Notes under the pieces: model-generated
Database searches by the model: none
The model's input: the letters and a program-made list of their open reading frames with translations, nothing else
Told to the model about the DNA's origin: nothing
Assembly (NCBI RefSeq): GCF_014699035.1
Contig: NZ_JACXAA010000009.1
Location: 1 to 64,000, forward strand
From: Spirosoma validum
GTDB taxonomy: Bacteria > Bacteroidota > Bacteroidia > Cytophagales > Spirosomataceae
Length of the DNA stretch: 64,000 nt
Reading direction: 5' to 3'
In this document: positions 1-64,000 of the stretch, piece after piece
How positions within the stretch are numbered: the first letter of the stretch is position 1
Layout: the number at the start of each line of letters is the position of its first letter
Translations under genes and position numbers: made by a program

Positions 1-30
1 GTGGTGTCAGGTTCGAAAACCTGACACCAC
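1..30. repeat. 30-bp perfect palindrome, member of dispersed repeat family
   Basis: A 13-bp stem (GTGGTGTCAGGTT and its exact complement) closes on a CGAA loop. It lies 40 bases past the stop of the histidine kinase gene that reads leftward. Its ends (GTGG...CCAC) and core (GTCAGGTT...AACCTGAC) match the longer elements at 22928, 31047, 32588 and 44835, so it is probably the simplest member of that family and may act as a transcription terminator. The left window edge could cut a longer element. Confidence 0.75.
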
Positions 31-70
31 GCGAACCACCACCACCACCCGATCCACTCATTGTTGACTA

Positions 71-1270
71 CTAGCTCTCAGCGACGCGGCCTTCTGATCG
101 CATGACGGGCGCTGTTATGCGTTCTGCCTGCATGAGCAGAGGGACTTTCACAATAAAGTTGCCATCGCTTTCTCCCACCCAAACAGGCTGATCGGTAAGC
201 AGCGCATACCGGGTAATGATGTTTTGTAACCCTACGCCTGTTGAGCCCTCCACCTGCGGACGCGGGTGAAGGTTATTCTGAACAACCAGGCATTCGTCTT
301 CCAGATAAATATAGACCTGTAGAGGGTCGCGGGCCGACATACGGTTGTGTTTTACCACATTTTCGACCAGCAATTGTAACGTCAGCGGAGCAATACTGTA
401 ATGGATCTGGTCGGCTTCCGGTACGTCGATGAAGATGTCGAATTTGTCCTCAAACCGAATATTGAGCAGAAATCGATAAGCCTGAATGAATTCCAGTTCG
501 GTCTTGAGTAAAACGCGTTCGTTATCTTTCTGTTCCAGAATATACCGATACGCCCGCGATAACTGATCAATAAATTTCTCGGACAACTCGGAATCGATAT
601 GGACCAGCGACGATAAAATGCTAAGGCTATTGAACAGAAAATGTGGGTTGACCTGACTCTTTAGAGCCGCAAACTGCGCCTGGATATTCTCTTTTTCCAG
701 CCGTTCTGCCCGTAATTGCACATCCTCCAGCCGACGATAAGCGCGTCGGTTCGCTGATAAATAAAAGGCCGATAGCATGGCCATTACCGTCAGCGCGTTG
801 TTGGTACGTCGGCGTCGTTCGCGGATACGTTGCCGTTCTTCAGGTGAGCGCGATGGTAGCGTTTGTGTTTGTGGCTTTTGTTGCCGGGGTTCGGGCTCAT
901 GATAAAAACCGAAACGCTGTTCGATTACGTCATCCAGTCCATGCCATAAAACAGCAAACGCACTGTTGAACGATACGGCCAGAGCGCTGGCAATGACCAG
1001 CGTAGCAATCTGGGCCGGAATTTTAAATTCGATCAGGAAGCCTTCGCCAAAGCGATGGAAAAAATGCTGCTGAAGCCATTCTGTTACGGTAATCCAGGCG
1101 TAAAAAAACAGAACGGTGATGATGGTTTCAAGCACCCAGAAGGGCATTTGCCGCACTGAGAAGAACCAACTCAGCGTTGCTCCGTTGGCATACAATCGAA
1201 TGGGCCAGTAAACAACGAACACGCTCAGAGCAAGTTGCCATTTTTGCGAATTCGTCAGACGGTAAGACAT
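71..1270 (-). CDS. LytS-type sensor histidine kinase
   Basis: A 399-residue membrane sensor kinase of the LytS/YehU type. About four hydrophobic segments lie in the first 170 residues, interrupted by a basic, Pro/Gln/Arg-rich loop, followed by a short coiled coil (about 175-205). The His_kinase domain shows the family's phospho-acceptor signature NPHFLFNSL near residue 210, and a C-terminal ATPase has LLVENVVKHN as its N-box and STGVGLQNI as its G-box. Such kinases normally phosphorylate a LytTR response regulator encoded directly downstream, which would lie beyond the left edge. The start ATG is at 1268-1270, with a good promoter 20 bases upstream. What it senses cannot be told. Confidence 0.93.
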   Translation of the reverse strand: MSYRLTNSQKWQLALSVFVVYWPIRLYANGATLSWFFSVRQMPFWVLETIITVLFFYAWITVTEWLQQHFFHRFGEGFLIEFKIPAQIATLVIASALAVSFNSAFAVLWHGLDDVIEQRFGFYHEPEPRQQKPQTQTLPSRSPEERQRIRERRRRTNNALTVMAMLSAFYLSANRRAYRRLEDVQLRAERLEKENIQAQFAALKSQVNPHFLFNSLSILSSLVHIDSELSEKFIDQLSRAYRYILEQKDNERVLLKTELEFIQAYRFLLNIRFEDKFDIFIDVPEADQIHYSIAPLTLQLLVENVVKHNRMSARDPLQVYIYLEDECLVVQNNLHPRPQVEGSTGVGLQNIITRYALLTDQPVWVGESDGNFIVKVPLLMQAERITAPVMRSEGRVAES

Positions 1271-1289
1271 AGCACGGTTGGTTTATAAA

Positions 1290-1319
1290 CAAAGCTAGGT
1301 ATTCTAATAAATCGGCAAA
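1290..1319 (-). promoter_or_regulatory. Bacteroidota-type promoter of the histidine kinase gene
   Basis: On the minus strand TAGCTTTG (1290-1297) fits the -7 consensus TAnnTTTG. TTTG (1316-1319) lies 18 bases upstream and fits the -33 box. The -7 box ends 19 bases before the ATG. The -33 box overlaps the T-run of the preceding terminator. No transcript data support it. Confidence 0.6.
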
Positions 1320-1345
1320 AAAGAAACCGGCGGAATGCCGGTTTC
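1316..1345 (-). terminator. Intrinsic terminator after the 1416-1847 lipoprotein gene
   Basis: A 9-bp perfect stem, GAAACCGGC with GCCGGTTTC, has a 5-base loop (1323-1345). On the minus strand it is followed by a T-run (1317-1322). It separates the lipoprotein gene from the histidine kinase gene. Confidence 0.75.
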
Positions 1346-1415
1346 GAGAGCGCGAATGACGCGATTCTGTTTATGAACGGAAAGCCATTTGATCGTCTGC
1401 AACGAATCGGCTAAC

Positions 1416-1847
1416 TCATTTCAGGACCTGGATCACGGCTTCGGGTTTAACATCGGGTGAACCCGTGCCCGGATAGGGCCGAATTTCGCTCAGTACGACG
1501 CGGTAGGTAGTGCCACTCAACTGAACGGCGGTTGTGTCTTTGTCTTTAAGGCCTTTTCCGCACTCACCCAGGCATAAGTCTCCTGTCTGCTGTTCATTAT
1601 CGTTGGCCAAAATAAACCCGACTTTGGCGCTGCCATACCGAATGCAGAGGGCGTTGGCTGGGCACCGACTGTCCTGAATACTGGTTACCTGTACCGCTAC
1701 GTCCTGCCCGATCCGGGTTGATTGATTGGCTGTCAGGACGACAGGTGTATTACTCTGCGGTTCTGCTGTATGGTTGTTCGACTGACATCCGACGGCCAAA
1801 CAACTGCCAATCAACAGGGCTGTTACCATCAATTTGATCGTTTGCAT
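1416..1847 (-). CDS. Small lipoprotein of unknown function
   Basis: A 143-residue protein with a type II signal peptide: Met-Gln-Thr-Ile-Lys, a hydrophobic stretch, then lipobox LAVGC with the lipidated Cys at about residue 21. The mature part begins with a Gln/Asn/Ser-rich linker and has four further Cys (SRCPANALCIR and LCLGECGKG), probably two disulfides in the periplasm. The pattern of a beta-rich domain ending in a hydrophobic strand is common in small Cytophagales lipoproteins. I do not recognise a function. It is a single gene ending in a clear terminator. Confidence 0.82.
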   Translation of the reverse strand: MQTIKLMVTALLIGSCLAVGCQSNNHTAEPQSNTPVVLTANQSTRIGQDVAVQVTSIQDSRCPANALCIRYGSAKVGFILANDNEQQTGDLCLGECGKGLKDKDTTAVQLSGTTYRVVLSEIRPYPGTGSPDVKPEAVIQVLK

Positions 1848-2080
1848 TGTGTTAAAAAAGGTTGTTCTGAGTTTAATGACCCTATGCTCCCGTAGAGGGT
1901 TGGAAAAAGAAGAAATTCAATATTACTAGCGCTTTGATGCGCTAAACGATTTCGTCTCTGGGTAAACCTAAAAAAAGGGATCGAATTCGTCACATAGGTT
2001 TATTTTGCCTTTTCGGTGGATGATTCACGAGAAAGCCGTCGCAGGAATAGAGCGTATTTTGAGAATGCATTATGCGACGA
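1848..2080. other. Intergenic region without a recognisable gene
   Basis: AT-rich upstream region of the lipoprotein gene. I see only a short hairpin, TAGCGC-TTTGAT-GCGCTA (1927-1944), and A-runs. No reading frame here has convincing composition, and I could not place a promoter box. Confidence 0.5.
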
Positions 2081-2135
2081 TGTAGGGTCATTTACCTCGT
2101 TAGACTATGATGCCAACCTGGTAAATGACTCTACA
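2081..2135 (-). terminator. Long inverted repeat after the giant secreted protein gene
   Basis: The 16-base arms TGTAGGGTCATTTACC (2081-2096) and GGTAAATGACTCTACA (2120-2135) pair at 15 of 16 positions around a 23-base loop. They start 11 bases past the stop codon at 2146. No strong T-run follows, so termination is an inference. Confidence 0.55.
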
Positions 2136-2145
2136 CCATCGCTCT

Positions 2146-5100
2146 TTACTGCTGAAAATACTCGATCTTGTCGGCATCAGCGTTGTTGGTGGTGCGGGCT
2201 TCGGTCATGCCGCTGGGTAGCACAATAACACTCAGGTTGATGACACCCGTGGTGGCCCCTGGACGCAATACCCCTGTCAGGCCAACCGAGAGTTTATCCC
2301 CAGCCCCGATCACTTGACTCGTCGTCAGCACATAGTAGTTGGGGGCCGAATCGCTAAACGTCCAGCCGTCGTTTTTCACCCCTTGCCCCCCGACGGAGGT
2401 TGCACTCTGGGGCAAGCTCAGGGTAACTTTAGCGTCTTTAGTCAGCTTGAGCGTCAGGCTGCCGCTGGTGGACACGCCGTTTAGCTCTATCACATCCACC
2501 ACCAAGGTGATATCGGTGGTGCCGTAGGCCGTCGTGGGGCGGGCGTAGAGCAGGGGCGAGAGGTCGGGTCGGGTGGGGGCGGGCTGACTGACCGTCAGGA
2601 TGTAGGGCGCACTCGCTCCCGAACAACCAGCGGCATCAGTCGCCTTGACGGTGAAGGTGAAGCTACCCAACTGAGTCGGTGTGCCGCTCAGCGTACCCGT
2701 GCTGGCTAGGTTCAGCCCCGTCGGCAGGATACCGCTGGCTAGACTGTAGCTATACGGGCTGGTGCCACCCGACGCGGTGAAGGCCTGACTGAAGGACGCG
2801 TTGCTGGTAACCGTGGTGGTGACCGGGTTACTGACTGTCACTACGGCCATGTTGCTGGTGACGGTAGTACTAGTGGTGCTCACACAGCCACTGGCCGAGG
2901 CTACCGTCACCGAATACGTACCTGGACTGCTGACCGCCAGCATATTGGTCGCGCCCGGCGTGCCGAGTACGTCGTTGCCACTGACAAAGGTGTATGAACT
3001 GCCGCCACCCGCCGTCAGCGTCACGCTGGGCTGGGCACAGCTCAGCGGCCCATTACTGACAAGGCTGGCCACCGTCAGGGGGTTCACCGTCAGAGTCGTT
3101 ACGCTGGTTGTGGACAGCCCCCTGTTGGAACGCACCGTCAGGGTAAAGGTTTGCGGGCCCGTACCGCTGGCGGTGACTGACTCACTGACCAGAGACTGAA
3201 AGGGCGTACCGCTCAGTGAAGTGCCGAGGCCGTTGGTGAGCGTGTAGTTGTAGTAGCCCGTGGTGTTGCCCACCGTCGCGGTGAACGTAACGGGACTACC
3301 GACGCAGACCACTCCTGGACTGGCCGCAAAGCCGGTAAGGGTCGGGATGGGGCCGGCATCAAATACAGTCAGGGTGTAGTCGTAGAGCGCACTTACCCCC
3401 GAACAACCAGCGGCATCCGTAACCCTGATGATGAGGGAGAAACCACCCACCTGAGTCGGTGTACCCGAGAGCACGCCCGTGGTGGCCAGATTCAGACCGG
3501 CGGGCAGATCACCCCTGGCCAGACTGTAGCTGTAGGGGCTGGTGCCCCCCGAAGCGGTGAAGCCCTGACTGAAGGCCACGCCCACCGGCGCGGTGCTCAC
3601 GCTGGGGATGATGACGGTAAGCCCCGGGGCAGTCTGGACCTCGTAGGCACCCATATCGATACGCCCCCCGCTGGGGAAGACACGGGCGTTACCGGCCAGG
3701 TCGGCAGCGGGGCTGGGCGGCATTCCGCCGTTTGCCGAGGTGTAGGCTGCGTTATCGCCCGCGTTGAGGGCCGGGCTACAGCCGTTAAGCCGCGTATCGG
3801 TGGTGCTCACAAACGGCGACGTGGTGGTCGTCAGGTTGCCCGTCCCGGCATTGTAGCCCGTCACCGACGACTCGAACAAGCTGTAGCTGGTGGTGATCGA
3901 AGACCCGGGCCCGTTGGCGAAGGTGCCCGCCCCGCCGTTACCCCACACCACACAGTTGGTCAGCACGGGGCGGCTGCTGCCCTGAAAACCGACGCTGCTT
4001 ATTGCTCCGCCGGAGCCCGCCGAGTTGGCCTGAAACGAACAGTTGGTCAGTCTGGGGTTACTGTTACCCCCAATACTCCCATCGTTGTAGATGGCCCCGC
4101 CCTGACCGGCGGCATTGTTATTCTGGAAGCCGCAGTTGATTAGGATGGGGTTACTGTTGCCGTTGGTGTAACCGGCGTTGTAGAGCGCCCCGCCCCCATT
4201 GGCGGCCCTGTTGTTCAGAAACAGACAGGTACGAATCAGGGGGCTACAGGTGTTGCCCGTTCCATTGCCGTTGTTGATCATGCCCCCACCCGCATCGTCG
4301 GGCGAGCTGCTGCCATTGGCGTTTCCACCGGTGATAAAGAAGCCATCGAGGATCGCCGAGTTGGTCAGTCCCGCCGGGTTGTTGACGACATGATAACTGT
4401 TGTCGGCGGTGTTGCCGACAGTGCCAATGTCGCCACTGAGCACGGTGGTGAAGCTGGCGGGGCTACGTTCGCTGGGACTAGTGGGGTTGCCACTAGCCGC
4501 AAAGCCGCCATAGATGGTCACCCCGTTCTTCATCGAAAAGCTGATGGTGCGATCTGTGGTTGAGGTGGGCCTGTAGGTGCCCTGGGCTACCCAGACCTGC
4601 TGAGTCCCGACCAGGTTGATCTGGGTTTGCAGATCCCCACTGGCATCGGCCCAACTGTCGCCCGAGCCCGATGCCCCCGCCCGGACATAGCGGATGGGAC
4701 TAGCGGTGGCGACCGTCAGCACATAGGGCGCACTTACCCCCGAACAGCCCGCAGCATCAGTCGCCTTGACGGTGAGGGTGAAGCTGCCCGCCTGGATAGG
4801 CGTACCCGACAGAACACCCATGGTGGACAAACTCAGACCCGGGGGAAGGCTGCCGCTGGCCAGACTGTAGCTGTAGGGGCTAGTGCCACCCGAGCCGACA
4901 AAGGACTGGCTAAAGGATTGACCCGACGTGCCGCTTATTGACGCCGGATTGTTAACGGTGAACGTAGCGGCACGACTCTCGACGGTGGTGCTGGCGGTGG
5001 CCGTACAGCCATTGGCATTGGTGACGATTACCGAGTAGTTCCCTGCCTGCGATACGGTCTGCTGGTTGCTAAGGCCCGTCGAACTGAGCCCGGGCCCGGA

Positions 5101-7044
5101 AAAGGCATACGTGAACGCTTCCCCGGTAGTGCCGCCCCCGGCCGTCAGCGTCACGCTGGTAATGGCGCAGCCCAGCGCTCCACTGCTGGCAAGTGTTGCG
5201 CTGGGTAGGGCGTTGAGCGACAGACTGGTAGTGGCCGAGGTACGCAGGCCGTTGCTCTCTACGGTGAGCGTGAAGGACTGCACACCTGTGCCGGTGGCCG
5301 TCACAGTCTGACGAAAAGCCGTAGTTGTTCCCGTACCGCTGGTGGGGGCACTCTTGTCAGTAGCCAGCGTATAGCTGTAGGTATCAGTTATGTTACCCAG
5401 GCTTGCCGTGAGGGTAACGGGACTGCCCAAACAGACAAGGTTTGGGCTGGCCGTAAGCCCGGTAATGGACGGGGAGAGCAGGGACCGGTTAAGTCGCACA
5501 CTCACCGTATTGTTAATATAACTAGCGACCAGCAGGTCCAGATCGCTATCCCCATCCACATCTCCCAAGGCCACACTAATGGCGTAAGCGCCTATGGTAG
5601 GGTCAGGGTTGGTGGCGGGGGGCGTAAAGTTGCCGGTGCCATCGTTGAGCCGCACACTCACCGGACTGTAGGAATTAGCGACCAGCAGGTCCAGGTCCCC
5701 ATCCCCATCCACATCGCCCAGCGCTACACTACCGGGAGAATCTCCCACGACAGGTTCAGGATTAATGGCGGGGGCGGTGAATGTGCCCACCCCATTGTTG
5801 AGCCGCACACTCACCGTATTACTGTTTTTATTATTGGTGACCAGGTCCAGATCGCTGTCGCCATCCAGATCGCCCAGGGCTATGCTGGTGGGAAAAATAC
5901 CTACGTTCGAATCAGGGTTCGTAGCGGGGGCAGTGAAGGTGCCGGCCCCATTGTTGAGCCGCACACTGACTGTTCCCCCCGTACTGGTAATACTGCCGAT
6001 GACCAGATCCAGATACCCATCCCCGTTCACGTCCCCCAGCGCCACACTCTGGGGATACCCCTCAAAGCTAAAATCCGCGTTGGCGGCTGCGAAGTTGCCC
6101 GACCCATTGTTGAACCGTACACTCACCCGATTGCCGTTGAAACTAGCGGGATCAGCTTTGAAAACAATGGTGATCAAGTCCAGATCTCCATCTCCATCCA
6201 CATCCCCCAGGGCTACGTCACTAGGATTAGACCCGGCTACAGTCCCTACGGCGGGGTTAGGGTTGGTAGCATGGGGCGTGAAGTTGCCAGCCCCATTGTT
6301 AAGCCGCACACTCACCGTATTGTCATCGAAATTAGCGGTGACCAGGTCCAGGTCTCCATCCCCATCCACATCCCCCAGTGCTACGTCGGAGGGCTTATTC
6401 CCCACGGTGGGGTCAGGGTTTGTGGCCGGGGCGGTGAAATAACCGGCCCCATTGTTGAGCCGCACACTCACCGTATTGTTACCAAAATTAGCGGTGACCA
6501 TATCTATATTCTCATCCCCATCTACATCCCCCATCGCCACACTGAAGGGAGAATCTCCCACCGTGGGGTCAGGGCTGGTCGCCGGGGGAGGGGTACTGAA
6601 ATTACCCCGGCCACTGCCGCCTACCCCCGTAGTGAACTGGAAGACCTGCCCCCGGCTCAGCTTGCCACCCGTAGTGCTCTGGATGGCCGTCGTGCTGGTG
6701 ACGAACACCGTCTCCCCGGGCTTGAAGTCGGTAGCTGGGTTGACCAGAAGCGTGCTGCCGCTCACGCTGGTGCTGCCCCCCCGCCCGTTGATCAGCAGGC
6801 CTCCCCGCTGGGCGCTGAACACCCGCAGGCCACTCAGACTGGCGGGGCTGGCGCTGATGGGCTGGTCAAAAGTCAGGGCTACGTCGGTGGTCCGGGGCGC
6901 CGAGTGAGCGTTACGGGCGGGAGCCCGGTTGGTGATGGTCAGGCTCTGGGCCTGGGTCAGCAGGCTGGCGCTGATTAGCAGCAGCAAAAGCATGCTGAAA
7001 GGCAGCAGTCTCAACCGGGAAAAGGAACAGAAAAAATGTCTCAT
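2146..7044 (-). CDS. Giant secreted FG-GAP / Ig-like / beta-helix repeat protein
   Basis: A 1632-residue exported protein. I chose ATG 7042-7044 because it begins a classical signal peptide (charged n-region, Leu-rich core, cut near ASLLTQAQ); the upstream in-frame ATG at 7137 would bury it. Order by residue: SbsA-like Ig domain (about 35-145); seven VCBS/FG-GAP repeats (148-521) with the calcium-binding pattern DVDGDGDLDL; Ig-like region; a He_PIG-type Ig domain (695-775); a right-handed beta-helix with polymorphic-outer-membrane-like GGA motifs (784-1135); second He_PIG (1148-1225); another Ig-like region; third He_PIG (1405-1480); and a DUF11-like C-terminal domain. It resembles a surface adhesin or matrix protein. 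I see no type IX sorting domain. GC-rich codon choice sets it apart from its neighbours. Its job is unknown. Confidence 0.9.
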   Translation of the reverse strand: MRHFFCSFSRLRLLPFSMLLLLLISASLLTQAQSLTITNRAPARNAHSAPRTTDVALTFDQPISASPASLSGLRVFSAQRGGLLINGRGGSTSVSGSTLLVNPATDFKPGETVFVTSTTAIQSTTGGKLSRGQVFQFTTGVGGSGRGNFSTPPPATSPDPTVGDSPFSVAMGDVDGDENIDMVTANFGNNTVSVRLNNGAGYFTAPATNPDPTVGNKPSDVALGDVDGDGDLDLVTANFDDNTVSVRLNNGAGNFTPHATNPNPAVGTVAGSNPSDVALGDVDGDGDLDLITIVFKADPASFNGNRVSVRFNNGSGNFAAANADFSFEGYPQSVALGDVNGDGYLDLVIGSITSTGGTVSVRLNNGAGTFTAPATNPDSNVGIFPTSIALGDLDGDSDLDLVTNNKNSNTVSVRLNNGVGTFTAPAINPEPVVGDSPGSVALGDVDGDGDLDLLVANSYSPVSVRLNDGTGNFTPPATNPDPTIGAYAISVALGDVDGDSDLDLLVASYINNTVSVRLNRSLLSPSITGLTASPNLVCLGSPVTLTASLGNITDTYSYTLATDKSAPTSGTGTTTAFRQTVTATGTGVQSFTLTVESNGLRTSATTSLSLNALPSATLASSGALGCAITSVTLTAGGGTTGEAFTYAFSGPGLSSTGLSNQQTVSQAGNYSVIVTNANGCTATASTTVESRAATFTVNNPASISGTSGQSFSQSFVGSGGTSPYSYSLASGSLPPGLSLSTMGVLSGTPIQAGSFTLTVKATDAAGCSGVSAPYVLTVATASPIRYVRAGASGSGDSWADASGDLQTQINLVGTQQVWVAQGTYRPTSTTDRTISFSMKNGVTIYGGFAASGNPTSPSERSPASFTTVLSGDIGTVGNTADNSYHVVNNPAGLTNSAILDGFFITGGNANGSSSPDDAGGGMINNGNGTGNTCSPLIRTCLFLNNRAANGGGALYNAGYTNGNSNPILINCGFQNNNAAGQGGAIYNDGSIGGNSNPRLTNCSFQANSAGSGGAISSVGFQGSSRPVLTNCVVWGNGGAGTFANGPGSSITTSYSLFESSVTGYNAGTGNLTTTTSPFVSTTDTRLNGCSPALNAGDNAAYTSANGGMPPSPAADLAGNARVFPSGGRIDMGAYEVQTAPGLTVIIPSVSTAPVGVAFSQGFTASGGTSPYSYSLARGDLPAGLNLATTGVLSGTPTQVGGFSLIIRVTDAAGCSGVSALYDYTLTVFDAGPIPTLTGFAASPGVVCVGSPVTFTATVGNTTGYYNYTLTNGLGTSLSGTPFQSLVSESVTASGTGPQTFTLTVRSNRGLSTTSVTTLTVNPLTVASLVSNGPLSCAQPSVTLTAGGGSSYTFVSGNDVLGTPGATNMLAVSSPGTYSVTVASASGCVSTTSTTVTSNMAVVTVSNPVTTTVTSNASFSQAFTASGGTSPYSYSLASGILPTGLNLASTGTLSGTPTQLGSFTFTVKATDAAGCSGASAPYILTVSQPAPTRPDLSPLLYARPTTAYGTTDITLVVDVIELNGVSTSGSLTLKLTKDAKVTLSLPQSATSVGGQGVKNDGWTFSDSAPNYYVLTTSQVIGAGDKLSVGLTGVLRPGATTGVINLSVIVLPSGMTEARTTNNADADKIEYFQQ
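5480..6600. repeat. Tandem coding repeats (about 150-185 bp) for FG-GAP units
   Basis: Seven near-copies of a unit recur inside the giant gene. A marker string resembling GCCGCACACTCACCGTATT recurs near 5490, 5650, 5800, 5958, 6114, 6300 and 6458. Each is paired with a CATCCCCATCCACATC-like string that encodes the Asp-rich calcium loop. Similarity at DNA level points to recent expansion and possible length variation between strains. Confidence 0.8.
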
Positions 7045-7177
7045 AAGGTGGTCCATTGGCTGGTAAGAAAAAAATAGCCCCGTACATTGTGGCCGGGGCA
7101 TCGCGCGCCAGGAGATAGAAAAAAGCGGGCCGAACAACCACCGGGCCAGGGAGCTTCCGGGGTACTCAATGCCTGGG

Positions 7178-7244
7178 CAAATTTAGTCCAATGCCCGTAG
7201 ACGGATGTGCAGATTTCGCCCAAAAAGGTGCACATTTCGCTCAA
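7178..7244 (-). promoter_or_regulatory. Putative activated promoter: 21-bp-phased direct repeats plus -7 box
   Basis: On the minus strand TAAATTTG (7178-7185) fits the -7 box TAnnTTTG. Upstream lie two direct repeats, 7228-7244 and 7207-7223 (in plus-strand reading GTGCACATTTCGCTCAA and GTGCAGATTTCGCCCAA, 15 of 17 identical), with an exact 21-bp period. They end 21 bases before the -7 box. Such phasing is typical of LytTR or AraC activator sites. The leader would be about 130 bases and carries a GCCCCG/CGGGGC hairpin at 7077-7099. Confidence 0.5.
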
Positions 7245-7469
7245 CCCGTTGGAGAATAGGGGTGAAAAGGGAAAAAGCAGTCCATGAGCTGATTGGGCTG
7301 CTATGAACCGGCGTTGCTGAGAAGCATCTCTGAAGGGTCTCGAGGATGTTCGCCATGGGGGCGTGCTGGTGGAAGCGATTAGTGAGCCAGGGCTTATTGC
7401 GAGACGGTCAATAGCTTAATAGGCACCGCAGTCTAATGGCAAAGTAAACTCTCCACGCTGCCACGCCAT
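7245..7469. other. Intergenic region, nothing recognised
   Basis: No reading frame with convincing codon use and no strong hairpin was found. It lies upstream of the direct-repeat operator of the giant gene and may hold further control sites. Confidence 0.4.
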
Positions 7470-7583
7470 TTACTCTTGACTTTCCCAACTTGGCTTGAGC
7501 GAATATTCCGTTTCTTTAATCGCCCGTTTCAAGCGATGGTTCCACCGATTGCGCCAATTCGAGCTACGTGCAAGCTCAAATTG
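7470..7583 (-). pseudogene. Possible C-terminal gene remnant
   Basis: Between two in-frame stops lies a 37-codon stretch with protein-like composition (QFELARSSNWRNRW near its start, YSLKPSWESQE at its end) and no start codon. Rich in Trp, Arg and Glu, it looks like the tail of a lost gene rather than random sequence. I cannot name the family. It could equally be chance. Confidence 0.2.
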
Positions 7584-7701
7584 TCATCTCACTAACCAAA
7601 ATCAAAATCTCACATCAGAGCTGAGTTTGTGAGACTGGTTTTTCTTCCAAATGACGAATTTGGTCCCTTTTTTTTAGATTTACCCGTCTCCGCAAAGAAA
7701 G

Positions 7702-8505
7702 TTATTTGGATTCACTAACGGAGGAAGGTATACCCACTTTCTCGTACAGTTTAGCCAGCCGATGTGCATGTTCGTCGTAAGCGCTTTCAAACAGTGTTAC
7801 AGCACGCTCAGAGCCTACTACGTTAGCAGCTGACAAAACGTTGGGTGGCTGCCCGGCTTCGGTGAGCAGCCGGGCCACTTCAGCTTTAATGCAGTTGACA
7901 ACAATGGCTCCCCCGACAGTTGAGCCTGGGGCTACGGGCGTATCCAGACCCGGAACGGTGATCATGGCATCGCCAACCGGAGCGCCCGTATCCAATACTA
8001 AATCGGCAAAGTCGCTTAGTTTTTTACCATCCGGGCGTTTGCTGGTACTCTTTTCGGCATGTTTTGTAGTGATAAGCGCAACGACCTTCAGACCATGTTG
8101 CTGACAGATTTCGGCCATTTCTATAGGCACTACGTTGCTACCACTGGAAGAAATAATCAGGGCTGAGTCCTGCTCCGATAAGTCATAATTACGTAAAATT
8201 CTTGCGGCCAGCCCTGGTACGTTTTCCAGAAACATCGCCTGACGCTGCCCGTTGGCGCCTACAACTAGGTTATGAAACGAGAGCGATAACTCGACAATCG
8301 GATTAAAACCCGGAAATGAACCGTAGCGTGGCCACATCTCCTCGACCATAATGCGACTGTGTCCACTGCCGAAGAGGTGCACCATCCGCCCGGCTAGAAT
8401 CGTTTGGCTGAACCATTGAGCGGCCTGTTGAATAGCGGCTTCCTGCTGCTCGATGGTTGATAAAATGGCTTGGGTACGTTGAAGGTATTGACTCGTTAAG
8501 CTCAT
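7702..8505 (-). CDS. SIS-domain sugar-phosphate binding protein (UPF0309-like)
   Basis: A 267-residue cytoplasmic protein with a single SIS (sugar isomerase) domain. The phosphosugar loop is visible as HLFGSGHSR near residue 43, and a second nucleotide-sugar-type loop IISSSGSNVVPIEMA near 120. It resembles the UPF0309 group, whose members probably bind or isomerise a phosphorylated aminosugar. The gene starts 13 bases after the stop of the ROK kinase gene, so both are likely one transcript: the kinase would make the sugar phosphate and the SIS protein would bind or convert it. The exact substrate is unknown. Confidence 0.85.
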   Translation of the reverse strand: MSLTSQYLQRTQAILSTIEQQEAAIQQAAQWFSQTILAGRMVHLFGSGHSRIMVEEMWPRYGSFPGFNPIVELSLSFHNLVVGANGQRQAMFLENVPGLAARILRNYDLSEQDSALIISSSGSNVVPIEMAEICQQHGLKVVALITTKHAEKSTSKRPDGKKLSDFADLVLDTGAPVGDAMITVPGLDTPVAPGSTVGGAIVVNCIKAEVARLLTEAGQPPNVLSAANVVGSERAVTLFESAYDEHAHRLAKLYEKVGIPSSVSESK

Positions 8506-8518
8506 GTTGGTTTAGGGA

Positions 8519-9424
8519 TTAGTCGTTCCAGAAGGCGGCTGCACCGATAGCCCCGGCCCAGTCTTCAAAATGCGCTTTGCAGATGGTCGTTTTTTTGCCG
8601 CTTGGCCGCCATTCAACTACGTCCATGAAGGTCTGGAGCGGGCCGAATAACGCGTCATCGGCTTGCGTAATCCCTCCACCCAACACAATCAACTCGGGCG
8701 AAAAGGCATTGGCAATGGATGCCAGTGCGACGGACAGTCGACGAATTGACGTTAGCCAAACCAGGGTTGCAAGCGGTTCGCTCTGTCGGTAACCATCGAC
8801 GAGTTCGTAAGTAGTTTTGTAGCGGCCATATGATCGTCGGCTCACGGTTACGTTGCCAATGGCATCTTCCAGACTACCGGGCATGGCCGTTACGTCAGTC
8901 TGTTCGTTATCGGCATCTACGGAGATATGACCCAGATGACCCGCCATCTGGAAAAAGCCCTGATAGAGTTGTCCATTAACTAACAGACCGCCCCCTACAC
9001 CCGTACCCAGCGTGAGCATGGCTACGTTGCTGGCTGTTTTTGCCGCGCCAAATTGGGCTTCGGCCATCAGAGCGGCATGAGCGTCGTTCAATACCCGGAC
9101 GGGTTCATCCAGGAATTCCGTCCAAATGAAACCTTCCAGTCCCTGCAAACGGCCCGGCATACACGCAATGGCTGAGTTATCTGTCGTCGGCAGGCCCGGT
9201 GCGGCCAGACCCACTCCTCGAATTGGTCTGACGGTCGTTGTCTTCAGGTAGTGTACGGTTTGTGCTACTACAGATTTCCAGTTGCTGTTCTCTCCGTCGT
9301 TCGTTGGTGTAATTCGTTTATGAAGAATTTTACCCGTACGCATATCAAGCAGGACACCTTTAATACGGGTACCACCCAGGTCAATGCCAATCGCCAGATT
9401 CGCGTCGTTTGTTACGTTACTCAA
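8519..9424 (-). CDS. ROK-family sugar kinase
   Basis: A 301-residue ROK kinase. The N-terminal phosphate loop AIGIDLGGTRIKG and the later LTLGTGVGGGLLVNG are diagnostic. The usual zinc motif (Cys-rich, after GHLGHI) is replaced by an acidic segment, and the Cys triplet is absent, as in non-canonical ROK proteins. The reading frame has no ATG before the first motif; TTG at 9422-9424 is the best start, so initiation may be weak. It is the first gene of an operon with the SIS protein. The substrate is probably a hexose or aminosugar, by family. Confidence 0.88.
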   Translation of the reverse strand: MSNVTNDANLAIGIDLGGTRIKGVLLDMRTGKILHKRITPTNDGENSNWKSVVAQTVHYLKTTTVRPIRGVGLAAPGLPTTDNSAIACMPGRLQGLEGFIWTEFLDEPVRVLNDAHAALMAEAQFGAAKTASNVAMLTLGTGVGGGLLVNGQLYQGFFQMAGHLGHISVDADNEQTDVTAMPGSLEDAIGNVTVSRRSYGRYKTTYELVDGYRQSEPLATLVWLTSIRRLSVALASIANAFSPELIVLGGGITQADDALFGPLQTFMDVVEWRPSGKKTTICKAHFEDWAGAIGAAAFWND

Positions 9425-9591
9425 TGTATGGGTGTCGAGAATATAGGCTGCGAAAATAAGCGAAAGACAAGACGTATTGCAATGTCGAACTAAAAGCGAT
9501 CACAAATACAGGGCTAATGAAACATAGGGGCCGTTCCAACCCTACTGTTAGAGAAGGGATTATACATGTGAATCAAACAACGAATAAGCCT

Positions 9592-9966
9592 ATGAAAATC
9601 CCTAACGTGGTAACTATCGTGGCTCTGACAGCGTCGGTTGGTCTCGATGCTTGCCGGGAAGAAACTGTGCGTACCGCCATCTACAGTTCAGTGAATATCA
9701 GCGTCCTGGGCGATTCACTAACTGATTATTATACGATTCGTGTTCCTAACTCGGATACAATTCACTATGGGAATGCGCGCCGGGATAACACAACCAGTTA
9801 TGTTGTTCTGGACGACTCCTATCAGTCTGCACTAGCCAATTCACAGGATAGATTCAGATTTGTTGGCGAGATTAATAACGCAGTGGTTGTCGATGAAGAA
9901 TACGTCATAAAAGCCGACGAATGCCATATCAGTAAGGTGAGTGGGAAAGAGGAAGTTCAACTGTAA
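9592..9966 (+). CDS. Small exported protein of unknown function
   Basis: A 124-residue protein if ATG 9592 is used, which gives a signal-like N-terminus (MKIPNVVTIVALTASVG) followed by a Cys (LDACREE) that may be a weak lipobox. GTG 9568 and ATG 9517 are alternative starts. The rest is polar and beta-rich (DSLTDYYTIRVPNSDTIHYG) without a known motif. It stands alone, with its 5' side to the ROK operon. I do not recognise it. Confidence 0.5.
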   Translation: MKIPNVVTIVALTASVGLDACREETVRTAIYSSVNISVLGDSLTDYYTIRVPNSDTIHYGNARRDNTTSYVVLDDSYQSALANSQDRFRFVGEINNAVVVDEEYVIKADECHISKVSGKEEVQL

Positions 9967-10140
9967 GAATAAATCGAAACAGTATCTTTCAATTTATTCC
10001 TAGTCAGAAATCCGTAAGGAATCTGCTTCTGCTAGTCATAGCCAGCGGGAAAGGTGTTTCCGAATAATCAATTTATTTAACATAGGGTTTGAAACGTGAT
10101 GGTTGTAGGTTAGCTTAGATCATCCTCCCTATGTTCGGCT

Positions 10141-10374
10141 ATGAAATTAATTGCACTTCCTGTGCTGTCTGTGCTTGCACTTAGCGTGCTCTATGCACTC
10201 AGCAGACTCTCTTTTTCCCGGAAATGCCCTCGTTGTGGCGAAGCTCATCCCGATCGAGTTCCCAGAGGCTGGCTTCTCAAAGTACTATCTTTTGTGATAC
10301 CCCTGAAAGCGTACCATTGCCGTCGCTGTTTTAAACGCTTTGTGTTGATCGGTTCTGCTGGACAAACAATTTAA
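10141..10374 (+). CDS. Small zinc-ribbon protein with membrane anchor
   Basis: A 77-residue protein with one N-terminal hydrophobic segment (residues 3-24) followed by two Cys pairs, CPRCGE near residue 34 and CRRC near residue 60, spaced like a zinc ribbon. The domain after the helix is basic, so it may face the cytoplasm. It ends 29 bases before the CRISPR array, but on the opposite strand to the likely array transcript. Function unknown; proximity to the array may be chance. Confidence 0.6.
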   Translation: MKLIALPVLSVLALSVLYALSRLSFSRKCPRCGEAHPDRVPRGWLLKVLSFVIPLKAYHCRRCFKRFVLIGSAGQTI

Positions 10375-10403
10375 GATTCGCATCAGCCCCCGCTCGGTAC
10401 TAC

Positions 10404-10711
10404 GTTTCAATCCATCGAGTTCTGTTGGGAGCTCGACGGCATGGTTTCAATCCATCTTTTCGTGGAAGTCCGTTACGTAGCTACCTATTCAGGGCTATTT
10501 TGTTAGCAATGAGAATGGTTTCAATCCATCTTTTCGTGGAAGTCCGTTACGTAGAGCTGTTCCGGGAATCCGAACAAGCCGAATACACTAAGTTTCAATC
10601 CATCTTTTCGTGGAAGTCCGTTACGTAGTTTGAAACGCTCAGCGCCGAACATCAGGCTTTATTGACTCGATCACGTTTCAATCCATCTTTTCGTGGAAGT
10701 CCGTTACGTAG
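10404..10711 (-). CRISPR. Orphan CRISPR mini-array: four 37-bp repeats, three spacers, one truncated repeat
   Basis: Four identical 37-bp repeats lie at 10444-10480, 10518-10554, 10592-10628 and 10675-10711. The spacers are 37, 37 and 46 bases and unrelated to each other. Read on the minus strand each repeat begins CTACGTAACGG and ends GGATTGAAAC, the 3' handle found in several type I and III systems, so transcription from the right is likely. At the far end only 13 bases of a fifth repeat (GTTTCAATCCATC, 10404-10416) remain. No cas gene is present in the window. The subtype cannot be told from the repeat alone. Confidence 0.9.
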
Positions 10712-11018
10712 TCGTCGGGGCGCGTAAATGTTTGACTGTGAGTAGGTTGTTGGTAGATTAGCTGTTCTCCTTTTTTGTGAAAACAGTGGATTAAAGAACG
10801 TTTTTTTGCGAATTTAAACAATCTTTCCGGAAGCATAAACGTCAGTCAATCAGGTAATTATGTGCCGTTTTGGACAGTACTAAAATAAATCAGGACCCGG
10901 AGCATCGCTGGATCTTTCACCCGCAGGTTCTGTATAGGCAAGATAAACAATAAATACTACCTGGCCGCTTTTCGGAGTGGACTTTTTAAATGATTAACGA
11001 AGTCAATTCAACCGGTAT
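10712..11018 (-). other. AT-rich flank, probable CRISPR leader
   Basis: The 300 bases next to the intact end of the array are rich in A- and T-runs (for example at 10770-10830) and hold no open frame, as expected for a leader carrying the array promoter. I see no perfect promoter box. The last third borders the end of the oxidoreductase gene. Confidence 0.45.
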
Positions 11019-12539
11019 TTACACTGGAATCGACTGTGGATATCGGAACAGATTCGTTGGGTCATACTTCCGTTTTATGGCCTGAAGCTGCGGTAAGTTT
11101 TTGCCATAATACGCCTGAAGATACCCGCGCTGACTTGGGTCAATGAAGTTTTGATAACAATAAGGCGTTGTATACTGCTCCATCTGGTCGTGGAACTGAG
11201 CAAGCCATTGTTCATTCTGGGCAATTACAGCGCTGCCATCAGATGGGTTCCATTCCAGTTCAATACTGGAGAGCATGGAATAACCCCGGTGAACAAAAGC
11301 CATGTCGGTCGATGTCTTCGCGTCGATCTTGCCACCCAGCAGAAAATATTTCCAGGTTGCCGCCCGGCTGGTTCCGGGCCAGGCTCTTAGACTTGAAAGA
11401 ATAAATTGAATGGCGTCGTTCGGTAGTTGACCTTTCACAAATCGGGAGCGTTCGTGTGAATATTCGGGTTTGCCTTCATCGGATATTATTCCTTGACCGT
11501 CCCAGTACTTTTCTTCACGTATCGTTGTCTCGGTGGGCTGTTGAACAGTGAAAATCGGCGTCAGCAGGGCAACTAATTCAGCGACTGATCCAGCAAGCTG
11601 ACCGAGAATTGACAAGGTAAGCACCGTATCTCCGAGTTTTTTCTCCGCAACGATACTTACTTTTATCCCGAGCGAATCAGGAGCAGACTGTGTCAATAAT
11701 TGGATCGCGGCAAATGTTTCCGCAATCCGCTCAGTCCACTTTATGTCGAATACAGTAATCCGCCCAACGGGAAACGTCTCGAACGTAAACGAGGTGTGGA
11801 TACCAAAGTTCCCTCCGCCAGCACCCCGACAGGCCCAAAACAAATCGGCATTCTCGTTTTCATTGCAGGTTAAGATGCGTCCATCCGCGAGAACGATGCG
11901 TGTTTCCCGAAGCCAGTCGCAGGTGTATCCGTGCGAGCGCATGTCGAAGCCTATGCCACCCCCCAGCACGAGCCCGGCTACTCCTACTTCCAGACATCGG
12001 CCGTGCGTAATGGCACGTCCCAGATCCTTACAACCCTCGAAGATGTGCTTATTGCGCGCCCCTCCGCCTACCGTCAGCAGTCCGGTCGATGGGTCGAGCG
12101 AAAAGGCAGTCATGGCTGATACGTCGATCATGAGCCCGGTTGTTGTCGAGTAGCCCCCGTATGAGTGTCCACCACTCCGTGCAACCAATGGAATTTTATG
12201 TTCCTGTGCCCATTGAATACACGTTTGCACATCGGCTTCACTACGACATTGCGCAATGCCCTGCGGTAGCGTTGTCGCATATTGTAACGCCCAGGGAGCG
12301 GCTCGTTCGCTAAACGTACCAGCACCCGGCAGGAGTAAACTTCCCTGAAGACGTGCGGCTAGCTGAGACCAGACAGGTGCTACGTGATCCTGTAGGTTGG
12401 TGCAGCTGGATAACCATTGAAGCGACGGAAAACTTAAGCCAAGAGTCAGTGCGGCACCAGTTCGCAGGAAATTCCTGCGCGATGTTCGCATGGCCTGACT
12501 GCCGGAGGAATCGTTACCAGAAGTAGAGGATTGGGTCAT
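11019..12539 (-). CDS. Tat-exported FAD-linked oxidoreductase, BBE family, probably bicovalent FAD
   Basis: A 506-residue berberine-bridge-type flavoprotein. The N-terminus carries a twin-arginine signal (TSRRNFLRTG, then a hydrophobic stretch to LSSC), so it would be exported folded. The FAD_binding_4 domain (about 80-250) shows RSGGHSYGGY, whose His usually links to the flavin 8-alpha carbon. HGRCLEVGVAG carries the Cys that forms the second, 6-S-cysteinyl link in sugar oxidases of this family. The BBE C-terminal motif YYGKNLPQLQAIKRKYDP is intact. Substrates in the family are oligosaccharides or alcohols; here unknown. It is a single gene. Confidence 0.92.
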   Translation of the reverse strand: MTQSSTSGNDSSGSQAMRTSRRNFLRTGAALTLGLSFPSLQWLSSCTNLQDHVAPVWSQLAARLQGSLLLPGAGTFSERAAPWALQYATTLPQGIAQCRSEADVQTCIQWAQEHKIPLVARSGGHSYGGYSTTTGLMIDVSAMTAFSLDPSTGLLTVGGGARNKHIFEGCKDLGRAITHGRCLEVGVAGLVLGGGIGFDMRSHGYTCDWLRETRIVLADGRILTCNENENADLFWACRGAGGGNFGIHTSFTFETFPVGRITVFDIKWTERIAETFAAIQLLTQSAPDSLGIKVSIVAEKKLGDTVLTLSILGQLAGSVAELVALLTPIFTVQQPTETTIREEKYWDGQGIISDEGKPEYSHERSRFVKGQLPNDAIQFILSSLRAWPGTSRAATWKYFLLGGKIDAKTSTDMAFVHRGYSMLSSIELEWNPSDGSAVIAQNEQWLAQFHDQMEQYTTPYCYQNFIDPSQRGYLQAYYGKNLPQLQAIKRKYDPTNLFRYPQSIPV

Positions 12540-12624
12540 TGATTATTGATTCGTCGTGATGCTCCCATAGAGCAGGACTGTCATCTGAGAATACGCCATA
12601 GACGCGCCTAAACGCCACAGGCTG

Positions 12625-13053
12625 CTATTTGGTGAATTCACGGATCAAATTCTGATCACTGGCAAGATGCTTTGTCGTGAGCGTGATCGTATTACCGCTA
12701 ACACTGCCTATGGTTGGGCTATCTGTGCTGCTGCCGTCTTTCAGTTGATAGTCGCTACCGACCTGCACAACCTTGCTCTGAAAGGTAATTTTATCGTTAT
12801 AGCTTCCCTTCGACGTTATTACCTGAGTCGCTACGGAAAGAGATGCCATCGTGTTGTCAACGGCGGTTAGGGTAACCGATCCTGTACCATTGACAGCCTC
12901 TCCGGTGTCTTTATTCGTCATTTTGGTCAGGGTGTACGTCCCGACGAGTTTGCTGGTGACGTTTGGTTCGGGCGCGGGTCCTGATTCAGATTGGGAACAC
13001 GACAAGACCACAAGCGAGGAAAGAACGATCAGAGAAGACAATACGTATCGCAT
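12625..13053 (-). CDS. Small lipoprotein, paralog of 13131-13661
   Basis: A 142-residue lipoprotein. ATG 13051-13053 is chosen because it begins the signal peptide MRYVLSSLIVLSSLVVLSC with the lipid Cys at residue 19; the longer frame from 13128 adds an unlikely leader. After a short Ser/Pro linker, EPNVTSKLVGTYTLTKM introduces a beta-sandwich or lipocalin-like domain with GTGSVTLTA. The next gene upstream shares the same pattern, so the pair arose by duplication. The spacing of 77 bases suggests co-transcription. Function unknown. Confidence 0.75.
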   Translation of the reverse strand: MRYVLSSLIVLSSLVVLSCSQSESGPAPEPNVTSKLVGTYTLTKMTNKDTGEAVNGTGSVTLTAVDNTMASLSVATQVITSKGSYNDKITFQSKVVQVGSDYQLKDGSSTDSPTIGSVSGNTITLTTKHLASDQNLIREFTK

Positions 13054-13130
13054 AAAATAAGGGTAAACCATTGAAGAACAGGCAGATATAGCGAGGGGGG
13101 AATGGTTTCGAAGAAGGGCTAAGGGCAATT

Positions 13131-13661
13131 CTATTTCGTGTAATCGATCCAGTGGGTTTTGCCTTTTTTGCTTTCAAATTCTTTCATGGCTTCAATCACT
13201 TTCATACTTTCAGTTTGTCTTATTTTCTTATCCACAATAAGGTAAACGCCCCAACTGCTCGATTTGCTTGTGTCCTTTACCGATCGAATCAGATAGCCAT
13301 TACCCGCGTCGCTGAAAACACACGTATCTCTACTCAATCGCTCCTCTTTCTCGCCGGTCGAAACAAGCGTGAAACTGCGAATCTTATCAACCCGGGCCGT
13401 TGTCTTACTAAGGGCTGTGAGCGTCATTGATCCTGCCCCGGTGATTTCTGGGACTTGACCCAGCGGTGTAATCAGGCTCAGTTTGTATGTACCCGCAAGC
13501 CCGCTGGTCAGGTCAGGTTCAGGCGTTGGGGTAGGCGTGGGAGTCGGGGTAGGCGCAGGGCTCGGAGATGGGGTAATGTTGTCAGAATCCGATTCAGATC
13601 CAGAACAGGCGACGAATAACAGACACGCCAGTGCAACTGGAAAGTAACGCGAGTAACTCAT
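13131..13661 (-). CDS. Lipoprotein with Pro-Thr linker, paralog of 12625-13053
   Basis: A 176-residue lipoprotein: signal MSYSRYFPVALACLLFVAC with lipid Cys at residue 19, an acidic Ser/Asp stretch, then a Thr-Pro dipeptide linker (about residues 30-48) that spaces the folded domain from the membrane. The domain opens with DLTSGLAGTYKLS and GAGSMTLTALSKT, matching its neighbour's VTSKLVGTYTL and GTGSVTLTAVDNT. The later halves diverge. Function unknown. Confidence 0.8.
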   Translation of the reverse strand: MSYSRYFPVALACLLFVACSGSESDSDNITPSPSPAPTPTPTPTPTPEPDLTSGLAGTYKLSLITPLGQVPEITGAGSMTLTALSKTTARVDKIRSFTLVSTGEKEERLSRDTCVFSDAGNGYLIRSVKDTSKSSSWGVYLIVDKKIRQTESMKVIEAMKEFESKKGKTHWIDYTK

Positions 13662-14088
13662 GAGAATAAAAAGAAAAAGTGTAAGAGGATTATAGATAGG
13701 GTTGAACAGGCGTTGGAACCTGATCCGGCAATGGCTACGCAGTATTCAGAGCCTTCTGTTACCAGGACCCTGGCACGTCGACGTATCGCTGATGGATGGA
13801 CGTAGTAGAGTACATATATCCCAGCTTTCTGACGACGGTATAAATAGATACCTTGTATAAACGGCTCGTTTATACTGGGCAAGTAAATTGGTAAATGTCA
13901 AGTGATTAAATTCAGGAACAGTGGAGCCGTAACCAGTCCTATGGCTGCCATGATTATCCGAATGCATAGAATGAATAGAAAACAGATGACTTATTACAGA
14001 TTCCGGCGATGGAACGGTGCTCTTTTGTTTGTCAAATGTATATGGTCAATTGGTCAGCAAAGCCACCCAAATGGGTAGTTTTAAGTAT
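13662..14088. other. Intergenic region, no gene recognised
   Basis: About 430 bases without a credible coding frame. A small imperfect palindrome (ACCCAAATGGGT, 14066-14077) precedes the terminator and shares its ACCC/GGGT theme. No TAnnTTTG box is convincing. Confidence 0.45.
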
Positions 14089-14090
14089 AA

Positions 14091-14124
14091 AAAAGCAGAC
14101 TACCCGTTTGGGTAGTCTGCTTTT
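14091..14124 (-). terminator. Bidirectional terminator hairpin
   Basis: A perfect 15-bp stem (AAAAGCAGACTACCC and its complement) with a GTTT loop; A-tract and T-tract on the two arms make it work in both directions. It lies 14 bases past the stop of the LuxR-type gene. Confidence 0.85.
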
Positions 14125-14138
14125 AAACGTAGTGGAGG

Positions 14139-15386
14139 CTATTTTTTAACGTTCACGAGGAATTCCTTGCGATCTTTCACTTCCAGCAGCAGATAGATAT
14201 TTTTGATGTGGTACTTCACCGTATTTTCTGAGATAAATAATTTGTCCGCTATCAGTTTATTTGACATCCCCGCTGCCATACATTCCAGGACTTCCCGCTG
14301 TCGTTCGGAAAGCTCAGCAGAATATTCCTTTTCCAGCGTGGTCCGACCGGACAACGTTGTTTTGGTTTGCGCCAGATAGGCTTCCAGTTCGGATTTTATC
14401 CGGCGGGATTCAGCTTCCATCCGGCGCTGCTGCCGACGGTAAGCCAATAACCAGCCCAGTAATGTAAGGGCAATTAGGAAGACGGCAACCAGAACGACGG
14501 TAAGGTAACTTTTACTGGCCTGTTCGTCATGCAACTCACGATCTTTGCCCGCTAATAGAATCGTTTCTTTTTGGTTATGCAACGAGGCAATCCTCTCTTC
14601 CCGGGCATAGATCTCGTTTAACGTATCTAGTTTTTTTTTAATCAGCGCAATCTGAGTAAGGTCATTTCGGCCTTCGTAAATGTGCAACAGTTCTTCGTAG
14701 GCATACAGATCGTATTTGATGATATGACATGAATCAGCATACGTCGTTGACTTTTTTAATGCATCCGTCAGCAGATCGAGCCGGTTCATGGCGTTGTAGA
14801 GCTGCATTTTCTTGACAAAGATCATGGGCAAATGACAGGGCGCCGATGCCCGCATCCAGCTGATGGCTTTATTGTAGGTCGCTTCTGCCTGTTTGTACTG
14901 CTTATTTAGGAACAGCAGATAGCCCTGCTGCATAACCAGCTTCGATTGGTTTTCCAGACTGATGTGCTTGAATCCTGATTTCTCGAGGAGTGCCATTAGG
15001 CGACTGGCCTTTTTGTACTCATGCGTATCAAAGTAAACGAAAGCCTCTTCAGAACGAATCGAGGCAATGTACTGGTCCTTTCTGGGAGATTCGTTGGCGA
15101 ACGTTCTGGCCGTCTCCAGAAATTTTAGTGTCGATTGGTAGTCGAACACACGCTTGTAGGTATAGGAAAGAAGAATCGCGGCCTGGTACTTGTCGTCCGT
15201 ACTAAATGTCTTGCTTTGTAAAACAGGCAGCAATAACGCCTGCGACTCATTGTATTTTAACGCATTATTGAGTTGGTAAACTTTTTGTTCCAGTTGCTGA
15301 AAGGAGTCAGCCTGGCTGTATACCCCCGTTGTTGACGTCAGAACCAGAAAAAAAAATAAGAAACGTACTCTATAAAATACCCGCAT
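14139..15386 (-). CDS. Membrane-tethered TPR / LuxR-type transcription regulator
   Basis: A 415-residue protein. A signal peptide (to about residue 24) leads into tetratricopeptide-like helices (25-270) that would lie in the periplasm. A single transmembrane helix follows (SYLTVVLVAVFLIALTLLGWLLAY, about 288-310), then a coiled coil and a cytoplasmic LuxR helix-turn-helix (LSERQREVLECMAAGMSNKLIADKLFISENTVKYHIKNIY, about 350-400, quoted by pieces: LSERQREVLE, ISENTVKYHI). This Bacteroidota layout couples an outside signal to DNA binding without a kinase. It ends in a strong terminator. Target genes are unknown. Confidence 0.88.
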   Translation of the reverse strand: MRVFYRVRFLFFFLVLTSTTGVYSQADSFQQLEQKVYQLNNALKYNESQALLLPVLQSKTFSTDDKYQAAILLSYTYKRVFDYQSTLKFLETARTFANESPRKDQYIASIRSEEAFVYFDTHEYKKASRLMALLEKSGFKHISLENQSKLVMQQGYLLFLNKQYKQAEATYNKAISWMRASAPCHLPMIFVKKMQLYNAMNRLDLLTDALKKSTTYADSCHIIKYDLYAYEELLHIYEGRNDLTQIALIKKKLDTLNEIYAREERIASLHNQKETILLAGKDRELHDEQASKSYLTVVLVAVFLIALTLLGWLLAYRRQQRRMEAESRRIKSELEAYLAQTKTTLSGRTTLEKEYSAELSERQREVLECMAAGMSNKLIADKLFISENTVKYHIKNIYLLLEVKDRKEFLVNVKK

Positions 15387-15676
15387 ACACCATCAAGTTA
15401 CATTCGTAAAGGTAAGCTCTTTGTATAAGTTTACGAATGCTTTAATTATATTGATAATAGTATTAATTAAAAGTATTATTATAAATAATAAATCCGATAT
15501 TTCTTTATTCTTTAAAGAAAAAATTAACTATTCGGTATGTGTATACCGTACTATGAGAAGTAAGAAACTGATGCCTGATCGGTTGTAAAGCATGACCGAT
15601 TATTGGTACGTTATTTTTCAGATAACAATTCTTTATGGTCGGATACCAACTCCAAACTGGCGACTTCCTGCGATTG
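15387..15676. other. AT-rich intergenic region
   Basis: Strongly AT-rich (15430-15530), holding the upstream region of the LuxR-type gene and the 3' end of the antiporter gene. A short hairpin CGGTAT-GTGT-ATACCG lies at 15533-15548. No gene seen. Confidence 0.5.
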
Positions 15677-16927
15677 TTATTGACTACGAGCTGGGGTGGA
15701 TCGGCGGAATCGGCGATCTATGCGATTCATAACGGGGGTAGATAAAATTCCATGTACAAATACCGATAGAAGTACCGTCCAGCCAGTCAGCGACCAGATT
15801 CGTTCCGGATTCATGAAAGAAGCTTCCTGTAACGCAAACGCAATATAGAACAGCGAGCCAATTCCCCGAATACCAAAGCTGGCAATGGTCCAGCGTTTCA
15901 GACCATGTACGCCCGTACCTGCCAATGTTAGCCAGCCAATTAACGGGCGGATCGCAAAAACCAGCAGCAAACCCAGGATCGCATCAACCAGAGTTAGGGA
16001 ATGTAGTAGGCCGCTTCCAATGGCACCCCCAAACAGGATCAGTAATAAAGCAACCAGCAGCCGCTCGATCTGATCCGAAAAGGCGTGCATGTACGTGTGG
16101 TATTCGTGTGTGCGTTCCCGATTCCGTACGGTAATGGCTGCGACAAAAACAGCCAGAAAACCGTAGCCGTGAATGAGTTCAGTGATTCCGTAGCTGATTA
16201 ACGTAATGGCCAGAGCTACAAATCCGTAAGCGGTTGTTTTAATGCTAATTCGTTGAGGTAGTTCAAAAATCATGTACGACAATAACCGGCCTGTCAGCCA
16301 GCCTGCCAGAACGCCCACACCTACCCGATAAAGCAGATCATACAGAACCCAGTGCGTCAGTGATTCATTAAGGGGAATGGTGGGATGGGCTATGGCAATC
16401 GCTAAATATACAAAGGGAAAAGCCATGCCGTCGTTCAGTCCCGCTTCGGCCGTTAGCGCAAAACGTACTACGTCTTCCTGACCTTCATTAGGATCGCCAA
16501 CCTGCACATCGCCCGCCAGTACCGGATCAGTTGGGGCAAGACTAGCTGCTAAAAGGAGAGCCGTAGCGGCATTCCAGTCCCCCAAACCCCAGGCGAGCAA
16601 GGCAAACAGAATGATCGTTACGACCATCGTCAGCCAGATCAGTCGGATCGGTAGCCGCCAGCCGCGCCAGTTGAACCGCCGATCTATTTTCAAGCCTGTA
16701 CCCGTCAACGCAATTGTCACGCAAAGCTCCGTCAGGTGAGTGGTCAGTTGAGGGTGATCTAAAGGGAGCGGGTCCGGTAGCGAAAGCGGTAATTGATACA
16801 GTAGCCAGCCGCCCAGAACAAATAAAATTGGGTACGAAACGGCGTAATCTTTCAGCAACGACGGCAACCAGGCCACGGCCAGTATCGCCAACGCTACAAT
16901 GATCAGCCACAGATTATACGATTCCAT
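15677..16927 (-). CDS. Cation:proton antiporter (CPA1/NhaP-like)
   Basis: A 416-residue inner-membrane protein of about 12 hydrophobic segments. Family marks are the acidic SLAPTDPVLAGDVQVG and AEAGLNDGMAFPFVYLAIA, which carry the ion-binding Asp residues (TDP and NDG) of sodium(potassium)/proton antiporters, plus a C-terminal GIRGIGSLFYIAFA. It lacks the long cytoplasmic tail of NhaP-like proteins. It would exchange Na+ or K+ for H+ to control pH. It stands downstream of the YitT gene, separated by a terminator. Confidence 0.9.
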   Translation of the reverse strand: MESYNLWLIIVALAILAVAWLPSLLKDYAVSYPILFVLGGWLLYQLPLSLPDPLPLDHPQLTTHLTELCVTIALTGTGLKIDRRFNWRGWRLPIRLIWLTMVVTIILFALLAWGLGDWNAATALLLAASLAPTDPVLAGDVQVGDPNEGQEDVVRFALTAEAGLNDGMAFPFVYLAIAIAHPTIPLNESLTHWVLYDLLYRVGVGVLAGWLTGRLLSYMIFELPQRISIKTTAYGFVALAITLISYGITELIHGYGFLAVFVAAITVRNRERTHEYHTYMHAFSDQIERLLVALLLILFGGAIGSGLLHSLTLVDAILGLLLVFAIRPLIGWLTLAGTGVHGLKRWTIASFGIRGIGSLFYIAFALQEASFMNPERIWSLTGWTVLLSVFVHGILSTPVMNRIDRRFRRSTPARSQ

Positions 16928-16958
16928 AGTGTATGTGTCGATAGTCAGTAGTCATTAT

Positions 16959-17018
16959 TTGTCATGGATGGTCATTCATTGTTTGTAGAACCGATAACCA
17001 AATGACCATCCATGACAA
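16959..17018 (-). terminator. 18-bp perfect inverted repeat between YitT and antiporter genes
   Basis: Arms TTGTCATGGATGGTCATT (16959-16976) and its exact complement (17001-17018) flank a 24-base loop. It begins 12 bases past the stop of the YitT gene. The arms are not followed by a T-run, so attenuation or RNA stabilisation is also possible. Confidence 0.6.
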
Positions 17019-17030
17019 CTGAACGACCAG

Positions 17031-17918
17031 TTAGTGTAAGGGGCGTCCTTTCACCATACCACCTTTGGCATCATCGATACCGTGGTTAATGATAAACGCG
17101 TGATTGTCAATACGGTCAATTCGATCTTTTAGGCGGGTTAATTCCAAACGAGTGACAACCGTGTAGAGTACGTTCGTATCCTGTTTCCGATGACCGCGTT
17201 TGCCATATCCTTTTTCTCCTTTCAGTACCGTAACACCCCGGCCCATTTCTTCCGTAATCATCAGACGGATCGCTTCGTGATGATCGGATACGATAATGAT
17301 CGACGTGTATTCCTCAATCCCGTGAATCAGAAAGTCGACGGTTTTAGACGCGGCCAGATACGTCAGCATGGCATATAACGCCGTTTCCACATTCAGCAAT
17401 AGGGCTGCGGAGCCGAAAACCAGTACGTTGATGAGCATGATGACGTCACCAACCGTCAGCGGAGAACGACGGCTTAGCCAGATGGCCAGCACTTCCGTAC
17501 CATCCAGCACACCGCCCCCCCGAATGGCCAGTCCAATTCCGGCACCCAGAAAGAAACCGCCGAACACTGAAATCAGGAGTTTGTCCTGTGTGACAAGCGG
17601 ATACGGCACCAATACCAGGCAGATAGCCAGTAAAGCAATGGCCACGATCGTTCGGATGGCAAAACCTTTGGAGATCTGGCGATAACCCATCCAGATGAAG
17701 GGAATGTTCACCAAAATGACCAGAATCGACAATTCAACGCCTGTAGTAATTTCCAGCAGCAGCGAAATGCCCATGGCACCGCCATCCAGAAAATTATTGG
17801 GTAATAGAAATCCTTTCAGTCCCATGCCGGCGCACAGGACGCCTGCGCATAAGAAGCTCAGGTCTTTTAACCAGTGTAGCCTGGTTTGCGGAGAATTAAG
17901 CGTAAGTTGAGAGATCAT
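17031..17918 (-). CDS. YitT-family membrane protein (DUF161 + DUF2179)
   Basis: A 295-residue protein with five to six transmembrane helices in the first 200 residues. The family motifs GGAMGISLLLEITTG, GGGVLDGTEVLAIWLSRR and a C-terminal soluble DUF2179 domain (EMGRGVTVLKGEKGYGKR) are all present. YitT proteins are conserved but of unclear role, possibly small-molecule transport regulated by the C-terminal domain. It is single, with the antiporter following. Confidence 0.9.
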   Translation of the reverse strand: MISQLTLNSPQTRLHWLKDLSFLCAGVLCAGMGLKGFLLPNNFLDGGAMGISLLLEITTGVELSILVILVNIPFIWMGYRQISKGFAIRTIVAIALLAICLVLVPYPLVTQDKLLISVFGGFFLGAGIGLAIRGGGVLDGTEVLAIWLSRRSPLTVGDVIMLINVLVFGSAALLLNVETALYAMLTYLAASKTVDFLIHGIEEYTSIIIVSDHHEAIRLMITEEMGRGVTVLKGEKGYGKRGHRKQDTNVLYTVVTRLELTRLKDRIDRIDNHAFIINHGIDDAKGGMVKGRPLH

Positions 17919-18080
17919 AACAAAGGGAGTTAATCCGTTCTCGGATGTGAGCCAGGTGATACGGCTACATCCGAAAATCAGTCTTTTTGTTTGCAGTAGA
18001 ATAGTAAATCAGGCACCGACAAACAGCGCTTGATTATTCCTGACCAGACGGGACAATCTCTGAAACTTACAGGTTGATTG

Positions 18081-20375
18081 TCAGACGCGATACCGTTTTA
18101 AGGTCAGTAGAAGAGCAGGTAACAAAACCAGATTGGTAAGGCACGCCATAAGAACCGTAGTGGCAACCAGTACACCCAACGCAGCCGTACCCCCAAAACT
18201 CGAAGCCGCAAAAACGACGAATCCACCGGCCAGAATCAAGGCCGTATAGATCAGGCTGATTCCGGTTTCGTGGATGGCCTTCGTTATGGCCACAGGAGGT
18301 TCAGCACCAAGCTGAAGTTGCCGTCGATAGCTGGTCAGGAAATACACCGTACCGTCAGATGATAAACCGAATGCAATGCTGAAAATCAGGATCGTTGACG
18401 GCTTGAAGGCAATGCCGGTAAACCCCATGATCCCCGCTGTTACCACCAGTGGAATCAGACAGGGCAGCTTGGACAGCAGAATGATCGGAATTGACCGGAA
18501 CAGGATCATGCCCACCAGCGCAATCAGGAGAATGGCAATCAACAGGCTTTCGTACAAATTACCCAGCAGATAATCATTGCTTTGCAGGAAGACCAGACTA
18601 TGTCCTGTCAAGCTCACTTTGTAGGGCGTACCTGCGAACAATGAATCCAGCCTGGGCCGTAGCTTCCCCATCACTGTCTGCAACTTAATGGAACCAATAT
18701 CAGCCATCTGGTAGCTCACCCGCGTAACCTGCCGGTTCGAATCCAGAAACGAGTTAACCATCGGGGTTTTACTGCCACCCAAGGGCGCATCGCCCGCCAG
18801 TTTCTTTAGCTCCATGGCGGGCGGCAGGACGTAGTATTTCGGATCACCACCCCGGTACATCTGGTACGCAAAACGTATCGCATCGACCAGTGAACTGGGT
18901 TTTGAAAACTCCGGATACTGCGCCATAATCCGTTCCATCGCCCGCACTTTGTAAAGGGCCCGACCAGCCTCTGAAAATACGCCATTCGGTTGTCCTGTAT
19001 CGATCATTACTTCCAGAGGAAGCGCGCCTTTGAACTCCTTTTCGATAAACTTCAGATCTGTGTAGACCGGGTCGTTTTTCGGCAAATCGTCTACTACGTA
19101 CCCTTCAACCCGAATCAGAAATAAACCAATTGAGCTGATCACCGTAATGACGGCAACGGTTCCATAAATCAAACCCCGACGGTTGTGTACCAGATAATCG
19201 ACCCGATTGAGCAGACCACGCCATTTACCCCCCTGAAGCGTTTGCAGACGAGCCGCTTTGGGAACGGGTAAGTAGCTCAACAGAATCGGTACCATCAACA
19301 GGCAGATCACATAAACGAGCATGACGCTGATTGCCGCAACGACACCGAATTCGACCAGTAACCGGCTGTTGGTGAAATAAAAAACGCCGAAACCAATGGC
19401 TGTCGTTATGTTCGCCAGTCCCGCCGATACGCCGATCTGCTCGATAGTCGTCTCAAGTGCCTGTTGTTTGTTGCCATGACTGGCCAGTTCTTCGTGGTAT
19501 TTGTTGACCAGAAAGACGCAGTTAGGTACGCCAATGACGATCAGCAACGGCGGAATCAGGCCCGTCAGCAACGTGATTTCATAACCGAAAAGGGAAAGCG
19601 TTCCGAGTGCGCACGCTACGCCCATGGCAACCACCAGCATTGAAATCCAGACGATTCGGCCGGAGCGGAACAGAAGCGATACGATTAAGGCCGTGGCCGC
19701 AGCAGCCAGACCCATGAATAACTTCATTTCGCCCGACACCTTTCTCATGACCTCCGTCCGGATCGACGGCATGCCTGAATAATGGAGTTCGATCCCGTTT
19801 TTCTGCGCGAATTGCTGCCCGTAACTTCGGATTTTATTGACCCAGAGTTGCCGTTCTTTCGAATTGAGCTTCTTCTCATCGAAGGAAATGGCCATAAGTG
19901 TCGATCTTGACGCAGGATTGAAGAGCAATCCTTCATAGAACGGCAATGACAGCACCTTTTGCTTCAGACTATCGACTTCGGCCTGGGTGGTCGGACGCTT
20001 CGTGATCAGTGGCTTGATTGACCAGGATGCATCCTGCCGTTCGAGGGTAAAAAGGCGGGTAGTCGATAGTACCTGTTTCACACCAGCCACTTTACCGACC
20101 TGCTCAGTCATGTCGTACCAATCCTGATAAACGGGTAGGTCGAACCAGCGATCATTTTGCCAGCCGATCACCATCAGCGTACCATCGGCACCAAATTGCG
20201 TTCTAAACCGATCGTATTGAATTTGCGTCGAATCCGATGCGGGCAACACGCGGGCAACCGTGTAGGATAACTGAATTTTGGTGCCGAAATAGGCCATTAC
20301 ACCGGTTAGCAGGACTAAGAATCCTAACCAGAAAAGTCGATAAGAAAGAATAGCGCGGGCTATTGTAGACCACAT
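18081..20375 (-). CDS. RND-superfamily exporter (MMPL/HpnN-like)
   Basis: A 764-residue transporter with the RND two-fold pattern: one helix (13-33), a large periplasmic loop (35-210), five helices (215-375), another helix (400-425), a second loop (430-615), and five helices to the end. It is shorter than drug-type RND pumps (about 1040) and lacks a membrane-fusion or outer-membrane partner nearby, so it fits the MMPL/Patched-like lipid or sterol exporters. Substrate not inferable. GLSSDGTVYFLTSYRRQL carries the Asp expected in the proton relay. Confidence 0.88.
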   Translation of the reverse strand: MWSTIARAILSYRLFWLGFLVLLTGVMAYFGTKIQLSYTVARVLPASDSTQIQYDRFRTQFGADGTLMVIGWQNDRWFDLPVYQDWYDMTEQVGKVAGVKQVLSTTRLFTLERQDASWSIKPLITKRPTTQAEVDSLKQKVLSLPFYEGLLFNPASRSTLMAISFDEKKLNSKERQLWVNKIRSYGQQFAQKNGIELHYSGMPSIRTEVMRKVSGEMKLFMGLAAAATALIVSLLFRSGRIVWISMLVVAMGVACALGTLSLFGYEITLLTGLIPPLLIVIGVPNCVFLVNKYHEELASHGNKQQALETTIEQIGVSAGLANITTAIGFGVFYFTNSRLLVEFGVVAAISVMLVYVICLLMVPILLSYLPVPKAARLQTLQGGKWRGLLNRVDYLVHNRRGLIYGTVAVITVISSIGLFLIRVEGYVVDDLPKNDPVYTDLKFIEKEFKGALPLEVMIDTGQPNGVFSEAGRALYKVRAMERIMAQYPEFSKPSSLVDAIRFAYQMYRGGDPKYYVLPPAMELKKLAGDAPLGGSKTPMVNSFLDSNRQVTRVSYQMADIGSIKLQTVMGKLRPRLDSLFAGTPYKVSLTGHSLVFLQSNDYLLGNLYESLLIAILLIALVGMILFRSIPIILLSKLPCLIPLVVTAGIMGFTGIAFKPSTILIFSIAFGLSSDGTVYFLTSYRRQLQLGAEPPVAITKAIHETGISLIYTALILAGGFVVFAASSFGGTAALGVLVATTVLMACLTNLVLLPALLLTLKRYRV

Positions 20376-20541
20376 ACGGAAAGAAGTTAAATACAGAAAT
20401 TGTTTTGCCAGATCAGACTGATTGCTCCGGCTAACAATGGTTAATAGGCTGGCTCAGCAGAACAACGAAATGGAGCGGATTAACAGATACATCTGGCCCA
20501 GAGACGTTTCAGTGGAGATCGTTTACAGTCAAAACGTACCG

Positions 20542-20928
20542 TCAGGGGGCGTTGATGGCAATCTGATGCTCGAAGATCAGGTGAAGGATCTCAAAAATGA
20601 AATGAGATTGCTGTACAGACGTAGTGGTGTACAGACGCCAGATTTTGGGAAGAGCGTAGCGACTAAATGGGAGAAAACCTGTGGAAGTCGTGAAGACAAA
20701 TCCCGGAGAAGGATAGACCAGAGCCGCGTGGGTATGGACAGAATCCGTCGGTAACGAATCCATCTCATCCGTTTCCTGAAAGAACGACGTAGAGTAAAGA
20801 AACGTTTGGCGCTCAGCTACGGATTTTATTACGGTGGTCCGACCCTGAAGAGACACCAGCAGCCAGATGGCCAATAAGCTACTTAGCCATGATGATTCCC
20901 GCCGTATGTATGGACTGACATTTCCCAT
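20542..20928 (-). CDS. Possible small hypothetical membrane protein
   Basis: A 128-residue frame if ATG 20926-20928 is used; it places a hydrophobic signal/anchor (SSWLSSLLAIWLLVSLQG) at the N-terminus. The rest is polar with a Thr/Ser/Pro-rich middle and the C-terminus LIFEHQIAINAP, a tail type I associate with small Cytophagales proteins. An opposite-strand frame (20422-20754) overlaps it and has weaker composition. No known family; treat as provisional. Confidence 0.45.
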   Translation of the reverse strand: MGNVSPYIRRESSWLSSLLAIWLLVSLQGRTTVIKSVAERQTFLYSTSFFQETDEMDSLPTDSVHTHAALVYPSPGFVFTTSTGFLPFSRYALPKIWRLYTTTSVQQSHFIFEILHLIFEHQIAINAP

Positions 20929-21032
20929 AATAACCGGTAAAGTACGTTTATTTTCCCGGCTTTTGTGCTGTCGGATTCGTAAATCTGATCGGTTAAAACT
21001 CGAAACCGTAACCTGGCTATTCTTGGAAATAG

Positions 21033-21629
21033 TCAATTCGCAGACTGGGCTATGATAACAACATCCTGTGAAGATGACTGATTGGGACTGGTTGAGGAAT
21101 CAGCAAGTGGTATCAATACTCCTCCACCTACTGTCCGTTCGGAGAAGAACCCTGTGAATTGCCCTACCCGGCCTTCATAGATAGTAGGAGGAGAGGTCTT
21201 TAGCGAAAATTGGTAATCATAGTTGGTTAATTTGACAAAAACCTCCTTGCTGAAAGTAGATTGTCGACCATTTCGCCGGTAAGAGGTTTTGATGACTGAT
21301 TGGTCCGACTCTATAGCCTCAATCGCTGTAGTGAAGTTGTCAACACCAATCTTGTTGATTCCAGGCTTAAAATCTGTAGAGCCTGACACTAAGGAGAAGA
21401 GTGTATCACCCGATACGACGTATGCCGTAACCAGATACCATCCCGAAGCTCCGGCTGATACACCCGTAAGCCGTTCGTCGGGCTGACAGCTTAGTAAGCC
21501 AACGAAAGCGAAAAACAGAAGTAGCTTATGGACAGATATAAAGTTTATATCTTCAAAAGTCTTTTTAAAAAGATGGGGCCAACGTAACGATAACTGCAAA
21601 GCAAGACTCGTCGGATTAAAAATAGGCAA
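21033..21629 (-). CDS. Hypothetical lipoprotein
   Basis: A 198-residue frame. A hydrophobic stretch with lipobox (KLLLFFAFVGLLSCQ, Cys near residue 48) indicates a lipoprotein, but the only ATG in frame lies 32 residues earlier (21627-21629), so the true start may be a rare codon nearer the hydrophobic core. The mature part is beta-rich (ASGWYLVTAYVVSGDTLFSL) and ends in a Ser-rich tail. Function unknown. It begins 65 bases from the divergent aminotransferase gene. Confidence 0.7.
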   Translation of the reverse strand: MPIFNPTSLALQLSLRWPHLFKKTFEDINFISVHKLLLFFAFVGLLSCQPDERLTGVSAGASGWYLVTAYVVSGDTLFSLVSGSTDFKPGINKIGVDNFTTAIEAIESDQSVIKTSYRRNGRQSTFSKEVFVKLTNYDYQFSLKTSPPTIYEGRVGQFTGFFSERTVGGGVLIPLADSSTSPNQSSSQDVVIIAQSAN

Positions 21630-21694
21630 ATTTCAGTAGCCCGAATTCATCTGGACTTCGTATTAGAAAAAGACACTCTGCATTTCTGAACGTA

Positions 21695-22945
21695 ATGAAC
21701 AAAGCAATATCGGTTGATCAATTAGCTATACACGGTGGCGACCCGACGGTTAAACGAACCTTTCCCTGGCCGATTTTTGACGATCAGGACGTACAGGCTG
21801 TCGCCGACGTAGTGCGGAGCGGCCAGTGGGGAAATCCCGATTGTGGGGATGCGGTTGCGACTTTTGAGCAACAGTTTGCCGACTATTGCGGTAGCAAATA
21901 CGCCGTTAGCTGCGTCAATGGTTCAGTTTCACTACGTTTAGCGTTGATTGCCTGTGGAGTACGTCCGGGAGATGAAGTGATTGTACCACCGTATACATTC
22001 ATTGCTACGGCCTCGGTCGTGCTGGAAGTGAATTGCGTCCCCGTCTTTGTGGATATTGATCCGGATACGTATAACATCGACCCTCAGAAAATTGAAGCGG
22101 CCATTACGGAACGAACCCGCGCTATCATTCCGGTTCATTTTGCCGGATTATCTTGTGACATGAACGCGATTTTAGCCATTGCCCAAAAACATAATATGCG
22201 CGTCATTGAAGATGCGGCTCACGCACATGGTGCTGAGTATAAAGGCAAAAAGCTGGGTTCCATTGGCGATGCGGGAAGTTTCAGTTTTCAATCGTCCAAA
22301 AACCTGACGAGTGGCGAAGGTGGAATTGTGGTTACCAACAATGAATCTCTTTATCAGATGATGAATTCGCTACGGAACGTGGGCCGATTGCCGGATGGCC
22401 AATGGTACGACCATTTCAATCCCGGCTGTAATTACCGGGTTACGCAATTGCAAGCCGTCTTACTCTCCGAACAACTGAAACGACTCGACGAGCAAACGCG
22501 GATACGTAACGAAAACGGTCTTTACCTCGATCAGTTGCTTGCTGATATAGAAGGCGTTACGTCGTTAAGTAGGGGAGACGTAGCGCTACGTCATTGTTAT
22601 CACCTTTATATTGTCAAGTACGATAAAACCAAATTTGGGTATATTCCGAAGAAAGAATTCGTGTCTATGCTGGCAGCGGAAGGCGTTCCGTGTTCGGCGG
22701 GTTATCCGCATCCGCTTTATAAGCAACCCCTTTTTCAGCAAAAAAACTGGCAATGTTACGCTATTCCCGATTCTGTAGCTTACACGCAAGTAAACTGCCC
22801 TGAAGCCGAACGCGCCTGTGCCGACGAAGCTGTCTGGATTTTTCAGCAAGCCATGCTCGGCACACGTAATGACATGGAATCGTTTGCCGAAGCGATCCGC
22901 AAGATTAGGAGAGCAATGTTGAATGTTGTGGAGTCGGGTTCTTAA
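21695..22945 (+). CDS. DegT/DnrJ/EryC1/StrS-type aminotransferase
   Basis: A 416-residue PLP enzyme of the sugar aminotransferase fold. The entry motif GGDPTVKRTFPWPIFDDQD, the cofactor region FSFQSSKNLTSGEGG with catalytic Lys202, and the aspartate of IEDAAHAHGAEYKGKKLG are intact. These enzymes transfer an amino group from glutamate to a keto-sugar, making amino sugars for surface polysaccharides or antibiotics; the acceptor here is unknown. No dehydrogenase or glycosyltransferase lies beside it. The last six codons and the stop lie inside the palindromic element 22928-22996, so its original C-terminus was probably altered. Confidence 0.92.
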   Translation: MNKAISVDQLAIHGGDPTVKRTFPWPIFDDQDVQAVADVVRSGQWGNPDCGDAVATFEQQFADYCGSKYAVSCVNGSVSLRLALIACGVRPGDEVIVPPYTFIATASVVLEVNCVPVFVDIDPDTYNIDPQKIEAAITERTRAIIPVHFAGLSCDMNAILAIAQKHNMRVIEDAAHAHGAEYKGKKLGSIGDAGSFSFQSSKNLTSGEGGIVVTNNESLYQMMNSLRNVGRLPDGQWYDHFNPGCNYRVTQLQAVLLSEQLKRLDEQTRIRNENGLYLDQLLADIEGVTSLSRGDVALRHCYHLYIVKYDKTKFGYIPKKEFVSMLAAEGVPCSAGYPHPLYKQPLFQQKNWQCYAIPDSVAYTQVNCPEAERACADEAVWIFQQAMLGTRNDMESFAEAIRKIRRAMLNVVESGS

Positions 22946-22996
22946 ACCCGACTTTTCAGGTTCGCAAATACGTCGGGTTTAAGAACCCGACCTCAC
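22928..22996. repeat. Double-hairpin repeat element, GTG...CAC ends
   Basis: Two 20-base palindromes, GTCGGGTTCTTAAACCCGAC (22933-22952) and its inverted copy GTCGGGTTTAAGAACCCGAC (22972-22991), flank a 19-base loop; they can each fold or pair with each other. The element covers the whole space between the convergent aminotransferase and XylR-like genes and likely terminates both. Confidence 0.85.
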
Positions 22997-23001
22997 GACG
23001 A

Positions 23002-24165
23002 TCATTTCCCCGCCAAGTACCGGTGTCGATATTCCAGAGGAGTGCACCCCTTGATCTGCTTGAACTGGCGGGCGATATTTTTAGTATCGCTGAGACCCAG
23101 ATCCATCGCGATTTCAAAAACAGTCAGATCCGTTTCCAGTAATTTTTTCGAGAATTTTTCCATCCGCAGGTTCTGGATGTATTTGTAGATCGGGTAACCA
23201 ATGACCTGTTGAAACCGCATTTCCAGTGATCGTCTCGATAAGGGAACCTGCCTGACAACCTCATCGACCTGAAGATTCTTGTCGATGTTCTGGTGAATGT
23301 ATTTCAACGAGGAGGCAATGTATTCGTCGTGCGTGGCATAGATATCGGTCGACTGGCGGGTGATGACCTGCATTGGCTCGACGATTATGTCATAGAACGT
23401 ATCGATGTCCTTACGAATCAGATGATCTAGTAATTGAGCCGCATCGTAGCCTCCTTTTTCGGCGTCCTGCATGATACTGGACAGCGGTGGGTCCGACAGT
23501 TCGCAGAGCATTTCGTCGTTATCGACGCCCAACACAGCCACTTCCTCCGGAATGCGAATGCCCGAATGCCGACAGGCCTCCGTGATATGCTGGCCCATCC
23601 GATCGTCGCAGGTCAGAATGGCAATGGGTTTGGGCAACGACGACAGCCACTTGCTCAGCGAACTGGGTTTGTAATACCACAGATCGCTCGAACTGTATTC
23701 TTCATGTTCAAAATAATGCACGGTATAGCCCGATCGTGAAACGCGCTCGTCAAATCCTTCGGCTCGCTCCCGTGACCAGACGATGTGTTTAAAGCCATAA
23801 AATGCGAATTGCCGAAACCCTTTTTTTAGAAAGTAATCGGCCGCCATCGCCCCGGTTGCTACGTGGGCACCCGTAATGTTCGGAATCTCCGTGAACCGTT
23901 CTTTAAAGTCCTGTGCAATGACCGGAATCCCCGCCCGAACGATTTTCTCGACACTACTATCGTTATACAACTGCCCGATAATCCCATCGGCTTCCCAATC
24001 GCGGGCCCAGTTCAAAATACCATCAACACCCAGCGTTTCGCGGTGAAAAAGCGGCATCTGGCAAAACACCCAGGGGCCGTGCTCGCGGGCATATTTAGTG
24101 ATGCCTTTCAACAGACTCCGGCTGTAGTCTTCCGCAAAGTCGATAAGCAGGATGATTTTGTGCAT
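23002..24165 (-). CDS. XylR-like regulator (LacI-type sensor + AraC HTH)
   Basis: A 387-residue regulator. Residues 1-270 form a periplasmic-binding-like sugar sensor (HKIILLIDFAEDYSRSLLKGI, CDDRMGQHITEACRHSGIRIPEEVAVLGVDND, quoted in pieces: VAVLGVDNDE, CDDRMGQHI), and the C-terminal 100 hold a double helix-turn-helix AraC domain (SRRSLEMRFQ, DLGLSDTKNIARQFKQIKG). E. coli XylR has this layout. It is the last gene of a leftward group, 30 bases downstream of the sugar transporter, so it likely controls the aminosugar genes in response to a sugar. Confidence 0.9.
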   Translation of the reverse strand: MHKIILLIDFAEDYSRSLLKGITKYAREHGPWVFCQMPLFHRETLGVDGILNWARDWEADGIIGQLYNDSSVEKIVRAGIPVIAQDFKERFTEIPNITGAHVATGAMAADYFLKKGFRQFAFYGFKHIVWSRERAEGFDERVSRSGYTVHYFEHEEYSSSDLWYYKPSSLSKWLSSLPKPIAILTCDDRMGQHITEACRHSGIRIPEEVAVLGVDNDEMLCELSDPPLSSIMQDAEKGGYDAAQLLDHLIRKDIDTFYDIIVEPMQVITRQSTDIYATHDEYIASSLKYIHQNIDKNLQVDEVVRQVPLSRRSLEMRFQQVIGYPIYKYIQNLRMEKFSKKLLETDLTVFEIAMDLGLSDTKNIARQFKQIKGCTPLEYRHRYLAGK

Positions 24166-24195
24166 AGATCTGCCGGTCCGCCGGTGCGGTTCTAG

Positions 24196-25452
24196 TTACA
24201 AGACAGGCTGGGCTTTTGTGCTCTTCCGCTTAATCGTTGCATTATTGACCAATGGTTTTGCCCAGAGACCGATACTGAAAATATAGCCTAACGTAATGAG
24301 CATGACCAGCATTGCCAGACGTAGTCCGACGAGTTCAGCGATGCCGCCAATGACAAGCGGCACCAACGCACCACCGACAATGCCCGTACACAAAATACCG
24401 GAAAAGGTGCCATGATGCTGCGGTACTGAATTGAGCCCCAGCGAAAAAATAATCGACCACATCACCGACGCAAAGAAACCCGTTCCCGGTAGCGCATACA
24501 GCGCCCATGCTTTCGGCCCGAACAGACCCAGCAGCAGACAACTAATGGCTCCGATAGTAAACAGCATCAACACCCGGCGACTATCGGCGATTTTCAGGAG
24601 TACTAATCCGAGTACGCACCCGATGGTCATCAATCCCCAGAAATAAGCCACTACGGTCGCGCCGGTCGTAGCTGGATCAACGCCGTGGTATAGTTGCAGA
24701 AATTTAGACATCCAGTTTGCAATTCCCTGCTCCGTACCGACATACGCGAAAATTCCGGCGAAGAAGAGCAAAACAGTTTTGTTCCGTAGTAAGTCCGTAA
24801 ACGCACTGCCAACTTCTATCTTTTCCTCTTCTTTGAAGGTAACAACCGGGAATCTGATTACGGCAACGACAACGATCATCAGGAGTGTTGTCAAGGCAAA
24901 GACCCAGTACAGAGAAACCCATTCAAAATGGAGCGGTACCACCTGGTTGAGCAGATCAATTAGAAAAGACGTATCGTTTGTGTGGACAGTCTGAACAAAG
25001 TGGCTGTACAATAGCGGGCTAAAAAAGGAAGCTGCCCCCGAAAACAGCTGAGCCAGTACCGAATTGAACGCAAAATGTTCTTCACCACCCGCCACTCGTA
25101 ACAATGGATTGATGGCTACCTGCAACATGGCCATGCCTACGCCAATTGAAAATAAGGATACGAGTGCGACAGAAAACGTGGGCAGTAAAGCGAAGAGTAG
25201 CGAACCCAGAAAGGCCAGCACGAAGGCGCTGATGAGCACCAGTTTTTCCCGGTATTTTTCGACCAGAAGCCCCGAGGGTATGGAAGCGCTGTAGGCCACA
25301 AAAAAAGCAAATGGGAGAAAGCCCGCCAGTCCAATACTTAACCTGAAACTGTCGACCAGATCGGGAATGATTGGCCCCAGAATGTTGGTCAAGAACGAAA
25401 TGACGAAGAAAATGAGCATGATAAGCCCGACAATCAGTACATTACGTTTCAT
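24196..25452 (-). CDS. FucP-like sugar:proton symporter (MFS)
   Basis: A 418-residue protein with 12 predicted helices. The N-terminal pattern FFVISFLTNILGPIIPDLVDSFRLSIGLAGFLPFAFF (quoted by its pieces FFVISFLTNI and FLPFAFFVAYS) is that of the fucose/glucose/galactose/GlcNAc (FGHS) family; NagP of chitin-using bacteria belongs here. A 13-bp perfect inverted repeat lies 24 bases before its ATG. Position between a ROK kinase and a XylR-like regulator supports uptake of an aminosugar, by inference. Confidence 0.88.
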   Translation of the reverse strand: MKRNVLIVGLIMLIFFVISFLTNILGPIIPDLVDSFRLSIGLAGFLPFAFFVAYSASIPSGLLVEKYREKLVLISAFVLAFLGSLLFALLPTFSVALVSLFSIGVGMAMLQVAINPLLRVAGGEEHFAFNSVLAQLFSGAASFFSPLLYSHFVQTVHTNDTSFLIDLLNQVVPLHFEWVSLYWVFALTTLLMIVVVAVIRFPVVTFKEEEKIEVGSAFTDLLRNKTVLLFFAGIFAYVGTEQGIANWMSKFLQLYHGVDPATTGATVVAYFWGLMTIGCVLGLVLLKIADSRRVLMLFTIGAISCLLLGLFGPKAWALYALPGTGFFASVMWSIIFSLGLNSVPQHHGTFSGILCTGIVGGALVPLVIGGIAELVGLRLAMLVMLITLGYIFSIGLWAKPLVNNATIKRKSTKAQPVL

Positions 25453-25475
25453 AGATGGTTTGTTTTATTGTCCAT

Positions 25476-25504
25476 CTTTGACAAAGTTCTAAACTTTGTC
25501 AAAG
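25476..25504 (-). promoter_or_regulatory. Perfect inverted repeat ahead of the sugar transporter gene
   Basis: CTTTGACAAAGTT (25476-25488), a CTA loop, then the exact complement to 25504. It begins 24 bases upstream of the ATG, too close for an upstream terminator role alone. It could be an operator for the XylR-like protein, a leader hairpin, or a second terminator. Confidence 0.5.
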
Positions 25505-25541
25505 GTCTGAAATCCCATTGCTTTCTTGGTATGATAATAGC

Positions 25542-25581
25542 GGCCGACCGTATGGTTCCGGTGGGAGTCATACGGTCGGCC
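25542..25581 (-). terminator. Terminator hairpin after ROK kinase
   Basis: GGCCGACCGTATG (25542-25554) and its exact complement (25569-25581) form a 13-bp stem with a 14-base loop, 70 bases past the ROK stop codon. An A/T extension follows after a bulge. Confidence 0.7.
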
Positions 25582-25651
25582 TATTGTATCTGCTTGTACA
25601 ATCAAAAGAACTTGCTTAATGACGTTCTGTACCGCGTTACCGACCTTAAAC

Positions 25652-26488
25652 TTACACCAACTGCCGTACCAGCGCAGCCGCACCCAGCAACGCAATGTTC
25701 TCGTTTTGTGATTGGAAAATCTTCAAGCGACGTAACGTAACGGGATAGGCAAAATCAGCCATACTTTCCAGCATCGAAGCTTTGAAAAACGGATAGGCTT
25801 TGGCAATGGACCCACCCAGCACAATCACCTCGGGATCATACGTGTATAGTACAGCTTTAACCGCATTGCCAAAATGTTTACCAAATTCAGACCAGAGAGC
25901 CAGCGCCTGCTTACCCCCCAAACGAGCTGCCTGGTGCGTATCCAGAGCGGTCGTTCCATGAATAGCTTCGAAAAAATGCGTGGAGGCATAGGATTCAATG
26001 TTCTTGTCGAGGTAAGGCAATAAGCCAATTTCCCCGGCTCCGCAATTGCTGCCTACGTATAGTTGATTGTCGATAATGACGCCGGAACCAAGGCCCGTGC
26101 CGATAGCCATGCCAACGACTGAGCTGTAGCCTTTCGCCATGCCAAACCGGTGTTCGCCGAGAGCAAAACAATTAACATCGTTATTGATAAAAACGGGCAG
26201 GTTAAATTCATTTTCCAGAATATCCCGCAAGGCAACTTCCTCCCAGGACGAAATATTCGCTACGTTATAAACAATGCCCCCTTCGATATCGACCACCGAC
26301 GGTACGCCGATACCAATGCCACTAACGGCGTAATTGGTTAGGGGTTTGATTAACGCAATCAGTTGCGATAACGTAGCGGGAAGTGATTCTTTTTGTTGTA
26401 AGGCTCGGTTGATCTGATGGGTAATGATGTCATGCTCCACCAGGCCAACCCGCACATTTGTACCTCCTAAATCAACCCCGATTGTCAT
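25652..26488 (-). CDS. ROK-family kinase, probable N-acetylglucosamine kinase
   Basis: A 278-residue ROK kinase. MTIGVDLGGTNVRVGLVEHD and GMAIGTGLGSGVIID are the two phosphate loops; NCGAGEIG follows, but the canonical Cys3-His zinc cluster of NagK is absent. It is separated from the transporter by a terminator, and the hexosaminidase lies upstream. By location it would phosphorylate the aminosugar released by the hexosaminidase. A second ROK kinase lies at 8519-9424 with little resemblance outside the motifs. Confidence 0.87.
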   Translation of the reverse strand: MTIGVDLGGTNVRVGLVEHDIITHQINRALQQKESLPATLSQLIALIKPLTNYAVSGIGIGVPSVVDIEGGIVYNVANISSWEEVALRDILENEFNLPVFINNDVNCFALGEHRFGMAKGYSSVVGMAIGTGLGSGVIIDNQLYVGSNCGAGEIGLLPYLDKNIESYASTHFFEAIHGTTALDTHQAARLGGKQALALWSEFGKHFGNAVKAVLYTYDPEVIVLGGSIAKAYPFFKASMLESMADFAYPVTLRRLKIFQSQNENIALLGAAALVRQLV

Positions 26489-26533
26489 GGTAAAAGCCGT
26501 TTGTATGAATAGTTTCTACTACATCGAACATCG

Positions 26534-27097
26534 TTATACTCTTTCTTTTTCATTGTAACTAAAGTCATTTGGTTTCAAATTCAGCTCCCGAATTTCCTTT
26601 ACCCACTCTAATTTTAAGTAGGGTAATGTTGCCTGAATGGAATCATAGCGTCTGAAGTGCTTCTTCCCGGTTGCAAATAGCTTAGCGACCATTTCACTGT
26701 CAATCTTATCTTCTTCTCTGGGATAGAAAATATCAGACAACATAACATTCCACATACCATAATCCGATAATAGCGCCAATGACGCTGGGCACTCAAATTC
26801 TATTGTCTGTATGCCTTCTTCCAGGTCCCTATCGCTCAGTAAACATCTGGCATCGACTAACGTTGGTACCTGTTCATATTTAGTACACGAGTGCCAGGCC
26901 CATATAGGTGAATATTGATTACAATCTATAGTATTGTTCGCCATTTGTTTTACCATCCATCGGTAAGCTCGGATGAAATAACCTGTTTCTAAATACCTGT
27001 CCCAATTTGCCTGAAGTATTCCTTTGCTTTTTAGCTCATGTATTGATTGGACAGACTGAAATGTCCAAAGCCTGTATGTCTTTTCCGGCTTTACCAT
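26534..27097 (-). CDS. DUF3841-family protein
   Basis: A 187-residue protein; ATG 27095-27097 is preferred to the upstream GTG 27119-27121 because family members begin close to the YRLWTFQSVQSIHELKSKG motif. Trp/Tyr-rich signatures YRWMVKQMANN and PIWAWHSC identify DUF3841, a family of cytoplasmic proteins whose function is unknown. It sits inside the aminosugar locus, but nothing in the sequence links it to sugars. Confidence 0.75.
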   Translation of the reverse strand: MVKPEKTYRLWTFQSVQSIHELKSKGILQANWDRYLETGYFIRAYRWMVKQMANNTIDCNQYSPIWAWHSCTKYEQVPTLVDARCLLSDRDLEEGIQTIEFECPASLALLSDYGMWNVMLSDIFYPREEDKIDSEMVAKLFATGKKHFRRYDSIQATLPYLKLEWVKEIRELNLKPNDFSYNEKERV

Positions 27098-27198
27098 TGT
27101 TAGCGATACGTCTCGATTCACAACTGATTGTCTTTTTTTAATGTGTTATAGACTTAGTCGCAAAAGCATTGGAAGTGGCGAACGCTCATCTTAAATCA

Positions 27199-29781
27199 TT
27201 AAGGGGCAATGGTAATTGATCGACTCGACCGACCCGATGCATCGAAACTCTTCAATTTTACCATTCCCGTTACCCTAACGGGTTTTTGATAGTGCGTCGA
27301 TTGGGCCGTCGGTTCGGAACCATTGGTCGTATAACGGATCACTAAACCCGGTAACGCTACGTTAGCTTTTAGGGTATCGTTTCTGACTACTGCACCCGGA
27401 CAGGGTATCCGGTAGTTATAGCCGCCGTTTAGTTTGGCCAGCCGGGGCAACTCCTTCTGCGCTAATGTATTGGCAAATATGTTCCAGCCCTGACGCATCG
27501 ATTTTTCACGTACTGATTTACTTTCGATGGTCTCCCACGGACGCTCGGCTGCCCAGGCACTTTCGGCAAAGCCCAGCAGTTTCGGTAGAATGTCGTATTC
27601 GGCCATGTCGCGACCTTTCACGGTTTCGCTCCAGAGTTGCGATTCAATACCCCGAATGTTTTTGCGGGCTTCGGGCTTCATCTTTTCCAGTCCCGAGAAA
27701 TTCAGCGGTTTGCCCATGGCCGTTTTGAATGTCGTTTTGAACATATCGAACGGCGCAAACGCCCAGTTATGCCACGTATCGACGTAGCCCGCCCAGTACA
27801 GACCCGGCTCCAGGGGATCATTGGTATAGGCCATGTCGAAGTAGAAATTCGATACGTTACACAACACCACCGGATACCCCGCATTAGCCAACCGGTTGCC
27901 CAGATCAAGATCGAACAGATTATTCCAGACATACGGCACGACGTTACGGCCCACAAACTCGGGATTCGGCAGGTATTTGCCGTCGGCTGTTTTGTTCAGG
28001 GCTACTTCTTCCCAGCCGTGTACTTCCAGTTTTCGCTTTGCCAGCCGTGGCAGAAGTTTCCGGAAAAAATAGGTCTGTAAATTTTTCGGGTCTTTAATCG
28101 TCGGATTCTGGGCAATCAGCTTTGCCGCTTCCGGCGATTTTGTCCAGACACCTTCCGGTACTTCGTCACCACCCGCGTGCATGACGTCCATCGGCACGCC
28201 CGCTTCTTTATACATTTTCGTGATCTCGTCCACGACCTTTTCGTAGAAATGATACGTTGATTCGCGACCCACACTCACTACGTTATCGGTATAGCCTTGC
28301 GCCGATTCATAAACCGATTTATCGTTGGGATCGATCAGCTGGTATTCGTTGGCTTCCTGCTCTTTCCCTTCGTTCATCAGCCGCTGGTAACGCGCTTCCA
28401 TGGCTTTAATGGCGGCCCGGGCGTGACCCGGAAAATTCAGTTCGGGAATTACTTTGATGTGACGTTCCTTCGCATATTTCAGAATCTCGATGAAATCCGC
28501 TTTTGTGTAAAATCCGCTGCCGTATTTGCCTTCGTCATACGCCTTTGGGCCTGATCCATACGCCGGGTGCATCACAGGCGTATTCTTTCCCGAGGTGTGT
28601 TCCCGTTGAGCGCCAACCTTTGTCAACTCGGGCAGACCGTCGATTTCGAGCCGCCAGCCTTCATCTTCGGTCGTATAGAATAGAAAATGATTGATTTTGT
28701 AAAACGCCAGCAGATCCAGAATTCGTAGGATCGTTTCCTTCGTCTGGAAGTTTCGGCTCACATCAAAATGCATACTGCGGAACGGGAAGCGGGGCGCATC
28801 GTCAATCTGCGTGTAATTAAGCGAAATATCAGCTGAGGGATTCAGATAGGATTGAACCGGAATCAAGGCCAGCAGACTTTGTATGCCGTAAAACACACCA
28901 GCCAAATCGCTCCCGATAATACTAATTCCCTTGTCATCGATACGTAGCTGATACGCTTCTTTTGTTACGCTATTCGTGTTTACATTGCCTATTTTCAGCG
29001 AAATACCCTTCGTCGTCGAAGCGCCATTGGTAATTGAAAAATCTTTGCCAGTCAGGGATTTGAGCTTCTGAGTCAGAAAACGGGCTTCGCTTTCGAGCGC
29101 CTTGTCGGCATAGATTGCCAGCGATGAGTTCAATGTCAGGGTTCCTTTGCCCGTAGTAATCTTGGCAGGAGAGGGGATAATTTTCAGAAGTTGATCGGAT
29201 GGAACCAGCGAAACGGCCAAGTTGTCCTGATACGTGTTTTCGGGGGTTGGTAGTGGCATCAAATCGGATTTGCCCCGTAACAGCTGTTCCTTTTTTGTAA
29301 ACGGCCGGACGGTATAGTCGGCAATCTGAACAATATTTTCTTCTTTGCCAGCCTTGTCGTAGTAAACAATATACAGTCCCATAGGCGCATCGGTAACCTT
29401 GTTCACGGCCTCGGTTCCTTCGTAATCAATTGTAGTCGTCTGACCTGCCGGAAGCTGGAAACCTTTGTTGGGCGTCAGCTTATACCAGTCGCCATTGATG
29501 TGCTGAACCATGGCTGGCTGGGATGTTGCAGACGGTAGAATTGGCCGGGGCGACATATTGAAAAACAGTGCCCAGTTGGCATCGGTCAGCGTTTCGTTAC
29601 TATTGTTTTTGAGCGTAAACTGGGCTTTAAACCCATTCGGCTTATCGGTGAAGTTGGTGAGTAATTCCCACGACACAGCAATCTGCAGCGAGTCGGCCGT
29701 GGCTTTCTCGCTGGTACGCTGGCAACTGGTTAGAAAAAAGAAAGAGAGAACGCCGAAAAAAGCATAAAGGCCAATACGCAT
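27199..29781 (-). CDS. Beta-N-acetylhexosaminidase, GH20
   Basis: An 860-residue lipoprotein (signal with LTSC, Cys near residue 20) bearing an N-terminal CHB_HEX carbohydrate-binding domain (about 30-190), a GH20b domain (200-320), a GH20 barrel (325-725) and a C-terminal CHB_HEX_C domain (780-860). The catalytic pair Asp539-Glu540 lies in HAGGDEVPEGVW, and FDVSRNF marks the barrel start. The enzyme removes terminal GlcNAc or GalNAc from glycans at the cell surface; lipidation suggests the outer membrane. It begins a leftward group with ROK and the sugar transporter, although a DUF3841 gene interrupts it. Confidence 0.95.
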   Translation of the reverse strand: MRIGLYAFFGVLSFFFLTSCQRTSEKATADSLQIAVSWELLTNFTDKPNGFKAQFTLKNNSNETLTDANWALFFNMSPRPILPSATSQPAMVQHINGDWYKLTPNKGFQLPAGQTTTIDYEGTEAVNKVTDAPMGLYIVYYDKAGKEENIVQIADYTVRPFTKKEQLLRGKSDLMPLPTPENTYQDNLAVSLVPSDQLLKIIPSPAKITTGKGTLTLNSSLAIYADKALESEARFLTQKLKSLTGKDFSITNGASTTKGISLKIGNVNTNSVTKEAYQLRIDDKGISIIGSDLAGVFYGIQSLLALIPVQSYLNPSADISLNYTQIDDAPRFPFRSMHFDVSRNFQTKETILRILDLLAFYKINHFLFYTTEDEGWRLEIDGLPELTKVGAQREHTSGKNTPVMHPAYGSGPKAYDEGKYGSGFYTKADFIEILKYAKERHIKVIPELNFPGHARAAIKAMEARYQRLMNEGKEQEANEYQLIDPNDKSVYESAQGYTDNVVSVGRESTYHFYEKVVDEITKMYKEAGVPMDVMHAGGDEVPEGVWTKSPEAAKLIAQNPTIKDPKNLQTYFFRKLLPRLAKRKLEVHGWEEVALNKTADGKYLPNPEFVGRNVVPYVWNNLFDLDLGNRLANAGYPVVLCNVSNFYFDMAYTNDPLEPGLYWAGYVDTWHNWAFAPFDMFKTTFKTAMGKPLNFSGLEKMKPEARKNIRGIESQLWSETVKGRDMAEYDILPKLLGFAESAWAAERPWETIESKSVREKSMRQGWNIFANTLAQKELPRLAKLNGGYNYRIPCPGAVVRNDTLKANVALPGLVIRYTTNGSEPTAQSTHYQKPVRVTGMVKLKSFDASGRSSRSITIAP

Positions 29782-29941
29782 AAACGGGTAAGATTTGGGG
29801 CTTTGCGGGTAACGGCCATAATACGTTCATCACTACGAATAACAACCGGATGGCAATGAATTACTTCTACGTGACTACGTATTAATAGCCCTTATAGTAC
29901 GCAAATCAGTACTAAAAATACCATCGGCTTATACGTTTTTA

Positions 29942-31039
29942 ATGACGATTTCACCCAACCGACTTATTTCGTTGGATGCGCTACGTGGATTCACTATCGC
30001 AGCGATGATCGTGGCTAATTTTCCTGGTAGCGAGAAGTTTGTCTATTTTACGTTACGTCATAGCCAGTGGAATGCGCTATCTTTTACGGATTTGATCGCG
30101 CCGATTTTCCTCTTCGTCGTTGGCGTTTCCATCGCCCTGGCTTATACCAAATACGTAACGCAGCACCGACCGAAAGGCGGATTGTACCGGAAGATTGTGA
30201 TTCGGTCACTGAAAATTTTTGCTGTGGGCATGTTCCTGAATCTGATGCCTGATTTCGATATGACAACGATTCGCTGGACGGGCACGCTGCACCGTATCGC
30301 TATCGTTTTTCTGGTTTGTAGCGTCCTGTTTCTCAATACAACCTGGAGGCAACAGGTCTGGATTGGGCTCGTTACGTTGATCGCCTACTGGCTGGCTATG
30401 ACGCTGATCCCAACACCGGACGAAGGAAAAGTTATACTGGAACCCGGTCGGAATCTGGCGGCCTGGCTCGATCGGAAATACCTTCCCGGACGGATGTGGC
30501 AGGGAACCTGGGACCCTGAGGGAATTCTCAGTACGTTCCCCTCCGTCGTAACGGGCATGACGGGCATGCTGGCTGGCCGGTGGCTGCTCAGTTCCGCCAG
30601 TTCGCTCGAAAAAATTGCCTGGTTGATGACAATTGGATTGTTTTCGGCGATAGCGGGCTATTTCTGGGGACTGACCTTTCCGGTCAATGAAAATCTCTGG
30701 ACTAGTTCGTTCGTGCTCGTTACGTCGGGTTTTGCGTCGATGCTGCTGGGGGCGCTTTATTTTCTGGTCGACATCGAGGGGCATACCGACGGCATTAAAC
30801 CCGGCATTATTTTCGGCGCCAATGCCATTACGGTCTACGTACTGGCCGATCTTTTCGCGCTCTTCTTCTATCGGATGAAAGTTGGGAGTCTTACGCTAAA
30901 TGAATTGGTCGTGCATAGTCTTAGCTCCTTTGGTCTACAACCCGAACTGGCCAGTTTATTGTACGCGCTCTTCTTCGTTTGTATCAATTTTATTCCGGCT
31001 TACCTTCTGTATCGGAACAAGGTATTCGTTAAGCTGTAG
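29942..31039 (+). CDS. NagX / HGSNAT-like membrane acyltransferase (DUF1624/DUF5009)
   Basis: A 365-residue integral membrane protein with about ten helices. The start MTISPNRLISLDALRGFTIA, then FTDLIAPIFLFVVGVSIALA, matches the family containing heparan-alpha-glucosaminide N-acetyltransferase and bacterial NagX; the conserved His/Asp/Arg pattern (RLxSLDALRG, LHRIAIV) is present. NagX genes cluster with GlcNAc use genes. It is divergent from the hexosaminidase by 160 bases and may share its control region. The reaction is not proven for bacterial members. Confidence 0.88.
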   Translation: MTISPNRLISLDALRGFTIAAMIVANFPGSEKFVYFTLRHSQWNALSFTDLIAPIFLFVVGVSIALAYTKYVTQHRPKGGLYRKIVIRSLKIFAVGMFLNLMPDFDMTTIRWTGTLHRIAIVFLVCSVLFLNTTWRQQVWIGLVTLIAYWLAMTLIPTPDEGKVILEPGRNLAAWLDRKYLPGRMWQGTWDPEGILSTFPSVVTGMTGMLAGRWLLSSASSLEKIAWLMTIGLFSAIAGYFWGLTFPVNENLWTSSFVLVTSGFASMLLGALYFLVDIEGHTDGIKPGIIFGANAITVYVLADLFALFFYRMKVGSLTLNELVVHSLSSFGLQPELASLLYALFFVCINFIPAYLLYRNKVFVKL

Positions 31040-31046
31040 TGGCGCT

Positions 31047-31152
31047 GTGGTGTCGGGTTTGAGAACCCGACACGGCGAGATTCCCCTAACCCGCGGACCG
31101 TATAAAAACGAACTTTTATCTAACTGGGTCGGGTTTGAGAATCCGATGCCAC
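31047..31152. repeat. Dispersed hairpin repeat element
   Basis: Begins GTGGTGTCGGGTTTGAGAAC (its palindrome TGTCGGGTTTGAGAACCCGACA at 31051-31072, 22 bases, is near perfect) and ends GTCGGGTTTGAGAATCCGATGCCAC-like at 31128-31152 with one change. The ends are GTGG and CCAC. It starts 8 bases past the stop of the NagX-like gene. Confidence 0.8.
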
Positions 31153-31287
31153 AAAAACACATAACCCGTTTTCGCAGAAGCTTTGAATATCTCATCGCAT
31201 CAAACAGTTCTGCCTTTCCATCGTTGGTAAATAAAGAGACGTAGTTTAGTTACTGGCTGGTGGAGAAAGGATACGTTACAAATAAAG

Positions 31288-32553
31288 ATGGAAAAACGGA
31301 GAGTTGGAATTATAGTAGCGGTGGTGTTGAGCCTGGGTATCCTGGTTTATTTTGGTTGGCAGTACGTTACCGATAAAGCGGCTCGACAAAAGCAGGAACA
31401 GGCAGATAAGGCAGCTCGACAGGCTGAACTTGCGGCCCGAAAAGCGGCCGAAAAAGAGGCACGTTTAGCGCTGGCAAAAGCGATTCAGACGTTACACCGG
31501 GCTAATCAATACGCTGACTCTGTTGGTGTTGATACCAGTCGCTACGTAGTACGAGCCAGTGCTAGCAAAGGTCAGGTTGATACGTTACTGACGCGGGTAC
31601 TGACGGAAATTCGTTACGGTAAAAAACCATCAGATCTCGCGTTTAGTGGTCTGAAAGACAAACTTGATTCAGCCTGGATACACAACCCGGAAGCGGCTAT
31701 TGAACCCGAATCGCTAGCTAAATTGTCGGCATTTGGTCCGTATACCAAGCTGGTTGGTTACTACAATCAGATTCGGAAAGAGTCTGGTAAAAATTCAGCT
31801 ACCAGTGATTCGCTGCGTCTTATTCGGCATACGCTTAATTTTTACCGATACATCAATCGCTTTAATCCCGAGCAGTTTGTGCTGGTCAATATTCCGGCGG
31901 GTGAACTCAACGTGTTTGATAAAACGGGTCAACGTCTGTTGCCCATGCAGGTGATTGCGGGTAAGCCCGATCGGCAAACTCCCCTCATGACGACTTACAT
32001 TCAAAACATTGTGATGTATCCGCAGTGGAACGTACCGCGAAACATTGCGCTGGAAGAAATGCTGCCCCGCATGAAACGAAATCTGGCGTACCTGACCAGC
32101 CAGAATCTTGAATTGATTGATGATAAGGGCCACGAGGTCAATCCCGAAAAGGTGAATTGGAAAACGATTTCCGAGACTAATTTTCCGTATCGTGTTCGGC
32201 AGGCGTCGGGTTGCGACAACTCGCTGGGGTTATTGAAATTTAATCTGGCGAATCCGTTGGCAATTTATTTGCACGATACTAACAGCCGCGATCTATTCAC
32301 CAAAACTACCGACCGCTGGCGGAGTCATGGGTGCGTGCGGGTGCAAAAGCCTGTTGAGCTGGCGAATCTGGTACTGGGCGAAGAAGCGTTCGACGACAAG
32401 TTTATGAAAGAATGTCTGTTGCATCAGAAACCCCAGACGCTCCCCATTCCGAAACGGTTTCCTGTATTTATTACCTATAACGTTGCTGACATTGATGAAA
32501 GTGGAAAACTACGTTTCTACAAAGACGTTTATGCTACTCCTACCGGTAATTAG
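31288..32553 (+). CDS. L,D-transpeptidase (YkuD family)
   Basis: A 421-residue periplasmic protein. A signal anchor (residues 7-27) is followed by an Ala/Lys/Glu-rich coiled coil (30-75), a middle alpha-helical region, and the catalytic YkuD domain (about 200-385). The motif HDTNSRDLF...SHGCVRVQ contains catalytic His347 and Cys349, both intact. Such enzymes make 3-3 crosslinks in peptidoglycan or attach proteins to it. The overall architecture resembles E. coli LdtD-like proteins but shorter. It is flanked by repeat elements on both sides. Confidence 0.92.
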   Translation: MEKRRVGIIVAVVLSLGILVYFGWQYVTDKAARQKQEQADKAARQAELAARKAAEKEARLALAKAIQTLHRANQYADSVGVDTSRYVVRASASKGQVDTLLTRVLTEIRYGKKPSDLAFSGLKDKLDSAWIHNPEAAIEPESLAKLSAFGPYTKLVGYYNQIRKESGKNSATSDSLRLIRHTLNFYRYINRFNPEQFVLVNIPAGELNVFDKTGQRLLPMQVIAGKPDRQTPLMTTYIQNIVMYPQWNVPRNIALEEMLPRMKRNLAYLTSQNLELIDDKGHEVNPEKVNWKTISETNFPYRVRQASGCDNSLGLLKFNLANPLAIYLHDTNSRDLFTKTTDRWRSHGCVRVQKPVELANLVLGEEAFDDKFMKECLLHQKPQTLPIPKRFPVFITYNVADIDESGKLRFYKDVYATPTGN

Positions 32554-32587
32554 TGCTTTCCCCGAAAATCAGTCAGTTTCTTCCTTG

Positions 32588-32699
32588 GTGCTGTCGGGTT
32601 CTTAAACCCGACTCAGTAAGGTTTCTCAAAACCTTGCGGTTGAGGACGAACTCGGGTTTGAGAACCCTCGCTGGGTCAGTTTTAAGAAACTGACCCCAC
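32588..32699. repeat. Dispersed multi-hairpin repeat element
   Basis: Contains four consecutive inverted repeats: GTCGGGTTCTTAAACCCGAC at 32593-32612, AAGGTTTCTCAAAACCTT near 32617-32635, CGGGTTTGAGAACCC near 32653, and GGTCAGTTTTAAGAAACTGACC-like near 32674-32695. The ends are GTG and CAC. It lies 34 bases past the transpeptidase stop. Confidence 0.8.
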
Positions 32700-32829
32700 T
32701 GTATGTTGATTACAACGACTTTTCCCTGTTTGAAATCGGTTACTTTGTCGTCAAATGCCGGTTTTAATTGATTTTGTCTGATTTTGGGATTTAATTTGAC
32801 GAAAATTACTCTTGGTGATTTTCTGAACG

Positions 32830-33375
32830 GTGAAGAAGGTCGTTTCATTTGGATTGTTTCTGTTGTTGCTTGCTCATGTGCTGGCCCACGTTATTACGGG
32901 GGTAAGCGCGTGGTGGCAGGATGAGCATGACCTGTCGAAACGATTGCTGGTGTATCGCTCTGTCGATAGCATTGTCGAATTTCAGATTCCACTGGTCAAC
33001 AAAACAGACGGCCAGAATATTGCGCACACCACGGCAGACGGGTTCAGCCATCGGGGGCATTATTACAATGTCATTAGTCTGGATGTCCGGGGCGATACGC
33101 TCTACATTGCCGGACTGGAATCGGCTAATCATTCGTTCTGGCAGGAAGATTTACTTTCATTTCTAAATGATCACGTTGCCACCAATCCCGACGCCGGACG
33201 AAAAGCCAGCCAGATACTGAAATTTCTGCTGAAAGAATATTCCGCCAGTCCAGCCATTTCCCTGAACTTCCCGATTGGCTTCTGGCGTGAAACAGTACGG
33301 GTACCTGATGCCCCGTTTACGTTCCTGACTCGCTCAGAACCCATGTATTCCCCCCCTCCGGAGCAAACGGCTTAA
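32830..33375 (+). CDS. Hypothetical membrane-anchored or secreted protein
   Basis: A 181-residue protein starting at GTG 32830, the only start before the signal segment (VVSFGLFLLLLAHVLAHVIT). Several His residues surround this signal (LAHVLAHVITG) and recur (SHRGHYYNV, NHSFWQ), so metal contact is conceivable. The C-terminus is Pro-rich. It precedes a TonB-dependent receptor by 316 bases on the same strand. I know no function; small proteins of this style often accompany TonB receptors in Cytophagales. Confidence 0.65.
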   Translation: MKKVVSFGLFLLLLAHVLAHVITGVSAWWQDEHDLSKRLLVYRSVDSIVEFQIPLVNKTDGQNIAHTTADGFSHRGHYYNVISLDVRGDTLYIAGLESANHSFWQEDLLSFLNDHVATNPDAGRKASQILKFLLKEYSASPAISLNFPIGFWRETVRVPDAPFTFLTRSEPMYSPPPEQTA

Positions 33376-33691
33376 CAGTCGGTTCAGATCACTATCAGCC
33401 ATTGAATGTGGCTGTATGCGTGCCGTATCTGGCAACGAATAGCTCATGCATGTAGGTTTTAACGGATTCGTTCGTGGCTCAGCCGTAACGATTGTTCGGG
33501 CTACTACGGACTATATCGCGTATTCTCATGCGCTGAGTTAGTGATCTGGCAAACGACCACGCTTGTCTTTTTTCTCAATGTACACCGTGTTGGTTGACTC
33601 AGCTTAGTCTGTCTGCGTCAATCCTAAAGCTGATGCATGCAATCTGCTGGATGCGCGTGCTTCGTTCAGATGTACTTTATAAATCCATTTC
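33376..33691. other. Intergenic region before the TonB receptor gene
   Basis: I searched by eye for cobalamin, TPP and FMN riboswitch signatures and found none. No coding frame or strong hairpin was seen. It presumably holds the receptor's promoter; the best match to a box is TACTTTAT near 33671. Confidence 0.4.
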
Positions 33692-36478
33692 ATGAAAACT
33701 ATTTACATACACATACTTTTTGTGGTGTTCTTGTCGGCTGTCTTTTCGTCGACTGCCTGGGCACAAAAAACACAACTCACCGGAACGATAACCGATACTG
33801 AAACGGGCAAACCACTGGCTGGCGCTACCGTAATACTTAAAGGTGGTAAGCAGGGAACCGTTACGGATAACCAGGGCCGGTTTAGCCTGTCGGTGTCTGA
33901 TGCATCGCCTAAAGCAATTACTGTATCGATGATTGGTTATGATCGCCAGGAGGTGAAACTTTCTGATAACCAGGGATTAGCTATTCAATTGCGTTCGTCT
34001 TCCGAACAACTCGATCAGGTTGTTGTGGCGGCTTCACGGGTCGAGGAAAGTATACTACGTTCGCCGGTGAGTATCGAAAAACTCGATGCCCGGGCTGTTC
34101 GGCAAACACCGTCGGCTAACTATTTCGAAGCGCTTAACAACCTGAAGGGTGTAGACATGGTGACCAGCGGACTGACGTATCGCCAGATCAATACGCGGGG
34201 CTTTAACTCAACGGGCAACAGCCGGTTTCTCCAATTGGTCGATGGTGTCGATAACCAGTCGCCGGGATTGGGTTTTTCGGTCGGGAATTTATTGGGCGTA
34301 TCGGATTTGGATGTAGAGTCTGCCGAGTTAATTCCGGGGGCGGCCTCGGCGCTTTATGGCCCGGTTGCCTTTAACGGCCTGCTCTACACGAAAACCAAAA
34401 GCCCGTTCGATTATCAGGGATTAAGTGTACAGCAACGTACCGGCGTTAACCACGTGGCTGATCCAACGGGTGATGGTGCCAAGCTCTTCTCCGAAACATC
34501 GGTGCGTTACGCCAAAGCCTTTAGCAACCGGCTGGCGTTTAAGCTGAATGCTTCGTATCTGAAAGGGCGCGACTGGTACGCTGCCGATTACACGGATATT
34601 GACCCCAATACGAATCCAGAACAACGTGGTGCCAATAACCCTGGCCGGAATGCCCTGAATATTTACGGAGATGAAGTTGCGCAAACCCTAACAGGAATTG
34701 GCCGAGTGTCGCGAACGGGTTATGCGGAGAAGGACTTGACCAATTATGACGTATACAGCCTGAAGTTAAACGGCGCCCTTCATTACCGGATTACCAATTC
34801 GATCGAAGCGATTTACGCGATTAATGTTAGTCAGGGAACGGCGAATTATACCGGTAGCAGTCGGTTTATGCTGAACGATTTCCGATTGACACAGCACCGG
34901 CTCGAACTGCGCGGCAAAAACTTTTTCGTTCGGGCCTATTCAACTGCCGAAAACTCGAATAACTCGTACAACACCCGGTCCCTTGGGCAACTCATTAACC
35001 GGACCTGGGTGCGTGATTTGAGTGGAAACGTAGTGACGCCAGATAAAGCCGACGCTACGTGGTTTGAACGCTACGGTGCCGCATTTAGTGGGAGTATCCA
35101 GGGCGTAGCGGGGCAAAACAATGATGCCGCTCGTGCCTTTGCCGATCAGGGGCGTTACGTACCGGGTTCCGCTGAATTTGACCAGGAGAAAGATCGGTAC
35201 ATTCACATTGCGGGCTTGCAGGGCGCGGGCGTGCTGAGTCAGAGTAAGTTCTATCATGTAGAGGGGCTGTACGATTTTTCGTCTCATCTCCCGGCCATAA
35301 GCCTTCAGGCGGGGGGAAACGTACGCTATTACGCGATGGAAACGAACGGTACGTTGTTCGAGGATAAAGTCAACAAAGTGCGAGTGTCGGAATTTGGCGC
35401 GTTTGTTCAGGCGTCGAAAACGCTGCTGTCGGATAAACTGAAAATTATGCTGTCGGGGCGCTACGATAAGAATCAGAACTTCGCTGGCAATTTCACCCCC
35501 CGAGCTTCGGCCGTATTCTCGCCAAACGATGCGCATCATTTTCGGGCCAGTTACCAGACTGGTTTTCGTAATCCTACCGTTCCCGATCAGTTCATTAAGT
35601 TGAACGTAGGACCCATTATTATCCTGGGCGGAGCACCAGCCAATTCGGCGGGATTGAATGCTTATGAGAATTCCTTTACGTCGGCTTCGGTTGGTGCCTT
35701 CGGCGCAGCCTTTGGGCAGGATCTGGCAGCAGGAACACCGTTTCCACAGGCGGTAGCGAAGAATAAAGACAAACTCGTCAAATCGAACGTACCGTATATC
35801 CGGCCTGAGCAATTGCAGTCGTTCGAGATTGGCTATAAAGGTTTATTAACGCCAAGATTTCTGGTCGATCTGAGTTATTATCACGGTCAGTACCGCAACT
35901 TCCTGATCAATCAGGTAGTCATTAGTCCAAAGAGTGATGTGTTGCTTGCTGATGGAAGTGTCAACCCTGCTGCCGCAGCCGACGTGTTGACGGCTGCCAA
36001 TCGACAGGCTTTCCAACTGTATACCAATGCGGCTGACCGCGTATCGACGGATGGTGCCAGTGCTGGTCTGACCGCTACGCTGAATCGGGATTATCTGCTG
36101 AATGCCAATGCGACCTGGGCGCAATTCAATATTCTGGATGCGAACCCAAACAACATTCCAGCCTTTAATACGCCCCGTTTTAAAACCAACGTAGTACTGA
36201 GCAATGACCGAATAACTGATCGGGTTGGGTTCAGTATTGCCTGGCATTGGCAGGAAGCGTTCGACTGGTACGGTACGTTCACCGAGAATCGTCCCGGTCG
36301 TATTCCGTCCTATTCACTGCTCGACGCGCAGGTTAGTTACCGGGTTCCCTCGCTGAAAACGACACTCAAATTGGGGGCTAGTAACCTGGCGAACAACTAC
36401 GTCGTGCAGGCGTATGGCTCGTCGGCCGTTGGTGGGCTGTACTACCTGACGTTGACGTTTGATGAACTAATGCGCTAG
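33692..36478 (+). CDS. TonB-dependent outer-membrane receptor
   Basis: A 928-residue receptor: signal peptide (to about residue 24), carboxypeptidase-regulatory-like domain (TGTITDTETGKPLAGATVILKG, about 30-110, quoted by start TGTITDTETGKPLAGATV), plug domain (115-260; VVVAASRVEESILR near its start), and a 22-strand barrel ending LTLTFDELMR. It imports a ligand across the outer membrane using TonB energy. The last residues are polar, not the usual aromatic F. It is followed by an MFS transporter and two AhpD-like genes, which suggests a small organic compound rather than iron, by context only. Confidence 0.9.
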   Translation: MKTIYIHILFVVFLSAVFSSTAWAQKTQLTGTITDTETGKPLAGATVILKGGKQGTVTDNQGRFSLSVSDASPKAITVSMIGYDRQEVKLSDNQGLAIQLRSSSEQLDQVVVAASRVEESILRSPVSIEKLDARAVRQTPSANYFEALNNLKGVDMVTSGLTYRQINTRGFNSTGNSRFLQLVDGVDNQSPGLGFSVGNLLGVSDLDVESAELIPGAASALYGPVAFNGLLYTKTKSPFDYQGLSVQQRTGVNHVADPTGDGAKLFSETSVRYAKAFSNRLAFKLNASYLKGRDWYAADYTDIDPNTNPEQRGANNPGRNALNIYGDEVAQTLTGIGRVSRTGYAEKDLTNYDVYSLKLNGALHYRITNSIEAIYAINVSQGTANYTGSSRFMLNDFRLTQHRLELRGKNFFVRAYSTAENSNNSYNTRSLGQLINRTWVRDLSGNVVTPDKADATWFERYGAAFSGSIQGVAGQNNDAARAFADQGRYVPGSAEFDQEKDRYIHIAGLQGAGVLSQSKFYHVEGLYDFSSHLPAISLQAGGNVRYYAMETNGTLFEDKVNKVRVSEFGAFVQASKTLLSDKLKIMLSGRYDKNQNFAGNFTPRASAVFSPNDAHHFRASYQTGFRNPTVPDQFIKLNVGPIIILGGAPANSAGLNAYENSFTSASVGAFGAAFGQDLAAGTPFPQAVAKNKDKLVKSNVPYIRPEQLQSFEIGYKGLLTPRFLVDLSYYHGQYRNFLINQVVISPKSDVLLADGSVNPAAAADVLTAANRQAFQLYTNAADRVSTDGASAGLTATLNRDYLLNANATWAQFNILDANPNNIPAFNTPRFKTNVVLSNDRITDRVGFSIAWHWQEAFDWYGTFTENRPGRIPSYSLLDAQVSYRVPSLKTTLKLGASNLANNYVVQAYGSSAVGGLYYLTLTFDELMR

Positions 36479-36517
36479 GTAGCAAGCAAATGATTTTCTG
36501 TTAACCAATTCAAAACT

Positions 36518-37735
36518 ATGAATCAGGTACTTATGTCTCCTATTCCAGAAACAACTGATCGGGCGGACTGGCGTTCGTTTAGTCTTTGTTTCGCGTGTTA
36601 CGTGCTGGGCGGTACTGTATCAACGTTGCTGTCGGTGTTTTTGCCGGTCATTTTACCCGATCTGGGCGCTGAGGGTTCGTCGGGTGCAGTGCTGAATGCG
36701 GCTTTTCTGTATGGATGGGTTGGGGGAGGGCTCGGGTTTGGTCTGATTGCCGACCGGGTTGGGCGGGTGCGGGCGCTGACGTTGGCTACGGCATTGGTCG
36801 GCTTCTTTACGTTGCTCAGTGTCTGGTCTACGAGTTGGCCCATGCTGGCCGGTTTTCGCTTTATGGCCGGCATGGGCGTTGGCGGAGTGCTGGTCGTTAC
36901 AACAATTTACTTGTCGGAGATCTGGCCCGAACGCGGACGACCTGTTGTGCTGGGTTTGCTGGCAATGTCGTTTCCGGTGGGCATTGTACTGGCTGGTAGC
37001 CTGAATTTACTCGTCGCACAGTGGCGTCAGGCCTTTTGGTTGGGAACGATACCGCTCGTGTTAGCGCTTTTAGTCGTCAATTGGTTACCCGAATCGACCC
37101 GTTGGCAAACCATCCGGCAAACAACATCGACTCGTGACCAGTCGCTTTGGCAACCCCAGTACCGAGTTAATGTAGTTCAGGGATCAATCATTTTCAGTGC
37201 GGTATTGATTGGGTTATGGGCCGTTTTTTCGTGGACACCTTCCTGGGTGCAGACGCTCTTTACCAGCGACGTCGACGCTCGTCAGGCGCGGGGTTTAACC
37301 ATGATGCTGTTTGGTATGGGCGGTATTCTGGGCGGGGCTTTGTCGGGCTTCCTGGTAAATCGGTTTGGTATGCGAACGACACTGTTAGCTACGTTTGCTT
37401 CGTGCTTGCTGGCCTGCTGGCTTTTATTTGGCACGAATCGGGTGTTTTCGCCCATAATTTATGCTGAAACGGCTTTGCTCTCGCTCTGCTTTGGCGTTAG
37501 TCAGGGGACCTTATCCAGTTTTATTCCCCTGTTGTTTCCGATTGCCATCCGGGCTACAGCTTCGGGGTTTTGCTTTAACATCGGGCGAATCCTGACCGCA
37601 ACGGGTGTGTTTTTCGTCGGCTCACTGGTCACTGTATTTGGCGGCCTTGATAAGGCGCTGATTTTTTTCTCGCTGACGTTTGCCCTGGCTTTCATTGCTA
37701 CGTGGTTTAGCCGTCAGGCAACTTCATCAAATTAA
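36518..37735 (+). CDS. MFS transporter
   Basis: A 405-residue protein with about 12 transmembrane helices. The motif between helices 2 and 3, GLIADRVGRVRAL, and the later GGALSGFLVNRFGMR are MFS motif A. Family features resemble aromatic-acid:H+ or sugar symporters (FMAGMGVGGVLVVTTIYLSEIWPERGR). It starts 39 bases after the receptor stop, so inner- and outer-membrane uptake of one ligand are likely coupled. Substrate unknown. Confidence 0.88.
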   Translation: MNQVLMSPIPETTDRADWRSFSLCFACYVLGGTVSTLLSVFLPVILPDLGAEGSSGAVLNAAFLYGWVGGGLGFGLIADRVGRVRALTLATALVGFFTLLSVWSTSWPMLAGFRFMAGMGVGGVLVVTTIYLSEIWPERGRPVVLGLLAMSFPVGIVLAGSLNLLVAQWRQAFWLGTIPLVLALLVVNWLPESTRWQTIRQTTSTRDQSLWQPQYRVNVVQGSIIFSAVLIGLWAVFSWTPSWVQTLFTSDVDARQARGLTMMLFGMGGILGGALSGFLVNRFGMRTTLLATFASCLLACWLLFGTNRVFSPIIYAETALLSLCFGVSQGTLSSFIPLLFPIAIRATASGFCFNIGRILTATGVFFVGSLVTVFGGLDKALIFFSLTFALAFIATWFSRQATSSN

Positions 37736-37759
37736 TTTCATCGTTAAGATTTACTGCAA

Positions 37760-38311
37760 ATGCCTCATATCCAATTAACCGAAGGTGTTCCCGGAATTCG
37801 AAGCCTCGTGATATACCGTCCTGATACAGGTAAGCCGCTTTATGAACTGGCGCAGGTGTTGCTACGTGGCGAATCGCCCCTGAGTCAGGCGGAACGCGAA
37901 TTGATTGCCACCTACGTATCGGCACAGAATAACTGCAACTTCTGTACGCAAAGCCACGCGGCTGCAGCTCGGGCGCTATTTGGTCCTGACCGCGATGTGG
38001 TTGATTTTACGCTGAGCGAATACGAAACGGCGCCGATTTCGGAGAAACTAAAAGCTTTGCTTGCCATTGCGGGTCATGTTCAGGCAGACGCTCGTACAGT
38101 CAGTGAGGCCGATGTGGCCCGCGCCCGTGAACACGGAGCCACCGACCGCGACATTCACGACACGGTTTTGATTGCCGCTACGTTCTGCATGTTCAATCGC
38201 TACGTCGATGGACTGGCTACGTTGTCGCCTAACGATCCGGCTGTTTATGAGCCAATGGGTGAGCGGCTGGCTCAACAGGGTTATGCGTTGCCAGCAAGCA
38301 ACCCTACCTGA
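37760..38311 (+). CDS. AhpD-like carboxymuconolactone decarboxylase family protein (copy 1)
   Basis: A 183-residue alpha-helical protein. The redox motif CNFCTQSH has the Cys-x-x-Cys-x-x-x-His spacing of AhpD, and HDTVLIAATFCMFNRYVDG is the conserved helix end. Peroxidase-related family members protect against peroxides or transfer reducing power; carboxymuconolactone decarboxylases lack one Cys. It lies 24 bases after the MFS gene. Copies 2 and 3 lie downstream. Confidence 0.85.
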   Translation: MPHIQLTEGVPGIRSLVIYRPDTGKPLYELAQVLLRGESPLSQAERELIATYVSAQNNCNFCTQSHAAAARALFGPDRDVVDFTLSEYETAPISEKLKALLAIAGHVQADARTVSEADVARAREHGATDRDIHDTVLIAATFCMFNRYVDGLATLSPNDPAVYEPMGERLAQQGYALPASNPT

Positions 38312-38326
38312 CGATTCTAAAACAAA

Positions 38327-38356
38327 ACCGGCCGGTTCAGGAGCGAATCGGCCGGT
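38327..38356 (+). terminator. Terminator hairpin after AhpD-like copy 1
   Basis: ACCGGCCGGTTC pairs with GAATCGGCCGGT over 12 positions (one G-T wobble) around a 6-base loop, 15 bases past the stop. A-rich flank on the downstream side, weak T-run. Confidence 0.65.
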
Positions 38357-38381
38357 GAAAAACTTTCATAATAGGTTGGTT

Positions 38382-38415
38382 TATATTCCCCACCTGTTTT
38401 ACGGGTGGGGATATA
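38382..38415 (+). promoter_or_regulatory. GC-rich hairpin in the leader of AhpD-like copy 2
   Basis: CCCCACC (38388-38394) pairs with GGTGGGG (38404-38410); flanking TATAT arms extend the stem after one bulged T. It ends 24 bases before ATG 38439, so it would sit in the mRNA leader or at the promoter. No known riboswitch resembles it. Confidence 0.4.
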
Positions 38416-38438
38416 TTGAACACGAAACAAATCAAACA

Positions 38439-38996
38439 ATGGCACATATCCAATTACCCGAAGGATTACCCGGTATCCGGGGACCAATGGCTTTTAGCCC
38501 GGAAACGACGAAGCCACTTAATCTGCTTGTCGATCAACTTCTTTGGTCGGCAGACAACACCCTGAGTCAGGGTGAACGCGAACTGATTGCGACCTATGTA
38601 TCGTCGGAAAACGATTGTCAGTATTGTCAGACAATTCATGGCGCGATTGCCAGCCAATGGCTTGGCGATACCGACTGGAGTCTTGTTCAACAAGTAAAAC
38701 AAAATCCGGAAACGGCACCGATTTCGGAGAAAATGAAGGCGCTACTGGCCATTGCCGGGAGCGTTCAGAAGGGCGGGAAGCACGTAACGCCAGAACAGAT
38801 TGAACGCGCCAAAAGTGTAGGTGCGACAGACAAAGAAATTCACGATACGGTTCTGATCGCTGCGGCTTTCTGTATGTTCAACCGCTACGTCGATGGGTTA
38901 GCTACGTGGATGCCGGACGATCCGTCATTTTTCCGGCAACGGGCTGTGCTCGTCTGCGAAAACGGGTATTCAGCTGCCAATCCAAAACCCGTTTGA
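38439..38996 (+). CDS. AhpD-like protein (copy 2)
   Basis: A 185-residue paralog. ATG 38439 gives MAHIQLPEGLPGIRG, matching the start of copy 1 (MPHIQLTEGVPGIRS) and copy 3, so the longer frame from 38172, overlapping copy 1, is a shadow. The redox site is CQYCQTIH. Copy 2 has its own leader hairpin and follows a terminator, so it is likely expressed on its own. It is closest to copy 1 in order and length. Confidence 0.85.
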   Translation: MAHIQLPEGLPGIRGPMAFSPETTKPLNLLVDQLLWSADNTLSQGERELIATYVSSENDCQYCQTIHGAIASQWLGDTDWSLVQQVKQNPETAPISEKMKALLAIAGSVQKGGKHVTPEQIERAKSVGATDKEIHDTVLIAAAFCMFNRYVDGLATWMPDDPSFFRQRAVLVCENGYSAANPKPV

Positions 38997-39126
38997 GAGC
39001 CGTAAGTTAATTGATCAGACAGTTAAACAAGACTACCAGGATGTCTGATGAATAGAGTTTTTTCTTCGAAATAATTACTCATCTAACTGGAAATATATAG
39101 CTGGTTCAGCACATTTAGAACGAATA

Positions 39127-39173
39127 TTTTGTTTAACTAATATAGCAGTATGGTTAAACAAAAGATTTTGTTT
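39127..39173 (+). promoter_or_regulatory. Inverted GTTAAACAAAA cluster, putative operator of the small HTH gene
   Basis: TTTTGTTTAAC (39127-39137) and its exact complement GTTAAACAAAA (39153-39163) face each other across 15 bases; AAACAAAA then overlaps a third half-site in the palindrome AAACAAAAGATTTTGTTT (39156-39173). A further GTTAAACAA stands at 39022. The cluster ends 48 bases before the HTH gene. Confidence 0.5.
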
Positions 39174-39220
39174 TAGGTAACCCTGATCTGTTAAGATTGA
39201 ATATTCAAACCAGTTGAGTC

Positions 39221-39406
39221 ATGCCGAAAGTAGTCGAAGGAACCCTGTTTTATACGATTCCAGAAGCCGCTCTGGAATTACACATTACCGTTGGGAAATT
39301 GAAAGGCTACTTAGATCAAAGTAGATTGGTTAGCGAACGGATTGGTAGATCGGAATTGATCCGGGAGCAGATTTTGAGAGCCTATCTGGCCAAACGGGAG
39401 CAGTAA
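39221..39406 (+). CDS. Small excisionase/MerR-like HTH protein
   Basis: A 61-residue protein made of one winged-helix-turn-helix-like unit: FYTIPEAALELHITVGKLKGYLDQSRLVSERIGRSELIREQIL, quoted by pieces IPEAALELHITVGKLKGYL and RIGRSELIREQI. This is the helix-turn-helix-17 excisionase pattern, binding DNA as a small regulator. No integrase, phage or plasmid gene is nearby, so an excision role is unlikely. Operator-like repeats precede it and a strong bidirectional terminator follows. It may regulate itself and neighbouring AhpD genes, as inference. Confidence 0.7.
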   Translation: MPKVVEGTLFYTIPEAALELHITVGKLKGYLDQSRLVSERIGRSELIREQILRAYLAKREQ

Positions 39407-39425
39407 GTGCGATGAATAAGGAAGT

Positions 39426-39480
39426 ACTAAAAAGCTCTGGTTATAGTCTTCACAACTGACTATAACCAGAGCTTTTTAGT
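39426..39480. terminator. 23-bp perfect bidirectional terminator
   Basis: ACTAAAAAGCTCTGGTTATA (start of a 23-base arm, 39426-39448) has its exact complement at 39458-39480, with a 9-base loop. A- and T-runs at the stem base make it work both ways, serving the HTH gene and the convergent AhpD-like copy 3. Confidence 0.9.
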
Positions 39481-39492
39481 TATAAAAGTCGA

Positions 39493-40059
39493 TCAGGCGT
39501 TGGCCTTCAAATGATCGTACCCTTGTTTGAGTCGGTTATATCCGTGGGTTGTGATGCGCTCGCCCAGATAGGTGTAGAACGCTGGATCGGTCGGCGTCAC
39601 GCTCGCCAGTCCATCAACGTATTTGTTGTACAGACAGAATAGAGCGGCAATTAGCACCGTATCATGAATCTCCCGATCCGTAGCGCCAGCAGATTTAGCC
39701 CGGTCAATGGCCTCCGGTGTTACGTCCCGTCCGCTTCTCTGCACCAGGGCTGCTACGTTCAGCAACGCTTTCATCTTGTCAGAGACGGGGGCAGTTTCGA
39801 AGTCCTGTTTGACGAGTTCGCAGGTTTCGGATTCACCTAACAAGATATTGGCTGCGGCTGTGTGCGCGGTCATACAGAACCGGCATTCGTTCCGATGTGA
39901 TACTAACGTAGCGATCAATTCGCGCTCACCCTCGGTTAGGGTCGATTCACCCCGGAGGAGAAGTTGAGTTAGCTCCCGAATGGGCTGCGCTGAATCCTGC
40001 CGGTATTCGAGCAGGCCGGTTATACCCGGTAAATGGGCTTCAAGTGGAATATGAGGCAT
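39493..40059 (-). CDS. AhpD-like protein (copy 3)
   Basis: A 188-residue paralog in reverse orientation: PHIPLEAHLPGITGLLEYRQDS opens it (quoted by PHIPLEAHLPGITG), the redox motif is CRFCMTAH, and HDTVLIAALFCLYNKYVDG the conserved end. Its gene lies head-on to the HTH gene. Together with copies 1 and 2 the family has been amplified locally, all with CxxC and His kept. Confidence 0.85.
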   Translation of the reverse strand: MPHIPLEAHLPGITGLLEYRQDSAQPIRELTQLLLRGESTLTEGERELIATLVSHRNECRFCMTAHTAAANILLGESETCELVKQDFETAPVSDKMKALLNVAALVQRSGRDVTPEAIDRAKSAGATDREIHDTVLIAALFCLYNKYVDGLASVTPTDPAFYTYLGERITTHGYNRLKQGYDHLKANA

Positions 40060-40119
40060 AGGAAAAGGAGTGTTGTATGCGGTCAGACTGGCGTACCAGT
40101 GGGTACTTGCGCTAATGGG

Positions 40120-40875
40120 CTAGAATCGCGGATTCCCACCCACACTACTTTGCAACGATGCTATCTCTGTTTGCTCCGCCAAATACGCTGACTTGGCTAA
40201 ATAATCCGTATTCGGCGAATACACGAACAGGCAGGAGCCGCCTTTCACCGCCTGGATGATGCCTTTTGAATCGGCATAAGGAACGGCTGGGCAACCCTGG
40301 CTACGGCCTAAGCGTCCCGTTTTGCGAATGAAATCTTCACAGACGTAATCCGCTCCGTGCAGCACAATATTTCGGTTATAAACATTGTCGTTGAAGCCTT
40401 TTTCCAGCCCTTTCAATTGCAACGACAGGCCGTGTTTGCCCATGTACGTGTTGAGCGTCTGGTAAAAACCAAGACTGCTCTGGAACGAGGATTGCTTATT
40501 GGAGAACCGTTCGGCAACCAGATCGCCGGAGTTCTGCCCGTGAGCAACATACGTATTGAAAAGTAGTTTTTTCTTGATCAGGTCAACCACATACATCCGT
40601 TTATGGGTAGAAGGCTGGCTAAGATCAACAATCGTTAGCGTAGACTTGTCCGGGCTCACTCGTTGCCAACCCCGTAGCGCATACTCAAAAACAGACTTCT
40701 GCAAGCCGGTCTGACTTAGCTGTAGCTGATCGTACACGTCGAGATAAGGAATGAACTTTTCGTGTTTGGGCGCCGGAACTGGCTTGACGACGGTAACGTT
40801 ACGGTTGGATTTGTATCCGGTACTGACGAAATAAATAAGGGCAACAGCAACCAGAAGCAAAAAAACATTCTTCAT
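40120..40875 (-). CDS. Murein L,D-transpeptidase-like protein (YkuD_2 family)
   Basis: A 251-residue protein with an N-terminal signal anchor (residues 1-22) and the YkuD_2 domain: HGADYVCEDFIRKTGRLGRSQGCPAVP, quoted by HGADYVCEDF and RSQGCPAVP, where the His and Cys are the expected catalytic pair. This family is distinct from the classic YkuD of 31288-32553 and is common in Bacteroidota; it probably acts on peptidoglycan in the periplasm. It reads away from the divergent EcsC gene 110 bases off. Confidence 0.88.
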   Translation of the reverse strand: MKNVFLLLVAVALIYFVSTGYKSNRNVTVVKPVPAPKHEKFIPYLDVYDQLQLSQTGLQKSVFEYALRGWQRVSPDKSTLTIVDLSQPSTHKRMYVVDLIKKKLLFNTYVAHGQNSGDLVAERFSNKQSSFQSSLGFYQTLNTYMGKHGLSLQLKGLEKGFNDNVYNRNIVLHGADYVCEDFIRKTGRLGRSQGCPAVPYADSKGIIQAVKGGSCLFVYSPNTDYLAKSAYLAEQTEIASLQSSVGGNPRF

Positions 40876-40984
40876 ACTTGGACAAGCAGGCGTTTGTGGA
40901 AGTTAATGAGGATGTATAGTAGCAAACAGCCGGTTCGGCGTTTTAATTCGGTGAAGATAGTATTTTTTCGCTAAATCATATCAT

Positions 40985-41725
40985 ATGACTCCCTACGAAC
41001 AAGCCGTAAAAACAGAACTTACCCGCTGGCAGCAGGCCATGCAAAAGCCGCCTTCCACCTTTGGGCGACTCTCTACGGCCGTGCAGCGTCGGATCAATCG
41101 AATCATTCCACAAAAAGTACATGCTGTTGTTACCGCTACGATCAAGCAAATGACCCGGGCCGTTCTATTCGGTGCTGAGTTTCTGTCCCGCCAGCCGGTG
41201 GAAGGCAAAACGCTCATTCAGCGCGATGCCGATGTGGCTCGCCGGATTGAGTTCTACAAAAAAACGAGCGCGGCCGAAGGGGGCGTAACGGGTGCCGGTG
41301 GGTTTCTGATGAGTCTGGCCGATTTTCCAATCCTGCTCGCGCTGAAGATGAAAATGCTGTTCGAGATTGCCAGTCTGTACGGTTTTCCGGTGAATGATTA
41401 TCGCGAACGGGTGTATATTCTCTATGTTTTTCAACTGGCCTTTTCGAGTCAGGAGCGTCGGCAGGAGGTATATCAATACGTAGCGAACTGGCCTGAGCAT
41501 AGTCGCCAGCTACCCGATGATATTCACAAGTTCGACTGGCTTACCTTTCAGCAGGAATACCGCGATTACATCGATCTGGCCAAAATGGCGCAACTGATTC
41601 CGGGCATTGGAGCCGTGGTTGGCGTTGTGGTCAATTATAGGCTCATCAATCAGCTCGGACGTACCGCTATGAATGCGTACCGAATGCGTTTGCTGGCGGA
41701 GGATAACGCGTTACGTATCGAATAG
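40985..41725 (+). CDS. EcsC family protein
   Basis: A 246-residue protein with the EcsC signature: GAEFLSRQP, AEGGVTGAGGFLMSLADFPILLALKMKMLFEIASLYGFP (quoted by GGVTGAGGFLMSLADFP), and two hydrophobic amphipathic segments. EcsC-like proteins are membrane-associated with poorly known role; the Bacillus namesake sits with an ABC transporter. No such transporter lies here. Standalone gene, divergent from YkuD_2. Confidence 0.88.
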   Translation: MTPYEQAVKTELTRWQQAMQKPPSTFGRLSTAVQRRINRIIPQKVHAVVTATIKQMTRAVLFGAEFLSRQPVEGKTLIQRDADVARRIEFYKKTSAAEGGVTGAGGFLMSLADFPILLALKMKMLFEIASLYGFPVNDYRERVYILYVFQLAFSSQERRQEVYQYVANWPEHSRQLPDDIHKFDWLTFQQEYRDYIDLAKMAQLIPGIGAVVGVVVNYRLINQLGRTAMNAYRMRLLAEDNALRIE

Positions 41726-41746
41726 GCGATTCGCCCGTTAATAAAC

Positions 41747-42202
41747 CTAGTTTTTAACTCGTTTATAGGTTTCGATAATGATGTGGTCAATGCCTAGTTT
41801 CTCCACTTTTTCGATACCTTTTTGAACTAACGTGTCCCCGGAGATTTTAATTATAAACTTGAATTTGTTGCCTTCCCAATTCTTGTCGCTAAAGTAATCC
41901 AGATGTTCCGTATAGGTACTGTCAGCTAAGGTGTATGTGCCACCGCCCGCCGTAAACGCGTTCGACGAATCTTTGGGCGTATTTACTTTATGATTTAAGA
42001 ATGCGAAATGCGTTGGGTTAATAATCTTGATCATTTTATGGGTCGGATCGAACGTAGAAAAGGTTGAATCCTTTTCTGTGGTTGTCGCCGAAACCAACTC
42101 CCAGGTGCCAATAATAGGCGTATCGGATTCGGCTTGTTTTGTTTTGCAGCTTGACAGGATGGAAACCATCGCTAGTAAAGTAAGTACACGGTTAAGCTTC
42201 AT
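41747..42202 (-). CDS. Lipocalin-like lipoprotein
   Basis: A 151-residue lipoprotein with lipobox SILSSCKTKQ (Cys near residue 19). The mature domain IIGTWELVSATTTEKDS, then FLNHKVNTPKDS and GGTYTLADSTYTEHLDYF, resembles lipocalin-like DUF4488-type domains of Bacteroidota that may bind small hydrophobic molecules. It converges with EcsC, 21 bases apart. Function not known. Confidence 0.75.
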   Translation of the reverse strand: MKLNRVLTLLAMVSILSSCKTKQAESDTPIIGTWELVSATTTEKDSTFSTFDPTHKMIKIINPTHFAFLNHKVNTPKDSSNAFTAGGGTYTLADSTYTEHLDYFSDKNWEGNKFKFIIKISGDTLVQKGIEKVEKLGIDHIIIETYKRVKN

Positions 42203-42282
42203 GGATCAAATGGTTTTACTCGGAAACTAAAGAAGTATGGCTTGGCAACCTACTTAAACGAACCAACGTAGCAAGCAATTGA

Positions 42283-42816
42283 TCAAACTACGGCAAGCAG
42301 ACTGCCGAATAGAATCGCTTCGATTACCCTTTGTACGAGCCCTCGAAATGGCAGGTCCGGTATAGATAGCAACAGAGCGCCTGCTAGTACACTGCCAGCC
42401 GCTACACTAAAAGGGTCATACCCGAACAGCGTGAACGTAGTGCTGAATTGACCCAGAAAATAAGCGCCACCAATGTACTCGACGGCCCCACCCAAATTGT
42501 GAATCTGCTGTCGACCACTTCCCGACAAAGGTGAGCCCGTGTCACAGGGAAAGAATGCAGCCACTACGTACCCAGTCCCAACACAAACGGCCAGGCCGGC
42601 TACAGCGTTCTCATCCGTTAATGCGGCTACTACCCATAACAGGACGCCCACGAATAGAAACAATCCATAGTTGACGGGGCGCGTTATAGGGCTGCCAATT
42701 TCACCCAGTTCGCTGATTGTTCGGTTTAAATGGTTATAGCCGGGCTTACGCCATCCAAAATAGATAATGCCTGTCAGCAATGCCAACGTACTAATGAGCG
42801 TGAGAACGTAGGTCAT
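42283..42816 (-). CDS. DUF998-like membrane protein
   Basis: A 177-residue protein with about six transmembrane helices. GYNHLNRTISELGEIGSP near residue 30 and FFPCDTGSPLSGSGRQQIHNLGG in the middle (quoted FFPCDTGSPLSG) match DUF998. It starts 8 bases after the FAD-monooxygenase stop, so it belongs to that operon and may assist its substrate's passage, as inference. Confidence 0.85.
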   Translation of the reverse strand: MTYVLTLISTLALLTGIIYFGWRKPGYNHLNRTISELGEIGSPITRPVNYGLFLFVGVLLWVVAALTDENAVAGLAVCVGTGYVVAAFFPCDTGSPLSGSGRQQIHNLGGAVEYIGGAYFLGQFSTTFTLFGYDPFSVAAGSVLAGALLLSIPDLPFRGLVQRVIEAILFGSLLAVV

Positions 42817-42824
42817 TTTTGCGG

Positions 42825-43964
42825 CTAACTGAACATAACAATCATATTGGAAAGGGCAGCTGGAGAATGCAGAGAAGCGGTTTGTTCTAACGTCATGGCT
42901 GCGGTGTCTGACGCTCTTGCACGCATCTGTTGTTCGTACTGAGCGATTGCTGTCTGGACATCCGGAAATTCGTCACTTGTAAGACATGTACTTAATTCCA
43001 GAGCATCCAGCATAGCCATATTGACGCCTTCACCCGCATACGGAGGCATCAGGTGCGCGGCATCACCCAGCATCGTTACATTCGGTAACGCATCCCAGGT
43101 TTGGTCCAGCGGCATACAATATTGCGGTCGGGGCACAAAGTTAGAGTCGGCGTTTTCAATTAATTCCAGCCAGGCAGAATCCCAGCCAGCAAATTCCTGT
43201 TTAAACCACGCCAGTACCTGAGGCTTGTCCGAAAAATTGATCCCGCTCGTACGAATCCAACCCTCATCGGTCTTACAGCCGGTGTAGAAAACCAAACTGC
43301 CATCGCCTTTCGAGCTGACAATTATCGTTTTTTCGTCGCCCATCGCGAATATCTTTCCGCCGTTTAACAGCCTGTGTATGTTGGGTGCCGTTATTTCTGA
43401 ATTATAGATGGTTCCTTCAACAATCGTAACGCCCGCATAAAAGGGCTTGATGGACGTAATGAACGGACGTATTTTGGAGTTAGCCCCATCGGCGGCAATG
43501 ACGATATCTGCAAAAGCAGACGTATCGTTTTGAAACTCAAGCTTCCAGCCGTTGTTAACCGGTACTAATGACGTCAAATAGCGGTTCCAGACAACCGTAT
43601 CGGGCTGTAATGATTCCAGCAAAATTCTCCGTAGCGGACCGCGATCAATTTCCGGACGGAATATCTCATCCGTTTCGTTTGCCTCGTCGTCCCATAAAAT
43701 AGTCATGTTTTTGTCAACGATACGTACCTTCTCCGCTCCCGGACGAAAGTTGGCGTTAAACGCAGCCATCAACCCTGCTTCCTGAAGCGCTTTCAAGCCT
43801 GATTCTTCGTGCAAATCCAACGTAGCACCCTGTACCCTGATATCTTTGTTCAAGTCTCGTTCATAGACGTTTACATCGGCACCGCTTTGTTGCAGCAGTC
43901 GGGCAAGCGTCAACCCGCCGGGACCTCCGCCCACTATAGCTATCTTTTTATGATCAATTACCAT
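42825..43964 (-). CDS. FAD-dependent monooxygenase (TetX-like)
   Basis: A 379-residue group A flavoprotein monooxygenase. GGGPGGLTLARLLQQSG is the FAD Rossmann loop near the N-terminus, and LGDAAHLMPPYAGEGVNMAMLDA the second FAD motif; the DG motif ADGANSKIRP is between. These enzymes hydroxylate aromatic or polycyclic compounds; TetX inactivates tetracyclines. Similarity to TetX is by motif layout only, so resistance is not shown. It lies 31 bases after the AraC gene and 8 before DUF998. Confidence 0.9.
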   Translation of the reverse strand: MVIDHKKIAIVGGGPGGLTLARLLQQSGADVNVYERDLNKDIRVQGATLDLHEESGLKALQEAGLMAAFNANFRPGAEKVRIVDKNMTILWDDEANETDEIFRPEIDRGPLRRILLESLQPDTVVWNRYLTSLVPVNNGWKLEFQNDTSAFADIVIAADGANSKIRPFITSIKPFYAGVTIVEGTIYNSEITAPNIHRLLNGGKIFAMGDEKTIIVSSKGDGSLVFYTGCKTDEGWIRTSGINFSDKPQVLAWFKQEFAGWDSAWLELIENADSNFVPRPQYCMPLDQTWDALPNVTMLGDAAHLMPPYAGEGVNMAMLDALELSTCLTSDEFPDVQTAIAQYEQQMRARASDTAAMTLEQTASLHSPAALSNMIVMFS

Positions 43965-43995
43965 GTCTAAAAATGTAGTTTAGTATGGCGCAAAA

Positions 43996-44754
43996 CTACT
44001 TTGTCGACAAGGTGGAAAATTGTATAAATCGGTCGTTTTCGTTGCGGGTTAGTTCTTTGGGCGTAACACCAGAATATTTTTTCACGTCTTTGATGAAATG
44101 GGCCTGGTCGGTAAAATTTTGATCCGGGAAAAGTTTTCCTTCCCGGATTTGGTCGAAAGAAGCTCTGTAGCGCAGAATACCACAGTACGTTTTCAGCGAA
44201 ACGCCAAACCAGTGCTGAAAATACCGATTGATCTGGCGGCTGCTCCAATGAACGCTATCCGAAAGTTCATGAACGGGAAGAGCGCCCTGCGACGAATAGA
44301 TCAATTCCATTAATTTTTGTTTTCGTTCATTAACCTTCCCCTTCAATAAACTCATCATTTTCGCCGACACTTTATCACAGAACGTACTAAAATCGGTCAG
44401 ATTGTCGGGGGTAATGTTCCAAAAGCCAGTCGGTAAATAGCTTACTTTATTCGCGAGTGGGGCAATGGTAAAATCAAGCAGGTATTCGAGAGCGAGTAAC
44501 TTGAAACTGATCGCGAAAATGACCGATTGAGGAGAAATAGCGCTTTGCGAAGGCTCGTTAGCCAACCCGGAAACCGTTACGTGGAAAGGTTCGATTGCTG
44601 AGCAGGAAAAGAAAATATCAAATCGGCCGTCGGGTAAAACGACTACGTCTTTTTCTTCATCCGTGTGATTCACAAGCATCCAGAAACTTTCTACAAAGTC
44701 AGAAAGTGCCGGGTCTGGTTGCGCGAGTTTGTACTCAATATCGGCTATAGCCAT
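43996..44754 (-). CDS. AraC family regulator (DUF6597-type N-domain)
   Basis: A 252-residue regulator with an N-terminal domain of the DUF6597 kind (KLAQPDPALSDFVESFWMLVN, quoted KLAQPDPALSDFVESFW) and an AraC double HTH: VHELSDSVHWSSRQINRYFQHWFGVSLKTYCGI (quoted WSSRQINRYFQHWFG). It is the first gene of a leftward operon, so it likely controls the monooxygenase and DUF998 genes. The effector is unknown. Confidence 0.9.
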   Translation of the reverse strand: MAIADIEYKLAQPDPALSDFVESFWMLVNHTDEEKDVVVLPDGRFDIFFSCSAIEPFHVTVSGLANEPSQSAISPQSVIFAISFKLLALEYLLDFTIAPLANKVSYLPTGFWNITPDNLTDFSTFCDKVSAKMMSLLKGKVNERKQKLMELIYSSQGALPVHELSDSVHWSSRQINRYFQHWFGVSLKTYCGILRYRASFDQIREGKLFPDQNFTDQAHFIKDVKKYSGVTPKELTRNENDRFIQFSTLSTK

Positions 44755-44834
44755 TTCTACATGGATGGATTAATCGAACCCAGAGCGGTCCGGAGGTTTA
44801 AAGGCATATTACACTTGCTGATCTAATCCATTCC

Positions 44835-44942
44835 GTGGAGTCAGGTTCTAAACCTGACTCGGTGAGGTTTCTCAAAACCGAACCACTGTGAATCGCTCGG
44901 TTTTGAGAAACCTCGCGGGGCAGGTGTAGAACCTGCCCTCAC
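44835..44942. repeat. Dispersed multi-hairpin repeat element (GTG...CAC)
   Basis: A 108-bp element: GTCAGGTTCTAAACCTGAC (44840-44858), then GAGGTTTCTCAAAACCG (44864-44880) with its exact complement at 44898-44914 (17-bp stem), and GGCAGGTGTAGAACCTGCC near the end. The outer ends GTGGAG and CCTCAC-like pair. It is 72 bases past the stop of the serine-hydrolase gene. Confidence 0.85.
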
Positions 44943-45013
44943 TAATGTACTAAACTCCGTGTACTCTGTGCCGCAACGGCGAACCGCTCTGTGGTTAAAT
45001 AACTTTTTACAAA

Positions 45014-46153
45014 CTACTGTTTGTTCTGGCGTTGCTCTTTTTTGTACGGCTCGTACCCTAGAAACGCCACTGTCGACGGAGTAAATCCCATAAACTGCTT
45101 TGTGATCTCGCCAATCAAGCTCAATCCGTTGAACGAATTGGTAAAATACACAACGGCATTCTGAGTTTTGCGGTTGCCCACTACGTAGCATCGGTACGTT
45201 TCGTTATCGCCCCAGTGCCAGAAATAATCGCCGGTTGACTGATGTTCCAGACCAAAACCTAATCCCCAGCTCAGCGTTGGCGAAAGCGCATCGGCGGCAC
45301 CGAATTTTTGGGGTAATTTACCCTGCGGTGACAACATCTGATCGACGGTGCCCGCTTTTAAACCGGTTGGGGTTAAAATAGCCAGCAGAAATTTAGCGTA
45401 ATCATCGGCGGTCGTTTGTAGGGAATAAGCGGTATTAGCCTGATTGGATTTGTAATGATCCTGGGATTTGCTCTCTTTATCATGAGCAAACGCAAAATTG
45501 CTGTCGAAAGCGGGGTTCCAGACGTAGCTGCTGCGGGTCATCTTTAACGGGGTAAATACGCGCTCTGTCATCAGCTCGTTAAGCGCTTTGCCCGTGATTT
45601 TTTCAATCACTTTTTGCAGATAAACAAAACCTTCGCCGGAATAACCGAAGCGTTCATTGGGCGTAAACGACATGGCCAGCTCGGACGATCGTCGGTTTTT
45701 GCGCCAGTTTGGAAATCCTGACCGGTGACCCAGGACCATTCGGGTCGTGATTTTCTTGTACCGTTCATCCGATGCTACGTCCGGATAGAGAAGGTATTGA
45801 TACAGTGGTTTATCCAGATCAAGTTTGCCTTCTTCCACTAACCGGAGCACGGCATACGCAAAAACGGGCTTACTGAGCGAAGCCGCATCGAAGACCGTAG
45901 CCGACGTAACGCGCTGGGTCGAATCGGCTTTGGTCAGTCCGTAACCCTGACTGTAGTAGGGTTTATTTTGTCGAATGATGGCTATGGAAAGGCCCGGTAC
46001 GTGAGCGCCTTCCAGTAGCGACGTAATAAATTGATCAATCTGGCGGGGCGATATAGCTGCTGGCTTCGGTTGACTTAAAGCTATTGTTAGGGGTAAGCCG
46101 ATCAGAATGAGCGATAAGGTTCGGGTTCGACAAATGCGGAGAAGTGGGTTCAT
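45014..46153 (-). CDS. Serine hydrolase, beta-lactamase (class C-like) family
   Basis: A 379-residue exported protein from ATG 46151-46153, which opens a signal peptide MNPLLRICRTRTLSLILIG; the longer frame adds an improbable leader. The catalytic SxxK motif is in FDAASLSKPVFAY, a Tyr-Ser-Gly motif FGYSGEGF replaces the usual YxN, and FWHWGDN has the HxG element. The family contains esterases, D-aminopeptidases and lactamases. An ordinary penicillin-binding role is not established. Confidence 0.88.
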   Translation of the reverse strand: MNPLLRICRTRTLSLILIGLPLTIALSQPKPAAISPRQIDQFITSLLEGAHVPGLSIAIIRQNKPYYSQGYGLTKADSTQRVTSATVFDAASLSKPVFAYAVLRLVEEGKLDLDKPLYQYLLYPDVASDERYKKITTRMVLGHRSGFPNWRKNRRSSELAMSFTPNERFGYSGEGFVYLQKVIEKITGKALNELMTERVFTPLKMTRSSYVWNPAFDSNFAFAHDKESKSQDHYKSNQANTAYSLQTTADDYAKFLLAILTPTGLKAGTVDQMLSPQGKLPQKFGAADALSPTLSWGLGFGLEHQSTGDYFWHWGDNETYRCYVVGNRKTQNAVVYFTNSFNGLSLIGEITKQFMGFTPSTVAFLGYEPYKKEQRQNKQ

Positions 46154-46240
46154 TGCGTAAAAGAAGGTGGCTATGCGTAGCAAAGATGCCGATAAATAGA
46201 ACGCTGGTGCACGCAAATAGCCAGTACTTCCTGATCACCG

Positions 46241-47236
46241 TTAAGCCATTATAACCGAAGCCGAGGATCTGCCATGCTGGTGTTGCGACGGCGTCTGTCC
46301 CGTGAATTTCTTAAACGCAATGGAAAAGTGTTGGGAGTGTTCGTAGCCTAACCGATCCGCCACTTCATCGACGCTGAGCGCGTGGTGACGTAACAGCTGA
46401 CCGGCATAGTCCATGCGCAGTTTACGCAGGTAATTGAACACGGTCGTATCGAACAACTGCTTAAAGCCTTTCTTTACTTTAAACTCATTCAGCGCGCAGA
46501 AACGGCTCAATTGAGCCAAAGAATGGTCTTCCAGGAAATTTACTTCGAGGTACGCTTTAAGCTGATACAGCTTTTCGACTTCCTGAACCGGGATATCCTC
46601 CGTACAAACAGCAGGCTTCCGAAACTGATCGATCTGCAAGGCTATTAACTCCAGCACGCGCGACTGAATCAGCAGGTTGCGCATAGGACCTACAGCCCGG
46701 CAATTGTGAATATCATCGATCAGACAAAGCATTTGTGGCGTAATGGTCTGCGTTCCGCATACGCCGGAGAACGGGCGTTCATGTTCCAGATCGTTCAGAA
46801 TGGCTTCGCTCCACGTATCAGAATGACCGATTGACGAAGCGAAAAAATCTTTCTTTAAGTCAATCAGGAGCATCGAAAGGGTCTGGCCGCCTTTGATGTG
46901 ATTGACGTGACCTGATTCGGGCGAGTGAATGAGGTTATGTGTTCGGCTACGCATGGGTAGCTCATGAGAAAGCCCTTTAAACCGGGAGTGGATTGCGCCT
47001 TCCAAGACAAAATTGATGCTGATCGAGTCGGCCGGGGTTGGATCAAAAAGCGTAAAATCAGCACCTGTCTGCCAGTGCATGTTCATCACCTGCAGATGCG
47101 GGAACGTCGTGTTTTTTACGTGTACCTGTCCGGCTTCAGGATGCCGAAAGTAAATGCCCTCGTCCTGTGTTATGGGCTGACCCATCATCAGAGCGGGGTC
47201 GAAAATGGAACTGGCCTGAAGCACAGGATTAGTCAT
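46241..47236 (-). CDS. AraC family regulator (PchR-like)
   Basis: A 331-residue regulator. The first 230 residues form a beta-rich sensor domain (FRHPEAGQVHVKNTTFPHLQV, quoted FRHPEAGQVHVKNT) and the last 100 an AraC-type HTH with LAQLSRFCALNEFKVKKGFKQ and GYEHSQHFSIAFKKFTGQTPS. It resembles PchR-like activators. It is transcribed away from the unknown gene at 47603, across 366 bases with 21-bp direct repeats that might be its binding site. Confidence 0.88.
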   Translation of the reverse strand: MTNPVLQASSIFDPALMMGQPITQDEGIYFRHPEAGQVHVKNTTFPHLQVMNMHWQTGADFTLFDPTPADSISINFVLEGAIHSRFKGLSHELPMRSRTHNLIHSPESGHVNHIKGGQTLSMLLIDLKKDFFASSIGHSDTWSEAILNDLEHERPFSGVCGTQTITPQMLCLIDDIHNCRAVGPMRNLLIQSRVLELIALQIDQFRKPAVCTEDIPVQEVEKLYQLKAYLEVNFLEDHSLAQLSRFCALNEFKVKKGFKQLFDTTVFNYLRKLRMDYAGQLLRHHALSVDEVADRLGYEHSQHFSIAFKKFTGQTPSQHQHGRSSASVIMA

Positions 47237-47490
47237 TGGAAGGGTGCCGACACGTAGTGAGGTTGCTACGGAATATGCTTTGCTAAATTAATTGAACAGT
47301 CAGTCAATCGGGAACGGGCGTGTCACGAACTGAGAGGCCCATCGTATAAACTGGGCATTGCCATACCTGAACTGTTGTCCCCTATTTGTCCTATCCTCGA
47401 GCTGAGACAGCAGGTTATGTTTCCACCTTCATCAAATGTAGTCGGGCGGGTTCGGTTCAATGATACGTAACAAAGTGTCCCACTATCATA
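47237..47490. other. Divergent control region, distal half
   Basis: No coding frame is credible. It holds the promoter of the leftward AraC gene, which I could not place, and T/C-rich strings such as GTCCCCTATTTGTCC. The rightward half is listed separately. Confidence 0.4.
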
Positions 47491-47556
47491 ATCCATTGCG
47501 CGTAGGTGGTTATCCGTTGCACGTAGGCAGCAACGGCCCTCAGTAGCTGAATTTTG
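47491..47556 (+). promoter_or_regulatory. 21-bp-phased direct repeats and near-consensus -7 box
   Basis: ATCCATTGCGCGTAGGTGG (47491-47509) and ATCCGTTGCACGTAGGCAG (47512-47530) agree at 15 of 19 positions, 21 bp apart. GAATTTTG (47549-47556) differs from TAnnTTTG at one base and begins 18 bases after the repeat. The layout closely copies that at 7178-7244. Spacing of two helical turns fits a LytTR dimer or an AraC protein. Confidence 0.5.
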
Positions 47557-47602
47557 TCCCATCAAACGCTACTGACGGCGCTGATTTAGAACCACACCCC
47601 CA

Positions 47603-48193
47603 ATGAATACAATTTACGACACAAGCCGACCTGCTGAACATGCGCCAGCTTCCATGCGGTTCAACCATTTTCTGATGACCGGTCTAGGCGAACCGCATCC
47701 CTGGAGCGCTAACCACACACCCGTACTGACTGCCAGCGCGGCCGATCTGCTTTTCGGTATGGGGATGACATGTATCGAGATTACGTTCGACGGCCACACC
47801 CGGACGTATACGGATTTAGGTGTCTGTCGGTTTACCGAGGGCGGCACGACACAGCTTTGGTATCTTGATGCGGGGCTCGGAAACGGCGATTACCTGTCCA
47901 TCGGCCTTTTGGGCAACGGTTCTGGAAGCTATTCGTTTGGCACCGACTTGTCTGAACGTACGGGCATCAGCATCGTAACGTACGGAATAGGGCAATCCAT
48001 TTATTCCTCCTACTACGCCCATTCTCCAAAGACGGATAAGCCATGCCTGACACAGGGACGAGTCGATGTTGAGCTACCTGATTGCAGTCGACTGGCTCGG
48101 TTGACATTTTCAGGTACTGTACTCCCGATGGATCGAACAGATGGATTAGGCCAGGCTGTACCCATCAGTGGTCGTCTGTGTCTGGCCTGCTAA
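47603..48193 (+). CDS. Hypothetical protein, no recognised family
   Basis: A 196-residue protein without signal peptide or membrane helix. It is rich in Gly, Thr and Ser and in short beta-like stretches (TCIEITFDGHTRTYTDLGVCRF, quoted TCIEITFDGHTRTYTDLG; LLGNGSGSYSFGTD). Six Cys occur, two of them at the very end (RLCLAC). It could be a secreted beta-protein exported by a non-classical route, or cytoplasmic. It starts 47 bases past the box-like GAATTTTG. The next gene downstream is the broken PKD lipoprotein, on the same strand 93 bases away. Confidence 0.6.
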   Translation: MNTIYDTSRPAEHAPASMRFNHFLMTGLGEPHPWSANHTPVLTASAADLLFGMGMTCIEITFDGHTRTYTDLGVCRFTEGGTTQLWYLDAGLGNGDYLSIGLLGNGSGSYSFGTDLSERTGISIVTYGIGQSIYSSYYAHSPKTDKPCLTQGRVDVELPDCSRLARLTFSGTVLPMDRTDGLGQAVPISGRLCLAC

Positions 48194-48286
48194 ACCAAGT
48201 TTTAAATCAGAATATCCTCATTTCTTTCGCTTCGGCAAGAGCAACTAATTTAATCAATCACATTCTTTTCAAATTCAAACCATACC

Positions 48287-49834
48287 ATGCAATTCGCTAA
48301 ACAAGTTTCGCACACGATATGTAGCGCCTTTCCGTCGACGCATTCGACCGTTTTTGTCCGTCATTTTCAGCTTCGCAACCTAGCCATTCTCTTTATGTTG
48401 ACCAGCTTATTTCTGACCAGTTGTAAGCATGGCTAACCTGAACCTCAGCCAACCCTGGTCGCCAATGCGGGTGCAGACCAAACCGTTCAGGTTGGCCAGC
48501 TCGTGACGCTCGATGGTACAGCTTCCCGAGATCCACAAGGTCTACCATTAACGTATCAATGGACAATTATTCGCAAACCCGCCACGAGTGTCAACGCTAC
48601 GTTGGCAGGACCCACGACGGCAAAACCAACGTTTATGCCCGACGAAGTTGGCGAGTATGAACTAACCATGACTGCCTCGAATGGAAAAGATACCCGGTCC
48701 GACAACGTACTGGTTACGGCCTCAGCAGCGCAGCCCATGACGATCAACGCCGACATTACGGTACAGACCATTCTCGACGATCGGATCGCCAACCCCAATT
48801 TGCCTGATTATATCGTAACCAAAAGTATTGCGGTGAAGCATGAACTGACTATCCGTCCGGGCGTGGTTATCGCCTTTGAGCGCGACGTCCGGTTCGACAT
48901 CAATGCAAACGGGGGTATTTTGATCGCCAAAGGGACGGCGGATAAAAAAATACGTTTTGTTGGCGTAAACCCGACGAAAGGCTACTGGGCCGGTATCATG
49001 GTCTACTCGGGCAGCAACGCGAACGTACTGGAACAGGTTGAGGTGTTACAGGCCGGTAGTCGCACATTGCTGGATAACAAAAAGGCGGGAATCACGCTGT
49101 TCAAAGAAAGCCAGATTGTGCTGAAAAACTCGTTGATTGCTCAGAATGATGGCTATGGTCTGTTTGCAAATGAAGAGGCCATTTTACGGGAATTTACCGC
49201 CAATACATTCAGTGCGAACACCGAAGCGGGTATTCTTCTCGTGACCGATAACGTAGCAAAACTGGATGCAGCTTCTGTCTTTACCAACGGAAACGGACGT
49301 AACGTTATCGAAATCAACGGCGATTACATTGGCGAAAATGGACAGAGCGCTGAGATTATTTGGGGTGGCTTTACTGATAAAACACCGTACCGTTTACTAA
49401 ACGACGTAGCGGTTCGGTCAGGCTGGAAACTGAATCCTGGCGTGACGGTTGAGGCCGGGCGTGACATATCGATCCACATTAATGAATCGGGCTATTTGAC
49501 TGCTAAAGGGACGGATACGCAGAAAGTACGCTTCACTGGAGCCGGTACTACGGCGGCTTACTGGAAAGGTATTCTCTGTCTGTCGGCCAGTGCCAAAAAT
49601 ACCATCGAGAATGCTGAAATCCTGAATGCGGGAAGCAGTTCACTGGCGGCTGGAAATCGCGCCAATCTATTACTCTACGGGGATAGCGTGCTGATGTCGG
49701 TTCGTAAAACGCGCATCGGCGGGAGCGGAGGGTACGGAATCTACGTTGCCTCCGGCGCTAACCTGAACGACGACGCAACCAACAGCAATACGTTCGATGG
49801 CAATGCGCAGGCAAACGTCGAACACGAAAATTAG
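48287..49834 (+). pseudogene. PKD / beta-helix lipoprotein gene interrupted by an in-frame TAA
   Basis: From ATG 48287 the frame gives 49 codons: a signal with lipobox (IILFMLTSLFLTSCKHG by sense; lipid Cys at 47). Codon 50 is TAA (48434-48436). In the same frame translation continues without a break for 465 codons: PEPQPTLVANAGADQTVQVG opens a PKD-like domain (to about residue 145), followed by a right-handed beta-helix. A single base change (for example GAA to TAA) would explain it. A GTG at 48503 could start a shorter product but would cut the PKD domain and lose the signal. Confidence 0.85.
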
Positions 49835-49863
49835 TAATGTCAGAATCAAACTGGTTGATCGAC

Positions 49864-49891
49864 GCGCCTTCGGCTCATGAGCCGAAGGCGC
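49864..49891. terminator. 28-bp perfect palindrome between convergent genes
   Basis: GCGCCTTCGGCTCATGAGCC starts the 28-base palindrome. It is 29 bases past the beta-helix gene stop and 18 before the outer-membrane-protein stop, so it can end both transcripts. T-rich after on the plus side. Confidence 0.8.
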
Positions 49892-49909
49892 ATTTTGCTG
49901 ATTATACGT

Positions 49910-50584
49910 TCAGAATGTGTAGGCCAGTTGGGTTTGCAGACTGAGCTCAAAGGAAGGATCATGGGTTCGTGATCCGCCCAATTGCCCGAAATTGTAAGTC
50001 CAGACGGGCTGCGCCATGAACGTATACTGATCTGTTAGTTTATAGCGAATACCGGCTCCCAGTAATAGGTGAAAAACCGGACTGGCGTTGAGCGGAACAA
50101 GCCGTAGATTTTGGGTAGACTCGCCAGCTCGTGTGACCAGTACGCGCGACGTCAACGGGAAATCGGTGAGTAAGCCAAACGAAAAATAGGGCGATAGCCG
50201 CTGCTGGTTAGCGTAATAGTTGAGTAGCAACGGGACACGGAAAACGCGCTTACGGAGGGTTACGCTACCTTCGCCCGCTAAGGGTTGCCGACTCTGGCGG
50301 ATGGCAACCTGCTGAAACCAGATACCCGACGAAACCGACCAGCCGGGTGCGTAGGTATACAGAACCGATAGGCCAACAGAGGGACCGAATGCCCAACGAC
50401 TCCCATTTACATAAACAGGTTCCACCACCTGTCCATCGCTTTCCGGGTAGAAATAGCGGTTGCCGTAATTCGTGTGAGCGAGCGTTGGCGAAAGGGTAAC
50501 CGAAACCGACAGATTCCGCTGTCCACAAACCTGAGTAGCCGAAAGAATCACGAAAGAAAAAAGGAGAACCAGATTCCTGTTCAT
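49910..50584 (-). CDS. Outer-membrane beta-barrel protein
   Basis: A 224-residue protein from ATG 50582-50584 (signal peptide MNRNLVLLFSFVILSATQVCG). The strands alternate polar and hydrophobic residues with aromatic girdles (WAFGPSVGLSVLYTYAPGW, FMAQPVWTYNFG) and end in ...QTQLAYTF, a terminal Phe typical of barrels. It resembles the porin/OmpW-like PorT family style. Function unknown. It converges with the broken PKD gene. Confidence 0.8.
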   Translation of the reverse strand: MNRNLVLLFSFVILSATQVCGQRNLSVSVTLSPTLAHTNYGNRYFYPESDGQVVEPVYVNGSRWAFGPSVGLSVLYTYAPGWSVSSGIWFQQVAIRQSRQPLAGEGSVTLRKRVFRVPLLLNYYANQQRLSPYFSFGLLTDFPLTSRVLVTRAGESTQNLRLVPLNASPVFHLLLGAGIRYKLTDQYTFMAQPVWTYNFGQLGGSRTHDPSFELSLQTQLAYTF

Positions 50585-50672
50585 AACGAAACCCTCTGTT
50601 TCAAGCTGGCAAGATACGTGTCCAATCGAATAGTCGGTTAACTTAGCCCGAAAATTACCGCCTGTATCCTTC

Positions 50673-51596
50673 ATGCTCTTTTTAGCGCTTAGTATTCTGC
50701 TTTCGGTACTGCTGCTGTTGAATTTTCGTGTCTTTCCGCGCTACGAAATCAATACGTTCCAGGCCATTGTATTCAATTATCCCGTGTGTTTTCTGACGGG
50801 TTTGTTTCTTTTACCAGCCGGTCAGTCGTTCACGATCGATTTCTCGCAAACCTGGACCTGGCTGGCATTCGGACTGGGCGTAGGGTTCATATTGACGTTT
50901 TTGCTGTCGGGGGCATCTACGCAACGCATGGGGATTACCGCTACATCGCTGGCCAATAACCTGTCATTAGTAATTCCGGTTTGTTTCAGTTTGTTCATCT
51001 TCCGTACGGGCGGCAAGGTGTTCGATACGTTGAATTACCTGGGTCTCGTGCTGGCGGTTATTGCCGTGGGGTTAAGTACATACAAGAACGAACCGGCTGA
51101 ATCTGCCTCATCCGCCAGGCCGACGACCCGTCGCCTGGGCGCTAACGTACTGTTACCAATCGGTGTTTTCCTGTTTTACGGAGCAACAAACACCATGATC
51201 AATTACATGAACCTGCATTACATTCCATCGGCCGATAAAACCATTCAGGTAACGCTGACCATGGTAATCGGTGCTATCGTGGCTGGATTGGTGATGCTGG
51301 TTATACGATTGGTTCAGAATAAAGAGACCTTCCAGCCCCGAAGCCTGATTGGGGCCGTTACGTTGGGCATTCCTAATTTTCTAAGTTTCTATACGTTAGT
51401 GATGGCGCTGTCGGCTTTTGAGGGAAATGGCGCGTTTGTTTATCCACTCTACAACATTGGCGTTATTCTGCTGGCCGCGTTGCTGGCCGCTCTGTTTTTT
51501 CGGGAGCAGCTCTCGACGGCCAATAAAATCGGACTGGGATTAGCCGTGCTGGCTATCGGCCTGATTTCATGGCAGGAACTGGCAGCCATTGCGTAA
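50673..51596 (+). CDS. DMT-superfamily transporter (EamA-like)
   Basis: A 307-residue protein with ten hydrophobic segments in two five-helix halves, the DMT pattern (FLALSILLSVLLLLNFRVFPRY, quoted FLALSILLSVLLLL; and GIPNFLSFYTLVMALSAFEGNG in the second half). It has no clear EamA motif, so the subfamily is uncertain. Divergent from the barrel gene by 88 bases. It may export or take up a metabolite. Confidence 0.8.
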   Translation: MLFLALSILLSVLLLLNFRVFPRYEINTFQAIVFNYPVCFLTGLFLLPAGQSFTIDFSQTWTWLAFGLGVGFILTFLLSGASTQRMGITATSLANNLSLVIPVCFSLFIFRTGGKVFDTLNYLGLVLAVIAVGLSTYKNEPAESASSARPTTRRLGANVLLPIGVFLFYGATNTMINYMNLHYIPSADKTIQVTLTMVIGAIVAGLVMLVIRLVQNKETFQPRSLIGAVTLGIPNFLSFYTLVMALSAFEGNGAFVYPLYNIGVILLAALLAALFFREQLSTANKIGLGLAVLAIGLISWQELAAIA

Positions 51597-51662
51597 CACG
51601 TACCACTAACGTAACAGTAGGGGACAACTGACAGTCTGCTTTTCACACCAAATAGTAGCTCT

Positions 51663-53321
51663 ATGCGTAACGTAGTAATCATTTTTCTGTTACTGAGCGG
51701 ACTGACGATGTCGTTTATGAATCATCGGTCCGTTCCCACTCAACAGCAAGCAAGCAGACCTAATATTCTCTGGATTACCTGCGAAGATATGTCGCCCCGT
51801 TTGGCCTGTTACGGGGATAAAGAAGTGAAAACACCGAACCTCGACCAGTTGGCGGCTGAGGGCGTTCGCTACTCGCACGTATACAGCACAGCAGGCGTGT
51901 GTGCGCCCAGCCGGTCAGCCATTATCACAGGTATGTATCAGACGTCCATCGGTACGCAGCACATGCGCACGGTGCAGCTCACGCCCGAAGCCAGCCAGTA
52001 TTTTGGTATGAAAGGCTATTCGGCCGTCCTGCCGGAAGCGGTACGTTGTTTCCCCGAGTACCTGAGAAAAGCGGGGTATTACTGCACTAACAATGATAAA
52101 CAGGATTATCAGTTCCTACCACCCGTTACGGTCTGGGACGAAAGCAGCAAAAAAGCACACTGGCGCAACCGGCCAGGCGACAAGCCGTTTTTCTCGGTGT
52201 TCAACCTGATGATCACGCACGAATCACAGCTCTGGTCACGAAATAACGAATCCTTGCTGGTACGTCCTGAAGACGTAGACGTTCCCGCTTACTACCCCGA
52301 TACCAAAACCGTTCGTCACGATATTGCCCGGCACCTCTCGAACGTAATGCGTATGGATTCCATCGTCGGAACGATCATCAGGCAACTGAAAGACGATGGC
52401 CTCTACGATAACACGATCATTTTTTTCTATTCGGACCACGGCGATGGGCTACCGTTCGTAAAGCGGGAACTCTACGATCGGGGGTTACGGGTACCAATGA
52501 TTATCCGGATGCCGGAGAAATTCCGGGTGAAGGGTAGCAAACCGGCCGGAAGTATCGACGATCAGCTGATTAGTTTTGTCGATTTAGCGCCCACCATGCT
52601 TTCGCTGGCCAATCTACCTCTGCCAACGTATTTACAGGGACAGGCGTTTCTGGGAGAGAAGAAAGCAGCTGCACCCCGAAAATACATTTTTGCCGGTCGG
52701 GATCGAATGGACATGCCGGTCGATCGGGTACGGGCCGTTAGTGATGGCCGGTACAAATACTGCCGGAATTTTATGCCCGAAAAGCCTTTTTACCAGGATG
52801 TTGACTACCGACTCAGCATCCCGATGATGAAGGAAATGCTGCAACTGCGGGACGAAGGGAAACTGAATGCCACGCAGATGATGTGGTTCCGGAAAACGAA
52901 GCCTGTCGAGGAACTGTACGATACGCAGACCGACCCGAATGAGTTTACCAATTTAATCGATAAACCAGCCTACAAGGCCAAGCTTACAGAGTTGCGAGGA
53001 CAAATGGACGCCTGGCTTAAAAAAGTTGGCGACCGATCTGCTGTTCCAGAAAAAGAGATGATCAAACAGATGTGGAATGGCGCTTCGGAACCGCCCCGAA
53101 CGGCTCAACCCGAAATAGTCATGGCGGGGAATGCGGCTACCATTCGTTGCGCTACGCCGGGCGCGTCGGTCGGTTATGTGTTGAAACAGGGCGCTGATCA
53201 GCAGAACGTTTGGCAAGTGTATGGTGGAGAAAAACTAACGCTTCAGACGGGTGATTCACTACGTGTTGTTGCGCAACGGATTGGGTACTTACCTAGTGCA
53301 GCCGTCAAATTGAGAAAATAA
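51663..53321 (+). CDS. Sulfatase, N-sulfoglucosamine sulfohydrolase-like
   Basis: A 552-residue exported sulfatase with signal peptide. Cys80 in AGVCAPSRSAI is the CxPSR site that becomes formylglycine; ILWITCEDMSPR gives metal ligands and YSDHGDGLPFVKRELYDRG the DH pair. The domain style (SPRLACYGDKEVKTPNLDQLA) matches heparan N-sulfatase (S1_8). The last 75 residues form a CHB_HEX_C-like beta domain. It precedes a second sulfatase by 34 bases. Maturation needs a formylglycine-generating enzyme, not in the window. Confidence 0.9.
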   Translation: MRNVVIIFLLLSGLTMSFMNHRSVPTQQQASRPNILWITCEDMSPRLACYGDKEVKTPNLDQLAAEGVRYSHVYSTAGVCAPSRSAIITGMYQTSIGTQHMRTVQLTPEASQYFGMKGYSAVLPEAVRCFPEYLRKAGYYCTNNDKQDYQFLPPVTVWDESSKKAHWRNRPGDKPFFSVFNLMITHESQLWSRNNESLLVRPEDVDVPAYYPDTKTVRHDIARHLSNVMRMDSIVGTIIRQLKDDGLYDNTIIFFYSDHGDGLPFVKRELYDRGLRVPMIIRMPEKFRVKGSKPAGSIDDQLISFVDLAPTMLSLANLPLPTYLQGQAFLGEKKAAAPRKYIFAGRDRMDMPVDRVRAVSDGRYKYCRNFMPEKPFYQDVDYRLSIPMMKEMLQLRDEGKLNATQMMWFRKTKPVEELYDTQTDPNEFTNLIDKPAYKAKLTELRGQMDAWLKKVGDRSAVPEKEMIKQMWNGASEPPRTAQPEIVMAGNAATIRCATPGASVGYVLKQGADQQNVWQVYGGEKLTLQTGDSLRVVAQRIGYLPSAAVKLRK

Positions 53322-53355
53322 AGTACCTTGATCCTCCTAAACTCTACTGATTTTT

Positions 53356-54930
53356 ATGACTGGAACATGTATTGGTAGTTCCCTGATTAGTTTACTCACA
53401 CTCGCTGGTTTACTGATCACTACGGCGGGGTGCTCATCTAAAAAACAGGAAGCGTCAGCGCCGGACCGACCTAATGTAATCTTCATTTTTTCGGACGATC
53501 ACACGCACCAGACGATCAGTGCCTACGGTAGTACACTGGCTAAAACTCCCAACATCGACCGTATTGCGAATGAAGGCGCCATTCTGCACGCAAACGTAGT
53601 GACCAACTCCATTTGTGGGCCCAGCCGCGCTACGTTGCTGACCGGGAAATACAGTCACCTAAACGGTTATAAACTCAACGAGAAAGTATTTGACGTCAAC
53701 CAACCGGTTTTTACAGAAGAGTTACAGAAAAATGGCTACCAGACAGCCTGGATCGGGAAGATGCACCTCGGCGCTTTGCCGCATGGGTTCGATTATCTGA
53801 ACGTACTGCCGGGGCACGGCCATTATTACAATTCAGACTTCGTTAATTCAAAAGGGGATACGGTACGTCAACCCGGTTATGTAACGAATGTCATTACAAA
53901 GCTTTCGCTGGACTGGCTTAATCAGCGCGATGCTGCGAAACCGTTTTTTCTGGTCGTGGGTCATAAAGCGACCCACCGCGAATGGCTGCCTGATTTGCCC
54001 GATCTTGGCGCCTATGACAACGTAACGTTCCCGCTGCCACCAACCTTTTATGACGACTACAAAGGCCGTATAGCCGCTCACGATCAGGACATGACCATCG
54101 ACAAAACCATGCGCCTGAAGGAGGATTTAAAAGTACACGCCGACTATGATAAAAAAGGTCCCTTCAATGGATATAGCCGCTTCACACCTGAGCAAAAAAA
54201 GCCCTTCTACGACTATTACGAGAACAAAGTCAGTAAGGAGTTCGACGCCAAAAAGCTCACCGGGAAAGCCCTGGTTGAGTGGAAATACCAGCGGTATCTG
54301 AAGGATTATTTATCCGTAGCGAATTCGCTGGATCGGAACATTGGGGAATTGCTCGATTACCTGGACAAAACCGGTTTGGCTAAAAATACGGTGATCGTTT
54401 ATGCCTCGGATCAGGGCTTTTACATGGGTGAACACGGTTGGTTCGACAAACGGTTTATTTACGAAGAATCGCTGAAAACGCCTTTTGTGATCCGCTATCC
54501 AGGTGTAATCAAGCCCCATACCCAGATCAATAAACTAGTCTCCAACATCGACTGGGCACCTACGATCCTGAATCTGACCGGAACGGCCATTCCGAAAGAC
54601 GTTCAGGGCGAATCGTTCCTGCCGTTGCTGAAAGGCGAAAAAGTGCCCTGGCGGAAAGAAGCGTATTACCATTACTACGAATTTCCGCAGCCGCACCACG
54701 TTTACCCGCATTTTGGCCTGCGTACTGAGCAATACACGCTGGTTCGATTCTACGGCCCGAAAGATTTCTGGGAATTATACGATCTCAAAAAAGATCCGCA
54801 CCAACTGCAAAATTTGTACGGTCAGAAAGGTTATGAAGCCATAACAAATGATCTGAAAATGAGGCTCAGGCAACAAATGGAAAAGTATAAAGACGACGAA
54901 GCGCTTAAGCTGTTAGCCAGTAAACCATAA
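53356..54930 (+). CDS. Sulfatase lipoprotein, GlcNAc-6-O-sulfatase-like
   Basis: A 524-residue lipoprotein (LITTAGCSSKK; Cys near residue 24). Cys87 in NSICGPSRATLLTGKYSHLNGY is the formylglycine site. FSDDHTHQTISAYGS and HGWFDKRFIYEESLKTPFVI (quoted FSDDHTHQTISAYG, GWFDKRFIYEE) resemble S1_11 glucosamine-6-O-sulfatases. Attached to a membrane, it would cut 6-sulfate from GlcNAc residues of heparin-like chains. The order SGSH-like then GNS-like suggests stepwise desulfation. Confidence 0.9.
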   Translation: MTGTCIGSSLISLLTLAGLLITTAGCSSKKQEASAPDRPNVIFIFSDDHTHQTISAYGSTLAKTPNIDRIANEGAILHANVVTNSICGPSRATLLTGKYSHLNGYKLNEKVFDVNQPVFTEELQKNGYQTAWIGKMHLGALPHGFDYLNVLPGHGHYYNSDFVNSKGDTVRQPGYVTNVITKLSLDWLNQRDAAKPFFLVVGHKATHREWLPDLPDLGAYDNVTFPLPPTFYDDYKGRIAAHDQDMTIDKTMRLKEDLKVHADYDKKGPFNGYSRFTPEQKKPFYDYYENKVSKEFDAKKLTGKALVEWKYQRYLKDYLSVANSLDRNIGELLDYLDKTGLAKNTVIVYASDQGFYMGEHGWFDKRFIYEESLKTPFVIRYPGVIKPHTQINKLVSNIDWAPTILNLTGTAIPKDVQGESFLPLLKGEKVPWRKEAYYHYYEFPQPHHVYPHFGLRTEQYTLVRFYGPKDFWELYDLKKDPHQLQNLYGQKGYEAITNDLKMRLRQQMEKYKDDEALKLLASKP

Positions 54931-54944
54931 TCGTTTGTTTGCGC

Positions 54945-56828
54945 TTAATCACGCGGCCATTGACTCAAAGGCTGCAGGTTTGGAGTCGACTTTGATGCCG
55001 ATGAGGCCGGAATGAGCAACACCGATAACGCTGTTTTGGTATTGGCCGGGATTTTTACCTCGAAGCCAACCCGCGTTGTTCCTGGATTTTCTGCATCGTA
55101 GTCGTGTGGCGGATCAGTCGACCAGGTTTGAAGTTCAATCTGGGCCGGCTCTTCCACCTGTAAAATTAATTTCTTACCGTCTTTTGTCAGTTCGGCTTTG
55201 TTCTTACTAATCAGCTTTACCGTAGCTGGGGTAAGCATTGTCCAGCGGACCGTTGTTTCAGTCGCAGGAGTCTCCAGCTCATCCCGAATGGCAACAAACG
55301 ATTGGTTCAGAATGGCAACGCCCCGGTTCGCCTTTGTCAGGACATTTTGGTAGAGGTCCGTTAAGTCAGTTGTCGCATTCATGAACGCTGGCGAGCTGGA
55401 GTGGCTGGTAATGGTTGCCTTGCCATTTACCCGTTGCAGTTCATCATTGACCGTCAGTGTGTTATGAACGAAGTTGTTGTAGCGAAAAATCTGCCAGCGT
55501 TGCGAGTCCTGTTTGCTATTCCACAAATCCACCTTTTTCGATTCCAGCGATTCGTAATTCTGCATGCCAAAATCCATTGCCCATCGTACACTATCGGCTT
55601 CCATGACGAACGAGCCAACGTCCATGTGGGCATGATTCACAGAGGGACTTCCCGCTTTCAGACCAACGAAAATCGCAGCCGGATCAGACCAGGACGTACG
55701 CATCAGCGCTACGGGGTTGCGTCCTTCGCCAACCCATACCGTTGATTTAGGGGCGCTGATTTGACTCATGCGAATCCCATTGCTCCAGAGCATAACGGCC
55801 GGAAGCAGACGGTCTTTAACATGACGTTTTGGATCGTGATTCATGAGCTGGCTACGTTCTACCCATAGCAGCGAAGGGTCTTTGGATTTTTGGGCGAACC
55901 AGAACATGGCGGGTTGCAATTCTCCACTCAGGCCCGAATCGGAATAGTTAAAGGCGCTGCCCGATGGGCCCGTCATATTCTCTAAATAACCAGCCGTTTT
56001 CAGGAAACCGGGACGTTGCGAAAGACCAAAATCGGTTCCGAACAAGATGTCGAGGGCGCTGATGAGCATGACGTTAAAGCTGGTGCCGTAACCCCAATAG
56101 CTGTACCCTTCAGGATAGGCACCACTCGGGCTATAATCGCCCATCGGCAAAACGACTGAGTCAATTGCCCGGTTGATGACCTGCTTCGCCAGTTCGGGTT
56201 GATCCTCGTAAATGGCCATAGCGCCATAGGTCATGCCCGCGTTGCACACCTGATTCCAGTTGTGGGTTGCTTTCAGCCAGCTATTGTATTTGGTGTCGAG
56301 TGATGGCTCAATACCTTTCGTTCGAATGGCTGTTTTTATAGTTGATCGGGATGACTCACTTAAGTTGGGATAAAGCCAGTCGTAACCGATCGAGACCGCC
56401 ATGGTCATTTCCGCTACGTCCAGAAAATGCGTCGGGTTCCAGTCGCTGAAGTTGCTGACGGCCAGCAGTTCTTTTTCGCCCCGTTGCAGGTACTTGTCCT
56501 GCCTGGTCATTCGCCAGGCATACGACAGAAAAAATAACCGACGTAGCGCTTCCCGTGAGGTGCTCAGCAATCGTCTTCCGATTTGAATTCGTTCCAGTGG
56601 TGCTACGGCCAGCAAGGCATCACATTCAGTGAGAATGGCCTGGTGCATTTGCGCCCAGGTTTTATCTGAATCGATGGTACGTTGAATACCTTTCTCTCCG
56701 TCTTTCAGAAGCAGGATGCGTGGGTGGTCGGCAAATTTGGTTTGATTGCCAATGTGATCCGTCTGCGCGAAAACGGATAAATGGATGAATAGAAAAAAGA
56801 CGAAATAGTATACCTGATTCGAGTGCAT
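54945..56828 (-). CDS. Heparinase II/III-type polysaccharide lyase
   Basis: A 627-residue exported lyase from ATG 56826-56828, opening the signal MHSNQVYYFVFFLFIHLSVF. An N-terminal alpha/alpha toroid (about 60-380) carries GYSYWGYGTSFNV and ATHNWNQVCNAGMTYG; the C-terminal Hepar_II_III beta domain has NHAHMDVGSFVMEADSVRWAMDFGMQNY (quoted NHAHMDVGSFVMEAD), the conserved His and Tyr region. Family members (PL12, PL15, PL17) break heparan sulfate or alginate; the sulfatase neighbours favour a heparan-like chain. It converges with sulfatase 2, 14 bases apart, on the opposite strand. Confidence 0.88.
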   Translation of the reverse strand: MHSNQVYYFVFFLFIHLSVFAQTDHIGNQTKFADHPRILLLKDGEKGIQRTIDSDKTWAQMHQAILTECDALLAVAPLERIQIGRRLLSTSREALRRLFFLSYAWRMTRQDKYLQRGEKELLAVSNFSDWNPTHFLDVAEMTMAVSIGYDWLYPNLSESSRSTIKTAIRTKGIEPSLDTKYNSWLKATHNWNQVCNAGMTYGAMAIYEDQPELAKQVINRAIDSVVLPMGDYSPSGAYPEGYSYWGYGTSFNVMLISALDILFGTDFGLSQRPGFLKTAGYLENMTGPSGSAFNYSDSGLSGELQPAMFWFAQKSKDPSLLWVERSQLMNHDPKRHVKDRLLPAVMLWSNGIRMSQISAPKSTVWVGEGRNPVALMRTSWSDPAAIFVGLKAGSPSVNHAHMDVGSFVMEADSVRWAMDFGMQNYESLESKKVDLWNSKQDSQRWQIFRYNNFVHNTLTVNDELQRVNGKATITSHSSSPAFMNATTDLTDLYQNVLTKANRGVAILNQSFVAIRDELETPATETTVRWTMLTPATVKLISKNKAELTKDGKKLILQVEEPAQIELQTWSTDPPHDYDAENPGTTRVGFEVKIPANTKTALSVLLIPASSASKSTPNLQPLSQWPRD

Positions 56829-57076
56829 ACGGGTAGGAAGGAGCTGATAACGTTTAACGAAATAAGTCGCAGACGATGTTAAGCTACCCATGTACCCCCG
56901 AGCGAAAGCCATTTTAAGCGAATTGATGCCTTTTTAAGGCCAGGTTTTATAATTATTGGTAGTAAAAACAGGCTTTAAGCCGCTTTTAATGTCACGTGCG
57001 CCAAAAGGGTAATCCGTTAACGTGCAAGTAGCTACATAAGGTAAAACAAGCCTTTTACTGTTAAACCAATTACTTA

Positions 57077-60000
57077 ATGAAAAAAAATCTACTGTTCCAG
57101 ATAGGATCTACGTATGCCTGGCGAATGGCCTGTCTGCAAGCAGGGTTGTTGATGACCTGCGGAACCGAAATTGTGAAAGCGGCTGGCCCTGATTTGTTGG
57201 TAAAAGTTAGCAATCACATCAAAGCCGATCAACCTGTTTCCGGAAAAATAACGGATGAAAAAGGCGACGGTTTACCGGGCGTGAGTGTCGTCGTTAAAGG
57301 CACTACGCGCGGTACCTCCACGGACGCCAACGGACAATTCAAGATGAATGTGCCAGATGGCAAAGCCGTACTGATTGTCAGTTTTGTAGGCTACGTCCGG
57401 CAGGAAATCGAGGTTAATAATCGGTCGGTGATTAATGTTCAGTTACAGAATGACGATAAAGCCCTGGAAGAGGTTGTTGTCGTTGGGTATGGAACGCAGA
57501 AGAAAGTAAACTTGACGGGGGCCGTTTCGACAGTCGACTCGAAGGCGCTGGAATACCGACCCAGTGCTACGTTGGCGAACGCGCTTCAGGGTGTTACACC
57601 GGGGCTGACAATTACACGGCAGAGTGGTCAGCCGGGTAGTCAGGGGATTAGTCTCCAGATACGTGGGGTTACATCGGCCAATGGTAACGTCAATCCCCTG
57701 GTGATGCTCGATGGGGTAAGCGTACCCATTGCAACCATGCAAACGCTTAACCCGAATGATATTGAGAGTATCAGTGTGCTGAAAGATGCCGCTGCTGCGG
57801 CTATTTACGGTGCGCAGGCTGCAGGTGGGGTTGTACTTATTACGACCAAAAAAGGCAAAGCCGGTAAGGTTACATTCGATTATCTCGCGCAATACGGTGT
57901 CGACTGGGCTATTAATGTGCCGGGTCGTATGAGCCTGATTGATGAAGCATTGTTTTCAAATCTGGCCCGTAAAAACTCAGGTAGTGCTCCTGAATACACA
58001 GATGAAGAATTGCAGCGTATTCGGGATGGGATTCCCTACGTAGTCAATCCAGCGGACACCGGTACGTATCTATACTACAACCAGCAGTCACTATCCGATC
58101 AGTTGCTCCGCAAATACACGACGATGAAGACGCACAACTTCACGGCTCGGGGCGGCTCCGATAAGGTAAACTTTCTGCTATCGGCGGGTTATTATGAAAA
58201 ACAGGGCGTATTTAAAGTCGGCCCTGACAATGCGAAACGCTATAACCTGCGGCTAAATCTGGGGGCTCAGCTAACCAAACACCTTTCGCTCGATACCCGA
58301 TTGTCCTATACCCTCGAACGTATCCAGCAATCATCGGCTGGCGTCGATGGGGAGGGGTTGCTGTATCAGGTTTATCGGTTGCGAACGCGAACGCCCTTCT
58401 TCACCCCGGAAGGACGCTATAACGGCGCAGGCTCGGCCGCTACCGCGTATGGTATCCTTGAATCGGGCGGCTACAATGATCAGAACAAGCGGCAGTTTGA
58501 CGGTGTGGTTAACCTCCAGGCGGCCAATTTTGTGAAAGGACTAACCTTACGGGCCGTTGCCGGAGTGCAGTATCGGCCCGCCAACCGGGAACTATTCGCC
58601 CGCACCGTACCGCTCTGGGGAAAATCCCGAATTTTAAGTTATGCCAACAATCCGAACTCGTTCCAGGTCACGAATGAACTGGTTCGGAATACTAACCTGC
58701 AGTTTCTGGCAACGTATGACCTCAAGGTGGGCGATAAACACAATTTTACGGTGTTGGGTGGGTATCAGTGGGAAGACTACCGGGAAGAAGGGGTAACGAC
58801 AACGTCCTCTAATCTGGTTAGCAATGACCTGCCAACGCTGAACCTCGGCGACGATAGAACTAAGAGCAACAGCGAATACGTAGGAGCGCGGGCTTTCCAG
58901 TCCATATTTAGTCGTTTCAACTATAATTACGATGGTAAATACCTGTTCGAAGCCACTATCCGGCAGGATGAAAGCTCCAAACTGGCATCCGGTTTACGAA
59001 CGAAGATATTCCCGTCGGTATCGGCAGGCTGGAACATGCAGCGCGAAGAATGGTTTGGACGGGCATTGCCGTTATTTACGGAGTTTAAAGTCCGTGGATC
59101 GTGGGGACGTCTGGGGGGCGCCCTGGGCGACAATATTGGGAACTATGATTATCTGAGTCAGTTGAGTCGAGGTTCCGCCCTGGTGCTGGGCGATGCGCGA
59201 ACATCGTATATCTACCAGAACTCGATTCCATCGGCAGCGCTGTCCTGGGAAACGATTGAAACCAGCGACATAGGTATTGACCTCGGTTTCTTCCAGAACA
59301 AGCTTCAATTTACGGGTGATTATTACGTAAAATATAACCGTAATATGTTGACGCCTATGCAGTTGCCGGGTACGATTGGTATCGGTACGCCAAGGCAGAA
59401 CAATGGTGAACTGAAATCCTGGGGCTGGGAAACAGAAGTCCGGTATCGTGGTCAGGTCGGCAAAGACTTTACGTATTCCGTCTCCGCTAACTTATCGGAT
59501 AATAACAACAAACTGCTGAGTTACTCAGGACGTACAGTTATTGGAACGGGGACGAATGGTTTGGTCGAAGGATTCCCCTTGAATACGATCTGGGGTTATC
59601 AGACGGCGGGGTATTTCCAGACCGCCGATGAGGTTAAGAACTGGGCATTTCAGGACAATCGCTCGGGTGCAGGCGACGTAAAATACATTGATCAGAACGG
59701 CGACGGACGGATCACGGTTGGGAAAGGTTCGGCGGCCGATTATGGCGATCTGGCTTTACTCGGCACCACTAACCCCCGTTACCAGTATGGATTCACGTTA
59801 AGCGCTCAATGGAAAGGATTCGATCTGACAATTTTCATGCAGGGCGTTGGCAAACGTAGTTACCGGGCCAACTCCGAATCCATTGCACCATTGCTTGTTA
59901 CGTGGAAGCAGGCGCTGGCCATTCACAGCGATTACTGGACGCCCGAAAATCCGAACGCTCTTTATCCACGTCCCTATGTAGGCGCTACGCATAATTACCT

Positions 60001-60256
60001 GGCGTCGGACAAGTGGACGCTCGATGCCAGTTACCTCCGTATGAAGAACCTGCAATTTGGCTACACGCTGCCCACTACGTTGACGCAGAAAGCCCATATC
60101 AATCAGGCTCGATTCTTCTTCTCCGGTCAGGATTTATTCACCATCTCTGGCCTGAAAGCCTTCCAGGGCTATTATGATCCTGAGACACGCGATGGGGTAC
60201 AGAACGACTATCCGTTTTTTGCTACAGCCTCTATGGGCCTGAATATCTCCTTTTAA
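57077..60256 (+). CDS. susC: SusC/RagA-type TonB-linked outer-membrane transporter
   Basis: A 1059-residue outer-membrane transporter. After the signal peptide the carboxypeptidase-like domain (VSGKITDEKGDGLPGVSVVVKGTTRG, quoted SGKITDEKGDGLPGVSVV, about 53-130), TonB box region (EEVVVVGYGTQKK), plug (KVNLTGAVSTVD, 140-260) and the barrel with the C-terminus SMGLNISF follow. SusC proteins import oligosaccharides across the outer membrane with SusD. No STN domain is present, so no anti-sigma regulation is implied. It is paired with SusD 35 bases downstream. Confidence 0.95.
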   Translation: MKKNLLFQIGSTYAWRMACLQAGLLMTCGTEIVKAAGPDLLVKVSNHIKADQPVSGKITDEKGDGLPGVSVVVKGTTRGTSTDANGQFKMNVPDGKAVLIVSFVGYVRQEIEVNNRSVINVQLQNDDKALEEVVVVGYGTQKKVNLTGAVSTVDSKALEYRPSATLANALQGVTPGLTITRQSGQPGSQGISLQIRGVTSANGNVNPLVMLDGVSVPIATMQTLNPNDIESISVLKDAAAAAIYGAQAAGGVVLITTKKGKAGKVTFDYLAQYGVDWAINVPGRMSLIDEALFSNLARKNSGSAPEYTDEELQRIRDGIPYVVNPADTGTYLYYNQQSLSDQLLRKYTTMKTHNFTARGGSDKVNFLLSAGYYEKQGVFKVGPDNAKRYNLRLNLGAQLTKHLSLDTRLSYTLERIQQSSAGVDGEGLLYQVYRLRTRTPFFTPEGRYNGAGSAATAYGILESGGYNDQNKRQFDGVVNLQAANFVKGLTLRAVAGVQYRPANRELFARTVPLWGKSRILSYANNPNSFQVTNELVRNTNLQFLATYDLKVGDKHNFTVLGGYQWEDYREEGVTTTSSNLVSNDLPTLNLGDDRTKSNSEYVGARAFQSIFSRFNYNYDGKYLFEATIRQDESSKLASGLRTKIFPSVSAGWNMQREEWFGRALPLFTEFKVRGSWGRLGGALGDNIGNYDYLSQLSRGSALVLGDARTSYIYQNSIPSAALSWETIETSDIGIDLGFFQNKLQFTGDYYVKYNRNMLTPMQLPGTIGIGTPRQNNGELKSWGWETEVRYRGQVGKDFTYSVSANLSDNNNKLLSYSGRTVIGTGTNGLVEGFPLNTIWGYQTAGYFQTADEVKNWAFQDNRSGAGDVKYIDQNGDGRITVGKGSAADYGDLALLGTTNPRYQYGFTLSAQWKGFDLTIFMQGVGKRSYRANSESIAPLLVTWKQALAIHSDYWTPENPNALYPRPYVGATHNYLASDKWTLDASYLRMKNLQFGYTLPTTLTQKAHINQARFFFSGQDLFTISGLKAFQGYYDPETRDGVQNDYPFFATASMGLNISF

Positions 60257-60291
60257 TTGATTGTCACTTGCAGAACGAACTTACAAAGTCA

Positions 60292-61962
60292 ATGAAAAAA
60301 ATACTTAAATACACGGCTATTTCATTGGGCATGCTGGCAGGTTTACCAGCTTGTGAAGTGGAAAGGCTGCCTGAAACAGCCATCAGCGACCAGACCTTCT
60401 GGCGTTCAGAAGGCGATCTAAAAGCCGCTTCCAATTACTTATACACGTATTTACCAACCTTTGGTACACTTACTCCGCAAGGCTATAGCTCCACCTACAA
60501 CGTTACGTATGCTAGTGAAGACGTCTGGTCGGATGATGCCTTTGGGCTGGCTTCCAGCAATATAAGTGATGGTTCGCGCCTGGCACCGGCTACCGATGCT
60601 AATTATACGGCCAACTATCTACTAATCCGGGCGGCCAACAATATCATTGAAAAAGCACCCCGTGCAGCGGCCAGTACAGCTCAAACGATCATTGATCGCT
60701 ATGTTGCTGAAGCCAGATTTTTTCGTGCCTGGGGATATTACAACCTGGTGCAACGATATGGTGACGTACCGCTTATCCTGAAAACGCTGGATGAAACGTC
60801 TGCCGACTTAAATGCACCAGCTAGTCCGCGCGCTGCCATTTTTGATCAGATTTATCAGGATCTGGATTTTGCCGCTCAGAAGCTGCCAACACCAACTACG
60901 TTGGGAACTGCCGATTACGGTCGCATCAGCAATACGGCCGCCCTGTCGTTCAAAGCGCGGGTGGCCTTATTCGAAGGAACGCGCTCAAAATATCATAGTT
61001 ACGGTGAGCCAACGAAACACCTGAAAGTATCTGTTGATGCCGCTAAAGCCGTGATTGATAGTAAACAGCACGATCTTTACGCGGGGTCTTACTTTGATAT
61101 ATGGCAACTGGCCGGTGAGGGACGCCAGAACCGGGAAAATATCATTGTCAGACAATACGGCGTATCATTAACCGAACGGGTTGTAACACACAGCTACTAC
61201 CGGGGAACCCTGGAAAATGGGAATATGAATCCAACCAAGAGTCTGGCTGATTCGTACCTCTATAAAGATGGCTTGCCGATCAACAAATCGCCTTTGTATA
61301 AAGCCCCCGTTGTGTCGACTGATGTATTTGTTGACCGTGATACACGAATGAGCGATACGTTTATGAAGAAGGGCGATCCGATGATGACCACGAAGCCCAT
61401 CTTTGATATTGCTCCGCTGGTTTTCAATAAAACTGGTTTTATGTTCCGTAAAACGTCGAATGTTGATGACTGGAATACGCAGGCATCTACGATCGACCGG
61501 CCGATCCTACGCTATGCGGAAGTACTCGTTACGTATGCAGAAGCGCTGTATGAACTGAATGGCTCGATCAGCGATGCCGATCTGGACTTGACGGTGAATC
61601 GCCTGCGCCAACGTGGGGGCGTGGCAAAGCTGACGAATACGTTTGCCACAGCCAACGGGTTGAACATGCGTGATGAAATTCGCCGGGAACGTCGGGTTGA
61701 GCTAGCGCAGGAAGGCTTCCGGTACTGGGACCTGATTCGCTGGAAAACAGCCGAAGTGGAATTGCCCAAACCTATCCTGGGAAATTATTTCTTCAAAGCA
61801 GAATTCGGAACAGTAGCGGCAGTACGGCTAACGGCAGATAACTATATTCTGGTACAGGAAGCTAGTTTCCGCAAGTTTGATCCGGCCCGGGATTATCTGT
61901 GGCCATTGCCTATCAATGAAATTGCGCTGAACCCATTGCTAGTGCAGAACAAGGGTTGGTAA
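60292..61962 (+). CDS. susD: SusD/RagB-type surface glycan-binding lipoprotein
   Basis: A 556-residue lipoprotein from ATG 60292, which opens MKKILKYTAISLGMLAGLPAC with lipid Cys21; TTG 60268 would add eight residues. The TPR scaffold begins with EAISDQTFWRSEGDLKAA-like WxxExD, and the second conserved block LRQRGGVAKLT, RRERRVELAQEGFRYWDLIRWK is typical. It binds sugar at the cell surface and hands it to SusC. A strong terminator follows, closing the susCD operon. Confidence 0.95.
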   Translation: MKKILKYTAISLGMLAGLPACEVERLPETAISDQTFWRSEGDLKAASNYLYTYLPTFGTLTPQGYSSTYNVTYASEDVWSDDAFGLASSNISDGSRLAPATDANYTANYLLIRAANNIIEKAPRAAASTAQTIIDRYVAEARFFRAWGYYNLVQRYGDVPLILKTLDETSADLNAPASPRAAIFDQIYQDLDFAAQKLPTPTTLGTADYGRISNTAALSFKARVALFEGTRSKYHSYGEPTKHLKVSVDAAKAVIDSKQHDLYAGSYFDIWQLAGEGRQNRENIIVRQYGVSLTERVVTHSYYRGTLENGNMNPTKSLADSYLYKDGLPINKSPLYKAPVVSTDVFVDRDTRMSDTFMKKGDPMMTTKPIFDIAPLVFNKTGFMFRKTSNVDDWNTQASTIDRPILRYAEVLVTYAEALYELNGSISDADLDLTVNRLRQRGGVAKLTNTFATANGLNMRDEIRRERRVELAQEGFRYWDLIRWKTAEVELPKPILGNYFFKAEFGTVAAVRLTADNYILVQEASFRKFDPARDYLWPLPINEIALNPLLVQNKGW

Positions 61963-61986
61963 CGTAGCCAGCTATGTAGTACGTAA

Positions 61987-62042
61987 TAACGCGGGGGCAG
62001 CCTGACTTTTGGTAATCAGAAAGTTGGGCTGACCCCGCGTTA
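61987..62042 (+). terminator. Strong terminator after susD
   Basis: TAACGCGGGG (61987-61996) pairs exactly with CCCCGCGTTA (62033-62042). An inner 13-bp stem (61997-62009 with 62020-62032) continues with one mismatch and two wobbles around a 10-base loop. It starts 24 bases past the susD stop. Confidence 0.85.
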
Positions 62043-62094
62043 CTATTGATACAGTTAGAATCGCCTTGCATACAGCTTTCCCGCCAGAATTTCG

Positions 62095-62102
62095 TATCTT
62101 TG
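62095..62102 (+). promoter_or_regulatory. -7 promoter box of the ABC-F gene
   Basis: TATCTTTG is an exact TAnnTTTG and lies 29 bases before ATG 62132. A TTG-type -33 box at the usual 19-21 base distance is not convincing; the nearest TTG is 26 bases upstream (62066). Confidence 0.5.
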
Positions 62103-62116
62103 CGGTTTAATTCTGA

Positions 62117-63763
<1,647 letters not shown>

Positions 63764-63780
63764 CAAAACAACGAGTCGAT

Positions 63781-63822
63781 ACGAAAGGGTGCGCAGCTAG
63801 TCTGTGTGCCCTTTCGTCTTTT
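63781..63822 (+). terminator. Intrinsic terminator after the ABC-F gene
   Basis: ACGAAAGGGTGCGCA (63781-63795) pairs with TGTGTGCCCTTTCGT (63803-63817), with three G-T wobbles. A CTTTTT tract follows. It is 17 bases past the stop. Confidence 0.85.
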
Positions 63823-63879
63823 TAGATGGTGCGTCGCAGAATTGTCTGTCTGAATAGATGGCCTGCATCGACGGTGAAC

Positions 63880-64000
63880 TCAGATTGGTAAATAAAGACT
63901 GAATGTAGCTCCCTGATCGGGCTGACTTTGTGCCATGACAAACCCCCGGTGATTCTCGACAACCTTTCGGACAATTGCTAAACCGATACCGGTTCCCGGG
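63880..64000 (-). CDS. Sensor histidine kinase, C-terminal end (partial)
   Basis: The last 39 codons of a gene that enters from the right edge; the stop TGA is at 63880-63882. The peptide begins PGTGIGLAIVRKVVENHRG and continues with QPDQGATFSLYLPI, matching the G2/F box and end of a HATPase_c domain. The frame holds to the window edge. It is convergent with the ABC-F gene and separated by a terminator. Stimulus and partner cannot be judged. Confidence 0.9.
   Translation of the reverse strand, partial: PGTGIGLAIVRKVVENHRGFVMAQSQPDQGATFSLYLPI

What the first reader, a model, noticed from the sequence alone, without database searches (positions are those of the whole stretch)
22928..44942. Dispersed family of GTG...CAC multi-hairpin intergenic elements
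Seen directly: five elements (1-30, 22928-22996, 31047-31152, 32588-32699, 44835-44942) share ends GTGG/CCAC-like and palindromic cores of the form GTCRGGTTY-nn-AACCYGAC, with lengths from 30 to 112 bp and one to four hairpins. Every copy lies just 3' of a gene (0 to 72 bases past the stop). Inference: a MITE-like or REP/BIME-like element, spread by a transposase in trans or used as a terminator or RNA stabiliser. Internal hairpins differ by covarying changes (GGG/CCC vs AGG/CCT), so structure rather than sequence may be under selection.
Basis: partly seen in the sequence, partly recalled or inferred. Interest (0 to 1): 0.75.

Follow-up and report, generated by a model that had tools for sequence, protein, structure and literature searches.

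The report
Self-copying hairpin repeats beside genes
Short hairpin-forming DNA repeats scattered through this bacterial genus look like a known class of mobile repeats with its own transposase gene, but many copies sit at the tip of long perfect palindromes, and in the cases that could be checked one neighbouring gene's end had been copied backwards over the other side, probably by DNA polymerase using the hairpin as template.

Summary
The five elements are real members of a genome-wide family: 74 hit clusters, about 72 loci, a lower bound. They are REP/REPIN-type repeats: GTGG-footed hairpins, single, as inverted pairs, or with four hairpins. One transposase gene of the RAYT type (REP-associated tyrosine transposase) and its 5 close orthologues among 36 genus genomes all have copies within 300 bp (6 of 6; 0 of 19 distant RAYT matches).

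The unexpected part: 20 of the 72 loci, including the one at window position 1, are centres of longer perfect palindromes with 12-35 bp outer arms that differ at every locus. At three of four loci tested, orthologous proteins show one gene's last codons and stop copied, inverted, over the convergent neighbour's end. At one locus in a relative, an empty site shows a 10-bp inverted copy of the target flank. Orthologous palindromes differ symmetrically in both arms, and loops have flipped. These are known signatures of hairpin template switching; I found no paper describing it for REPs. Many genomes without the RAYT carry the repeats, so its role is unproven; a terminator role is untested. Known family, new variant.

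The parts
1..50 (.). Single-hairpin core GTGGTGTCAGGTTCGAAAACCTGACACCAC (1-30) plus right palindrome arm (31-50); the left arm lies at the end of contig C38. Long-armed type
   Evidence: C38:386693 has a 20-bp perfect arm identical to window 31-50. ORF 71-1270 (-) ends 20 nt further
22928..22996 (.). Inverted pair (REPIN/BIME-like) of two GTCGGGTT..AACCCGAC hairpins; its first 18 nt encode the last codons and stop of ORF 21695-22945
31047..31152 (.). Inverted pair with a long (46-nt) middle: hairpins at 31047-31076 and 31123-31152; 7 nt after the stop of ORF 29942-31039
32588..32699 (.). Four-hairpin form (outer REP hairpins, inner GGTTTCTCAAAACC-type arms); foot degenerate (GTGC); 34 nt after the stop of ORF 31288-32553
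44835..44942 (.). Four-hairpin form; 71 nt after the stop of ORF 45014-46216 on the - strand

Best explanation
The elements are REP/REPIN repeats of a RAYT (TnpAREP) system. Shown: the family, its GTGG-footed hairpins, its single / inverted-pair / four-hairpin forms, and a RAYT gene with copies beside it in 6 of 6 genomes. Inferred: the RAYT spread them. In addition, single copies act as nuclei for palindrome growth. The hairpin folds in single-stranded DNA, the 3' side of the stem primes on the strand that carries it (or the nascent strand switches to its own hairpin), and polymerase copies the 5' foot (giving the paired GTGG/CCAC ends) and then 12-35 nt of 5' flank. The result is a perfect palindrome whose outer arms are one gene's 3' end and whose other side has been overwritten. 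Repeats of this process rewrite both arms together and flip the loop. Shown: inverted copies of a neighbouring gene end at three loci, one inverted flank copy at an empty site, symmetric arm differences and loop flips between orthologues. Inferred: template switching as the cause, and the growth of the paired foot by the same process.
For: Family and RAYT: (NF047646, 96.5 bits, cut-off 80). Long arms: 21 of 74 clusters in the genome have perfect extensions of 12-35 bp; over 84 distinct single copies from several genomes 42 have extension score >=6 against 0.0009 of 6644 mismatched flank pairs, and 2 of those 42 have a mismatch. Present in independently assembled genomes, e.g. L154-L156, L152, L145, L140 and L333-L335, L346, L347. 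Copying: C38:329190, right gene ..SSQPGK* while none of 7 relatives ends GK*, and the left gene's own end is ..GK*; C6:117017, left gene ..YQKP* against YQ[KQ]* in 5 of 5 relatives, while the right gene ends KP* in 6 of 7 (KPE* in 1); C35:76918, right end LK* kept in 4 of 4, left end changed against 11 of 11. Empty site: L156 against L303/L304. Symmetric differences: L154/L137, L155/L273, L131/L305 with 2 paired and 0 unpaired substitutions in the outer 21 bp. Loop flips: L349/L327 and L131/L305. TnpAREP cleaves 5' or 3' of REPs leaving a 3'-OH that could prime replication (PMC8266576 passages).
Against: Elements are plentiful where no close RAYT exists. C7:82130 gave no clear copy direction. 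At the empty site only the outer 10 bp of the 29-bp arm come from the target; the inner 19 bp were found nowhere else in the DNA held. Outer arms are not random flank: G/T-rich, 17 of 32 with GTGG, although the outside flanks are skewed too. Most single copies have short or no arms (52 of 84 under 12 bp). L268/L297 was not a clean empty site. Selection on structure could add to arm symmetry. The relatives used for three gene-end tests are distant (about 52-87% protein identity).
Confidence: 0.65

Rival explanations
1. Insertion-coupled snap-back: a RAYT nicks or joins a REP hairpin at the target, and the 3'-OH of the hairpin primes copying of the flank during transposition itself, so every new insertion brings an inverted target copy.
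For: The core type with loop TTCGAA/TTTTCGAA never occurs without long arms: 15 of 16 copies have arms >=16, the sixteenth is the copy cut by the contig end. Empty site with an inverted flank copy. TnpAREP cleavage leaves a 3'-OH.
Against: Arms are also rewritten long after insertion in G010/G028, which lack a close RAYT. Long perfect palindromes also grow on non-REP hairpins such as L345 (36 bp), L342, L107:4393.
Confidence: 0.15
2. Loop targeting: the repeat inserts into the loop of pre-existing palindromic terminators.
For: Other long perfect hairpins exist in the sampled DNA. Some arms look like nested old feet.
Against: Arms run flush into the foot with no loop remnant; orthologous sites of C38:329190 and the L156 empty site show no such palindrome; gene ends were copied.
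Confidence: 0.08
3. Selection for bidirectional terminators between convergent genes builds and keeps perfect stems by compensatory change.
For: 13 of 18 long-armed clusters are convergent, against 7 of 52 other clusters (Fisher 7.5e-6) and 24 of 215 background gaps.
Against: Block-wise symmetric differences, loop flips and protein ends carried along are not expected from selection alone. Convergent placement may only mean that such copying is tolerated there.
Confidence: 0.1
4. Assembly or sequencing artefact of palindromes.
For: Two pairs of contig ends fall in such palindromes.
Against: The same feature at orthologous sites and in separately assembled genomes, including single-contig ones such as G005 and G008.
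Confidence: 0.02

Closest known systems
REP / BIME / REPIN repeats with RAYT (TnpAREP) genes
   Same: GT[AG]G foot plus hairpin, inverted pairs, extragenic and near gene 3' ends, a single RAYT gene flanked by copies (PMC3733652 abstract, passages and section 16; PMC6006769 passages and sections 13, 23, 25; PMC3116915 passages)
   Different: Four-hairpin forms; many singles at the tip of long perfect palindromes with locus-specific arms; abundant in genomes that lack a close RAYT
'Double foot' REPs (5' GT[AG]G and 3' C[TC]AC), described for TnpAREP subclass 2.4
   Same: The 30-bp single element has exactly this form (PMC6006769 section 13)
   Different: That paper suggests central deletion of an inverted pair; here at least some paired ends look copied, and copying runs on into the flank. 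The RAYT beside these repeats resembles subclass 2.6 more than 2.4
Template-switch mutation at inverted repeats (quasipalindrome correction)
   Same: Reverse-complement copies, arm homogenisation and spacer inversion (PMC8794818 abstract and start of introduction; PMC8604942 abstract)
   Different: Those papers concern RNA genes and yeast coding DNA; here the seed is a dispersed mobile-type repeat
Perfect coding palindromes of Nematomorpha mitochondria
   Same: Long perfect repeats, near absence of imperfect ones, template switching proposed (PMC6649704 discussion passages)
   Different: No conserved tip, no transposase, a different genome

Membership tests
REP/REPIN | Short (20-40 bp) palindrome in many extragenic copies | tested here: met
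   74 clusters; 61 of 70 within 100 bp of an ORF 3' end, most outside ORFs; one copy overlaps a gene end (22928)
REP/REPIN | Terminal unpaired GTAG-like tetranucleotide (GTRG) | tested here: inconclusive
   GTGG is frequent at the foot (A1: columns 1-2 invariant, 3-4 at least 90%), but in single copies it is paired with CCAC at the other end
REP/REPIN | Inverted pairs as a unit | tested here: met
   Pairs at e.g. window 22928, C34:181655, C35:457946, C37:340121
REP/REPIN | Cognate RAYT gene flanked by copies | tested here: met
   6 of 6 close orthologues with model hits within 300 bp, weak in the window's own genome (E 0.0047 and 0.078); 0 of 19 distant matches
REP/REPIN | Movement by the RAYT | not testable with these tools
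   needs an assay; presence without a close RAYT is against a current need
TnpAREP subclass 2.6 | Motifs NH[LIV]H, WQ, YIH[QN]NP | tested here: inconclusive
   Protein of L003 read by eye: NHIH met; YMHNNP differs by one residue; no clear WQ (IWT). Motif table
MITE of a cut-and-paste transposon | Direct target-site duplication | tested here: not met
   One clean empty site (L156 against L303/L304): no direct duplication, 3 nt lost, inverted copy instead
Intrinsic terminator | Hairpin followed by a T run, ends transcripts | not tested
   T/A runs seen beside lone hairpins L349, L327, L314, L321, L311 but no systematic scan; transcript ends not available
Template-switch product | Reverse-complement copy, arm homogenisation, spacer inversion | tested here: met
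Rfam families | Match above the gathering score | tested here: not met
   0 matches in the window

The most novel reading that the evidence does not exclude
A REP hairpin is itself a mobile palindrome seed: its transposition, primed from the 3'-OH that a RAYT leaves at the hairpin, inserts a tip and writes an inverted copy of the target's flank, an insertion mode that yields inverted rather than direct target duplication; later tips replace earlier ones inside the same palindrome, so the element persists as a site whose sequence is continually rewritten.
Probability: 0.15. Interest if true: 0.85.

Novelty: new variant of a known kind. Interest (0 to 1): 0.6.

Why it matters
It links two fields: REP/REPIN repeats, whose spread is unresolved, and template-switch mutation, which is usually inferred from isolated events. 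Here one genus offers dozens of natural events with a constant tip as marker and locus-specific arms as record, so rate, direction and length can be measured. It also shows a route by which neighbouring convergent genes change their last codons together, and a warning that paired changes in a stem need not mean selection for an RNA structure.

Tried and rejected
RAYT relatives in named genomes: only 3 distant loci, none with element hits. Rfam: nothing in the window. Central deletion as sole source of the single form: L125 against L287 holds a single element against two elements at a syntenic site, but the automatic alignment there is poor and I do not count it as proof. Clean empty site at L268/L297: rejected, about 120 nt of unalignable DNA. 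C7:82130: copy direction undecided. First thought that 15 of 20 long-armed copies were convergent (in my notebook) was a miscount; searches give 13 of 18 not at an edge. No structure prediction was run. Literature: searches; none of the titles, abstracts or passages I saw describes palindrome growth on REPs, but only open-licence papers are held and most were seen as listings.
Full report
What was checked. The window is contig C39:1-64000 of an 8.22-Mb genome in 39 contigs. The core pattern occurs 62 times (both strands, up to 3 mismatches) against 1 for the backwards control. A 30-nt model R1, built from 20 units, gives 147 strand-matches; together 74 clusters. Two pairs of clusters lie at contig ends with the same arms, so about 72 loci. 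Only 150 of 6162 candidates were scored, so this is a lower bound.

Forms. Single hairpins (core about 28-30 bp, GTGGTGTCRGGTTnnnnAACCYGACACCAC), inverted pairs with a spacer, and a four-hairpin form whose inner arms also pair with each other. In the window: 1-50 is a single with its right arm, 22928 and 31047 are pairs, 32588 and 44835 are four-hairpin forms. 22928 overlaps the end of ORF 21695-22945 by 18 nt.

Transposase. Of 4 Y1_Tnp matches in the genome, one (L003) scores above the cut-off of NCBIfam REP-associated tyrosine transposase (96.5 against 80 bits); a second (L004) scores 77.2 and is flanked by different palindromes. Among 36 genus genomes, 6 including this one have a close orthologue of L003 (67-80% identity in the other five). 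All 6 have model hits within 300 bp, although in the window's own genome they are weak (E 0.0047 and 0.078); none of 19 distant matches, nor 5 further loci, has any at E<=0.1. All 6 genomes are among the 18 of 36 with the strict single-hairpin pattern; 12 genomes without a close RAYT also have it, and G010, G028 and G007 have 92, 57 and 46 model strand-matches. At the RAYT site of G023, genomes G001 and G022 are syntenic on both sides, and G008 on one side, and have elements there but no close RAYT; loss is my inference.

Long arms. In this genome 21 of 74 clusters (20 loci) extend as perfect palindromes 12-35 bp beyond the core, with a different sequence at every locus; most others extend 0-6 bp. 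Over 84 distinct single copies from several genomes, 32 have arms of 12 bp or more. With mismatches allowed, 42 score 6 or more against a fraction of 0.0009 among 6644 mismatched flank pairs, and only 2 of the 42 contain a mismatch. The core with loop TTCGAA is always armed where both sides can be seen (15 of 15 in three genomes; the sixteenth is cut by the contig end at window position 1); the loops TTCTTAAA and TTCTTCAA reach at most 8 bp in 17 copies. Separately assembled genomes show the same, as do 5 of 20 further G010 loci.

Copying of flanks. At four long-armed loci the arms reach into coding ends and were compared with orthologues. C38:329190: the right gene ends SSQPGK*, in none of 7 relatives GK*, while the left gene's end is GK*: left copied to right. 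C6:117017: the left gene gained a proline before the stop against 5 of 5 relatives, and KP* is the right gene's end in 6 of 7: right to left. C35:76918: the right end LK* is shared by 4 of 4, the left end differs from 11 of 11: right to left, with distant relatives. C7:82130 is undecided. At L156 of G010, two relatives at 91-92% identity have an empty site; the filled site holds a 68-bp palindrome plus a 10-bp inverted copy of the left flank including the stop codon, and lacks 3 nt. The 10 bp match G007's flank exactly; G028's flank has two or three differences there.

Rewriting. Sister genomes G010 and G028 (about 91% identical) have palindromes at the same sites. L155/L273: outer arms of 16 bp identical on both sides, inner arms 13 against 4 nt, symmetric in each. 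L154/L137: a symmetric inner difference and a symmetric outermost pair, with one unpaired base in G028. L131/L305 (neighbouring palindrome): two paired and no unpaired substitutions in the outer 21 bp, but three mismatches in the G010 core. Loops are flipped in L349/L327 and L131/L305. Several sites hold an element in more than one species, with different forms or arms, for example L101/L169/L144 and L118/L134/L163.

Context. 13 of 18 long-armed clusters not at an edge lie between convergent ORFs, against 7 of 52 other clusters (Fisher 7.5e-6) and 24 of 215 background gaps in the fetched stretches; the other clusters are mostly in tandem gaps (44 of 52). Overall 61 of 70 are within 100 bp of an ORF 3' end. 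The background comes from stretches chosen for holding elements; the window alone has 7 convergent of 48 gaps.

Reading. Reverse-complement copies, arm homogenisation and loop inversion are the published marks of template switching at inverted repeats (PMC8794818 and PMC8604942, abstracts). TnpAREP cleaves beside REPs and leaves a 3'-OH that, as its authors note, could prime replication (PMC8266576, passages); a nick there would also start snap-back copying. Since G010 and G028 lack a close RAYT yet show rewriting, and since non-REP hairpins carry long arms too (L345 36 bp, L107:4393 31 bp, L196 30 bp), I favour replication-based switching, with the RAYT responsible for dispersal at some time. 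Not explained: the G/T richness of 5' arms and the frequent extra GTGG (17 of 32, 1 with CCAC; 0 of 20,000 orientation flips as extreme; outside flanks are skewed too), and the source of the inner 19 bp at the L156 site.

Novelty. The family is a known kind. The palindrome growth with a conserved tip is, in the papers I saw, not described for REPs (searches; mostly listings, open-licence papers only).

Noticed in passing
L004:1370-1435 and 2080-2150 (G000 C11): A second RAYT-like gene (NF047646 77.2 bits, just under the cut-off 80) has a different palindrome family (CACGGACTTTAGTCCGT) on both sides; a related palindrome lies at L114:568-625.
   Followed up: no
L345 (arm 36), L342 (arm 26), L107:4393-4461, L196:2367-2431, window 39426-39480: Long perfect hairpins without the REP core, several on terminator-like hairpins with T/A runs, so palindrome growth may not be limited to REPs.
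   Followed up: partly
L084:465-534 and L103:4070-4117 (G000): Another palindromic repeat (CCCCTAAATCCCCTGAAGGGG / CCCCTTCAGGGGATTTAGGGG) with long arms.
   Followed up: no
L003:1926-1945, L065 upstream of 3001, L064 after 3117 (G000): A GACGGTCGGCCGCAGCCGT-like insert inside or next to element hairpins, perhaps a further small palindrome that uses them as target.
   Followed up: no
contig ends C38/C39 and C39/C14 of G000: Assembly breaks coincide with the long perfect palindromes; the contigs probably adjoin there.
   Followed up: no
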